From a virus, in IMG/VR virus record IMGVR_UViG_3300002460_000075, positions 1,766 through 40,832 of that record: a stretch of 39,067 nt of DNA; one strand, given 5' to 3'. Position numbers and translations under genes: made by a program. The notes beneath the pieces were generated by a model that was given only the letters and a program-made list of their open reading frames with translations, had not been told where the DNA came from and ran no database searches. Position 1 is the first letter of the stretch. Each line of letters opens with the position of its first letter. Positions 1 through 39,067 of the stretch are shown here, piece by piece.

Positions 1-37
1 TTTCCTCCAAAAATTTTCCCAAAAATTTTTCCCCCTC

Positions 38-66
38 TTGAATAAAAGTGGTAAATATGATATAAT
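38..66 (+). promoter_or_regulatory. Sigma70-type promoter P1
   Basis: TTGAAT at 38-43 and a perfect TATAAT at 61-66 are separated by exactly 17 bases. Transcription should start near 73, just before the strong AGGAGGTGG ribosome site of the 41-residue membrane peptide. Unlike the other six promoters in the window it lacks the TAGT tetramer upstream of the -10 box. Confidence 0.7.
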
Positions 67-87
67 TGACGTAGGAGGTGGGTAATT

Positions 88-213
88 ATGCTACTTGTAG
101 TTTTTTTAACTTGGTTATTCGCAAAATTAGGATGGACTCCCGCGATTTCTTTATGGGCTTGGTTTAGTACTCATATTTTAATAACAATTATTCTTATTCT
201 ATTATTTGCATGA
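88..213 (+). CDS. Small hydrophobic membrane peptide (41 aa)
   Basis: The 41-residue product starts MLLVVFLTWLF and is almost wholly hydrophobic, with two stretches (about residues 1-12 and 22-41) that could insert in a membrane. The start is well supported: AGGAGGTGG lies seven to nine bases upstream of ATG 88 and a good promoter lies just before that. No family is recognised. Small membrane peptides of this kind in phages may be lysis, superinfection-exclusion or membrane-anchoring proteins, but nothing here decides between these. Confidence 0.6.
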   Translation: MLLVVFLTWLFAKLGWTPAISLWAWFSTHILITIILILLFA

Positions 214-234
214 ATAGTTTATAGTTTATAGTTT
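214..234 (+). repeat. Three tandem 7-base repeats (ATAGTTT)
   Basis: ATAGTTT is repeated three times head to tail directly after the stop of the membrane peptide, followed by an A/T-rich stretch up to ATG 263. It may be replication slippage or a small binding site. No function is evident. Confidence 0.5.
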
Positions 235-262
235 ATAATTAATAGTAAATGAGAAATAATTT

Positions 263-550
263 ATGGGAAAACTAGAGGATAAAAAAAGTAGAGTTATTTT
301 TGCTAATAGAGTAGCGAAAATGTCTGACGAAGAATTAGTAGCCACCTATCAATATGTAAGTGAATTATTTGCCAGACAACAAGAACAATTGTCAACTGAT
401 TTAGAAGAAACCGCATTTGATATAAATACCTTAAAGCACGAAATTTTACATAGACTTGAACGAGCTAATATTAGAAATTCAGAAATAATCTATGAGAAAA
501 CTAGAGGAGGAAATAATAGAGAAATTTACGAAGAAGTTTGTCCGAGATGA
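263..550 (+). CDS. Hypothetical protein, helical (95 aa)
   Basis: A charged 95-residue protein, predicted to be mostly helical, with heptad-like spacing around residues 20-75 (DEELVATYQYVSELF and following). No motif or family is recognised. The start ATG 263 has no clear Shine-Dalgarno site. The 3' end overlaps the next gene by 59 bases in another frame, which is unusually long, so either this gene's last 20 residues or the next gene's first 20 are less certain. It belongs to a run of small phage accessory genes read in the same direction. Confidence 0.55.
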   Translation: MGKLEDKKSRVIFANRVAKMSDEELVATYQYVSELFARQQEQLSTDLEETAFDINTLKHEILHRLERANIRNSEIIYEKTRGGNNREIYEEVCPR

Positions 551-800
551 TGGACTTATGGATAAATACGGTTTTCTTAAAAATGGTGAACAATGCTATT
601 TAGCTCGTGCAATAGAAGAGTTTATCCGCCAAGAGCTTTTATCTTACAGACGGGAGATAGAGAAAACTGTAGTTGAAGCGGTAGGAGAGATGGAAAAACC
701 AGTTGACGATTGGTCTGGAAGGGATAGTGTTAGAGCGATTAGAAATGGATTAAGACAACAAATATTAGATAAATTAAAACTAATCAATAATGAGAAATAG
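492..800 (+). CDS. Hypothetical protein (102 aa)
   Basis: A 102-residue charged protein with no recognised domain; the middle (LARAIEEFIRQELL, about residues 38-51) looks like an amphipathic helix. Two starts are possible: ATG 492, overlapping the preceding gene by 59 bases, or ATG 558 (MDKYGFLKNG), which would remove the overlap. Neither has a good ribosome site. It ends 11 bases inside the following DUF4326-like gene, an arrangement typical of translationally coupled phage genes. Confidence 0.5.
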   Translation: MRKLEEEIIEKFTKKFVRDDGLMDKYGFLKNGEQCYLARAIEEFIRQELLSYRREIEKTVVEAVGEMEKPVDDWSGRDSVRAIRNGLRQQILDKLKLINNEK

Positions 801-1095
801 ACCAGTAAGAATACAAAGAACCCGCCAACATCCCTACATGTCCCCAAATCTTTTGGAAACGGTCTATGTTGGCCGACCATCGAGATGGGGTAATCCTTAT
901 AAGGTTAACGAGTTTGGAAAAAAAGAATCTCTCCAGCTTTATGAACAATGGCTTCTTACCCATTTTACGAAGAAAACCATTAAAAAAGAGCTTGGGGGAA
1001 AGAATTTAGCTTGTTGGTGTGCCCTGAACGAGGAATGTCATGCCGACGTTTTACTTAAACTTGCAAATGAATCAACCAATCTGTCCAAGGTGTAA
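790..1095 (+). CDS. DUF4326-family protein
   Basis: The 101-residue product carries the two hallmarks of DUF4326: VYVGRPSRWGNPY at about residues 26-38 and LACWCALNEECHADVLL at about 73-89. The Cys-Trp-Cys and Cys-His pairs could bind metal. The family is common in phages and mobile elements and its function is not established; I infer a small cytoplasmic accessory enzyme or nucleotide-binding protein. ATG 790 overlaps the upstream stop by 11 bases and the 3' end overlaps the zinc-ribbon gene at 1067. Confidence 0.8.
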   Translation: MRNRPVRIQRTRQHPYMSPNLLETVYVGRPSRWGNPYKVNEFGKKESLQLYEQWLLTHFTKKTIKKELGGKNLACWCALNEECHADVLLKLANESTNLSKV

Positions 1096-1210
1096 ATATC
1101 CCATTGACCCAACTGCAAGGAGGAGTGGATATGATATTTGTCCTAATTGCGGATATGCTTTAATAATTTCTAATGAATTTAAAAAGGAGAAAGTTAAAAA
1201 GCTAAATTAG
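1067..1210 (+). CDS. Small zinc-ribbon protein (47 aa)
   Basis: The 47-residue ORF has a clean zinc-ribbon signature, CPRC at residues 6-9 and CPNCG at 25-29, followed by a basic tail ending KKEKVKKLN. It overlaps the end of the DUF4326-like gene by 29 bases. Proteins of this shape bind nucleic acid or act as adaptors; no partner can be named. It has no obvious Shine-Dalgarno site and probably relies on translational coupling. Confidence 0.55.
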   Translation: MNQPICPRCKYPIDPTARRSGYDICPNCGYALIISNEFKKEKVKKLN

Positions 1211-1309
1211 TTGGATAAATTAAGAAATTTAAAGAAACAATTAGATGAAATGAATGCAAAATTTAACCTAGATTTAAAGAGGATGCTTGAAAATAAAGTC
1301 AGAATATGA
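1211..1309 (+). CDS. Possible short coiled-coil peptide (32 aa)
   Basis: A TTG codon directly follows the zinc-ribbon stop and opens a 32-residue frame (MDKLRNLKKQLDEM, then RMLENKVRI) whose leucines fall at heptad positions. It ends in a TGA overlapping the next ATG by four bases (ATGA), which favours real coupled translation. The TTG start and lack of a ribosome site keep this tentative. Confidence 0.35.
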   Translation: MDKLRNLKKQLDEMNAKFNLDLKRMLENKVRI

Positions 1310-1644
1310 TAATTATAACAAACGTTATTGATAGGGCCGCCTTTTTTACGACTTTTGGCGGGAAATTACTAAGAATTGAAGGGAATTACCCTTCAAACCA
1401 GTTTGTTGTGAAAACTAATCGCTTAGTTGCACTCTACGAAGTCTTCGGGGGTTGGATTCCTTATAGGAAATTCTGTAATGAGCGAAGGGTTTTAAAAAGA
1501 AAGAGTAGAAAACAGTCTAGACTCCCCGAATATTTTACTGGTAATAAAGATTCTCATTTTGAACTAAATGATTTGGCTACGGTGGTTGGATGGAAGAGAA
1601 ATCAAACTCCTAAACTACCTAAAAGCGTTTTAGAATCTGCTTAA
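1306..1644 (+). CDS. Hypothetical protein (112 aa)
   Basis: A 112-residue basic protein with no recognised family. The N-terminal half is hydrophobic/aromatic (FFTTFGGKLLRIEG, residues 13-26), the middle is Arg/Lys-rich (NERRVLKRKSRKQSR, about 58-72), suggesting contact with nucleic acid. Its ATG overlaps the preceding TGA (ATGA). It is the last gene before a 70-base non-coding stretch with an inverted repeat and a promoter, so it closes the first short operon. Confidence 0.5.
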   Translation: MIIITNVIDRAAFFTTFGGKLLRIEGNYPSNQFVVKTNRLVALYEVFGGWIPYRKFCNERRVLKRKSRKQSRLPEYFTGNKDSHFELNDLATVVGWKRNQTPKLPKSVLESA

Positions 1645-1676
1645 ATTTAGCACTTGTCATTAAGCTTTGCTAAATT
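1644..1676 (+). promoter_or_regulatory. Inverted repeat, candidate operator or hairpin
   Basis: AATTTAGCA (1644-1652) and TGCTAAATT (1668-1676) are perfect 9-base inverted arms around a 15-base centre. There is no T-tract, so it is not a typical intrinsic terminator. It sits five bases upstream of the -35 box of the promoter that drives the ribbon-helix-helix gene, a natural position for an autoregulatory operator. Confidence 0.45.
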
Positions 1677-1680
1677 CCAC

Positions 1681-1709
1681 TTGACAAAAAATAATTAGTA
1701 TCATATTTT
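1681..1709 (+). promoter_or_regulatory. TAGT-type phage promoter P2
   Basis: TTGACA (1681-1686), TAGT (1696-1699), four bases, then TATTTT (1704-1709), with a 17-base spacer. The predicted start of transcription (about 1716) coincides with the ATG of the ribbon-helix-helix gene, implying a leaderless mRNA. Confidence 0.65.
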
Positions 1710-1715
1710 ATATGT

Positions 1716-1889
1716 ATGAGTAGAATAATAATTTCACTTCCGCTTGAACTTCTTGACGTGTTAGATCAATATTGTCTTAAACAAAAATATAACCGTTCCG
1801 AATGTATTCGTCACGCAATCAGATTATTAGTTTTTAAACAAGATGATAAAAGGGTTCTTTCAAAAAACAATGAATCTATTTCAAGATAA
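1716..1889 (+). CDS. Ribbon-helix-helix (CopG/Arc-type) DNA-binding regulator
   Basis: A 57-residue protein beginning MSRIIISLPLELLDVLDQYC, then RSECIRHAIRLLV. This is the standard ribbon-helix-helix pattern: an N-terminal beta strand (residues 2-8), helix A (9-24) and helix B starting at the Asn-Arg-Ser-Glu turn (26-41). Such proteins dimerise and insert the paired strands in the major groove of operators with inverted repeats. It has its own promoter, with an inverted repeat at 1644-1676 beside it, so self-repression is likely (inference). It heads the packaging operon and overlaps the next gene. Confidence 0.75.
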   Translation: MSRIIISLPLELLDVLDQYCLKQKYNRSECIRHAIRLLVFKQDDKRVLSKNNESISR

Positions 1890-2214
1890 TGATCTCCAAT
1901 TAGAAGTTTGTAAACACAATTGGGAAGTTATAGCAAAAACCTACGCGCCGCCAGTTAAAAATCTTCAAACCGTCATTCAAGATTTGAAACTTCTTGAAAA
2001 AGCGGTATTTGGAATAACAACCTGTATCTGGATATGCAAATTGTGCGGGGAGATGAAAAAAGAAGAAATGTTGGGAACTGACGAAAACCAATGGTTGGAT
2101 ATTGTAGAGAAGGTTGAGAGATTTGGTATGCAATATATTAAAGAAAACAGTCAAGTATACGGGGTCGCAAAATGGGTTCCGCCCTTAACGGAAACAAGAA
2201 TTTCAGTTAAATAA
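1843..2214 (+). CDS. Hypothetical Cys/His zinc-binding protein (123 aa)
   Basis: The product has CKHNWEV at about residues 24-30 and ICKLCGEMKKE at about 65-75, a split Cys-His/Cys-Cys metal site common in small phage proteins of unknown role. The annotated ATG overlaps the end of the ribbon-helix-helix gene by 47 bases; ATG 1870 (MNLFQDNDLQ) is an alternative that shortens the overlap. It lies directly upstream of the terminase genes and may be a packaging or gene-expression accessory, but nothing decides this. Confidence 0.55.
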   Translation: MIKGFFQKTMNLFQDNDLQLEVCKHNWEVIAKTYAPPVKNLQTVIQDLKLLEKAVFGITTCIWICKLCGEMKKEEMLGTDENQWLDIVEKVERFGMQYIKENSQVYGVAKWVPPLTETRISVK

Positions 2215-2215
2215 A

Positions 2216-2734
2216 ATGAACACGTTAATATCTAAAATAAAATTACGGCCTTCCAAGGAAGAATCCTTAAAAATAGCCGAGGCTAATAAAACTACGAAAA
2301 AGGGTAAAAAGATTATTATGACTAAAAAAGGAATGCAAGTGGTTTCTAAACTTGAGCAGTTTTTGGAAGAGTTTATAAAAAATGGAGGAAATGCAACTCA
2401 AGCGTCTTTGGTTATTAACAATGTCACTTCTCTTGCTTCAGCCGCTAATATGGGATCTTATTATTTAAAAAAAGCTAAAGCTTTAGGAAGAGTCTATCTA
2501 GAAAAAAAGGGGTACGGATATGGAAAGATGTTAGATGTTGCCGCTGAAAAAATGGTTGATTCTAAAACTCCCGAATGGTGGGATAGATTAATGAAAGTGG
2601 CCGATTATGCCGACTTTTTTGAAAAACCTAAAAATGCAACACCCGCGGTTGTTAATGTTATTCAATCTCATAAAGATAGAATATCAAGCTATATTGAAGG
2701 GGAAGAAGTAAAGATTAATGAAGATAAAATATAA
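2216..2734 (+). CDS. terS: Terminase small subunit (TerS)
   Basis: A 172-residue protein directly upstream of the terminase ATPase and overlapping it by 17 bases. The segment from about residue 45 (LEQFLEEFIKNGGNATQAS) to 95 (KKAKALGRVYLEKKG) resembles the helix-turn-helix DNA-binding domain of small terminases, in which an Asn-Ala-Thr-x-Ala turn precedes the recognition helix. The C-terminal half is helical and could oligomerise. TerS recognises the packaging site and loads TerL. The assignment rests on HTH-like sequence and position. A later in-frame ATG at 2318 (MTKKGMQVV) is an alternative start. Confidence 0.75.
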   Translation: MNTLISKIKLRPSKEESLKIAEANKTTKKGKKIIMTKKGMQVVSKLEQFLEEFIKNGGNATQASLVINNVTSLASAANMGSYYLKKAKALGRVYLEKKGYGYGKMLDVAAEKMVDSKTPEWWDRLMKVADYADFFEKPKNATPAVVNVIQSHKDRISSYIEGEEVKINEDKI

Positions 2735-3635
2735 AAATTTTATTCAGGATAATTTCCAAATTTTAGAGAAGGAAAAGCAGGTTCCCGTTCCTTTTTATTT
2801 TAATAAAGTACAGAATAAATACTATGACATTTTATCACAAATATATCCAGAATTTGAGGGAGTGCGAGAAATTGTACTTAAGGCGCGACAAGAAGGTATT
2901 TCTTCATTTGTATTGGCTCTTTTTGCGACAGACTTTCTACTACGGCCTTATTCTATATCTATCTGTATATCTCATCGTAAAGATTCTACTGATATTCTTT
3001 TTAAGAAGGTAAAAAGTTATCTCGATTCATATTTTCAAATTTTAGCTAAAAAAAATAAATTACATCCTGAAATAATTGCTAAACAGTTCTTGAAGTCCGA
3101 CAACCGCAATATGTTGGAGAACGCCACCAACAACGCTATGTTTTATATAGGGACAGCGGGAGCGAAAGTTGGGGGTCGCGGGGGGACGGCTAAAAACATC
3201 CTTTTTTCTGAAACGGCATTTTATGCTGATACAGAGCTTATTACCGCCCAAGAGATTGTGGTGGGCACTGCTCAACAAGTGCCTCAGGGAAAAGGTATGA
3301 TTTTTATTGAATCAACTGCAAACGGTGAGGGTAATTTTTACCAGAAGACGTGGGAACAGGCCAACCAGTTTGGCACTGACGGAAAACGGTTAAGCGTCTA
3401 TCGGCCTCAGTTTTTTGGATGGGATGAATTCTATACAAAAGAATGGGTAGAAGAGAAAAAGAAAGATTTTCCTAACGAGATGATGTGGAAGCAGGAATAC
3501 CCCCAAGATCCAGATGAAGCGTTTGTTACGTCGGGAAGTCCTTATTTTAATGTAATGAAATTAAAGGACATGTTAAAAACACGCCCAACTCCCTTACGAC
3601 AGGGAAAGTTTGCAATGGATGGACAATGGGCATGA
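2718..3635 (+). CDS. terL: Terminase large subunit, ATPase half (split TerL)
   Basis: The 305-residue product is the motor half of TerL. It shows the terminase Walker A variant ARQEGIS (residues 56-62), the Walker B/catalytic acid ILFSETAF (161-168) and the coupling motif IESTANGEG (198-206), then DPDEAFVTSGSPYF (264-277), which usually leads into the linker to the nuclease. Instead it stops at TGA 3633-3635 after DGQWA. The nuclease half follows in another frame 61 bases later. Full TerL proteins are usually 450-600 residues; the two halves add up to about 520. It pumps DNA into the prohead. Confidence 0.85.
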   Translation: MKIKYKNFIQDNFQILEKEKQVPVPFYFNKVQNKYYDILSQIYPEFEGVREIVLKARQEGISSFVLALFATDFLLRPYSISICISHRKDSTDILFKKVKSYLDSYFQILAKKNKLHPEIIAKQFLKSDNRNMLENATNNAMFYIGTAGAKVGGRGGTAKNILFSETAFYADTELITAQEIVVGTAQQVPQGKGMIFIESTANGEGNFYQKTWEQANQFGTDGKRLSVYRPQFFGWDEFYTKEWVEEKKKDFPNEMMWKQEYPQDPDEAFVTSGSPYFNVMKLKDMLKTRPTPLRQGKFAMDGQWA

Positions 3636-3696
3636 AAAATAAAATTATTTTTAAACATCGTAAAAAGGAATAAGAAGAAAATTAAATTGACAAAAT
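3636..3696 (+). other. Non-coding gap inside the terminase gene
   Basis: These 61 bases separate the two TerL halves. All three frames are closed (TGA 3633, TAA 3640, TGA 3688), so neither simple readthrough nor one frameshift joins them. The gap is A-rich and contains TTGACA at 3687-3692; with AAGT at 3702 and TATTAT at 3709-3714 it resembles a degenerate copy of the phage promoter. It is too short for a self-splicing intron. Confidence 0.6.
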
Positions 3697-4356
3697 ATGT
3701 TAAGTGATTATTATCCAGCCCGTCAGTATAGGGAGTTAGAGCGAGGAGAACAATTGGTATTGTTTGGAGATCCTGCCGAGTCGCAAGATTATTGCGCTGC
3801 GGTTGTCTGTTCTAAAAAATATTATGATTTTCCTTTAGTTTTTAACCAAATTATTGAGTCTAGCCAATTTGGATATGAGTTAAACAGCATGGCTAAGTTT
3901 ATAGAGCATGAAACTGGCATCTGGCCAAAACTTGCGGTGGAACGAAATACGGGCGCGGCCACTATTTATGTTCTTCAGCAATTAAATTATCCCGACCTTT
4001 TTCGGATGGTTGATTTTTCGGCAACCGCTATGCATGAAGGTGGAGGGGTTGGATGGGTTACGACAGGCCATTTATCGGGAGGAGAACTACAAGGAACACG
4101 TCGTAAAATGTTCGATGATTTCTCACTGGCTATTAACCAAGGGATTGTTAAAATGTATGATGAGGAGCAGATTAAACAAATTATGAATTTTATGTTAATC
4201 AGAGGGAGAGGACAAGCTAAAGCTAACAAAAAAGATGATCTAGTTGTTTCAACGGCGGGGTCATGGCAAATTCAGATGTTAACTCCCTCAATTGATTTTG
4301 GGGAGGTTGATGAAGCTGAATCGAGAAGAAGGAGGGAGAAGTGGAGGTTTAAATAA
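3697..4356 (+). CDS. Terminase large subunit, nuclease half (split TerL)
   Basis: The 219-residue product is the RNase H-like nuclease half of TerL. VLFGDPAESQDYCAAVV (from residue 21) is the first catalytic strand with Asp25; LAVERN (79-84) gives Glu82; KKDDLVVSTA (178-187) gives Asp180/181, completing the acidic triad that cuts concatemeric DNA. The residues before Asp25 still look like the normal linker, so little or nothing was lost at the break. ATG 3697 has no good ribosome site; TTG 3754 has GAGGAG five bases upstream and would start just at the first strand, an alternative start. Confidence 0.85.
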   Translation: MLSDYYPARQYRELERGEQLVLFGDPAESQDYCAAVVCSKKYYDFPLVFNQIIESSQFGYELNSMAKFIEHETGIWPKLAVERNTGAATIYVLQQLNYPDLFRMVDFSATAMHEGGGVGWVTTGHLSGGELQGTRRKMFDDFSLAINQGIVKMYDEEQIKQIMNFMLIRGRGQAKANKKDDLVVSTAGSWQIQMLTPSIDFGEVDEAESRRRREKWRFK

Positions 4357-4357
4357 T

Positions 4358-4564
4358 ATGGGACTAGGTAATTTACGAAACAAAAATTGTTATTGTGGAT
4401 CGGATAAGAAATTTAAAAAGTGTCATTTATATATTGATATGCCAGATTCGGTTGTCGACCTACGGGAAAAAATTAAATTATTTCAAATTAGAAAAATAGT
4501 TGAACAACAAGCAAAAAAAGTTGTAGCTAAAAAGGATGTGACTCGGGATGAAAAAAATAGCTGA
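4358..4564 (+). CDS. SEC-C motif zinc-binding protein (68 aa)
   Basis: The product has the SEC-C motif NCYCGSDKKFKKCH at about residues 10-23, in which three Cys and a His bind zinc; it is known from the SecA C-terminus and many small proteins. The rest is a basic helix. I choose ATG 4358 (MGLGNLRNKN) over an upstream start because GGAGG at 4343-4347 is spaced ten bases from it and the TerL stop is just before. Its role in the phage is unknown; a link to packaging is suggested only by position. Confidence 0.7.
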   Translation: MGLGNLRNKNCYCGSDKKFKKCHLYIDMPDSVVDLREKIKLFQIRKIVEQQAKKVVAKKDVTRDEKNS

Positions 4565-4844
4565 AGAATTGGATTATTATCAGCAACAGTCTAAAAATGA
4601 GTTTGCCTTCCGCCAGATGCTTAAAACCGTCAAACCAGATCTTTATGTTCTGTTTGATATTTTAGATAAAACTAAGGTTAATCCTTTTGTTGTTTGGAAA
4701 ATAATTAGAGCTTTAAATAATATTGCAATAGGAAATGGTTATGGGACAATCAGCGTTGAAATTCAAAAGGGGGTTGTTTTATTCGTACGCGGTGAAGAGA
4801 GTGATCGTGTGGGAGAACCGATCTTGTTAAAAAAAGATGAATAA
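4548..4844 (+). CDS. Hypothetical protein (98 aa)
   Basis: A 98-residue protein overlapping the SEC-C gene by 17 bases. The N-terminal half is helical (EELDYYQQQSKNEFAF), the C-terminal half has alternating beta-like sequence (GTISVEIQKGVVLFV). No family recognised. It is the last gene of the terminase operon before the portal promoter. It could be an adaptor or packaging accessory; no direct evidence. Confidence 0.5.
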   Translation: MKKIAEELDYYQQQSKNEFAFRQMLKTVKPDLYVLFDILDKTKVNPFVVWKIIRALNNIAIGNGYGTISVEIQKGVVLFVRGEESDRVGEPILLKKDE

Positions 4845-4853
4845 ATATAGGAC

Positions 4854-4882
4854 TTGACATTCTTGTTATAGTTCTATATCTT
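4854..4882 (+). promoter_or_regulatory. TAGT-type phage promoter P3 (portal operon)
   Basis: TTGACA (4854-4859), TAGT (4869-4872), four bases, TATCTT (4877-4882), 17-base spacer. Transcription would start near 4889 and run about 98 bases into the terminator-like hairpin ending at 4986, immediately before the portal start. The leader shares the AACAnnnnCATTnAACCG box (here at 4910-4927) with the leaders of P5 and P7. Confidence 0.7.
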
Positions 4883-4922
4883 TTTATCGAGACATAGGTT
4901 GAAAAGGTAAACAATACCATTT

Positions 4923-4986
4923 AACCGACCATTTTCATTTAACAGTGAAATTCACTCTTTGAGTGAAAACAGTGGTCGGTTTTTTT
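4923..4986 (+). terminator. Leader hairpin with T-tract before portal gene
   Basis: AACCGACCA (4923-4931) pairs with TGGTCGGTT (4973-4981), followed by a run of T to 4986. Inside are two further hairpins: TTTCA/TGAAA (4933-4950) and TTCACTC-TTT-GAGTGAA (4951-4967), so the RNA could fold as a three-way junction. It lies between promoter P3 and the portal ATG 5001, so it would stop transcription unless overcome; it can also end the upstream terminase operon. Confidence 0.65.
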
Positions 4987-5000
4987 ATGTCATAAAATAC

Positions 5001-7166
5001 ATGTCTACATTGACCAATTTGGATTTAAGTAATAGTACTAAAAAAGAGGAGCAGACATTTCATGAATGTAAACTCCATACCGATCAGGGTTTTCAGGAAA
5101 CCGAAAGACGTTCTACGGGTAAAAACCGTGTCGGTTCAATTTCTTTTAATGAAGCAGATGAGCTTTTCCGTTCTTGGATTGATGAAAATAACTGGCCCTA
5201 TGATGCTCTTTTATTTGATCCGCGTATCTTTACTTTCATTTTTGAAAAAACTTCACGATTAATTTCTAATAAACCTAAAGGAAAACTAATTCCGCGAGAA
5301 GGAGCGGATATTCTTTCGGCCCGTATTAACAACCAGCTTTTGGACTACCAATGGGATATGGCGACCAACGGCGGCTCAATGATTGCTAAATGGGCTTTGA
5401 TGGATATTAATACGCGTAAATACGGTGCGGCTTTTGCTTTATGTAAGTGGAGATATGAGGAAGACAGGGGGGGTAAGGTTCTTTTTGACGGTCCAGACAT
5501 GACCGTTCTTAATAATCGAGATTGCGCTCACGATTTAACGGCAACCGCTATCGAGAATTGTAATTGGTTTCAGGTTAGACAATATGTTACCCTGCAAGAC
5601 TTAAAGAATGTCAACGATCAATCCAGAAGTAAACCAATTTACAAAAATATTGATAAATTAAAATATGCCGTAGATCAGGATAAAAATAATGAAAAAACTC
5701 CAGGTAGTGGTGGAGATTCCCGAAGCGTTAATTGGTTGTCAAGAAATAGAGCTATTGCTGGACTTGAAACCGACCCGTATGGAAAAGACGCTACTTTTAA
5801 AACAATTGAAATCATCACTGAATACCGAAGAGACCGCTGGATTACATTCGCCCCAAAACATGGTGTCGTTTTAAGAGATATTTCTAATCCTTATAAAAAT
5901 AATGAAATTCCAATAACTATGCTTCGTTATTATGTAATAGATGATGATTTATACGGTTTAAGTGAAATTGAACCAGTTAAAAGTCTTCAAAAGGCTATTA
6001 ATGCCTTACTTTGTCAGTATGTTGATGAAATTAACCAGCAACTTTATACGCCAATTGCTATTGGACCTGGGGTAAGACAACATACTCTTGAATGGGGTAA
6101 GGGGGCACGGTGGATAATGAATAATCCAATGACCGATTTTAGGCTTGTTGAATCCCGTTCTAACGCGGCGCAATATTTCAATAATACTTATTCGGTTTTA
6201 GTTGCTTCGATGATGAACTCTTTAGGAGAAGCTTCTCTTGGAATTTCTAATGTTCAACCGTTCCAAAAAGATAAAACAGCTACCGAAGTTAAAGCTCTTC
6301 AACTTCAGAGAAATGCTCGTGATAATTTTAATCAAATCTTTTTAGCCGACGCCATTAAAAGACAATTGATACTTTGGCATTCAATGAACCAGTTACTTCT
6401 TTTTGCCGATAAGAATAAAAAATATTATATTCTTAGAATTATTGGCGGTGATGCTCTAAAGTATTTTCAGCAACAGGGATTAAATGAAGAGGTCGCGTTA
6501 GATGTTGAAACTTTAGAGCAGGGTAATAAAGCTATCGACCAAGTAGTTAAAGGAGATAAAGGTCCAGGGGAAGAAGAATTGAAAATATTATCTGAGGCGA
6601 GTGAGTTTAAATTTCCAGTTAATACTGGTTCAGAAAGCCAACCCAATTTTGTTCCAAAACTTCAGATGGAGGAAAATAAGCAAGGGGCAAAACTACATAT
6701 CGAACCAAAAGATGTTTTGGGAACTTTTGATTTTACGGTTGATGTAGAATCAATGGCCCTAAATTCAGATGAGGAAAGAAAACAAGCAAGACAAGCTGCG
6801 GTTTCTCTTCTTTCAACCAATCCTAATGTAACTATGATGTTGGCGGCTGAAGGAGTAAAACCAAAATTTAAGGATTTATTTGTTTCATGGCTTGAAGATT
6901 TAGGTTTTAATGATGCGGAGCAGTTCTTTGAAAAGGTACAGGGAGGCGCGGGAAGCCAGAATTCATTAGCTGCTTTGTCTGGTGGTGCATCGGGTGGGAT
7001 ATCAGGCGGGGCGTCAATTAGTGTGCCTCCAACTGGAATTCCAGGCGAAACTAATCCTAACGTGGGTGGAGAAACGACAACTAATAGTCCTTTCGCCCAA
7101 CCACAAATTAATACATCGTCAGTCGAATCACCAGCATTAGAAAAATTTTTTAATCAAGGTCAATAA
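5001..7166 (+). CDS. Portal protein
   Basis: A 721-residue protein following terminase and preceding scaffold and capsid genes. The segment from FDPRIFTFIFEKTSRLI to the helical WDMATNGGSMIAKWALMD and the later LSEIEPVKSLQKAINALL are typical of long portal proteins of podovirus and SU10-like phages; the portal forms the dodecameric DNA channel at the capsid vertex. The last 90 residues are Gly/Ser/Pro-rich and probably disordered. I choose ATG 5001 because a longer frame from TTG 4959 begins within the terminator-like hairpin. There is no Shine-Dalgarno site before 5001, an oddity among these morphogenesis genes. Confidence 0.8.
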   Translation: MSTLTNLDLSNSTKKEEQTFHECKLHTDQGFQETERRSTGKNRVGSISFNEADELFRSWIDENNWPYDALLFDPRIFTFIFEKTSRLISNKPKGKLIPREGADILSARINNQLLDYQWDMATNGGSMIAKWALMDINTRKYGAAFALCKWRYEEDRGGKVLFDGPDMTVLNNRDCAHDLTATAIENCNWFQVRQYVTLQDLKNVNDQSRSKPIYKNIDKLKYAVDQDKNNEKTPGSGGDSRSVNWLSRNRAIAGLETDPYGKDATFKTIEIITEYRRDRWITFAPKHGVVLRDISNPYKNNEIPITMLRYYVIDDDLYGLSEIEPVKSLQKAINALLCQYVDEINQQLYTPIAIGPGVRQHTLEWGKGARWIMNNPMTDFRLVESRSNAAQYFNNTYSVLVASMMNSLGEASLGISNVQPFQKDKTATEVKALQLQRNARDNFNQIFLADAIKRQLILWHSMNQLLLFADKNKKYYILRIIGGDALKYFQQQGLNEEVALDVETLEQGNKAIDQVVKGDKGPGEEELKILSEASEFKFPVNTGSESQPNFVPKLQMEENKQGAKLHIEPKDVLGTFDFTVDVESMALNSDEERKQARQAAVSLLSTNPNVTMMLAAEGVKPKFKDLFVSWLEDLGFNDAEQFFEKVQGGAGSQNSLAALSGGASGGISGGASISVPPTGIPGETNPNVGGETTTNSPFAQPQINTSSVESPALEKFFNQGQ

Positions 7167-7171
7167 AAACT

Positions 7172-7489
7172 ATGGAAGAAAAAAAAGAGGTACGGCTAAA
7201 TGAAATAGAAAGAGATGAACTAAATGAAGGTCAAGCTCTTTATGAGATGACAAAAACAGCGGGTTTTGAAATTTTGAGAAAAAAATTAGAAGATTTAGGA
7301 TTTCATTCATGGGTTGATCCGCGAAACGCCCCTAATCAAAAAGAATGGGAGTGGAGAGAGCTAAATGGTTTTCATGCGGCAAATGTCGCTAAAGAACTTT
7401 TAGAATGGATACAGAAATCTATTAGTCATTCCGAATATCTTGAAAAGAAAAAGAGAGGTGAAATAAAAATTCAAGCAATGAAAATATGA
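7172..7489 (+). CDS. Hypothetical protein downstream of portal (105 aa)
   Basis: A 105-residue charged, helical protein; WVDPRNAPNQKEWEWRELNG is a distinctive aromatic segment near residues 48-67. No named family. It starts five bases after the portal stop and its TGA overlaps the next ATG, so it is part of the portal operon. Small proteins in this position in SU10-like phages are of unknown function. Confidence 0.6.
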   Translation: MEEKKEVRLNEIERDELNEGQALYEMTKTAGFEILRKKLEDLGFHSWVDPRNAPNQKEWEWRELNGFHAANVAKELLEWIQKSISHSEYLEKKKRGEIKIQAMKI

Positions 7490-7632
7490 TAAAAGAATTT
7501 TGGAAAAAAATCAAAAACATTTGGACAATCCATGAACCTAAATTAAAGGTTAAAAGAAAGAGGAGGGTAAAAAAATATGCCAGTAAAAAGCAGGGTACAA
7601 GCAAGACTTATGGGGTTGATTGCCAGTGGTAA
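7486..7632 (+). CDS. Possible small basic peptide overlapping the next gene (48 aa)
   Basis: The frame opens at an ATGA overlap with the preceding gene and encodes MIKEFWKKIKNIW followed by an Arg/Lys-rich stretch (KVKRKRRVKK). Its 3' half overlaps the better supported gene at 7577 by 56 bases in another frame. The start overlap and the sensible first 25 residues favour translation; the long overlap argues against. The GAGGAGGG that encodes its Arg run serves as the ribosome site of the next gene. Confidence 0.35.
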   Translation: MIKEFWKKIKNIWTIHEPKLKVKRKRRVKKYASKKQGTSKTYGVDCQW

Positions 7633-7738
7633 GAAAAAAATTAAGGGTTTATCTAGATTTAAAGCAAAAGAATATTTGAGGGGAGTCAAAGTAAAGAAAT
7701 TACCATTAAGAAAAAAGAAAAAGAAATATGGCAGATAA
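7577..7738 (+). CDS. Small basic phage protein, DUF3008-like (53 aa)
   Basis: A 53-residue very basic protein: MPVKSRVQARLMGLIASGKK, then KGLSRFKAKEYLRG and a Lys-rich tail. The pattern MP-x-KS-x-x-Q-x-RLM with a Lys-Gly-Leu-Ser segment is widespread in phage portal-capsid regions and resembles DUF3008. Function unknown; the charge suggests DNA or capsid-lumen binding. The start is secure: GGAGGG at 7562-7567 lies ten bases before ATG 7577. It overlaps the next gene by 11 bases. Confidence 0.65.
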   Translation: MPVKSRVQARLMGLIASGKKKIKGLSRFKAKEYLRGVKVKKLPLRKKKKKYGR

Positions 7739-7979
7739 AATTCTTCCCCCGATGCCGCCATCGGATGAAGGTTCATTAAGAATTAATTCTAAGGCTCGTG
7801 ATTTTTGGAAGTTGAATGAAGTTGTTCACGAACAAATTCAGCCTGATAGAAAGTGTCCGCATGAGTTCAAAGTAGCGCCTAGTGGAGCAAAATGCACTAA
7901 GTGTCACTTTGGTCTTATTGGCCATATAGAAGTTAGAAAAGGTAAGCTTTTTCACAAGGGTAAACCAATCAACTTCTAA
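7728..7979 (+). CDS. Small zinc-ribbon phage protein (83 aa)
   Basis: An 83-residue protein with CPHEFKVAPSGAKCTKCHFGL at about residues 43-63, a Cys-His/Cys-Cys metal site followed by GHIEVRKGKLFHKGKPI, a short beta-rich end. This arrangement (Pro-rich start, C-x-H, C-x-x-C, G-K-x-x-x-x-G-K-P-I end) recurs in small proteins between portal and capsid genes of environmental phages. No function is assigned. It closes the portal operon; about 110 bases of structured leader separate it from the scaffold gene. Confidence 0.6.
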   Translation: MADKILPPMPPSDEGSLRINSKARDFWKLNEVVHEQIQPDRKCPHEFKVAPSGAKCTKCHFGLIGHIEVRKGKLFHKGKPINF

Positions 7980-7992
7980 TTGCACATTTACA

Positions 7993-8048
7993 GGTTGTTG
8001 GGGAAATTTATATTTTCACAACCGCCTTGTCCCTTTGCGTAGGGGACA
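7993..8048 (+). promoter_or_regulatory. Two hairpins in the scaffold-gene leader
   Basis: GGTTGT (7993-7998) can pair with ACAACC (8018-8023), and TGTCCC (8028-8033) with GGGACA (8043-8048) around a nine-base loop. Neither is followed by a T-tract. They lie upstream of the GGGGGTGA ribosome site of the scaffold-like gene and may protect or regulate the mRNA. No promoter of the TAGT type is seen here. Confidence 0.4.
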
Positions 8049-8090
8049 TGATAAATACTTCGCATTTGAAAGGGGGTGAAACCAGTAAAC

Positions 8091-8987
8091 ATGCCAGAAC
8101 CAACACAAAGTGTCGTATCACAACTAGATCCTACTACTCCAGTAGTGGCGGCGTCGCCAGATCAGCCTACGGTTACACCAGCGGCCCCTATGACAACAAC
8201 GCCATTATCAGAGGATACAAGAGAAAGGACGCGCGTTCAATTTGAAAAATTGATTGATAGTAATAAACGTTTATTTGAATCAAATCAAGCTCTTATGAAA
8301 GAGATTCAACAGAGAAATCAATCAACCCAAACTTTTGCGCCGATTCAGAATGTTCCGTCAACTACGAACCAACCAACTCGAGTAAACCCACAAGATTTTA
8401 TTGAAACTGATCCTACAACGGGTGAGTCGGTAGTTAATGTAGAAAAAATGAAGACTCATATTGCCGAAATTAATCAAAAGGCGAGTAGAGTCGAACAAGC
8501 GATGGAATCTTATATAAAGTCAGCGGAATCAAGAGAAATTGATCGTCAAAATAAGGAGGCATTTACCACTTATCCAGAACTTAATCCAAAAGACGAGAAG
8601 ACTTTTAATCAAAGTTTTAATAAACAAGTTCGCGGAGTTTTGATTGATTCGATGTATAACGCAGACGATTATGGAGGCCGTCCTTTAACTTTTAAGGAGG
8701 CGGCGGATTTTATTAAGATACAGACACAAACACAACAGCCGACACCAACGACTGATGAGGAAAAAGCAAAAAAAGAGGCTGAGGAAGCCGCTAAAAAAGC
8801 TAAGGAACTCAAACAGCAAGGCTCAACCCAAGTTCCATCTCAACCAGGTAATCCACCTGCACCAACTAACGATGCAGAATTACAGGAGTTGAGATTTAAA
8901 ACAAGAATGGGTAATACAGAAGCGCTTGCAAAACGATTGGTTAATACACCTCATATTCTTCCAAAAGAAGCTAAAGAGGTGTCCTGA
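8091..8987 (+). CDS. Scaffold-like / capsid assembly protein
   Basis: A 298-residue acidic-then-basic protein between portal and capsid genes, the position of the scaffold. Residues 1-50 are Pro/Thr-rich and disordered; about 45-75 (RERTRVQFEKLIDSNKRLFE) and 120-160 are helical, coiled-coil-like; an Ala/Lys/Glu helix (EEAAKKAKELKQQ) precedes a Pro-rich linker and a conserved C-terminal helix (ELRFKTRMGNTEALAKRL). This layout is typical of capsid scaffolds, which are lost or cleaved on maturation. ATG 8091 follows GGGGGTGA (8072-8079); GTG 8076 would add five residues but sits within that site. Confidence 0.65.
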   Translation: MPEPTQSVVSQLDPTTPVVAASPDQPTVTPAAPMTTTPLSEDTRERTRVQFEKLIDSNKRLFESNQALMKEIQQRNQSTQTFAPIQNVPSTTNQPTRVNPQDFIETDPTTGESVVNVEKMKTHIAEINQKASRVEQAMESYIKSAESREIDRQNKEAFTTYPELNPKDEKTFNQSFNKQVRGVLIDSMYNADDYGGRPLTFKEAADFIKIQTQTQQPTPTTDEEKAKKEAEEAAKKAKELKQQGSTQVPSQPGNPPAPTNDAELQELRFKTRMGNTEALAKRLVNTPHILPKEAKEVS

Positions 8988-8996
8988 TAAGGAGAG

Positions 8997-9043
8997 ATTT
9001 CCATACAAACTCCCTTATCGGGAGTTATAAACAGTATGGAAAT
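8997..9043 (+). promoter_or_regulatory. Long hairpin upstream of the capsid gene
   Basis: A nested perfect inverted repeat: outer arms ATTTCCATAC (8997-9006) and GTATGGAAAT (9034-9043), inner arms AACTCCC (9008-9014) and GGGAGTT (9020-9026) around loop TTATC. There are 17 base pairs in all with one small internal loop and no T-tract. It starts about ten bases after the scaffold stop and ends some 16 bases before the capsid ribosome site. It may be an RNA-processing or mRNA-stabilising element allowing higher capsid output. Confidence 0.65.
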
Positions 9044-9073
9044 TGAAAGGAAAGGAAGAGGGGGTGAATATAT

Positions 9074-9982
9074 ATGGCCTGGGGATTAATAACTTATCAA
9101 GATGCAGCTAGAAGAGAGGATTTGCTTGATGTTATCGGCGATATAAGTCCCGATGAAACACCTTTGATGACCTTATTTGGTACATCGGAGGCTAAGAACA
9201 CGTTGCACGAATGGCTAGAGTATAACATCTCACGTCCAACATCTGTTAGTGTGGACGCGGAAGGTGCGGATACTGTTTTTTCCGATTTAACTCAACCATC
9301 AAGAGTAAACAACGTAACTCAAATCATTAAGCAGCCTATTCAGGTTTCACGAACTGAAAGAAAAGTAAACGTAGCGGCTATGGGCGATCCATACGCATGG
9401 CAGAAAGCAGACGGTCTTAGACAACTTAAGATGAAGATGGAATACTCTATTCTTAACGCGGTTAAGGCTTCTGGTTCATCAGGATCTGCCCGTCAAATGG
9501 ATGGAATTGATGCATTTATAACTTCTGTCGTAACAAATAGAGATTCTGGAACTTCGTTTTCAGAACAAGAACTTAACGATATGACAGCAGATGCATATGA
9601 TACGGTTCGCGCAGATAAAATATTCGATATGGTTTTATGTACCGTAAGAATAAAGCAAGCGGTTGCTGGCTTCGGTGGAAACGCAACTCGATATATTGAT
9701 GCTAAAGAACGAAGATTAACAAAAGATATTCTTGTTTATGACTCAGCTGTGGGATCACATAGAATTATGCATCACAGAGACGTTCGAAACGACGCGGGGT
9801 CTACTACAGTTTATGGACTTAGGGAAGATTTGCACAAAGTGGCATATCTGGATAAACCTATGTTTGAAGAACTTGGAAAGATTGGAGACGCCGACAGAGG
9901 ACATTGGGTAACAGAATTTACTCTTGAGGTACTCGAAGAAAGCGGAGACCTTAAGAGAACTGGATACGCTCAAGCTGGTTAA
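9074..9982 (+). CDS. Major capsid protein, SU10-like (DUF5309), HK97 fold
   Basis: The 302-residue product matches the SU10-type major capsid pattern: DISPDETPLMTLFG (about residues 23-36), then NTLHEWLEYNISRP with the EGAD and QPSRVNNVTQIIKQ segments, VSRTERKVN, and a helical spine (GLRQLKMKMEYSILNAVKAS, about 114-133) followed by RQMDGIDAFI. These are conserved in the DUF5309 family, which takes the HK97 fold and forms the icosahedral shell. No protease or delta domain is fused. Translation is strong: GGGGGTGA at 9060-9067 is six bases from ATG 9074, behind a long hairpin. Confidence 0.85.
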   Translation: MAWGLITYQDAARREDLLDVIGDISPDETPLMTLFGTSEAKNTLHEWLEYNISRPTSVSVDAEGADTVFSDLTQPSRVNNVTQIIKQPIQVSRTERKVNVAAMGDPYAWQKADGLRQLKMKMEYSILNAVKASGSSGSARQMDGIDAFITSVVTNRDSGTSFSEQELNDMTADAYDTVRADKIFDMVLCTVRIKQAVAGFGGNATRYIDAKERRLTKDILVYDSAVGSHRIMHHRDVRNDAGSTTVYGLREDLHKVAYLDKPMFEELGKIGDADRGHWVTEFTLEVLEESGDLKRTGYAQAG

Positions 9983-9989
9983 GAGTTTA

Positions 9990-10112
9990 ATGTTGATTTT
10001 GGCTGAAGGAAAAATAAAACGTAGGGTTTCTTTCACCTCTACTATTCCTAAAAAAAAGAAAGACAGGGCTTCAGGGGTTGCCAAGACTGGCTGGAGCCCA
10101 CAATTTTTATGA
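9990..10112 (+). CDS. Hypothetical small basic protein (40 aa)
   Basis: A 40-residue product beginning MLILAEGKIKRRVSF and ending GWSPQFL, basic in the middle (IPKKKKDR). ATG 9990 lies seven bases after the capsid stop and the TGA overlaps the next ATG (10109), so the gene fits the operon. A longer in-frame start at 9924 lies within the capsid gene and is unlikely. No family recognised. Confidence 0.45.
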   Translation: MLILAEGKIKRRVSFTSTIPKKKKDRASGVAKTGWSPQFL

Positions 10113-10492
10113 CATTTTTAGTTAAGGATAATGGAAAAATAAGAAAAGCGGAAAGCGTGCAAGCTGCTGAAAAAGTTATAGAATTAAGGAAGAATAAAGA
10201 CGTATGGACGGTTATTGATGAATTAATTCAACTTTGGGCGAAAGTTGCCCCAGATGAGGAACAGGCTGTAAAAATGAATGTTGCTGATTATCGTGAAGCT
10301 CAACATGATAAAAAGTTTGCACAAACATTAGGAGGAAAACAGTTTGAAAGAAGATTCACTTTAGCTTTTCCCCGTAGTCTCATGCTGATGATTCGTTCTC
10401 AATATAAAGTGTATGAGCTACCAATGGATAGGAAGTTTTTTTTTGAGTTTGCTCGTCGTTACCCAGTATTTCAGATCCCTGAAAAATTATGA
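10109..10492 (+). CDS. Hypothetical structural-region protein (127 aa)
   Basis: A 127-residue protein just after the capsid gene, starting at an ATGA overlap and itself ending in an ATGA overlap with the next gene. The C-terminal half has an aromatic, basic stretch (FERRFTLAFPRSLMLMIR, about residues 75-92; then FFFEFARRYPVF). No named family. Its position, where head-completion proteins are usual, suggests a virion or connector role, but it could be a non-structural chaperone. Confidence 0.55.
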   Translation: MTFLVKDNGKIRKAESVQAAEKVIELRKNKDVWTVIDELIQLWAKVAPDEEQAVKMNVADYREAQHDKKFAQTLGGKQFERRFTLAFPRSLMLMIRSQYKVYELPMDRKFFFEFARRYPVFQIPEKL

Positions 10493-10893
10493 AAACATTA
10501 CAACAATTAGAGAGAGAATATTTTGTAAGAAAGGTAGGGGGTGCCAATAATACAGAACCACTTAATAACATTAAACGACGTTATTTTGTTTCTTTTTTAA
10601 CAGGTTATTCTGTTGGACCTAATGTTCATTTAGATGAACTTGAAAGTAATTGGTTAGTTAAAACAATTACCGATAAAGGTGGAACCGTTAACGATGATGA
10701 CGATTATACTGCTTTATGGAAAATAGCCGTGGCGCAATTTGGTCAAACACCTTCTGCTTATTTAGCTGATAATCAAAGGATATTTTATGTTTATAGTTTA
10801 TTGTCGTCTGCTTCTCCAAGCGCCTCACCAAGTCTCTCACCAAGTCTCTCTCCAAGTATTTCACCATCAATTAGTCCAAGCCCGTCAGAATGA
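10489..10893 (+). CDS. Structural-type protein with Ser/Pro-rich tail
   Basis: A 134-residue protein. Residues 1-105 form a compact domain (LEREYFVRKVGG at the start, YSVGPNVHLDELESNWLV in the middle) of unknown family; the short helical layout resembles head-tail joining or tail-tube-proximal proteins. Residues 107-134 are a low-complexity tail of SPSL/SPSI units. The same tail type, much longer, ends two other structural-type proteins (21601 and 37653). It sits at the end of the capsid operon, directly before the first glycan island, so the tail may be exposed on the virion and modified (inference). Confidence 0.65.
   Translation: MKTLQQLEREYFVRKVGGANNTEPLNNIKRRYFVSFLTGYSVGPNVHLDELESNWLVKTITDKGGTVNDDDDYTALWKIAVAQFGQTPSAYLADNQRIFYVYSLLSSASPSASPSLSPSLSPSISPSISPSPSE
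10807..10890 (+). repeat. Ser/Pro repeat tail, short copy
   Basis: About 27 codons of repeating Ser-x-Ser-Pro units (SPSLSPSLSPSISPSISPS) at the end of the gene at 10489. It shares its codon patterns (TCT-CCA-AGT, ATT-TCA-CCA) with the longer arrays at 22003 and 38967. Confidence 0.8.
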
Positions 10894-10895
10894 AC

Positions 10896-10925
10896 TTGAC
10901 AAATACGTTGTTAGTCGATTATCTT
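10896..10925 (+). promoter_or_regulatory. TAGT-type phage promoter P4 (first glycan island)
   Basis: TTGACA (10896-10901), TAGT (10912-10915), four bases, TATCTT (10920-10925), 18-base spacer. It starts three bases after the stop of the Ser/Pro-tailed gene and drives the small basic gene at 10944 and probably the glycosyltransferases beyond. No terminator lies between this promoter and the gene, unlike P3, P5 and P7. Confidence 0.7.
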
Positions 10926-10943
10926 CGGAGGTAGGTGAATTTT

Positions 10944-11051
10944 ATGGCAAAAAAGAAAAATAAAAAACTAAAAAAAGGTTATAAACACATGATGCCCGAA
11001 ACGCACAAAAAAATGAGCAGGAGCGGGTTTGGTGCTTTTATACATAAATAA
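10944..11051 (+). CDS. Small basic protein (35 aa)
   Basis: A 35-residue very basic product, MAKKKNKKLKKGYKHMMPE, ending RSGFGAFIHK. It has the strong ribosome site GGAGGTAGGTGA just upstream and its own promoter P4, so it is probably translated well. No family recognised; the charge suggests nucleic-acid binding. A small hairpin (AAGCG/CGCTT, near 11060-11074) lies between it and the next gene. Confidence 0.55.
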   Translation: MAKKKNKKLKKGYKHMMPETHKKMSRSGFGAFIHK

Positions 11052-11088
11052 AATCGAACAAGCGTTAATCGCTTAGTGATGAACAATA

Positions 11089-12930
11089 ATGAAAGAAAAA
11101 CAACCAATGCTTTTTCTGAACATGATTCTAAAAGAAACAGAATCGGTTAAGATGGTTAAGCGTTCAATTAACTCAATAAAAGACTACGTTGATGGAATGT
11201 ATATTACCGTCACATATGAAAAAGAAAGACCCACGGCTTCTCCTCTTGTAAAACTTCTTCAAAAATATAAAGTTAATATTTCTTACTTTAAATGGATAAA
11301 AAGATTTGATATTGCCCGTCAGTTTGCTTTAGATCAGATACCAAAAGGTAATCATATTTTTATGATTTGGATAGACTGTGATGATATTTTGCGTGGCGGA
11401 GAACAGTTACGATCTATTTTGGAAGACATGGAGCGATACAAGCAAACTGCGGTTTATCTTCGCTATTGGTATCAAGTCGAATTAGATAAGAATGGTGATA
11501 TTAGGGAAGTTTTAATTGAACATAAAAGGGAAAGGATTATCAGAAATGACGGTACGTGGAAGTGGATTGGAGATTTACATGAAACTTTAATTGAACAACA
11601 ATATGATAACTTGATAAAAGTTTATAGAAAAGAAGCTTTGGTAATTCATTTATCTACTCATGAACGTGGAGAAGCAGCGTTAAAAAGAAATATTGAGATT
11701 TTAGAAAATCAAATGGGGAGGAAAAAGGGTAAAGATCCACGGACCCTTGCTTATCTTGGTAAGGCATATTTTGATAAGGGTCGAACAGTAGAAGAAAAAA
11801 AAAGAGAGGAGTTTTTAAATAAAGCTTTACCTTTATTTCATAAATATTTGCGGGGGGCGGGAGCCCCTGGGTCAGAAAATTATATTGAGGCTTCAGGTTG
11901 GAGAGAGGAAAGAGCAACTGTATGGGCCAATGTAGGAGAAATTGCTATTCTTCAGAATCGCCCTGAGATTGCTGTACAGGCATTTCAGAAGGCAATTGAC
12001 GAGGCATATGAATTTCCAAAATACTATATAGATTTAGCTATGGCTTATACAATGGTAAAAGACTATAAGCGTGCTCGTCATTGGTTGTCAGTTGGAACTG
12101 GAGTTAAAATGCCTAAAACTACTGTTATCACTTTTCCAAAAGAATTGAAAATGAGAGCTCTTCAAGTAGCAATGGATATTAACATGAACGAGAATAAATT
12201 GGAACAAGCACGGGAAAATGGAAAAATGTTATTAGAGCTTACCCCAGAAGATAAAACTAACCAACAAAATTTAGTAGTTATTAATGGGTTAATTGAGTTT
12301 AATCGTGCTTGCCAATCGGTGGTTTTTTTAGGTAAATATTTAGAAAAAGAAAAGAAGAAAGATAAATTAATTCATTTAGTTAAGTCAATTCCCGACAGTA
12401 TGCAACGGGAAAGATTCGCAACTCAAATGAAACATGCTTTCTTACCTAAAAAAGTTTGGGAGAAGCATGAAATAACAATTCTCTGCGGACCATCTTTTGA
12501 AAAATGGTCGCCAAAATCAATCAAAACTGGAATTGGAGGATCAGAAGAGGCGGTTATTAGAATGTCTGAATATTTAACCAAGCTTGGGTGGAAAGTCACG
12601 GTTTATTCTGATCCGCGGGAAGACGTTGGTGAGTATGAGGGTGTTAATTACCGACCATGGTATGAAATAAATTCCAAAGATTCATTTAATATTTTAATTT
12701 TATGGAGAAGTATTGGTTTTGTAGACATTAATCCGCAGGCTAAGTTTATAATGGTTTGGATGCATGATGTCCCAGGACCTGATTTTACTGAGGAAAGAGT
12801 TAATAAATTGGATAAAATTGCAGTTCTTAGTGAATATCATAAAAGTCTATTTAGGTTATTTAAGGATGGTATCGCAACGTCAATGCCAAAAACAAAATTC
12901 TTTTTAACAAGTAATGGAATAAAAATATGA
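11089..12930 (+). CDS. Glycosyltransferase GT2-TPR-GT4, N-terminal part (split gene)
   Basis: A 613-residue fragment of a large three-part enzyme. Residues 1-200 are a GT-A (GT2) domain beginning LNMILKETES with the metal-binding IDCDD at 95-99; about 205-430 are TPR-like helical repeats (RTLAYLGKAYFDKGR, YYIDLAMAYTMVKDY); 470-613 are the N-terminal half of a GT-B (GT4) domain with GIGGSEEAVIRMSEYL. It ends abruptly at LTSNGIKI, where GT4 enzymes normally cross to their C-terminal half; that half is encoded at 13528, after an HNH gene. GT2-TPR enzymes often glycosylate proteins or peptides. Confidence 0.85.
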   Translation: MKEKQPMLFLNMILKETESVKMVKRSINSIKDYVDGMYITVTYEKERPTASPLVKLLQKYKVNISYFKWIKRFDIARQFALDQIPKGNHIFMIWIDCDDILRGGEQLRSILEDMERYKQTAVYLRYWYQVELDKNGDIREVLIEHKRERIIRNDGTWKWIGDLHETLIEQQYDNLIKVYRKEALVIHLSTHERGEAALKRNIEILENQMGRKKGKDPRTLAYLGKAYFDKGRTVEEKKREEFLNKALPLFHKYLRGAGAPGSENYIEASGWREERATVWANVGEIAILQNRPEIAVQAFQKAIDEAYEFPKYYIDLAMAYTMVKDYKRARHWLSVGTGVKMPKTTVITFPKELKMRALQVAMDINMNENKLEQARENGKMLLELTPEDKTNQQNLVVINGLIEFNRACQSVVFLGKYLEKEKKKDKLIHLVKSIPDSMQRERFATQMKHAFLPKKVWEKHEITILCGPSFEKWSPKSIKTGIGGSEEAVIRMSEYLTKLGWKVTVYSDPREDVGEYEGVNYRPWYEINSKDSFNILILWRSIGFVDINPQAKFIMVWMHDVPGPDFTEERVNKLDKIAVLSEYHKSLFRLFKDGIATSMPKTKFFLTSNGIKI

Positions 12931-13550
12931 AAAAACGTACTTATATTAGAACCAAAAATCATAAGAAATTAATGAGTAAAATTTTGACAGGTCGTATATT
13001 TAGTATTAGACACAAAAAGAAAATAAGTGAAAATCATGCAGATGTTGGAGGTAATAAAAATCCAAATTGGAAAGGTGGAGTATCAAAAATATTGAGAAAA
13101 TGTGAAAATTGTTCTAAGAAATTTTTCATTCAACAATCAAAAATAAAATTTAATAGAGGGAAATACTGTTCTAGAATGTGTCGGAACATGAAACAGGGAG
13201 AAAGAATATTAGGAAAAAATCATTGGAATTGGCAGGGTGGTAAAACAAATATAATGGAACGTATTAGAGCATTATCTAAATATAAAAAATGGAGAAATGG
13301 AGTTTATATAAGAGATAAATATTTATGTGTAATATGTAAGAAAAATCATGATTTCAATGCCGATCATATTGTTCCACTAAGCATATTAATTAGAAAAAAT
13401 AATATTTCTACATTAGAACAAGCAATAGAATGTCAAGATTTATGGAATATTAATAATGGTAGAACTTTATGTGAGTATTGCCACAGCCAGACCGATACAT
13501 ATCTTAATAGTTCGATGGTAAAAGATTATGGAAAATTTAGATTTAACTAA
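12927..13550 (+). CDS. HNH homing endonuclease inserted in a glycosyltransferase gene
   Basis: A 207-residue protein with a NUMOD3-like N-terminal segment (SIRHKKKISENH, then GNKNPNWKGG), a Cys4 zinc finger (CENCSKKF to YCSRMCRN, about residues 53-80) and an HNH nuclease core (CVICKKNHDFNADHIVPLS, then RTLCEYCHSQTDTY). It probably makes site-specific breaks that copy its own gene. Its ATG overlaps the stop of the upstream glycosyltransferase half (ATGA) and its 3' end overlaps the start of the downstream half, so it splits one gene with almost no spare DNA and no room for an intron. Confidence 0.85.
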   Translation: MKKRTYIRTKNHKKLMSKILTGRIFSIRHKKKISENHADVGGNKNPNWKGGVSKILRKCENCSKKFFIQQSKIKFNRGKYCSRMCRNMKQGERILGKNHWNWQGGKTNIMERIRALSKYKKWRNGVYIRDKYLCVICKKNHDFNADHIVPLSILIRKNNISTLEQAIECQDLWNINNGRTLCEYCHSQTDTYLNSSMVKDYGKFRFN

Positions 13551-14184
13551 AACAGACAGAAACCCACACCGATTAATTTATATGTCTTCCCCTGACCGTG
13601 GACTTCCTTATCTTCTTAAAAATTGGCCGTTAATTAAAAAAGAAGTTTCAGATGCGGAACTACATATATTTTATGGGTTTAAGGTTTTTGACGCAATGCA
13701 CGTTAACAACCCAGCAAAATTAAAATGGAAAAGTGACGTAATAGCTATGATGAAACAAAAAGATATAGTTTATCATGATCGGGTTGGTCATAATGTTTTA
13801 AATATAGAAATTGCCAAATCTGGTATTTGGGCTTATCCAACAGACTTTCAGGAAATTTCCTGTATAAATGCCATGCGTGCCCAAGCTTGGGGAGCTATTC
13901 CAGTTGTAACAGATTATGCTGCTTTAACTGAAACAGTAAGAAATGGATTAAGGGTAGATGTAGATATTAGGACAGAAGAAGGACAAAAGGAATATTTCAA
14001 GGTTTTGATTGATCTCATGAAGGATGAAAAAAGACAGGAAGAAATTCGTAAAACCATGATGCCTTGGGCAAAAGATTATTTTTTATGGAGTGATGTTGCA
14101 AAGAAATGGGATGAATTATTTAGAATTAAATTACAGTATCCAGAAAGGAAATTTGAAGTAAATTTGAAAGCAGGAGGTGAATAA
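13528..14184 (+). CDS. Glycosyltransferase GT4, C-terminal half (split gene)
   Basis: A 218-residue product that is the nucleotide-sugar-binding half of a GT-B enzyme. RLIYMSSPDRGLPYLL (residues 16-31) is the typical first strand after the domain crossover; AYPTDFQEISCINAMRAQAWG with VVTDYAALTETV carries the donor-site acid motif. It continues from the point where the product of 11089 breaks off (SNGI, then D-L-T-K). ATG 13528 overlaps the HNH stop by 23 bases. Both halves look undamaged, so they may assemble as a two-subunit enzyme (inference). Confidence 0.8.
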   Translation: MENLDLTKTDRNPHRLIYMSSPDRGLPYLLKNWPLIKKEVSDAELHIFYGFKVFDAMHVNNPAKLKWKSDVIAMMKQKDIVYHDRVGHNVLNIEIAKSGIWAYPTDFQEISCINAMRAQAWGAIPVVTDYAALTETVRNGLRVDVDIRTEEGQKEYFKVLIDLMKDEKRQEEIRKTMMPWAKDYFLWSDVAKKWDELFRIKLQYPERKFEVNLKAGGE

Positions 14185-14186
14185 AA

Positions 14187-14393
14187 ATGACACAGTTTAA
14201 TGAACCACCGTCTAAAAAGGGTAAGTGCCCAATTTGTGGGAGGGGAGTTATTATAAGGTCTACCCGTTCTAAAGATCCCAATTATTGTTCACAGGTATGC
14301 GCTTCGCAAGAACGTTATTCTACACGATATAAGGGGACAGCTGCGGGACCGATGGATAGACCGACAAAAGTTAGTAGAACTAAATTATCATAA
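14187..14393 (+). CDS. Small zinc-finger protein (68 aa)
   Basis: A 68-residue protein with CPICGRG at about residues 14-20 and YCSQVCASQ at 34-42, forming a Cys4 zinc site like those in DUF2116/MYND-type small proteins. Downstream is a basic disordered tail. The ribosome site AGGAGGTGA ends six bases before its ATG, so expression is strong, like that of structural genes rather than the neighbouring glycosyltransferases. Function unknown. Confidence 0.6.
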   Translation: MTQFNEPPSKKGKCPICGRGVIIRSTRSKDPNYCSQVCASQERYSTRYKGTAAGPMDRPTKVSRTKLS

Positions 14394-14424
14394 TTTATAA
14401 AAATTAAATAGGGGGTGAAAAATT

Positions 14425-14631
14425 GTGGAAAATACAATGAATATAGAACAAATAGGACGGGAGGTTGCAACTCTTGAAGTTTTAGCACGTGCTTTAGCAT
14501 TGGCGACGGATAGTCGATTAATGTCACTAGAACACGGCGGGGCAGTATGGAAGAAATATTTAAAAGATAGGGGGTTTGATGTTCTTCGTCCTGCTTTAAT
14601 TAAAGAACCAGTAAAAGAGAAGACTAAATAA
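14425..14631 (+). CDS. Hypothetical small helical protein (68 aa)
   Basis: A 68-residue mainly helical protein (IGREVATLEVLARALALATD, about residues 10-29) with no named family. Start is GTG 14425, chosen because GGGGGTGA ends six bases before it; the later in-frame ATG 14437 has no such spacing. One of three strongly initiated small genes (14187, 14425, 14662) inside the glycan island, perhaps head or tail accessory proteins. Confidence 0.55.
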   Translation: MENTMNIEQIGREVATLEVLARALALATDSRLMSLEHGGAVWKKYLKDRGFDVLRPALIKEPVKEKTK

Positions 14632-14661
14632 TTTTATTTTAATTAGAGGGAGGTGATAAAT

Positions 14662-15105
14662 ATGAAGCTTAAAAAGATTGATCCTAATTGGTACCCATCA
14701 GGAAATAGAGAATTAAAAGTGGGGGAGACTATCGAAATAACAGATCCTAAAGCTTTAATTCTTGCGGGACAGGCAGTTGCAGTTGATGAAAATGGAGTTG
14801 AAATTTCCGCTTATAATCTTTATGGCGTAATTACGGGCAATGAAAAGAAAGAATTTGAAGAGTGGTTGGCTATGAAAAAGCAAAATTCTATTAAGGAAAA
14901 TTTAGAAAAACAACAAAGTCAATTAAAGGAAGAGTTAACTTCCATTCCAACGACAACGGTTGTAGCTGAAAATGTAAAAACTACAACTGGGGTACGAGAA
15001 TTAGAATGGACAGAATTACAAAAAAAAGCCAGAGATTTGGGAGTTTATAAGCCAGGAATGAAGAGAGAAGAAGTAGAGGCCGCAGTTGAAAATAAAGTTG
15101 CTTAA
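14662..15105 (+). CDS. Hypothetical structural-region protein with HeH/SAP-like end (147 aa)
   Basis: The N-terminal part (LKVGETIEITDPKALILAGQAV) resembles short beta-rich modules seen next to phage head genes; residues 75-95 are a Lys/Glu coiled coil; the last 35 residues (LEWTELQKKARDLG, then KPGMKREEVEAAV) look like a HeH/SAP-type helix-extended loop-helix module. ATG 14662 follows GAGGGAGGTGA by five bases; the upstream GTG 14653 lies inside that site. Role unknown. It ends just before the glycosyltransferase gene at 15107. Confidence 0.55.
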   Translation: MKLKKIDPNWYPSGNRELKVGETIEITDPKALILAGQAVAVDENGVEISAYNLYGVITGNEKKEFEEWLAMKKQNSIKENLEKQQSQLKEELTSIPTTTVVAENVKTTTGVRELEWTELQKKARDLGVYKPGMKREEVEAAVENKVA

Positions 15106-15106
15106 T

Positions 15107-15895
15107 ATGAAAATATTATTTATTCATGATAATAAATATGAGGTTAAAGACGGCCTTTGGGCTGCTCTTAATTTGTTGGAGAAAGATGGGTTTGAGGTAG
15201 AGAGGCGTAATCTAAACGATAAGTTGGTATTATCTTATGACGCATCGGATTATGATTTTGTTTTGGGGTGGGGCGCCTTTAGCAGTTCCGTTGATAATTT
15301 AATTCAGGGGAATAATTTTAAAAAGACTGGTTTATGTATCGGGGGAACCGCGGCGCCACCCATCGGTCAAGATAAATATGATGTTTTATTTTATGAAACA
15401 GATTATTATTTACCACAAATTCAACACCATAAAAATGTAGTTCATGCGTTTGGGGTAAATATTGATATTTATAAACCAGTTGATAATGCATTTATTATAT
15501 GGGATTGGTTAACGGTTGGGGCTTTTGCAAGGTGGAAACGGCAGGAAAAACTATTAGATAAAGGTGGTTATAGACTTGCGATTGGTGAGATTCAAAAAGA
15601 AAATATAGAAGAATCAGGTTTTATAATAACTACGCTTATTACTAATGGAATTACAATTTCAGATATGGTTGAACCTGAAAAACTTAATTTAATTTATAAT
15701 GCCTCCGCAAAAGTTTATATTCCAGCCGATACTAATGGCGGAGGGGAGAGGGCAGTTTTAGAGGCTCGCGCTTGCGGGAAACCAGTTGAAGTTGAATTTG
15801 ATAATCCCAAGCTTTATGAACTTACAAAAAGTCCTATTTGGGATCAGTATTATTATTTTGATGCTTTAAAGCGGGGTATTAATAGTTGTTTTTAA
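15107..15895 (+). CDS. GT4-like glycosyltransferase (262 aa)
   Basis: The product begins MKILFIHDNKYEVKDG, a GT-B first strand, and has the GT4 donor-site segment GGGERAVLEARACGKPVEV near residues 212-230, with the acidic pair in E-R-A-V-L-E. At 262 residues it is short for GT4 (350-400), with a reduced N-terminal domain. It probably transfers a sugar from a nucleotide donor in the cytoplasm; donor and acceptor are unknown. ATG 15107 is chosen over a TTG 21 bases upstream within the previous gene. No ribosome site; probably coupled. Confidence 0.75.
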   Translation: MKILFIHDNKYEVKDGLWAALNLLEKDGFEVERRNLNDKLVLSYDASDYDFVLGWGAFSSSVDNLIQGNNFKKTGLCIGGTAAPPIGQDKYDVLFYETDYYLPQIQHHKNVVHAFGVNIDIYKPVDNAFIIWDWLTVGAFARWKRQEKLLDKGGYRLAIGEIQKENIEESGFIITTLITNGITISDMVEPEKLNLIYNASAKVYIPADTNGGGERAVLEARACGKPVEVEFDNPKLYELTKSPIWDQYYYFDALKRGINSCF

Positions 15896-15896
15896 T

Positions 15897-16076
15897 ATGA
15901 GAACTGTTTGTAATAAACATAATGGGGCGTGGGTAAAGCATAAAAAAAAGTTTGATATTTATAATTTCTTTTTTGATTATTATGAAATGGTGGATGATGG
16001 TTTTATTCATTATGATCGGGTTAATAAATTAGATAGGTTTTTTGATTGGATATGCGAAAAGTTAAAAACAAAATAA
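15897..16076 (+). CDS. Hypothetical small protein (59 aa)
   Basis: A 59-residue product, MRTVCNKHNGAWVKHKKKFD, then an aromatic stretch (IYNFFFDYYEMVDDG) and a helical end (DRFFDWICEKLK). The ATG follows the previous stop by one base and the 3' end overlaps the methyltransferase gene at 16052 by 25 bases, matching the dense packing of the island. No family recognised. Confidence 0.5.
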   Translation: MRTVCNKHNGAWVKHKKKFDIYNFFFDYYEMVDDGFIHYDRVNKLDRFFDWICEKLKTK

Positions 16077-16615
16077 ATTTAGGTTGCGGTCCTCTTCCCC
16101 TACATCAACAACATTTAGATATTATGGGTGGACTTGAGGGATGGACTTTAGTTGATAAATACGTTAAAGACCCTAAAATTGAAAATTGGGATGCTGAGGT
16201 TTTACTTCAAGTTCCAGATAACTCCGTTGATATTCTTTATACTTCTCATCTTTTGGAACATCTGCCTCACAAAAATATTGAAAAGGATTTAACTCTTTGG
16301 TTAGGGAAAATGAAAAGTGGAGGAAAAATAGTAATTAACGTTCCTGATATGGCTTGGGCTGCTAGTGAAATTTTAAAATATGAATCAGGTCAGAAGTTAG
16401 AGTCTGATTATTTTACAACTTTTGCTGGGGATCGCGGTCTTTTATCCATTATCTATGGTTCTCAATCTCATGAGGGAGAGTTTCATAAGGGTGGGTTTAC
16501 CGAAAAATATATCAGCGAACTATTGTTTACTGTGGGTTTTAAAAATATAAAAATTAAAACAGGTATTGATGCTCATGATATGGGGGTTATCGTGGCTATT
16601 GCCGAAAAACCATGA
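16052..16615 (+). CDS. Class I SAM-dependent methyltransferase (1)
   Basis: A 187-residue methyltransferase. KINLGCGPLPL (about residues 7-17) is motif I for SAM binding; VDILYTSHLLEHLPHKN (about 67-83) is the motif IV region, and KMKSGGKIVINVPD the strand that follows. It is closest in style to methyltransferases of polysaccharide clusters (Methyltransf_11 type), which methylate sugar hydroxyls. The start is ATG 16052; TTG 16046 adds two residues. It overlaps the next glycosyltransferase by four bases. Confidence 0.8.
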   Translation: MRKVKNKINLGCGPLPLHQQHLDIMGGLEGWTLVDKYVKDPKIENWDAEVLLQVPDNSVDILYTSHLLEHLPHKNIEKDLTLWLGKMKSGGKIVINVPDMAWAASEILKYESGQKLESDYFTTFAGDRGLLSIIYGSQSHEGEFHKGGFTEKYISELLFTVGFKNIKIKTGIDAHDMGVIVAIAEKP

Positions 16616-17208
16616 AAATTTCAGTAGTTATTCCTTGTTATACAATAAATAAACATTTAGAAGAATTAGCCATACAGTGTGCCTTAAGCTATCGCGAACA
16701 ATGTGATGAACTGGTCGTTTCAGAGGATTCAGGATTTTATAGTCCTGAATTAATGAAGCTTTCCGACATTTATATTTGGGGTAAGGAGAATATTGGTTTT
16801 ACTAGAAATGTAAACCGCGGATGGAAGAATGCCCACGGAGATTACGTGATGATTGTTAATTCTGATACTACTCTTCATCGGGGAAATCTAAATGATCTTT
16901 GCATTCCAGGAAAAGTCACCTCGCCCGAGATTGTTTCTCAATACATTCCCTATCTTGCTGGGCCATTTTTTTGTGTTCCAAAAGAAATAGCAAAAGAGCG
17001 TGGATATTTGATTGAAGAGATGAAAACTTATTCTTCTGATTCTGAATATGATATTCGTATTCGAGATATTTTTCAGAAGGTCCCGACGGTTAGAATTTAT
17101 CATGAAATGATGCAGACTGTGAAAGCTGCTGGAATTGAAGGCGGAGCTGAACAAGAGAGGGATCGTTTAGTTTATCAAAAGTTAAGGGAGGAAGGAAAAG
17201 CAAAATGA
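16612..17208 (+). CDS. GT2-family glycosyltransferase (198 aa)
   Basis: MKISVVIPCYTINKHLEELA is the GT-A first strand and helix; ENIGFTRNVNRGWKNAHGDY with MIVNSDTTLH (about residues 82-88) is the nucleotide-sugar site with an N-S-D-T metal motif. The enzyme is short for GT2 and lacks a membrane segment, so it acts in the cytoplasm. ATG overlaps the preceding stop (ATGA) and the 3' end overlaps the next ATG by four bases. Confidence 0.8.
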   Translation: MKISVVIPCYTINKHLEELAIQCALSYREQCDELVVSEDSGFYSPELMKLSDIYIWGKENIGFTRNVNRGWKNAHGDYVMIVNSDTTLHRGNLNDLCIPGKVTSPEIVSQYIPYLAGPFFCVPKEIAKERGYLIEEMKTYSSDSEYDIRIRDIFQKVPTVRIYHEMMQTVKAAGIEGGAEQERDRLVYQKLREEGKAK

Positions 17209-18071
17209 TTTTATATTTGAACTGCTATAAAGACCCCGCCCAGGTTTCTTGGACTAAGGCTGATTATTTATTAGCTGCCGCTAAGCGATTAGGCTGGGAT
17301 TGGGTTGTTCCGTATCAAAATAAGTCTGGATCGGCTCAAAATGATACGAATCCAAAATATGTTTTAAATATAGAACCATTTCAAAATTTTATAAAAGGTT
17401 CGAAGTGGACTGGAATCTGGGAGATAGATGTAACTTTTGATAGGGCGGAAATGAATATGAGTAATTGGGTCGTCTGTGACACCGTATTTGTTGCTAATTC
17501 TAATTTACCCAGTCGTCTTGATGTTTTTCAGGGAGAAAAAATAGTTCTTTTTCAAGCTTGTGATCCAGAACTTCATAAGAGAATTAAGTCTATTCCTCAA
17601 AAATATGATTTTGTTTTTTCTGGATCAATGGGTTTGGATATTTATAAGGAAAGAGAACATGCTATAAATTTATTAAGAGCCAGAAGTTTTTCTTTTTTTT
17701 ATCATGGAAAAGGACATCCGCCTCATAAATATGTTGAAAAAATAAATGAAGCGCGGGTGCAATTTATCAGGTCTGCTGGTAAAAAACCAATAGCAACAAG
17801 TCAGGTAGAGCAAAGATTTTTTGAGTGTCTGGCTATAGGTCCAGTTCTTAAGGATTATCATCCAGATCTTCAGATTTTAGGACTGGTTGAGGGAAAAGAT
17901 TTATTTTGGTATAGGGATGATGGGGAGATGCTTGAGAAAATGGAATATTTAATTAAAAACCCAGAGTTTGCAAAGCAGATGGCAGAGAATGGAAGAAGAA
18001 AAGCTCTTCTTTATCACACTTATGATACCCGCCTTGTTGCTATTAAAAATATTATTGAAGAACATGAATAA
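17205..18071 (+). CDS. CgeB-like / GT1-type glycosyltransferase (288 aa)
   Basis: The 288-residue product resembles the CgeB-like glycosyltransferase group (Glyco_trans_1_2). It has VVCDTVFVANSNLPSRL (about residues 87-103), ACDPELHKRI, DFVFSGSMG, and the donor-site segment VEQRFFECLAIGPVL (about 204-218), ending in a helical tail (AENGRRKALLYHTYDTR). CgeB proteins glycosylate surface layers in spores; here it probably adds a sugar to the island's acceptor. Overlaps its neighbours by 4 and 8 bases. Confidence 0.75.
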   Translation: MILYLNCYKDPAQVSWTKADYLLAAAKRLGWDWVVPYQNKSGSAQNDTNPKYVLNIEPFQNFIKGSKWTGIWEIDVTFDRAEMNMSNWVVCDTVFVANSNLPSRLDVFQGEKIVLFQACDPELHKRIKSIPQKYDFVFSGSMGLDIYKEREHAINLLRARSFSFFYHGKGHPPHKYVEKINEARVQFIRSAGKKPIATSQVEQRFFECLAIGPVLKDYHPDLQILGLVEGKDLFWYRDDGEMLEKMEYLIKNPEFAKQMAENGRRKALLYHTYDTRLVAIKNIIEEHE

Positions 18072-18606
18072 TTTATTATTAGCACCTCATAATGATGATG
18101 AAGCTTTGTTTGCATCTTATATTATTTTAAGATGGAAACCTAAGGTTTTAATAATTACTGATTCTCATATACATGAAGCTAAATTTGGGGAGTCACGGGG
18201 GATAGTCGCAAGAAGAAAAGAGTCGGAAGAGGCAATGAAGATATTGGGAGTTGAGGTAGATTTCTTAGGAATCCCCGATAATGGCTTGTATCTTGATAAT
18301 CTTATTGTTAATCTTGAAGATTATGGAAATCCTGATGGGAAAATATTTGCTCCAGCAAAACAGGGTGGACACAAAGATCATGATACTGTATCGGAGGCGG
18401 CAACTAAGATTTTTGGAGGCAGGGTAGTTTATTATTCTACTTATGCCAAGGATGATTTAACTCCAAAGGGTCAGGTTGCTCTATTTCCTACCCCAGATGA
18501 AGAAAAATTAAAAAAACAGGCGCTTGTTTGTTATAAAACTCAAACAAGTCTTAACCCTCATCATTTCAATGCAGTTAGAGGTAAGCCAGAATATTTGAAT
18601 TTATGA
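18064..18606 (+). CDS. PIG-L family N-acetylglucosaminyl deacetylase (LmbE-like)
   Basis: A 180-residue enzyme with APHNDDEALFA at residues 7-17, a variant of the PHPDDE zinc motif, and GGHKDHD at about 106-112, the second metal/catalytic motif. The family removes N-acetyl groups from GlcNAc-containing glycans or conjugates using zinc. I choose ATG 18064 because the Rossmann-like first strand (NNLLLAPH) begins there; an upstream start adds 32 residues inside the previous gene. The free amine could be a site for later modification. Confidence 0.85.
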   Translation: MNNLLLAPHNDDEALFASYIILRWKPKVLIITDSHIHEAKFGESRGIVARRKESEEAMKILGVEVDFLGIPDNGLYLDNLIVNLEDYGNPDGKIFAPAKQGGHKDHDTVSEAATKIFGGRVVYYSTYAKDDLTPKGQVALFPTPDEEKLKKQALVCYKTQTSLNPHHFNAVRGKPEYLNL

Positions 18607-19067
18607 AATTATATGTAGGAGCGGGAAAGGATAGAAAGGAAGGCTATAAACATGCGGATATTATTGTATTTCCAGGCATAGATTATGTTTTTGATGCAAC
18701 TGAGCGTTGGCCTTTTGATGATAATACAATTACAGAAGTATATACTCAAGATTTTTTAGAACATATTCCTCAGGAAAGGGTGATTTTTGTAATACAAGAA
18801 ATATATAGAATTTTAGAAAAAAATGGGCGTATGGAACATAATGTTCCTAATGCTGGTTCCATGAATGATTTTGGCTCCCCCACTCATCTATCTCATTGGA
18901 ATTTATGGACTTTTGAGCATTTTCAGGAAGATAGTCATAGGTTTAAAAAAGATAGGGAATTTATGGGGTGGAAATATTTAGGGGGTTTTAAAAAAATATT
19001 AGCTGAAGAGTGGAATCACCAAAACGGTATAGCTCAAAATATACATGTAATATATGAAAAGTTATAA
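18603..19067 (+). CDS. Class I SAM-dependent methyltransferase (2)
   Basis: A 154-residue protein starting MKLYVGAGKDRKEGYKHADI, a slightly divergent motif I with G-A-G-K; WPFDDNTITEVYTQDFLEHIP (from about residue 41) is the motif II/IV region shared with Methyltransf_11 enzymes of sugar clusters, and IYRILEKNGRMEHNVPN follows. Probably methylates a sugar. Starts in an ATGA overlap and ends 14 bases inside the next methyltransferase gene. Confidence 0.75.
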   Translation: MKLYVGAGKDRKEGYKHADIIVFPGIDYVFDATERWPFDDNTITEVYTQDFLEHIPQERVIFVIQEIYRILEKNGRMEHNVPNAGSMNDFGSPTHLSHWNLWTFEHFQEDSHRFKKDREFMGWKYLGGFKKILAEEWNHQNGIAQNIHVIYEKL

Positions 19068-19533
19068 TCGAAAATCAATTAGGGTAGTAGACCGACGGTC
19101 AATTTGGGATTATGTTGAAAAACATAAAAATATCTTAATTGGGAGAGTATTAGATTTTGGTTGTGGAAATATGCCTTATCGGGATTTAGTTAGTGGAAAT
19201 TATTATGGTTTTGACCCTAAAAATAATAATTCCTATCCTCAGGATAAATTTGATGCTATTTTATGTACCCAAGTAATTCAAGAGGTAGATTCTCCCCAAA
19301 AATTTATGCAAGAAATTTATAATCTTCTTAAAAAAAAGGGGTTTTTAATTCTTACTTATAATACTCACTGGGAAGAATATGGTTATCCAGATAGATGGAG
19401 ACTGACTCAGGTTGGAATGGAAGATTTATGTAAAAAAACTGGTTTCACGATTGTTGATTCAACTCGTAGGTATGGGATTGATTTTGAAGACTTTACGTTA
19501 GGAGTCGGGTATGGAATTGTATGCAAAAAGTGA
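19054..19533 (+). CDS. Class I SAM-dependent methyltransferase (3)
   Basis: A 159-residue enzyme with VLDFGCGNMPYRDLV (about residues 33-47) as motif I, YYGFDPKNN for the ribose-binding acid, and FDAILCTQVIQEVDSPQKFM as motif IV. It resembles Methyltransf_11 enzymes that modify polysaccharides. It shares little beyond the fold with its upstream neighbour, so the pair looks like two independent acquisitions rather than a recent duplication. Confidence 0.8.
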   Translation: MKSYNRKSIRVVDRRSIWDYVEKHKNILIGRVLDFGCGNMPYRDLVSGNYYGFDPKNNNSYPQDKFDAILCTQVIQEVDSPQKFMQEIYNLLKKKGFLILTYNTHWEEYGYPDRWRLTQVGMEDLCKKTGFTIVDSTRRYGIDFEDFTLGVGYGIVCKK

Positions 19534-20105
19534 CCGTTTGTTTAATAACCTGGAAGCGACAGTATAATATACCACAAATAGTAGAAAGTCTTCTAAAATG
19601 GTCGTTTGTTGGTCAAATTTGCCTATTAGATAATAGTCGTGGGAAAAATTACATTAATTACGGAAGATACCTTCAAGCGGAGAAAGCGGAGTATGATTTA
19701 ATCTATACTCAAGACGATGATTGTATTATAAATAATTTAGGAGACGTATATTCTAAATTTATAGAAAACACGGACATTCTCACGCATAGTGGAACGGCGG
19801 AATATCAGGGACAAATTTTAAAACACACCTATGGGGAACACCAGATGGCTATGGCAGGCTGGGGAATGTTCTTTAGTAGACCGATGCTAGGAGTGCTAAA
19901 AAGGTATACAGACAAGTTTGGGGAAGATTATTGTTTCTATCGGGAGACGGACCGTATTTTTTCTTTGCTCTTAAACAAGCACCATAATTTTGTTTTAGGA
20001 GATATTATGAATTTAAAAGGTAAGGACGACCAATTTGCTCTTTGTAATCAAACCGATCATATCAAAAATAAGCGCTTAGCGATCGAACGGGCATTATCTC
20101 TATGA
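19521..20105 (+). CDS. GT2-like glycosyltransferase (194 aa)
   Basis: MQKVTVCLITWKRQYNIPQI is a GT-A first strand and helix, and YDLIYTQDDDCIINNLGD (about residues 59-76) carries the D-D-D metal motif. Downstream MAMAGWGMFFSRPML and GEDYCFYRETDRIFSLLL form the acceptor side. Short, without membrane segment. Overlaps the preceding gene by 13 and the following by 4 bases. Donor and acceptor unknown. Confidence 0.7.
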   Translation: MQKVTVCLITWKRQYNIPQIVESLLKWSFVGQICLLDNSRGKNYINYGRYLQAEKAEYDLIYTQDDDCIINNLGDVYSKFIENTDILTHSGTAEYQGQILKHTYGEHQMAMAGWGMFFSRPMLGVLKRYTDKFGEDYCFYRETDRIFSLLLNKHHNFVLGDIMNLKGKDDQFALCNQTDHIKNKRLAIERALSL

Positions 20106-20788
20106 GAATTCTTTATTCAACAAATTGTTACCATAAGGACTATAAAATAGTAGCTGATGAATATGAATACAGGTTACTTTTAAATGACTATCCTTTTGCA
20201 GAACGGTGGATTATTATTTTAAATGTAAATGATGAAAAAGAGGTGGTGTCGAAATTTAAAGGAAAAGTGGATAGATGTATTTTGGCTTCCGAGATGGCGG
20301 GTGCGGCTCTTAATTTTTTTAATCTGAATAAAAATAGTTTTAAGGATGATAAGGGGGATGGTTATATTTATTCTATTGCATCTTTAATTGAACTTTATTT
20401 AGCAAGAAATTTTGATTATGTTTGTCACTATATGTCAGATGTCGCTTTATATAAACGTAAGGATTGGATTACTCCTGCTATTGGACTTATTCAAAATGCG
20501 GTAGTTTCTGCCCGCCCTGGTTTTCCACGATATGAAATTACACCGAAGGTAGATAAAGAAATTTCTTCTACTCAGGATTTTTCCGATCATGTTTATTTAA
20601 TTCCTGTTAAATATTTTCGGCGTCCAGATTTATTTTCCCAACAGAAGGGCGATCTTCCACAATATAAACATCCGTCTTATGGCGGGTTGTCTTTTGAGAG
20701 ACGTATTACTCATCTTTTGCATGAAAATAATGAAGACCAAGTGGTTATTAATTCAACCGAAATTATTCATCCGTGTTATCAGTTATAA
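20102..20788 (+). CDS. GT-A-like putative glycosyltransferase (228 aa)
   Basis: The 228-residue product begins MRILYSTNCYHKDYKIVADE and contains NFDYVCHYMSDVALYKRKDW (from about residue 100), resembling a strand-DxD-helix of GT-A enzymes, with an aromatic C-terminal half. I do not recognise a named family; the assignment leans on context inside seven successive glycan genes. ATGA overlap at the 5' end, 16-base overlap at the 3' end. Confidence 0.5.
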   Translation: MRILYSTNCYHKDYKIVADEYEYRLLLNDYPFAERWIIILNVNDEKEVVSKFKGKVDRCILASEMAGAALNFFNLNKNSFKDDKGDGYIYSIASLIELYLARNFDYVCHYMSDVALYKRKDWITPAIGLIQNAVVSARPGFPRYEITPKVDKEISSTQDFSDHVYLIPVKYFRRPDLFSQQKGDLPQYKHPSYGGLSFERRITHLLHENNEDQVVINSTEIIHPCYQL

Positions 20789-21498
20789 CGCCCTCTATAA
20801 GAAAAGATGGACTTAAAATCGTCAGGGACAGTTTATCAAAACAAACCCTTAGAGATTTCGAATGGCTTATCGGAGGTTCCTTCGACTTCAAAATTTCCAA
20901 TGCTATTCACGTTGTGGATAATTTTAGGGGTGGTTTTTGGACTCTTAATCGCGTTTATAATAAACTTATACAGCAAGCTCGGGGTGAGCTTGTGGTAAGC
21001 TGGCAGGATAATATCTATATTCCGCCAGACGGTCTTGAGAAATTTTGGATTAATTATCAGAAAACTAAAGGTATTGTTTCTGGTGTTGGCGACCAATATG
21101 AATCGGTTGATAAATGGGGATGCCCGCAAATCAAAATTTGGTCCGATCCCAGAAAGTCAAATAAGTACGGTAGTTTTTATGAAATCAATCCAGAAGATTG
21201 TGAATGGAATTGGTGTGCTGTCCCGCGGGAGGCTTTTTTTAGAGTGGGCGGATTTGATGAACAGCTGGATTTTTTAGGTTATGGAATGGATGGCTATCAG
21301 GTTAATGAGAGGTTGGATAAACTGGGATATAAATTTTTTATTGACCAGACTAATGAGAGTTTTACCGTTAGACACGGAAGAGAAAGAAGAGATTGGGATC
21401 AAAATAATTTGGTTTCGAACGGAAAATATCAGGAAAGAAAGATAGAATTAATTAAACGAGGCTCATGGCCCGTATTGGACTATCTAAATTCCCCTTGA
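20773..21498 (+). CDS. GT2-family glycosyltransferase (241 aa)
   Basis: LSVITPSIRKDGLKIVRDSL is a clear GT2 start; WLIGGSFDFKI and GGFWTLNRVYNKLIQQARGE lead to VSWQDNIYIPPDG (about residues 74-86), the metal-motif region in which the DxD is reduced to Q-D-N. EWNWCAVPREAFFRVGGFDE is the acceptor-side motif typical of the family. GTG start at 20773, overlapping the previous gene by 16 bases. It ends the first island; promoter P5 begins as the gene stops. Confidence 0.8.
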   Translation: MLSVITPSIRKDGLKIVRDSLSKQTLRDFEWLIGGSFDFKISNAIHVVDNFRGGFWTLNRVYNKLIQQARGELVVSWQDNIYIPPDGLEKFWINYQKTKGIVSGVGDQYESVDKWGCPQIKIWSDPRKSNKYGSFYEINPEDCEWNWCAVPREAFFRVGGFDEQLDFLGYGMDGYQVNERLDKLGYKFFIDQTNESFTVRHGRERRDWDQNNLVSNGKYQERKIELIKRGSWPVLDYLNSP

Positions 21499-21524
21499 CA
21501 AACACATTTATAGTCGAATAAGAT
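21495..21524 (+). promoter_or_regulatory. TAGT-type phage promoter P5 (fibre gene)
   Basis: TTGACA (21495-21500), TAGT (21511-21514), four bases, TAAGAT (21519-21524), 18-base spacer. Start of transcription near 21531 gives a leader of about 60 bases that ends in the terminator at 21560-21590, before the fibre gene. Confidence 0.7.
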
Positions 21525-21543
21525 AGAAAAATATAGTTAATTA

Positions 21544-21590
21544 GCGAAACATTCGCATTAACCGCCTGAATTGAAAAGGGCGGTTTTTTT
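21544..21590 (+). terminator. Leader hairpins and terminator before fibre gene
   Basis: GCGAA-ACA-TTCGC (21544-21556) is a short hairpin; AACCGCC (21560-21566) and GGCGGTT (21579-21585) form the stem of an intrinsic terminator with a T-tract ending at 21590. The fibre ATG 21601 is only ten bases on, with no Shine-Dalgarno site. The AACATTCGCATTAACCG box (from 21548) is shared with the leaders of P3 and P7. Confidence 0.75.
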
Positions 21591-21600
21591 ATATCAATAT

Positions 21601-22716
21601 ATGGGAGATGCACAACGTTGGGAAAATCTTAGTCAGGTAGCCAGAGAAGCGCTGGTTAATGCCGCAAAAAGAGATAGTACGCGGGTAACTGAAACTGGTT
21701 CTACGATATTTTCGTTGAATTATGCCGCAGATACCAGTTCTTCTGATTCATATGCCGTTACTCTTACTCCTGCCATCACCTCTTATCAGGCAGGATTTCC
21801 AGTTTTTTTCAAAGCAAATACTGATAATACTGGTGCTTCTACTCTTAATGTAAATGGGTTGGGGGCAAAAACTATAGTTAAAGGTATTAATAGTACGCTT
21901 TCGGATGCTGACATTTTGCGAAATATGATTGTTTTTTGTGTTTATGACGGAACAAACTTTGTTCTATTAAATCCAAGAGCATTCTTTGCAGCTGGAGCGG
22001 CTCCGAGCACTTCTCCAAGTATCAGTGTTTCTCTTTCTCCATCTGCGAGCCCAAGTATTAGCTTATCGGCTTCACCTTCAATCAGCGTAAGTTTGAGTCC
22101 GTCAGTCTCACCTTCAATTAGTATAAGTATCAGTCCATCGGTAAGTGTAAGTTTGAGTCCGTCAGTCTCACCTTCAATTAGTGTAAGCCTTAGTCCTTCA
22201 ACATCTATATCTCTTAGTCCATCATACTCACCAAGCGCCTCAATTAGTCCGTCAATTTCTCCATCGGTTAGTGTTTCTCTTTCTCCATCTGCGAGTCCAA
22301 GTATTAGCTTATCGGCTTCACCTTCAATCAGCGTATCTATTTCTCCTTCTGTCAGTGTAAGCCTTAGCCCATCAATTTCTCCATCAATCAGCGTATCTAT
22401 TTCTCCTTCTGTCAGTGTAAGCCTTAGCCCATCAATCTCTACTTCTTTGAGTCCATCATTCTCTCCAAGTGCCTCAATTAGTCCGTCAATTTCTCCATCG
22501 GTTAGTGTTTCTCTTTCTCCATCTGTGAGCCCAAGTATTAGCTTATCGGCTTCACCTTCAATCAGCGTAAGTTTGAGTCCGTCAGTCTCACCGTCTCTTA
22601 GTCTTTCAATAAGTCCATCGGTAAGTGTAAGTTTGAGTCCGTCACTATCACCTTCAATTAGTGTAAGTATCAGTCCATCAATATCTCCATCAATCTCTCC
22701 AAGCCCATCGGCTTAA
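21601..22716 (+). CDS. Fibre-like protein with long Ser/Pro repeat tail
   Basis: A 371-residue protein. Residues 1-30 are a helical start (QRWENLSQVAREALVNAA); about 45-130 form a tail-fibre beta module (SYAVTLTPAITSYQAGFPVF, NTGASTLNVNGLGAKTIV, FVCYDGTNF-like FCVYDGTNFVLLNP) found in phage fibres; from about 134 to the end, some 235 residues are SPSISVSLSPS-type repeats. The protein is presumably on the virion surface, with the tail as a flexible stalk or modified arm. ATG 21601 is chosen because the longer frame from TTG 21571 starts inside the terminator. Confidence 0.75.
   Translation: MGDAQRWENLSQVAREALVNAAKRDSTRVTETGSTIFSLNYAADTSSSDSYAVTLTPAITSYQAGFPVFFKANTDNTGASTLNVNGLGAKTIVKGINSTLSDADILRNMIVFCVYDGTNFVLLNPRAFFAAGAAPSTSPSISVSLSPSASPSISLSASPSISVSLSPSVSPSISISISPSVSVSLSPSVSPSISVSLSPSTSISLSPSYSPSASISPSISPSVSVSLSPSASPSISLSASPSISVSISPSVSVSLSPSISPSISVSISPSVSVSLSPSISTSLSPSFSPSASISPSISPSVSVSLSPSVSPSISLSASPSISVSLSPSVSPSLSLSISPSVSVSLSPSLSPSISVSISPSISPSISPSPSA
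22003..22710 (+). repeat. Long Ser/Pro-repeat array
   Basis: About 236 codons of Ser-x-Ser-Pro/Val/Leu units. At the DNA level there are long near-identical blocks: the segment beginning CCAAGCGCCTCAATTAGTCC near 22231 recurs with only a few base changes near 22465, and parts of it also occur near 22015-22120. This points to growth by recombination between direct repeats. Serine codons are mixed (TCT, TCA, AGT, AGC), so the repeat is held at protein level. Confidence 0.85.
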
Positions 22717-22730
22717 TATAGGATTAGTTC

Positions 22731-22760
22731 TTGACAAAATATAGAGTAGTATGATATTAA
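22731..22760 (+). promoter_or_regulatory. TAGT-type phage promoter P6
   Basis: TTGACA (22731-22736), TAGT (22747-22750), four bases, TATTAA (22755-22760), 18-base spacer. The expected start of transcription (about 22767) lies four bases before ATG 22771, which has no ribosome site, so the mRNA should be nearly leaderless. No terminator intervenes. Confidence 0.65.
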
Positions 22761-22770
22761 AATAATAAAC

Positions 22771-23205
22771 ATGGAAGATAATGCCCCGCAACCAATAATA
22801 CCCCCGCAACCATCAACTCCTCCAGAATCAATATCTACGCTTAAACCAACTACTGAAACTAAAACAGAAGAAAAAAAAGAAGAACCAGCCGTTGAAATTC
22901 CAGAAGAAAATTGGAGGGTGTCGCCTTTATTTTACGAAGTAGCTAGTTTTTTAGGAATAGATGAGAAAAATTACGAGACGGCCGCCCCAAAAATGTCTTT
23001 AATTGTTGATTGGGCGATTACTCAAGCTAAATCTAATAAAGTACATGATCTTCTACCTATTATTAGTCAATTAGAACGAACATTAATGCCACCTACATGG
23101 GGAGAGAGACGCTATGAAGTTTTATATCGTTATTTAAGATTAGCAATTAAAAGAGATGCTTTTGAAAAAGCATTAAATTCTTTTAAAATGAAAGGAGGAA
23201 AATAA
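22771..23205 (+). CDS. Hypothetical structural-region protein (144 aa)
   Basis: Residues 1-45 are Pro/Glu/Thr-rich and disordered (PQPIIPPQPSTPPES); residues 48-144 form a helical domain (SPLFYEVASFLGIDEKN, LLPIISQLERTLMPP, YEVLYRYLRLAIKRD). No named family. Its place between a fibre gene and a small virion-type gene suggests a virion or assembly role. Driven by P6, perhaps leaderless. Confidence 0.5.
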   Translation: MEDNAPQPIIPPQPSTPPESISTLKPTTETKTEEKKEEPAVEIPEENWRVSPLFYEVASFLGIDEKNYETAAPKMSLIVDWAITQAKSNKVHDLLPIISQLERTLMPPTWGERRYEVLYRYLRLAIKRDAFEKALNSFKMKGGK

Positions 23206-23206
23206 T

Positions 23207-23491
23207 ATGCCAATAGCTAGAGAAAGAATGGCCACTCGTGGAACAATGTATCCTCAGGTTGTAGAATTATCGGGGTTTGATCCTTTGATTGGTTATCGTA
23301 TTTCAGATAGAGACAGTGATAATGCCGATTTTAATTACTACGGTTATTTGGATGCTGATGGCGGATACTATATTATGCAAGAAAACTTATCTAATGGAGC
23401 ATATAGATATACTAAAGGAACTAGCGAATATGCAACCGCCTGGACCAACCGTAGTTCGCAATCGTATGATTACTTTAATGTGATTTTTTAA
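23207..23491 (+). CDS. Small phage protein, probably structural (94 aa)
   Basis: A 94-residue beta-type, Tyr-rich protein (NADFNYYGYLDADGGYYIM, then SQSYDYFNVIF). Similar Tyr-rich small proteins that describe a repeated pattern of G-Y-x-D-x-D-G-G-x-Y occur near fibre genes in environmental phages; function not established. The AAAGGAGG site eight bases before ATG 23207 indicates strong translation, unlike the glycosyltransferases that follow. Confidence 0.55.
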   Translation: MPIARERMATRGTMYPQVVELSGFDPLIGYRISDRDSDNADFNYYGYLDADGGYYIMQENLSNGAYRYTKGTSEYATAWTNRSSQSYDYFNVIF

Positions 23492-23495
23492 AATT

Positions 23496-24293
23496 ATGCC
23501 AATTAAGTTAAGTTGTATAATTCCAAGCTACAAAGATCCTCTTCTTATGAAAACTATTAACTCCCTTTTAGTTAACTCTCAACTTGGTAATCAACTTGAA
23601 ATTATAGCTATTTGGGATGGGTATTATCCAACTTTTGAAATTATAAACGATGATCGGGTAAGATATATTCATCTGGGAAAAAATAGAGGAATGCGAGGGG
23701 CCATAAATGCTGGTGTTGATATTGCGCAAGGAGAATTTCTAATGAGGACTGATGAGCACTGTATGTTTGCTGAAGGATTCGATAAGGAAATAACCGATGT
23801 TTGTCAACCGAATTGGATTATAACCGCAAGAAGATATTTTCTTGACCCAGTAAAGTGGGAAGTTATGGATATTCCCCACATTGATTACGAAAAATTAGTT
23901 ATTCAAAACGGAATTAAATTTGCTGGTCAGCGATGGAGAGATAGGGATAAGGAGAGAAAAAATATTGCAATTGATGAAACTATGGCAATGCAGGGAAGTT
24001 GTTGGGTAATGCCCCGCGCGTGGTTTCAAAAAGTTGTGGGAGAACTTCAGACCGAAGGATATGGACCAAGCTATCAGGATTCTCACGAGATGATTTTTAA
24101 AACTTGGCAAAATGGCGGGAAAATGATGCTTAATAAAAATACTTGGTTTGCCCATAAACATAGAAGTTTTCCGAGAACACATCAGGAGGGAAGTAGGGAA
24201 AATCCTTCAAAACGTGAGGATAGTTGGGCTTACGCTTTATCCGTATGGAAAGATTATTATGATAAAGAAGTTAGGAAAAAGTGGAATATATAA
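23496..24293 (+). CDS. GT2-family glycosyltransferase, DxHC group (265 aa)
   Basis: KLSCIIPSYKDPLLMKTINS is the GT2 first strand; GKNRGMRGAINAGVDIAQGE (from about residue 66) leads to MRTDEHCMFAEGFD (from about 88), where the metal motif reads D-E-H-C rather than D-x-D; MAMQGSCWVMPRAWF (about 165-179) is the acceptor motif. The genes at 29600 and 36511 share DxHC and QGSCW/F, so the three are paralogues within the phage. First gene of the second island. Confidence 0.85.
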   Translation: MPIKLSCIIPSYKDPLLMKTINSLLVNSQLGNQLEIIAIWDGYYPTFEIINDDRVRYIHLGKNRGMRGAINAGVDIAQGEFLMRTDEHCMFAEGFDKEITDVCQPNWIITARRYFLDPVKWEVMDIPHIDYEKLVIQNGIKFAGQRWRDRDKERKNIAIDETMAMQGSCWVMPRAWFQKVVGELQTEGYGPSYQDSHEMIFKTWQNGGKMMLNKNTWFAHKHRSFPRTHQEGSRENPSKREDSWAYALSVWKDYYDKEVRKKWNI

Positions 24294-24295
24294 AT

Positions 24296-25513
24296 ATGTG
24301 TGGCTTTGTGATTTATAAAAAACAGGGGAATAATGAATTTATTAAGTATCGCGGTCCTGATATGACCAACGAACTTCATCGACATAATTTTAACTTCATT
24401 CATAATCTTCTTTCTGTAACTGGAGAGTTTACTTCACAACCTTATATAGATGGAGAAATTGTCTGTCTTTATAATGGAGAAATTTATAATCAGCCATATG
24501 CAAAGAGTGACGGTGAAGTTTTAATTCCGCTTTATAAAAATTTTGGTTATGATTTTCCTAAACATTTGGATGGGGAGTTTGCTATCGCAATCTATGATTT
24601 TGAGGCGGAACTAGCCATTTTTGTTACTGATCCTTTTGCAACCAAACCACTTTGGATACACGGTATTGAATGTGCTAGTTATTATAGTGGTGTTGGAGGA
24701 TTACAACTCGCCCCAAATACGATTCTTATAAAAGATATCCCAACTGGAGAGGAAGTATTCAAGGATAATTATCATAAATGGGATTGGAATCAGTATAAAT
24801 CTTCGTACGACGATTGGATAAAGGCTTTTTCTAATGCTATTAAAAAAAGAGCCGTTAATGGTTGTTTTATTGGCCTCTCCTCGGGATATGATAGTGGAGC
24901 TATTCATGCTGAATTATTAAAGCGAGAAATAGCGTTTAAATCTTTTTCCATAATGAATAACGAAAATAAGGAAACTATTAAAAAAAGAATTACTACAGGT
25001 GAGGAATTTGAAGAGTTAGAGTTCGATTTTAAAAAAATAAAAGAGATGTTACAGAGTAAGATGGAAAAAGTACCTTATTATTTTGCCCAAGAAAAGCAAG
25101 TTTTAGATGATGTTGCCTCAGTCGGGTTAGGGGCAATCTGTCAGAAAGCAGGTGTTGAGGGTCGGAAAGTATTATTATCTGGCCAGGGGGCGGATGAAAT
25201 CATTGGTGATTATGCTCTTTATCCCAAACAAAGTAATTTCAAGGGGATTTTTCCTCAGAAATTAACAGAATGGCAGAATTTTGCGAATGGTTTTCAAAGA
25301 GATTATTTAAATAAAGAGGAATATGTCGCGGGAGCTTTTGGAATTGAGACGCGTTATCCATTTCTTGATCAACAAGTGGTTCAGGAGTTTCTCTGGTTGT
25401 CGACAGAACTCAAAAACCGTCATTATAAAGCCCCTCTTTATGAATATTTAACACGTAATAATGTCCCATTTGATGAAAATGTTAAAAAAGGATTCCGACC
25501 CATCTCTATATAG
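24296..25513 (+). CDS. Asparagine synthetase B-like glutamine amidotransferase
   Basis: A 405-residue class II amidotransferase. Cys2 (MCGFVIY) is the glutaminase nucleophile; YRGPD (18-22), LYNGEIYN (58-65), SDGEVL (71-76) and LDGEFAIAIYD (91-101) complete that domain. LSSGYDS (194-200) is the ATP-pyrophosphate loop and SGQGADEIIGDY lies near 300. It is shorter than housekeeping AsnB (about 500-630 residues). AsnB-like enzymes in polysaccharide clusters amidate sugar carboxylates; the sugar dehydrogenase at 34626 could supply these. ATG 24296 is the only start that exposes Cys after Met processing. Confidence 0.9.
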   Translation: MCGFVIYKKQGNNEFIKYRGPDMTNELHRHNFNFIHNLLSVTGEFTSQPYIDGEIVCLYNGEIYNQPYAKSDGEVLIPLYKNFGYDFPKHLDGEFAIAIYDFEAELAIFVTDPFATKPLWIHGIECASYYSGVGGLQLAPNTILIKDIPTGEEVFKDNYHKWDWNQYKSSYDDWIKAFSNAIKKRAVNGCFIGLSSGYDSGAIHAELLKREIAFKSFSIMNNENKETIKKRITTGEEFEELEFDFKKIKEMLQSKMEKVPYYFAQEKQVLDDVASVGLGAICQKAGVEGRKVLLSGQGADEIIGDYALYPKQSNFKGIFPQKLTEWQNFANGFQRDYLNKEEYVAGAFGIETRYPFLDQQVVQEFLWLSTELKNRHYKAPLYEYLTRNNVPFDENVKKGFRPISI

Positions 25514-25916
25514 GATTTGGTATAACGATTGGGTTTCCCAAAATGCTAGGGGAAAAGTACTAGATGTGGGTAAATCAAAGTATTGGGAATATGGTTTTCC
25601 AACAATTGATATTAACCCGAAAATGAAACCAACTTATCTTGGAAATATTAAACATACAGCTTTTCCTGATAATACATTTGATTTAGTGCTTTGCAACGGT
25701 ATGATAGAATTTGTGGAAAATCCGCAGGTAATGATAAATGAAATAAAGAGGATTTTGAAATTTGGTGGTACTGCGATTTTTGGGTTTGTTGGTAATAAAT
25801 ACCCACCTTATAAAAAAAATTGGAGATATTATGACGGTAAGGAATATTTTTTTGGAAATATTTATAGGAAAAATTTTGATAATGAATATTACTTTATAAT
25901 TTGTAAAAAAATATGA
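25461..25916 (+). CDS. Class I SAM-dependent methyltransferase (4)
   Basis: Motif I is degenerate but visible (GKVLDVGKSKYWEYG, about residues 31-45); PTIDINPKMKPTYLGN and HTAFPDNTFDLVLCNGMIEFV (from about 65) follow the Methyltransf_11 plan, then EIKRILKFGGTAIFGFVG. It overlaps the end of the AsnB gene by 53 bases from ATG 25461, or by 35 from ATG 25479, so the true start is uncertain. It ends in an ATGA overlap with the HNH gene. Confidence 0.75.
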   Translation: MSHLMKMLKKDSDPSLYRIWYNDWVSQNARGKVLDVGKSKYWEYGFPTIDINPKMKPTYLGNIKHTAFPDNTFDLVLCNGMIEFVENPQVMINEIKRILKFGGTAIFGFVGNKYPPYKKNWRYYDGKEYFFGNIYRKNFDNEYYFIICKKI

Positions 25917-26368
25917 AGAGAATACCATTAACAAAAGGAAAATTTGCAATAGTAGATGATGAGGATTTTGATAAACTTTCTAAGTATAGTTGGAGTGTTT
26001 CTACAAGTAGATATGCTATGCGTAGAACTAATAAACACAAAGAAAGCAAAGGAATTTATATGCATCGACAAATACTTGGGGCAAGAAAAGGACAGGAGAT
26101 AGATCATATAGATAGAGATGGATTTAATAACCAGAAATCAAATTTAAGATTTTGTACTCATTCAGAAAATATGATAAATGTAGGAATGTTAAAAAATAAT
26201 GTTTCAGGAGCTAAGGGTATTCATTGGAGTAGGTGGCATAAACTTTGGATGGCTTACATTCAGAAAGACAAAAAGCGGAAATATTTAGGTTTCTTTAAGA
26301 ATAAACAAGACGCTATTTATATTAGAATGAGAGCAGAAAAGTTATATTATGCAAATATGATTTTATGA
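25913..26368 (+). CDS. HNH homing endonuclease with AP2 domain
   Basis: A 151-residue free-standing endonuclease. MKRIPLTKGKFAIVDDEDFD is the typical start of HNH_3-type phage enzymes; GIYMHRQILGARKGQEIDHIDRDG (split here as MHRQIL and IDHIDRDG, about residues 49-70) with NNQKSNLRFCTHSENM is the HNH core; SGAKGIHWSRWHKLWMAYI and YLGFFKNKQDAIY (about 99-135) are the AP2 DNA-binding fold. It sits exactly at a gene junction with ATGA overlaps on both sides, apparently harming neither neighbour. Confidence 0.9.
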   Translation: MKRIPLTKGKFAIVDDEDFDKLSKYSWSVSTSRYAMRRTNKHKESKGIYMHRQILGARKGQEIDHIDRDGFNNQKSNLRFCTHSENMINVGMLKNNVSGAKGIHWSRWHKLWMAYIQKDKKRKYLGFFKNKQDAIYIRMRAEKLYYANMIL

Positions 26369-26964
26369 ATATTCAAGTTTATACTTCTATTACTAACCAA
26401 AAAGATTTATCAAGGACTGATATTACAATTCTTTCGGGGTACAATAAATTTATCTCCCCTGTGATGAATAGTAAGATTTATAAAATACTAGCACATAAGT
26501 TTTTAGAGTGTGATATTAGTATTTGGGTAGACGGCAATATTTATTTACTAAAAACGCCTGAAGAATTAGTTAAGGAATGGTTGGGGGGTAATGACATCGC
26601 TTTATTCAGACACTATAAAAGTAAAAATCTTGATTGGGAATTGAAGTGGATTAAATATAAATTCAACCGCCAATCTCCAGTTTCAGTGGAGGCAATTCAA
26701 CAAGTTGAACATTATAAGAAAGTGGGTGAACCCACTAAAGAAGAAATGGCTATGGGAGGAGTGGTTCTCAGAAGACATGTACCAATCGTAGAGAGATTTA
26801 ATGAAGCTTGGTGGGCAGAAATTTGCCGTTGGGGACAGCGAGACCAGTTGAGTTTACCAATGGTTTTACGGCAATTTCCCACTTTAAAAATAAATAGAAT
26901 TGATGGAAACATTAAAAGTCATCCTTATTTAAGATATGAGGATCACAAACATTATTTAACATGA
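26365..26964 (+). CDS. Putative glycosyltransferase, TOD1/MUCI70-like (DUF616)
   Basis: A 199-residue protein with CDISIWVDGNIYLL (from about residue 49), a D-x-N/D-type site, GGNDIALFRHYKSKN, then AMGGVVLRRHVPIV and WWAEICRWGQRDQLSLPMVL (from about 149). This order matches the DUF616/TOD1-MUCI70 domain, which has a glycosyltransferase-like fold and occurs in sugar clusters. Activity not known for this type. ATGA overlap with the HNH gene. Confidence 0.65.
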   Translation: MNIQVYTSITNQKDLSRTDITILSGYNKFISPVMNSKIYKILAHKFLECDISIWVDGNIYLLKTPEELVKEWLGGNDIALFRHYKSKNLDWELKWIKYKFNRQSPVSVEAIQQVEHYKKVGEPTKEEMAMGGVVLRRHVPIVERFNEAWWAEICRWGQRDQLSLPMVLRQFPTLKINRIDGNIKSHPYLRYEDHKHYLT

Positions 26965-27083
26965 AAATTATTAGATTTTCTTTAGGACTTTTCTTTTTAG
27001 GATTATGGTTTATTTATGCTAATCTTTATTATGTTTATTGTCTTTTTAGACGAATAGAATTTGATATTACGGATATAACATGA
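26961..27083 (+). CDS. Small single-pass membrane peptide (40 aa)
   Basis: A 40-residue product, MKIIRFSLGLFFLGLWFIYA, with one membrane helix (about residues 5-27) and a short acidic end. ATGA overlaps on both sides place it firmly in the operon. It may anchor a glycosyltransferase at the membrane or be an unrelated phage peptide; nothing decides. Confidence 0.55.
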   Translation: MKIIRFSLGLFFLGLWFIYANLYYVYCLFRRIEFDITDIT

Positions 27084-27568
27084 AAATATTGTATAGAGAC
27101 GATGATATAAATGTTTATACGAATGCTTTTACGTTTAAAAAATTACATCAACAGTTTATAGACAAAAACACCACCCACACTGTAGCGATTCTTATGAAAG
27201 ATTTGTGGGAAAACCATGCTCTTTTTTGGTATTTGGCAACGACTCCCTTTTTAGAGATTGGGTTACACGGGTGGACACATGTTGATTACAGTCAACTTGG
27301 TTATGCGGATTGTCGGGGGGATTTACAAAAATCTTTGGATTATTGGAAGACCAATGTTAAACGAATGCTTAATTTAAGTGAAGTTCCAGAAAATAAAAAA
27401 ATTAAAGTCTTTTTTGCTCCGTGGAATAAGGAAGGAGAAATAATTAAAACCGTTTGTCAAGATCTGAATTTAAAATTCTGTAATATTAAAAGTGGTGAGT
27501 GGGAGGGTTATAAAGTTAAGTCATTTCATTGGTGGAATTGTATAATTGATAATTGGAAACCTTTATGA
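27080..27568 (+). CDS. NodB-like polysaccharide deacetylase-type protein
   Basis: A 162-residue protein with RDDDIN (residues 6-11), the catalytic-base/metal Asp pair, EIGLHGWTHVDYS (59-71), the H-x-x-x-H zinc motif, and FFAPWN near 111-116, the third NodB-homology motif. The fold removes N- or O-acetyl groups from polysaccharides. It is short and shows no signal peptide, so it probably acts in the cytoplasm on the assembling glycan. Second deacetylase type in the window after the PIG-L enzyme. Confidence 0.75.
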   Translation: MKILYRDDDINVYTNAFTFKKLHQQFIDKNTTHTVAILMKDLWENHALFWYLATTPFLEIGLHGWTHVDYSQLGYADCRGDLQKSLDYWKTNVKRMLNLSEVPENKKIKVFFAPWNKEGEIIKTVCQDLNLKFCNIKSGEWEGYKVKSFHWWNCIIDNWKPL

Positions 27569-28371
27569 AAATATTACTTTTACATGGAGATAAATATCCG
27601 TGGGCGTCAACTCATCGGGCTGAAGCTTTAAAAAAAGAATGGATTAATGATGAGGTGGATATTTTAAGTTTTTGGGATAGACTTGGGAAGGACTATGATG
27701 TTGTTCAGGTTGTTCATAGTGGAGGAATGACAAGAATAAAAGATTATCTTTTAGCACATAAAGACAGAGTTTTTACCACTCTTGCTTCCCAAAGAACACT
27801 GGATGGTATGTTTGACAATAAAAAAGACCTACTTGAAATTTATAAACAGACGGTCTGCTGTGTTGCTTTAAACCAAATACTTAAGGCTAAATTATTAGCT
27901 TTAGACAGTCAAATTAATACTGTCTATATCCCCAACGGAGTAGATACGGAATTATTTAATAATTCTTTTATTGTGGGTTTTGTTGGGGCAAAGGACAGTC
28001 ATGAACACAAGGGTTATGAGTTGGTTTGTCGGGCTTGTGATGAGTTGGGGTTAACATTGGAAACTATAAGCGGGAACGTTCCTATAGATAAAATGCCTGA
28101 TTTTTACCGTCAAATAGACTGTTTAGTTATTCCAAGCGAAAGTGAGGGTTGTAACAACCCCACGCTTGAAGCCTTAGCTATGAATAAGCCAGTGATTTCC
28201 ACTAAAGTTGGAATAGTTGCGGATTTAGAAGGTGTAATTTTAGTAGATCGTACAGTTGACAGTATTAAACAAGCATTAAAAAAATTAAGTGGGCGCCTTC
28301 AGATGGTGGAGAAATACACTTGGAAAAAGGTTGCGACACAATATCACGCTCTTTATGACAGAATTATGTAA
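27565..28371 (+). CDS. GT4-family glycosyltransferase (268 aa)
   Basis: MKILLLHGDKYPWASTHRAE opens a GT-B N-domain; VYIPNGVDTELF marks the crossover; GFVGAKDSHEHKGYELV and PSESEGCNNPTLEALAMNKP carry the donor-binding E-x7-E motif. At 268 residues it is compact; the first domain is reduced. Start ATG 27565 (ATGA overlap) is preferred over an upstream start that adds four residues. It ends 17 bases inside the next methyltransferase gene. Confidence 0.85.
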   Translation: MKILLLHGDKYPWASTHRAEALKKEWINDEVDILSFWDRLGKDYDVVQVVHSGGMTRIKDYLLAHKDRVFTTLASQRTLDGMFDNKKDLLEIYKQTVCCVALNQILKAKLLALDSQINTVYIPNGVDTELFNNSFIVGFVGAKDSHEHKGYELVCRACDELGLTLETISGNVPIDKMPDFYRQIDCLVIPSESEGCNNPTLEALAMNKPVISTKVGIVADLEGVILVDRTVDSIKQALKKLSGRLQMVEKYTWKKVATQYHALYDRIM

Positions 28372-28924
28372 TTTGGCATATAAATATGGTACGGACAAAT
28401 GTCCGCAGTTGGGGCATAGCTATACTCCTTTTTATTATGAATTACTTAAGGATAAAAGAACAACCTTTAAAAAAATCTTAGAGATTGGAATAGGAAGTGC
28501 ACAAACAATGCAATGGGTTCCTTCCCATTATCACGTAGGAGCAAGTCTTAGAATGTGGCGGGATTTTTTCCCTACTGCCCAAATTTATGGCGTGGATCGG
28601 AAGTCTAGTTGTATGTTTAAAGATGATCGGATTACTACTCTCCAATTAGATATGAATTGGCGATCAAGTATGACGAGTTTAATTGAAAAGATCGGTTCCG
28701 ATATTGATTTAGTAGTAGATGATGGTTCTCATAAACTTAAAGCTCAAGCTTATTTAGTAAAATATCTTTTACCTCTTATTAAAAAGGGTGTACTTTATAT
28801 TATTGAAGATGCTAAACAGGTTGAAGAACTTAAAAATTTAGCTGTTAGCTTAGGTTATAAAGCTCAATATTATAAATTTTCAGAAGAACATGAAAGGGAT
28901 ACTTTAGTTGTTATTAATAAATGA
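28355..28924 (+). CDS. SAM-dependent O-methyltransferase, macrocin/mycinamicin type (5)
   Basis: A 189-residue enzyme beginning LCNLAYKYGTDKCPQLGHSY, the N-terminal pattern N-x-x-x-x-K-Y-G-T-D-K of sugar O-methyltransferases of the mycinamicin VI / macrocin type. ILEIGIGSAQTM is motif I, GASLRMWRDFFPTAQIYGVD the following helix-strand, and DLVVDDGSHKLKAQ the metal/acid motif. Known relatives methylate deoxysugars on natural products. ATG 28355 chosen; an upstream in-frame start lies in the GT4 gene. Confidence 0.85.
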   Translation: MTELCNLAYKYGTDKCPQLGHSYTPFYYELLKDKRTTFKKILEIGIGSAQTMQWVPSHYHVGASLRMWRDFFPTAQIYGVDRKSSCMFKDDRITTLQLDMNWRSSMTSLIEKIGSDIDLVVDDGSHKLKAQAYLVKYLLPLIKKGVLYIIEDAKQVEELKNLAVSLGYKAQYYKFSEEHERDTLVVINK

Positions 28925-29598
28925 ATACTACAGTACTTTATTGTTCTTCAAATAGAGAAAAACCAGAATTTGAGGAAAGAATAAGAAATAATATTCTAAA
29001 AAATTGTGGAAATTTAGATATTATATGTGTCTCTCAAAAACCAATACCCAATTTTGGTACAAATATAGTCGTAGGAGATAATATTGGAGTATCAGGATTT
29101 AATTTCTTTCGTCAAATACAAATAGGACTTAATGAAATTAAAACAAGGTTTATGATTTCAGCGGAAGCCGACTGTGTTTATCCTCCAGACTACTTTACGT
29201 TTGTGCCAGAAAAAGAAGATGTTTGTTATCGTAATAAAAATTTATATGTAATGGGACAACATCGGGTATACTTTTATAAAAAGGAGGAAGGGGCCACTCA
29301 CGCTCAGGTTGTGAGTACAAAATTTTATTTAGACACTCTCAATGAACTCTTTATGGGCGAACCAGAATGGAGTATTGGACAGAAAAACTTTCCTAAAGAA
29401 AAGTTCCATCAAAAAAGAGAGGATGTTTTTACTAAAATTGAATATTACGAAACCAAAAATCCCGTAGTTCAAATCAAAACTTCCCAAAGCATGAGAAATT
29501 ATACTAATTCGGATCGTATCCCTAGATATAAAATTCCCTATTGGGGGGATGGGAAAGCTTTTAGGAAGAAATATTATGATATTGGAATAATCCACTAA
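28921..29598 (+). CDS. GT-A-like putative glycosyltransferase (225 aa)
   Basis: MNTTVLYCSSNREKPEFEER starts a GT-A-like strand-helix; QIQIGLNEIKTRFMISAEAD and CVYPPDYFTFVPEKEDVCY place an A-E-A-D acidic motif near residues 80-83. The gene at 33874 has the same plan (FFCEHD, FDFVPPKNN), so the two are paralogues. No exact family is named. ATGA overlap at the start. Confidence 0.65.
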   Translation: MNTTVLYCSSNREKPEFEERIRNNILKNCGNLDIICVSQKPIPNFGTNIVVGDNIGVSGFNFFRQIQIGLNEIKTRFMISAEADCVYPPDYFTFVPEKEDVCYRNKNLYVMGQHRVYFYKKEEGATHAQVVSTKFYLDTLNELFMGEPEWSIGQKNFPKEKFHQKREDVFTKIEYYETKNPVVQIKTSQSMRNYTNSDRIPRYKIPYWGDGKAFRKKYYDIGIIH

Positions 29599-29599
29599 A

Positions 29600-30475
29600 A
29601 TGTTGAGTATTATTATTCCAGCTTATTATGAGCCTTTTCTCGATAAAACAATAAATTCTATTTTTGAGAGCGTAACTGAAGATATAGAAATTATTGTGGT
29701 TTTAGATGGTTGGAAACCAGAGCAATTAGATAAAAGGGTGAAAGTAATTGAATTTAATGAACATCGGGGAATGAGAACGGCTATAAATGAAGGAATTAAA
29801 CAAGCGCAGGGAAAATTTATTCTAAAAAGCGACGCCCACTGTTTATATGCTCAAGGATTTGATGAAATTTTAACTAAAGATTGTCAAGAAAGTTGGTTGA
29901 TGGTTCCTAGAAGATATGTATTAAATGAGGTCAATTGGGAAATAAAGAGAGAGACGGTTTTTTATGACTATCATTATTTAACTTTTCCTAATGGGGAAAC
30001 TAAATGGGGTTATGCGTTAATACCTTTCCATCATTGGAAAATTTATAATGACCAAAAGATAGATGATACAATGACGTTTCAAGGAAGTTGTTGGGTAGCA
30101 AATAGAGAATATTTTCTCAAACATATAGGTTTGTTAGATGATAAAACTTATGCTGGTTTTGGGGGAGAACAAATAGAGATTAGTCTAAAATATTGGTTGA
30201 GGGGGGGAGAAGTAAAGGTTAATAAAAATATATGGTACGCCCATTTCGGTAAGAGAAAACATTTTCATTTACAAACTAATAAATCAAGTCATAATTTAAA
30301 AAGGAGTATTGACGTATTGAGGAGTCGGGAATTATTAACCAAGCATTTTATCAATAATGAAATTCCGAATATGATTTATCCTTTTGAGTGGGTGGTTGAG
30401 AAGTTTTGGCCGATACCAGGATGGGAACCCAATTGGAAGGAATTATTTCCAAAAATAAAATATAAATATTTATGA
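29600..30475 (+). CDS. GT2-family glycosyltransferase, DxHC group (291 aa)
   Basis: MLSIIIPAYYEPFLDKTINS with VVLDGWKP, EHRGMRTAINEGIKQAQGKF and LKSDAHCLYAQGFD (metal motif D-A-H-C near residue 75) and MTFQGSCWVANREYF (about 155). GGEQIEISLKYWLRGGEVKV forms the catalytic-base end. Close paralogue of the enzymes at 23496 and 36511. Its C-terminal KIKYKYL is matched by the remnant at 31199-31261. Ends in ATGA overlap with the next gene. Confidence 0.85.
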   Translation: MLSIIIPAYYEPFLDKTINSIFESVTEDIEIIVVLDGWKPEQLDKRVKVIEFNEHRGMRTAINEGIKQAQGKFILKSDAHCLYAQGFDEILTKDCQESWLMVPRRYVLNEVNWEIKRETVFYDYHYLTFPNGETKWGYALIPFHHWKIYNDQKIDDTMTFQGSCWVANREYFLKHIGLLDDKTYAGFGGEQIEISLKYWLRGGEVKVNKNIWYAHFGKRKHFHLQTNKSSHNLKRSIDVLRSRELLTKHFINNEIPNMIYPFEWVVEKFWPIPGWEPNWKELFPKIKYKYL

Positions 30476-31197
30476 AAAACTTAATGGTTTATATACATCC
30501 AAGAGGGGCGTTTGATCGGGATAGCGAATTAATGAATGAGATTCAAATAGATAATAGTTTAGATTATTGGAAACCAGAGGATATTATTTTAGCTACAAAC
30601 TTCCCCTATGAGTATCATGGAATTAAGTCTTTAGTGGTTGATCCAAAAGTTTATCTTCCGTCTGATTATGAACAGATTTATAATGGAATATGGCGTTTTG
30701 TGAAATTTTTTGTTACAATTCATCTTATAGAAAATAAGATTATTAATGAATTAACTTGGGTGCATGATTTTGATAGTTTTCAGTTAATACATCTTGATCT
30801 TCCTCCCTTGGATAGGGATTTTTTTCTTCTTGATTATGGTTATAGATCCAAAATTCAATTAGGAAATGTTTTTTTTAAACCTAGTGCCCTAGATTCTTTT
30901 AAATGGATGACAGAAATAATGATTAAGTATAAAATTCATGAGGAGGATGCTTTAAATCATCATTTAATTCCTCAAAATTATAATAATATTCATAGTCGTT
31001 TTAGAAAGTTAAATATTACTTATAATATTGGGGTAAGGCATGTTCAATTGAAGATAAATTTTGCAGAAAAACCAGTAAAAATTGCTCATTTCCATCCAGC
31101 CAAAAAACATCAAGCAGATCAATATAAAGAAACTAATCTTTTGTCACCAAAACTATATAAGTTATTAAATGACCGATTTAGCTTGAATTGGTATTGA
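30472..31197 (+). CDS. Conserved island protein, paralogue A (GT-A-like, unknown family)
   Basis: A 241-residue protein that aligns along its whole length with the product of 31905: MKNLMVYIHP vs MKNLLIYINP; LATNFPYEY vs LVTNFPYKY; WVHDFDSFQ vs WLHDLDAYQ; LNITYNIGVR vs LNYTYNFGVR; KIAHFHPAK vs KVLHFHPER. The H-D-x-D motif and mixed strand-helix order suggest a GT-A-type transferase, but I cannot name a family. The two genes flank a GT2 remnant and an FkbM gene. Confidence 0.55.
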   Translation: MKNLMVYIHPRGAFDRDSELMNEIQIDNSLDYWKPEDIILATNFPYEYHGIKSLVVDPKVYLPSDYEQIYNGIWRFVKFFVTIHLIENKIINELTWVHDFDSFQLIHLDLPPLDRDFFLLDYGYRSKIQLGNVFFKPSALDSFKWMTEIMIKYKIHEEDALNHHLIPQNYNNIHSRFRKLNITYNIGVRHVQLKINFAEKPVKIAHFHPAKKHQADQYKETNLLSPKLYKLLNDRFSLNWY

Positions 31198-31198
31198 T

Positions 31199-31261
31199 AT
31201 GTTGATCATAATTATTCCAGTTCATAGGGAATATTACAAAGTTAAGTATAAATATTTATGA
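31199..31261 (+). pseudogene. Remnant of a GT2 gene with internal deletion
   Basis: The frame reads MLIIIIPVHREYYKVKYKYL and stops. The first ten residues are a GT2 N-terminal strand (compare MLSIIIPAYYEP of the gene at 29600) and the last seven (KVKYKYL) match the KIKYKYL C-terminus of the same gene, whose following bases (TATAAATATTTATGA) are also the same. So a GT2 gene of about 290 codons seems to have lost nearly all of its interior. Its TGA overlaps the FkbM start. Confidence 0.65.
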
Positions 31262-31908
31262 GCTTAAAGGCAGTTTTTTATCCAGATATTCCATTTGAGT
31301 CGTTATATTTAAGTTCTATGTTTAAGCAAATATACATGGATCGTATTTATGAGAATATAGGAATAGATCGTTCTTCTATTGTAGTTGATCTTGGGGCTTA
31401 TATTGGTTTAGTAACTCACTATTTTAGAGAGCAGGTTAAAAGAGTTTATTCGATTGAACCTGCAAAATCTACTTTTGAAGCTTTAAAAAGAAACAAGGAG
31501 TTTAATAAATGGGATAATGTTTCAATATTTAATGTGGCTATTGCGGATAAGGATGGAGAAATGATTTTACATCATCATCCTAATAATCAATCAGCCTTTT
31601 CTTTGATAGAAAAGCCTAGCGATGAAGGAGAAATTGTATCAACAATGAGATTAGATACATTTTTTAATATAAATAATATAAAGAAAGTAGATTTTATGAA
31701 GGTTGACGTAGAGGGAGCAGAAGGCTTAATTTTTAAGAGTGAGGGATTTAGAAACGTGGCCGATAGAATAAAGAATATGATTGTAGAGATTCACCGTCCC
31801 CATAAGCGAACAGAAACGTTTAAACAATTAATAAGCGATATACGTGCAGGACATTTTAAGTTTAAGGGTTGGAAAGCTAAGTGGACAGCCTTATTTTCCC
31901 ATAAATGA
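31258..31908 (+). CDS. FkbM-family methyltransferase (6)
   Basis: A 216-residue enzyme with VVDLGAYIGLVTHYF (about residues 42-56) as SAM motif I, VYSIEPAKSTFEALKRN next, and KVDFMKVDVEGAEGLIFK (about 143-160), the D-V-E-G-A-E signature of FkbM enzymes. Relatives O-methylate sugars or macrolides. ATGA overlaps the GT2 remnant upstream and the paralogue gene downstream. Confidence 0.9.
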   Translation: MSLKAVFYPDIPFESLYLSSMFKQIYMDRIYENIGIDRSSIVVDLGAYIGLVTHYFREQVKRVYSIEPAKSTFEALKRNKEFNKWDNVSIFNVAIADKDGEMILHHHPNNQSAFSLIEKPSDEGEIVSTMRLDTFFNINNIKKVDFMKVDVEGAEGLIFKSEGFRNVADRIKNMIVEIHRPHKRTETFKQLISDIRAGHFKFKGWKAKWTALFSHK

Positions 31909-32666
31909 AAAATTTACTAATTTACATCAATCCGAAAGAGGATTTTGATAAAGAAACAAGCGTTCTCGTAAAACTCCAAATTGAAAATAGTTTGGAGTTG
32001 GGTTGGCCGTTGAAGGATTTATTGTTGGTAACGAATTTTCCCTATAAATATATGGGGGTTAGAGCCTTTATTATTGGTGGGGAGAATTATTGTAAACTTT
32101 TTCCTCAAGCTACAAAAGTTGATACGACGGCCTATCTTTTTAAAATGGGTTTTATTGGTGATAATTTGTATTGGTTACACGATTTAGATGCCTATCAGCA
32201 GGAAGTAATTACCGAGCAAGAATTGGGATTAGATAATGTAGATTTGGGTCTCACGGATTATGGAAGAAAACCGCGTTGGAATGGTGGGAGCACATTTATA
32301 AAAAAAACAGCGGGGGATATTTACCAAACATTAAAAGACGTAATGTATGCTAAAAATGAGAATTATAAAACTGGTATATGGAAAAACGAGGAAGATGTTT
32401 TGATGGAAATGACAACTAAAAACACGCTCAACATCAAAAATAGAGTTAAAAGATTAAATTATACTTATAATTTTGGTGTACGTAAAATTGCTCTTTGTTA
32501 TCCTACAACCATAAAACCGATCAAAGTTTTACATTTTCATCCAGAAAGAATTTATTGGGGAAAAACTCGGGCTTTAGACATTATAATGTATGGTAAGAAT
32601 GAGTTAAAAATTCCGATTATGAATAAGCGATTAACGAAATTATTTAAAAAATATGGAATTGTCTAA
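31905..32666 (+). CDS. Conserved island protein, paralogue B (GT-A-like, unknown family)
   Basis: A 253-residue paralogue of the protein at 30472. It keeps the N-terminal MKNLLIYINPKEDFDKET, the WLHDLDAYQ motif near residue 90, and the C-terminal YTYNFGVRKIAL with HFHPERIYWGK. Divergence between the copies is well beyond recent duplication. Probably a sugar transferase (inference from context and H-D-x-D). Overlaps the next gene by 14 bases. Confidence 0.55.
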   Translation: MKNLLIYINPKEDFDKETSVLVKLQIENSLELGWPLKDLLLVTNFPYKYMGVRAFIIGGENYCKLFPQATKVDTTAYLFKMGFIGDNLYWLHDLDAYQQEVITEQELGLDNVDLGLTDYGRKPRWNGGSTFIKKTAGDIYQTLKDVMYAKNENYKTGIWKNEEDVLMEMTTKNTLNIKNRVKRLNYTYNFGVRKIALCYPTTIKPIKVLHFHPERIYWGKTRALDIIMYGKNELKIPIMNKRLTKLFKKYGIV

Positions 32667-33249
32667 ATTAATACCTGAACCTATTAGGGATTTACAAGCA
32701 TTGGAAATTAGACGTCATCGTAGAGTCTGGAAACCTTTCATGCAAAAATATGATTGTAAAAAGGTTGCTGAACTTGGAGTATTTGCAGGACAGAATTTCA
32801 GAAGGATGATTGTACACAATCCAGAAGTAGCTGTGGCGGTTGATGTTTGGAAGTATGATAAAAATATTGCTAGATGTGATTCTGGTTTCTCTCAGACAGA
32901 CATGGACAAATTATTACATAGGTTTAAGTATAAAGTGATGGGCTTACCCTTTGTTCAAATTGTAAGAAAATATACATTTGATGCGGTACGCGACTTTCCC
33001 GATGAATATTTTGACTTGATTTATATAGACGCAGACCACACTTATGAAGGGTGTAAAAGAGACATGGAAGATTGGTATCCTAAACTTAAACGTGGTAGGT
33101 TTTTTACGGGGGACGATTATACTAATAGACGAGCTTCCCGAACGGGGTTAGTTTTTGGAGTAGTAAGGGCCGTTGACGAATTTGCAACCCAAAACCATTT
33201 ACAAGTTTATAGATTGCCCCAAAACGGTTGGGCAATAATTAAACCATGA
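32653..33249 (+). CDS. SAM-dependent methyltransferase, Methyltransf_24 type (7)
   Basis: A 198-residue protein with VAELGVFAGQNFRRMIV (about residues 38-54) as motif I, VAVDVWKYDKN as the ribose-binding end, and FDLIYIDADHTYEGCKRDME (from about 120), the I-D-A-D-H-x-Y signature of Methyltransf_24. These act on small molecules or sugars and often need a divalent metal. The following gene encodes a divergent homologue, overlapping by four bases. Confidence 0.85.
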   Translation: MELSKLIPEPIRDLQALEIRRHRRVWKPFMQKYDCKKVAELGVFAGQNFRRMIVHNPEVAVAVDVWKYDKNIARCDSGFSQTDMDKLLHRFKYKVMGLPFVQIVRKYTFDAVRDFPDEYFDLIYIDADHTYEGCKRDMEDWYPKLKRGRFFTGDDYTNRRASRTGLVFGVVRAVDEFATQNHLQVYRLPQNGWAIIKP

Positions 33250-33872
33250 AAATCAGTGAAGCAATAAAACATAAGGGACGTCCTTTTTGGATTCCAGATT
33301 GTACGCGTTCTGAACTTCCTGCTTTCTTTAAAAAAATAGGTTTTAAAAGGGGAGTTGAAATTGGAGTTGCGTGGGCACAAAACATTATTGATTATTGTGA
33401 GGCGGGACTTGAAATTTATGGAGTTGATCCCTGGAAGGACAGTGAACACAATATTTACCGTAAAATTATTAGCATTCCAGGTGAAAGGGCAAAAACTATT
33501 GATACGGTTTATGAGTATGCGCGAGAACGTACCGCTAAATATCCTAACTGTCAATTAATCCGCAAAACCTCGATGGAGGCTTCGGCTGATTTTCCTAAAA
33601 GAAGTCTTGATTTTGTATATATCGACGGGAATCATGGTTTCGGATATGTGGCGATGGATTTAATGAAATGGTCGGATAAAGTGAAAAGGGGTGGGGTGAT
33701 TGCTGGACATGATTATTATTCAACTCAAGGAAATCGGGAACTTCGTCAGGTGGGTTACATAGTTGATGCTTATGCAAAAACCTATGATTACACTAATTGG
33801 TATGTTTTAGGAAGTAAAGACAGTACAAGATTTGATCGGGAATTCAGTTATCTGTTTTTTAAACATTGGTAA
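33246..33872 (+). CDS. SAM-dependent methyltransferase, Methyltransf_24 type (8)
   Basis: A 208-residue homologue of its upstream neighbour. GVEIGVAWAQNIIDYC (about residues 36-51) is motif I, IYGVDPWKDSEHN motif II, and LDFVYIDGNHGFGYVAMDLM the I-D-G-N-H signature, followed by KRGGVIAGHDYY. Two adjacent family members suggest methylation of two different positions. Starts in an ATGA overlap; the next gene follows by one base. Confidence 0.85.
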   Translation: MKISEAIKHKGRPFWIPDCTRSELPAFFKKIGFKRGVEIGVAWAQNIIDYCEAGLEIYGVDPWKDSEHNIYRKIISIPGERAKTIDTVYEYARERTAKYPNCQLIRKTSMEASADFPKRSLDFVYIDGNHGFGYVAMDLMKWSDKVKRGGVIAGHDYYSTQGNRELRQVGYIVDAYAKTYDYTNWYVLGSKDSTRFDREFSYLFFKHW

Positions 33873-33873
33873 T

Positions 33874-34629
33874 ATGACAAAAGGCATCATCTACTACACT
33901 AATAATCGTTGTAAAGAGCCTATTTTTTCTGCTTGCCAAAAATATATAAAAGAATCGAGCTTACCAATTACGGCTGTTTCTTTACAACCTATGAATTTTG
34001 GGGATACAAAAGTTGTCCTTAAAAATAGAGAAAGTAGTTATCCAACTTATATTTTAGAAATTATGACAGCTCTTGAAAATGCTAAAGAAGATTATGTTTT
34101 CTTTTGTGAACACGATGTACTCTATAGTAGTACACATTTTGATTTTGTTCCACCTAAAAATAATATTTTCTATTACAATAACAATATTTGGAGATGGAAG
34201 TTGTGGGATTTCAAGTTAATTAGATATGATAATATGCGACCGCTATCTTGTCTTTGCGCTAATCGCTTATTCGCCCTAGAACATTATAAAAAAAGGTGGA
34301 AGGCTATCCACGATCTGGGACTAGATCATTTTAGAAGTCGCGAACCAAGAATGGGACGTGTGTGGGGTTATGAACCAGGCACAAAACCACGAAGACGCGG
34401 TGGATTTTCAGATGACGTTTGTGAATTATGGAATTCTAAAGGCTGCAATATAGATATTCGCCATAATAGAACATTCTCAAGTATTAAATGTGACCTGTCA
34501 GACTTTAAAAATAAACCAACCAATTGGCGAGAAATAAGATATAATGAAATACCAGATTGGGATCTACGACAGGTATTTCCAGAGGGGATGAGGAAACATT
34601 GTCAGTTGGATTTTGACACAGCACCATGA
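33874..34629 (+). CDS. GT-A-like putative glycosyltransferase (251 aa)
   Basis: MTKGIIYYTNNRCKEPIFSA starts the domain; ALENAKEDYVFFCEHDVLYS (from about residue 67) has the C-E-H-D acidic motif, then FDFVPPKNNIFYYNNN and LCANRLFALEHYKKR. Paralogue of the product of 28921. The C-terminal part is rich in Arg and Trp. ATG 33874 is preferred because upstream in-frame codons lie in the previous gene. Ends in ATGA overlap with the sugar dehydrogenase gene. Confidence 0.65.
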   Translation: MTKGIIYYTNNRCKEPIFSACQKYIKESSLPITAVSLQPMNFGDTKVVLKNRESSYPTYILEIMTALENAKEDYVFFCEHDVLYSSTHFDFVPPKNNIFYYNNNIWRWKLWDFKLIRYDNMRPLSCLCANRLFALEHYKKRWKAIHDLGLDHFRSREPRMGRVWGYEPGTKPRRRGGFSDDVCELWNSKGCNIDIRHNRTFSSIKCDLSDFKNKPTNWREIRYNEIPDWDLRQVFPEGMRKHCQLDFDTAP

Positions 34630-35420
34630 AAAAAATTGCTATAATTGGCCATGGATATGTTGGAAAAGCTTATCATAAGGTTTTTCCCAATGCATATATT
34701 TATTCAAGAAATATCGGGACCAAAGAAGAAGTAAATAAGTGCGATATGGCTATTGTGTGTGTTCCAACGGACCCCTTACCAGACGGAACTCTAGATATGT
34801 CTATAGTTGAAGAAGTGGTTGGGTGGATTGAAACTCCTCTAATTTTAATTAAATCTGCTCTCATGCCAGGTACAACAGATAGATTAGTTAAAAAAACAGG
34901 TAAGAAAATTGCAGTAAGCGTAGAGTATGTTGGAATGGGAAATTATTATATTCCAGATCAATATCCCAACCCAGAAGATCCTCGTCAGCACCCAATGATT
35001 TTAGTAGGAGGAGAATTAGAAACGGCAACGGCCTGTGCAGAAATTCTTTGGGAAAAAGTTGCTCCGACAGTTAAAATACATCTTCTCTCGGCCCTTGAAT
35101 GTGAAATATCTAAGTTAGTAGAGAATTCTTATCCAGCTTTAAAAGTGACTTTCATAAATTGTTTGATGTCTCTTGCACAAAAAAGCGGGAGTAATTTCAT
35201 CAAATTACAACAAGGTTGGTCATCCGATCCTAGGGTTGACGGGATGCATCTAAGGGCAATTTCTTACAAACGAGGTTGGAGAAGTCATTGTTGGGATAAG
35301 GATGTTCCAGCTTTAGCTAAATATGCGGCAAGTATTGGAGCAACCGATATGGAAGCATTAATTGAAACTGTATTAAAAATAAATAATGAACATTTAAAAA
35401 TTAATGAAAAAAAGATATGA
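34626..35420 (+). CDS. UDP-glucose/GDP-mannose 6-dehydrogenase family enzyme, short form
   Basis: A 264-residue nucleotide-sugar dehydrogenase. GHGYVG (8-13) is the NAD-binding loop; CVPTDPLPDGTLD (45-57) and LIKSALMPGTTDRL (74-87) follow; ISKLVENSYPALKVTFIN (161-178) is the central helix with Lys163 and Asn167; HCWDKD (221-226) holds the catalytic Cys222. The family oxidises a sugar C6 to a carboxylate. Usual length is 390-450 residues; the C-terminal nucleotide-sugar-binding domain is absent here, so substrate binding must differ or use a partner. It may feed the AsnB-like amidotransferase. Confidence 0.85.
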   Translation: MKKIAIIGHGYVGKAYHKVFPNAYIYSRNIGTKEEVNKCDMAIVCVPTDPLPDGTLDMSIVEEVVGWIETPLILIKSALMPGTTDRLVKKTGKKIAVSVEYVGMGNYYIPDQYPNPEDPRQHPMILVGGELETATACAEILWEKVAPTVKIHLLSALECEISKLVENSYPALKVTFINCLMSLAQKSGSNFIKLQQGWSSDPRVDGMHLRAISYKRGWRSHCWDKDVPALAKYAASIGATDMEALIETVLKINNEHLKINEKKI

Positions 35421-35544
35421 TTTCAATAATCAGATGAAGAAATATAATTTTACGGGTTATAAACAATTGATTCCAATCTATTCAAGAGAAAAGTTAATCT
35501 TAAAATCTTATGGTAGGATGGTCAACCCCAATGTCCTTATTTAA
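35404..35544 (+). CDS. Short ORF, possible gene fragment (46 aa)
   Basis: A 46-residue frame (MKKRYDFNNQMKKYNFTGYK, ending GRMVNPNVLI) overlapping the dehydrogenase end by 17 bases; ATG 35434 is an alternative start. The sequence reads like the start of a larger protein cut short. It stops inside an A/T hairpin shared with the minus-strand Tad2-like gene. Perhaps it lost its 3' end when that gene arrived. No family recognised. Confidence 0.35.
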   Translation: MKKRYDFNNQMKKYNFTGYKQLIPIYSREKLILKSYGRMVNPNVLI

Positions 35545-35562
35545 TTTTACAAAATTAAATAA
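35537..35562. terminator. Bidirectional A/T hairpin between convergent genes
   Basis: TTATTTAATTTT (35537-35548) and AAAATTAAATAA (35551-35562) are perfect inverted arms; the effective loop must include a few of the inner pairs. It lies where the + strand operon and the minus-strand gene meet tail to tail and overlaps both stop codons. T-runs follow on both strands, so it could end transcription both ways, though the stem has no G-C pairs and is weak. Confidence 0.45.
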
Positions 35563-35812
35563 CAATATAATCGTTACCACTTATATCTCCAAGATTAATA
35601 ATCCATTGGTAATTTTTACCATTAGGTTTGTGCAAACTCAAGATTTCCCCGTTCATAAATCCATAATATTCTCTATCTCCCCATTCAAGTTTACTAATTT
35701 TTTTACCAAGAAGAATTTGTTCCATTGCTTCGGAAAAACGCATAGTTTTTGGAGATCCGTTAAGTATAATTTTAGCTGTTTTTGGAAGAGGACTCATTGT
35801 TAGTTCCGCCAT
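35555..35812 (-). CDS. Tad2-like (DUF2829) putative anti-Thoeris protein
   Basis: An 85-residue protein with a 23-residue extension, then MRFSEAMEQILLGKKISKLE, WGDREYYGFMNG and a final WIINLGDISGNDYIVI. This fits the DUF2829 pattern of F-x-E-A ... G-K-x-(I/V) ... W ... D-(I/L)-x-x-x-D-(W/Y). Characterised relatives (Tad2) sequester the cyclic-ADP-ribose-type signal of Thoeris defence. It is the only credible minus-strand gene. Start ATG 35812 follows GAGGTGA by five bases; GTG 35821 overlaps that site. Binding activity of this short divergent copy is not shown. Confidence 0.7.
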   Translation of the reverse strand: MAELTMSPLPKTAKIILNGSPKTMRFSEAMEQILLGKKISKLEWGDREYYGFMNGEILSLHKPNGKNYQWIINLGDISGNDYIVI

Positions 35813-35853
35813 TTGATTCACCTCGCAATCGTTAGAAATTTTAATTTTATTAG

Positions 35854-35862
35854 ATTATAACA
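35854..35862 (-). promoter_or_regulatory. Extended -10 promoter for the Tad2-like gene
   Basis: On the minus strand the sequence reads TGTTATAAT, a perfect extended -10 (TGnTATAAT), without a clear -35 box. Start of transcription near 35846 gives a leader of about 33 bases containing GAGGTGA. It lacks the TAGT tetramer, suggesting early or constitutive expression by host polymerase, different from the late-type promoters. Confidence 0.6.
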
Positions 35863-35867
35863 TATTT

Positions 35868-36518
35868 ATGAAAGGGATAAAAGGATTTCAAAGGGGAGAG
35901 CATAATCCCAGTTTTGGAAAGCGACCTCATAATTTTGGCAAACATCCCTCGGAAGAAACTAGGAAAAAAATGAGAGAGAGCCATAAGGGATATGTAATGC
36001 CAGAAAGCCAAAAAAAGAAGATAAGTACGTCTAATAAGGGTAAAAAGAAACCACCTCGTTCTGAAGAATATAGGAGAAAGCTTGGTTTATATAATAAGGG
36101 TAGGAAACATTCCAAAGAATGGAAAGAAAAAATGAGTAAAAAAATGCGAGGAAGAAAATTATCTAAGGAATGGAAAAAGAAGATAGGTGAATCTCATAAA
36201 GGGAAACAACAATCTGAAGAACATAGAAGAAAAAATAGTGAAGCCCATAAGAGGGAAAAAAGCAGTCTTTGGCGTGGTGGTAAATCTTTTGAACTTTATG
36301 GTTTTGATTGGACAAAATTATTAAGACATTCGATAAGAACTAGAGATTGTTTTATTTGTCAAATTTGTAAAAAGAATGGTTGGATAGTTCATCATATTGA
36401 TTATAATAAAAAGAATAATAATCCTGGTAATTTAATTACTCTTTGTCAGAAATGTCATAGTAAGACAAACTTTAATAGAAATTATTGGATTAAATACTTC
36501 AAAAAAATGTATGAGTAG
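35868..36518 (+). CDS. HNH homing endonuclease with NUMOD3 repeats
   Basis: A 216-residue basic protein. About residues 10-135 hold repeated NUMOD3-type units (HPSEETRKKMRESHKG; SKEWKEKMSKKMRG; SEEHRRKNSEAHK), at least five DNA-contact modules in a row. The C-terminal HNH domain is CFICQICKKNGWIVHHIDYN with LITLCQKCHSKTNFNR (about 155-205). It starts right beside the divergent promoter of the Tad2-like gene and ends in an overlap (ATGAGTAG) with the next glycosyltransferase. Free-standing homing enzyme, third in the window. Confidence 0.9.
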   Translation: MKGIKGFQRGEHNPSFGKRPHNFGKHPSEETRKKMRESHKGYVMPESQKKKISTSNKGKKKPPRSEEYRRKLGLYNKGRKHSKEWKEKMSKKMRGRKLSKEWKKKIGESHKGKQQSEEHRRKNSEAHKREKSSLWRGGKSFELYGFDWTKLLRHSIRTRDCFICQICKKNGWIVHHIDYNKKNNNPGNLITLCQKCHSKTNFNRNYWIKYFKKMYE

Positions 36519-37503
36519 TCAATATAAACTTAGTATTGTTATTCCAGCTCGTAATGAAATGTTTGTAAAGAATACTGTTGAAGATATTCTGAAAAATAAA
36601 GAGGATAAAACAGAAATTATAGTAGTTTTAGATGGACAATGGGCAAATCCTTCTTTAGTACAACATTCAGATGTGAATGTTATTTATGTTAATCAAGCTA
36701 TCGGACAAAGAATGGCAACCAATCTTGGGGTAAAATTGTCAAGAGCATTTTATATTATGAAAGCCGACGGCCATTGTGCTTTTGATAAAGGGTTTGACCG
36801 TAAAATGATAGAGTTTTTTAAGGAAGTTGGAGATAATGTGACCGCCGTACCGATTATGAGGAATTTATGGGCTTTTGATTGGAAGTGCTATAAAACGGGA
36901 TGTGGTTGGACAAAATATCAAGGCCCAACTCCCAAAAAATGTGAAAAATGCGGTAGAAGTCATAGATTACATCGTAAGATGCGTTGGATTGGAAAACACA
37001 ATCCCCAGAGTACGTCTTATTGTTTTGATTCCACCCCACATTTTCAATATTTTGAGGATTGGAAGCATAGAGCACAATATATTAAAGATAAGAAAGAAAA
37101 AGGTTATACTGAATCAATGTCTTTGCAGGGAAGCTGTTTTATGCTAACCCGTGAAAAATATTGGGAGTTGGATATTTGTGATGAAAATTTGGGAAGCTGG
37201 GGGGCACAAGGGATAGAAACGGCCTGTAAAACATGGCTCTCAGGTGGACGTGTGTTGGTAAATCATAAGACTTGGTACGCCCATCTCTTTAGAACTCAGG
37301 GAGGCAATTTCAGCTTTCCATATCCCCAATCGGGTAACGAAGTCTCTCGTACTAAAAAAAGAGTGAAAGATTTATTTTGGAATAAACAATGGCCGAAGCA
37401 AATTCACCCCGTTTCATGGTTAGTTAGGAAGTTTGCCCCCGTAAAAGGTTGGTCCGATGAAGATATTAAAAATTTAGAAATTCATGAAGCTAAATTCAAA
37501 TAG
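36511..37503 (+). CDS. GT2-family glycosyltransferase with zinc-ribbon insert, DxHC group (330 aa)
   Basis: YKLSIVIPARNEMFVKNTVE and VVLDGQWANPS open the GT-A domain; GQRMATNLGVKLSRAFYIM leads to KADGHCAFDKGFD (metal motif D-G-H-C near residue 90) and MSLQGSCFMLTREKYW (about 205). Between them sits CYKTGCGWTKYQ with KKCEKCGRSH (about 126-150), a four-Cys zinc ribbon missing from the paralogues at 23496 and 29600. Last gene of the island; promoter P7 and a terminator follow. Confidence 0.85.
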   Translation: MSSQYKLSIVIPARNEMFVKNTVEDILKNKEDKTEIIVVLDGQWANPSLVQHSDVNVIYVNQAIGQRMATNLGVKLSRAFYIMKADGHCAFDKGFDRKMIEFFKEVGDNVTAVPIMRNLWAFDWKCYKTGCGWTKYQGPTPKKCEKCGRSHRLHRKMRWIGKHNPQSTSYCFDSTPHFQYFEDWKHRAQYIKDKKEKGYTESMSLQGSCFMLTREKYWELDICDENLGSWGAQGIETACKTWLSGGRVLVNHKTWYAHLFRTQGGNFSFPYPQSGNEVSRTKKRVKDLFWNKQWPKQIHPVSWLVRKFAPVKGWSDEDIKNLEIHEAKFK

Positions 37504-37505
37504 GA

Positions 37506-37535
37506 TTGCTTTTTATGTAATTAGTAGACTATAGT
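37506..37535 (+). promoter_or_regulatory. TAGT-type phage promoter P7
   Basis: TTGCTT (37506-37511), TAGT (37522-37525), four bases, TATAGT (37530-37535), 18-base spacer. The -35 is weaker than in P2-P6. Transcription from about 37542 meets the terminator at 37573-37605 before reaching the gene at 37653. The leader has the AACACATCCATTAAACCG box. Confidence 0.65.
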
Positions 37536-37572
37536 TTAATTAATATAAGTTTATTAGGATAACACATCCATT

Positions 37573-37605
37573 AAACCGCCTGTTTATTATAGGGCGGTTT
37601 TTTTT
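37573..37605 (+). terminator. Intrinsic terminator in the leader of the last fibre gene
   Basis: AAACCGCC (37573-37580) pairs with GGCGGTTT (37593-37600) around a 12-base loop, followed by T to 37605. It can end the second glycan operon and would also cut short transcripts from P7. It is nearly the same stem as the one at 21560. Confidence 0.8.
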
Positions 37606-37652
37606 GTGGTTTTAAAAGTTATTTTATAACAAATTTTAAGAAAGGAGTATAA

Positions 37653-39067
37653 ATGGCAGTAGTACATGATGCTAGTTCAGAATCCCATACAGGCACAACA
37701 GGATCGGCTTCCGAAGCCTCTTTTACATGGGATCATACACCAGTTGGAACACCACGGGGTATTTTAATTTTCGTTAATACAATAAGAGATGTAGACTATA
37801 CAACTTCGGTTACTTATGGAGGTGTAAATGTTCCGATTATTCCAGGCGCTTATGCCGTTGATACTGTTACAGAACCAGGTTTTGTTCAGGCTTACTTTTT
37901 AGGATCAGGAATTCCAACGGGAACTCAAGCGGTTATTGTGAACAGAACTAATAATACATCAGTGATGTATGCGGTTGCCATATCGGTAACTGCTACTGAA
38001 AATACAATACCCGCTCATTTAATAAGACTTCATCAAAGCGGAACTGGTGCGTATTCAGAACAAAATATAGATGATGGATCTCCTGGAACGAATAGCGTCA
38101 GATATGCGGGAGGATATTGGGGGGGGAACGACCCAGTTCCAGCAGGAGCAAACAGTACATCTTTGCAAAGTATTGATTTTGGATCATTTACTTTTCATGT
38201 AGTTCGGGAGACTACGGCAGGGCAGGGAGCAAGACCAGTAGGTTTTAATTCATCTGGGGGTACTGATGATAGGGCAGGAGTACATCTTGCCATTCGTGAA
38301 GTAATAGGGGATATAACCGCATCAAATCTTACTACAGGTACGGATAGCGATGGGGGTAGCGGATCATCAACCGCCTCTATAACTTTATCAGCAAACAGAT
38401 TAATTTTATTAACCGTAGTAAGTAAAACCGATATTACTACTAATCCCAATACTCCTACTGCTACAAGCACAGGGGCAACGTGGGAAGCTGTAAATAATAT
38501 TGTTTACGATACGTCAGGAACATCAAGAAGGAAAGTATCAACTCTTCGCACTATGGTTTCAAGCGGTCAAACTGGAGTAATTAGTATTGACTTTGGGGGG
38601 CAGAATCAATCGTTTGTCGCTTGGTCTGTTGATGAATTTTCTAATGTTGACACATCGGGTTCTAATGGATCGGGGGCAATAGTTCAATCGGTAGCAGAAA
38701 AAGATGAAACGGGTAATCCTCCATTAATAATAGATTTGGCGACGTTCGGAAATGTAAATAATGCGGCTTTTGGAGCATTTGGTATATCTGATCAAGCAAT
38801 AGTTGGGGCTGGTTTTACGGCGTTAGGATTATCGGAAGATGTAAGCGTTGCCGCTGCTACAGAGTATAGACCTGAAAATGATATTTCAATAGATATGGAT
38901 TGGGAAACGGCAGCTAATCAGGTAGGGGGAATAGGAGTTGAGATAAAAGCCGCAGCAGTTTCTGAGAGTATTTCTCCAAGCCTTAGTCCATCGGTTTCAG
39001 TTAGTCTCAGCCCTTCTCTGTCTCCGAGCATTAGTGTAAGTTTAAGCCCTTCTATTTCAGTAAGCCT
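37653..39067 (+). CDS. Structural/fibre-like protein with Ser/Pro tail (partial, runs off window)
   Basis: The frame is open from ATG 37653 to the window end, 471 codons. The start has AAAGGAG seven bases upstream. Two similar beta-sandwich-like domains are visible: about residues 5-115 (SASEASFTWDHTPVGTPRGI, then AVAISVTATE) and 225-335 (GSGSSTASITLSANRLILL, then FVAWSVDEFSNV); a further beta domain follows to about 435. From about 439 the SPSLSPSVSVSLSPS tail begins and is cut off. Probably a virion surface protein, perhaps carbohydrate-binding; third Ser/Pro-tailed gene. Confidence 0.7.
   Translation, partial: MAVVHDASSESHTGTTGSASEASFTWDHTPVGTPRGILIFVNTIRDVDYTTSVTYGGVNVPIIPGAYAVDTVTEPGFVQAYFLGSGIPTGTQAVIVNRTNNTSVMYAVAISVTATENTIPAHLIRLHQSGTGAYSEQNIDDGSPGTNSVRYAGGYWGGNDPVPAGANSTSLQSIDFGSFTFHVVRETTAGQGARPVGFNSSGGTDDRAGVHLAIREVIGDITASNLTTGTDSDGGSGSSTASITLSANRLILLTVVSKTDITTNPNTPTATSTGATWEAVNNIVYDTSGTSRRKVSTLRTMVSSGQTGVISIDFGGQNQSFVAWSVDEFSNVDTSGSNGSGAIVQSVAEKDETGNPPLIIDLATFGNVNNAAFGAFGISDQAIVGAGFTALGLSEDVSVAAATEYRPENDISIDMDWETAANQVGGIGVEIKAAAVSESISPSLSPSVSVSLSPSLSPSISVSLSPSISVS
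38967..39067 (+). repeat. Ser/Pro-repeat tail, third copy (cut by window end)
   Basis: Over 33 codons of SPSLSPSVSVSLSPS type at the 3' edge, continuing beyond the window. The unit and codon style match the arrays at 10807 and 22003. Confidence 0.8.

Follow-up and report, generated by a model that had tools for sequence, protein, structure and literature searches.

What a phage modifies with two long runs of glycan enzymes set beside its capsid gene, and whether the Ser/Pro-rich proteins encoded among them are the acceptors, is the question raised by the locus described here. To our knowledge, glycosylated phage particles have been documented in very few systems. The window, i.e., the whole stretch of 39,067 bp that was analyzed, spans positions 1766 to 40832 of an uncultured virus record of 40,832 bp, which is incomplete and possibly a fragment.

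Gene order and Ser/Pro tails

All genes of interest lie on the + strand of the window, where the head module comes first and is followed by glycan enzymes in two runs (11089-21498 and 23496-37503), split by genes 21571 and 22771 (Table 1). Both terminase ORFs are conserved in 22 relatives (58-90%). A profile of the major capsid protein retrieved no relative in 85k cellular genomes, and therefore no host is assigned.

Table 1. Features of the window (all on the + strand; single numbers are ORF starts; GT, glycosyltransferase)
Position	Feature	Evidence
2718-4356	Terminase large subunit, two ORFs (2718-3635, 3697-4356)	First ORF phrog_2, E 8.8e-8
4959-7166	Portal protein, SU10-like	PF23899 below cut-off; phrog_1216; in 23 records of relatives
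8076	Scaffold-like ORF, head module	
9074-9982	Major capsid protein, SU10 type	PF17236, E 8.9e-65
10109-10492	Conserved small head-module protein	Homologs in 21 records of relatives; Pfam and PHROG searches without match
10489-10893	Small helical head-module protein with 30-aa Ser/Pro tail	Homologs in 19 records of relatives
11089-12930	GT2-TPR and start of GT4, first half of lead GT (supported)	GmaR homology, model, Foldseek
12927-13550	HNH endonuclease inserted in lead GT gene	PF13391
13528-14184	GT4 half of lead GT (supported)	PF13692 below cut-off
15086-15895	Conserved island protein, GT-like by eye	16 records of relatives, 32-62%; no Pfam match
16046-16615	Methyltransferase (weak)	PF08241, E 0.0015
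16612-18071	GT2 (16612-17208) and GT-B type (17205-18071) (both supported)	PF00535, PF13524
17968-18606	PIG-L/LmbE type de-N-acetylase (supported)	PF02585, E 6.9e-14
18603-19533	Two methyltransferases, 18603 and 19054 (supported)	PF08241, PF13489
19521-21498	Three GT-like ORFs, 19521, 20102 and 20773	20773: weak PF10111, present in 8 relatives (40-58%); others by resemblance only
21571-22716	Tail-fibre protein with 238-aa Ser/Pro tail	phrog_28171 and phrog_4900 (tail); tail-fibre matches in cultured phages
22771-23205	Conserved protein between the islands	In 7 relatives; Pfam search without match
23496-26964	Island 2, first part: GT2 23496, amidotransferase/Asn-synthase 24281, methyltransferase 25461, TOD1/MUCI70-like GT 26365 (all supported); HNH 25913	Pfam
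27080-37503	Island 2, second part: GT4 27553, GT2s 29600 and 36511, methyltransferases 31258 (FkbM), 32653 and 33246, UDPG/MGDP dehydrogenase 34626 (all supported); deacetylase 27080 (polysaccharide) and methyltransferase 28289 (both weak); HNH 35868	Pfam
28921, 30472, 31905, 33832	Island 2, GT-like ORFs	Weak or resemblance only
37653-39065	Ser/Pro-repeat protein cut by record end	ORF open at 3' end; tail composition; Pfam and PHROG searches without match

The initial annotation had noted three proteins with long Ser-rich tails, and Ser/Pro repeats indeed end all three ORFs: 10489-10893 carries 15 Ser in its tail (about residues 105-134), 21571-22716 has 118 Ser, and 37653-39065 has at least 18 Ser in repeats of at least 35 aa, up to the point where the record ends. 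The repeat type is SPSxSPS in all three proteins, and the tails are true protein repeats whose underlying DNA has diverged. Among 234 random-sample viral loci (about 2.2 Mb), one held a comparable tract. The same annotation considered the three as virion proteins, which agrees with the tail PHROGs of 21571 and with the conserved position of 10489 beside the capsid gene, and is left without a family match for 37653, whose body returned nothing when searched in relatives and cultured phages. The structure model of 10489 has five helices and a low-confidence tail; a head-tail adaptor fold was considered for it and set aside, as the modelled five-helix fold gave no significant match. As a single-sequence query, the N-terminus of this protein retrieved zero matches, and its homologs were found instead among the ORFs of relatives.

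The lead glycosyltransferase and the island enzymes

The first island enzyme had been annotated as a GT2-TPR type, a class often modifying proteins, and both sequence and fold place it with enzymes of the GmaR/SunS type. A lead-enzyme profile built on 17 sequences matches the GT2 domain of GmaR (22ao; profile positions 11-214, E 2e-12) and also TPRs of the OGT type; the presence of TPRs after the GT2 domain is further indicated by PF07719, the model and Foldseek. The C-terminal part is a GT4 domain, and the antirepressor of the GmaR type is absent. For the AlphaFold model (mean pLDDT 87.6), the best PDB matches in Foldseek were SunS and ThuS (E 5e-15 to 9e-13, target-normalised TM 0.55-0.68), with a sequence identity of 11-16%. 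SunS and ThuS are peptide S-glycosyltransferases, whose acceptor is a bacteriocin Cys. Furthermore, the catalytic motif DxDD (D96, D98, D99) and the motif WxGxxHE (W159, G161, H164, E165) are invariant, and the metal-binding motif is intact. Judged by its sequence and model, the lead enzyme is built like a protein glycosyltransferase, with this activity being putative.

In most relatives the lead enzyme is one uninterrupted ORF of 817-879 aa, whereas in the window it is split by an HNH gene; ORF 13528-14184 aligns at 53-63% identity with the C-terminal portion of the uninterrupted form. An RNA-family search of the window returned zero families, and therefore no known intron is present at the HNH insertion. 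In every relative reaching that position, the enzyme lies a few genes downstream of the capsid gene, and this tie of a GmaR/SunS-like lead enzyme to the capsid gene across the clade is new. GT2-TPR relatives occur in about 180 viral contigs, and the cellular genomes yielded one full-length match, on a 4.4-kb Ca. Taylorbacteria contig that is too short for host assignment.

Regarding the broader enzyme inventory of the initial annotation, nine GTs with family or structural support, six methyltransferases, the PIG-L deacetylase, the amidotransferase and the dehydrogenase stand, while eight GT-like ORFs, two methyltransferases and one deacetylase are weak assignments or resemblances. Overall, roughly half to two thirds of the island ORFs have an enzyme assignment that Pfam backs, and the island enzymes appear cytosolic.

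Export genes were looked for in the window and in its relatives. A hydropathy scan detected zero multi-pass membrane proteins among the island ORFs of the window, and likewise in most relatives, and zero flippase-like proteins in the relatives' islands; flippase, polymerase and lipid-carrier transferase are absent from the Pfam families listed for parts of the relatives G014 and G007. In this context, the earlier statement that the window holds no flippase is true of an incomplete 40.8-kb record and extends to the large, better-covered relatives, which likewise have no flippase-like island protein. A gene set for surface polysaccharide synthesis and export (Wzx/Wzy type) was not found in the islands, the record of the window being incomplete.

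Given a GmaR/SunS-like lead enzyme and searches that detected no exporter, the islands are best read as glycosylating virion proteins in the cytosol, and we give about even chances to the proposal that they are the phage's cytosolic protein-glycosylation system acting on virion proteins, with the tails as optional O-glycan acceptors. Against it counts that PF00535 enzymes can act on many acceptors. Among the rivals, two remain serious, namely modification of the host surface and unmodified spacers. According to the former, the islands would modify the host envelope during infection (e.g., for superinfection block or receptor hiding) and not the virion; prevention of superinfection has often been proposed for phage GTs (PMC10202952), and pathways for surface glycans likewise include deacetylases and a sugar dehydrogenase. 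We hold this to be distinctly unlikely, with islands in which no flippase or polymerase was found, a lead enzyme of protein-glycosyltransferase architecture, and genes that neighbour the capsid gene within the structural module.

The acceptor could also be phage DNA, whose glycosylation against nucleases is established and often suggested for the GTs of aquatic phages (PMC10202952; PMC12619734). Pfam listings that cover large parts of two relatives (G014 and G007) contained zero modified-base families (thymidylate-synthase-like, hydroxymethylase or TET/JBP), the window being a fragment, and the resemblance of the lead enzyme to protein glycosyltransferases also speaks against DNA as the target, which we regard as highly improbable.

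Tails and islands in relatives and in unrelated phages

A capsid search yielded 23 close relatives with a capsid identity of 71-86%, of which 22 were examined gene by gene and one (L021, 5.7 kb) was covered by family searches only. Each of the 20 relatives whose sequence continues for more than 2 kb after the capsid gene encodes the lead enzyme, with the remaining two ending 0.3 and 1.9 kb past that gene. The initial annotation had suggested checking whether tail and island co-occur in relatives and are lost together, and had named islands kept by relatives lacking Ser-rich tails as a refuting result. This result is what the clade shows: eight relatives whose sequence covers 18 kb or more after the capsid gene (G001, G007, G011, G012, G013, G014, G015 and G023) keep islands without an SPS tract. 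A dependence of the islands on the tails is therefore not supported: a Ser-rich tail was present in 1 of 22 relatives, against a lead GT kept in all 20, and the tailed relative (G018, also L022) bears a different repeat, on its homolog of 10489. When the homologs of 10489 are aligned, the sequences from nearly all relatives stop where the tail of the window begins. Taken with the eight tailless relatives, this makes the tails optional; the tail is an add-on, and the island must also serve something else. The island is variable in its middle and has conserved members at its edges (11089 and 15086 on the leading side, 20773 on the trailing side), a pattern suggestive of a glycan under diversifying selection.

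Beyond the clade, a protein-level tail search was mostly spoiled by low complexity, and a DNA pattern for SPSxSPSxSP (one codon pattern) was used instead, which retrieved at least 120 viral stretches; among the matches listed, 73 of 80 loci examined hold at least six [ST]P[ST] in one frame. From the matches listed, 41 SPS records were picked before the GT search, each 12 kb or longer and with repeats other than (SP)n, and GT2 was counted as PF00535 only. Among the matches listed, TerL was found in 15 SPS contigs, 13 of them with GT2; the viral status of SPS contigs without TerL is that of the IMG/VR classification.

GT2 was detected in 33 of 41 SPS-bearing contigs among the matches listed (80%), against 6/76 random controls (4/33 and 2/43 in two sets of metagenomic contigs of 12 kb or more, each sampled with random 14-mers), 13/35 contigs with collagen-like tracts (37%), and 3/17 distant phages with SU10 capsids. 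Fisher p was about 1e-15 for SPS contigs (among the matches listed) versus random controls, which are random in the collection and unmatched in habitat, 1.5e-4 for SPS contigs (same matches listed) versus collagen-like, and 3e-4 for collagen-like versus random. The density of GTs per 100 kb was 5.5 in SPS contigs among the matches listed and 0.31 in random ones. Moreover, among the matches listed, 25 of 33 contigs have their nearest GT2 within 5 kb of the SPS tract, where rotation predicts 13.7 (p 5e-5), and in 32 of 33 the two share a strand. This strong association of Ser/Pro tracts with phage GTs at the genome level is new, as a literature search found no earlier report of Ser/Pro tails with phage GTs.

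Such an association could derive from shared ecology or ancestry, with large environmental phages having both for unrelated reasons, as the unmatched habitat of the controls and the enrichment of collagen-like phages over random ones would allow. We consider this improbable: the SPS contigs among the matches listed are diverse (GC 0.30-0.66; one nucleotide match over all pairs), the length strata agree (at 40-70 kb, GT2 in 17/17 SPS contigs among the matches listed versus 2/23 random), and the positional clustering represents an internal control.

The relation is one-sided, in that tails predict GTs and GT2-TPR loci are rarely tailed, with Ser/Pro tracts in 2 of 80 such loci. The lead GT2-TPR enzyme was detected in 1 of 41 SPS-bearing contigs among the matches listed, and therefore no single enzyme-acceptor pair explains the association. 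The second serious rival bears on these results, namely that the Ser/Pro tails serve as flexible spacers or linkers and carry no modification, that the islands glycosylate something else, and that both merely share the late structural region. The eight well-covered tailless relatives would fit such spacers, as would the tracts of L205, which resemble linkers inside proteins, and the SPS contigs L202 and L203, which have no GT2; the excess of GT2 over collagen-like fibre phages and the location of GTs near the tract within the contig, both among the matches listed, argue otherwise and make the spacer reading fairly unlikely in our judgment, even if the proximity could partly reflect a shared home in the late region.

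Proposed glycosylation of virion proteins and comparison with known systems

The self-glycosylating virion suggested in the initial annotation thus retains the type of its lead enzyme, the missing exporter and tails that predict GTs, and loses the dependence of the islands on the tails. In the cytosolic glycosylation that we favor, the GT2-TPR-GT4 enzyme would recognize a virion protein via its TPR part and place the first sugar or sugars, which exchangeable GTs, methyltransferases, deacetylases and sugar-nucleotide enzymes would extend and trim before the decorated protein is assembled. With the glycan built in the cytosol before assembly, flippase, polymerase and lipid carrier would be unnecessary. 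The Ser/Pro tails on fibre and head proteins could be high-capacity O-glycan acceptors gained in some lineages, and where tails are absent, other structural proteins may take this place. We infer the virion proteins as acceptors, the use of tail Ser, and the role of a coat in lifetime, defence or adsorption; the antigenic or defence-masking function suggested in the initial annotation is putative.

As a broader and tentative proposal, to which we assign somewhat less than an even chance, many unrelated tailed phages would build mucin-like virions, in which Ser/Pro tracts of fibre and head proteins would serve as O-glycan scaffolds for phage-encoded cytosolic GTs whose genes lie a few kb away. 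If so, an SPS tract in a genome would mark its phage as self-glycosylating, and several enzymes would initiate such glycans, among them the GT2-TPR-GT4 enzyme found in the SU10-like clade. Ser/Pro tracts near GTs, together with a capsid-linked protein-glycosyltransferase, would then make it possible to recognize glycosylated phages from their genomes and to assign a function to many unexplained GTs of environmental phages, which are usually ascribed to modification of DNA or receptors; they would also be a source of soluble enzymes for protein glycosylation, along with natural acceptors.

Glycosylated virions are known from mycobacteriophages (Che8 and Rita; Freeman et al., 2023, as reported in PMC11256854 and PMC12619734). 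According to these accounts, phage-encoded GTs, as in the locus studied here, are linked in those phages to capsid and tail-tube glycans at C-termini; by the same accounts, Maravista, a close relative of Che8, differs in having two putative GTs near the genome end (PMC11256854; PMC12619734). Next to its capsid gene the window has some 17 GT candidates with tailoring enzymes; it also has a GT2-TPR-GT4 lead enzyme and Ser/Pro tails, and its virion modification is predicted.

Regarding single enzymes, GmaR of Listeria, a bifunctional flagellin O-GlcNAc transferase, likewise has an N-terminal GT2 followed by TPR repeats and differs in its C-terminal antirepressor, where the phage lead enzyme has GT4. 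The acceptor of GlcNAc from GmaR is flagellin, for the binding of which the TPR of GmaR has been proposed (PMC9638930). SunS and ThuS, the closest in fold, have low identity to the lead enzyme and no GT4 part. Finally, FlmG is a cytoplasmic TPR-GT that binds flagellin via its TPR part (PMC7591256). It is bacterial, with TPR preceding a GT-B domain and no virion involved, and it offers a parallel to the system proposed here, i.e., a filament protein that is O-glycosylated in the cytoplasm before it is assembled, with acceptor binding mediated by TPR.

Selfish elements in the lead glycosyltransferase gene

The conserved gene of the GT2-TPR-GT4 glycosyltransferase that follows the capsid gene is the target of two different selfish elements. 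In the window, an inserted HNH endonuclease gene divides it into two ORFs and overlaps the flanking ORF at each end; no intron family was detected at this insertion, and the glycosyltransferase may still be functional as a gene in pieces. In the relative G012, the same gene carries an in-frame, intein-like insert, which follows EIS and ends in HN|C. Two further HNH endonucleases were identified in the second glycan island of the window, one of them with a NUMOD3 motif. Upstream of the terminase, a DUF4326 protein (PF14216, E 4.5e-19) was also detected.

Coordinates of the features discussed
Feature	Record or locus	Position
DUF4326 gene	window	790-1095
HNH gene in glycosyltransferase	window	12927-13550
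HNH gene, island 2	window	25913-26368
HNH gene with NUMOD3, island 2	window	35868-36518
Glycosyltransferase with insert	G012, L086	10484-13996
Collagen-like gene	G013, L092/L093	38684-40639
Second glycan island	G014, L077, L078	36746-46251
GT2-TPR relative	L111	2020-3705
Unrelated phage fragment	L205	1-11810

Glycan genes and possible acceptors in relatives

The relative G014 has a second glycan island, which encodes a sugar epimerase; part of the lead glycosyltransferase also occurs there as a second, diverged copy (homologs of the ORFs at 11089 and 13528). In G013, a long collagen-like protein with GDTG repeats is encoded after the homolog of gene 22771, near the position of the Ser/Pro fibre in the window, and could possibly be a Thr-rich acceptor in place of Ser/Pro. 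A full-length GT2-TPR relative (27% identical) was found on a contig of 4.4 kb whose bin is assigned to Candidatus Taylorbacteria, a weak hint that the host is patescibacterial or that a phage contig was mis-binned.

Repeat tracts in unrelated phages

A fragment of an unrelated phage (L205) encodes four proteins with Ser/Pro repeat (SPS) tracts, with sugar-pathway genes directly upstream; some tracts occupy linker positions. Among viral contigs with collagen-like tracts (L560-L639), GT2 was commoner than in random metagenomic contigs (13/35 vs 6/76).
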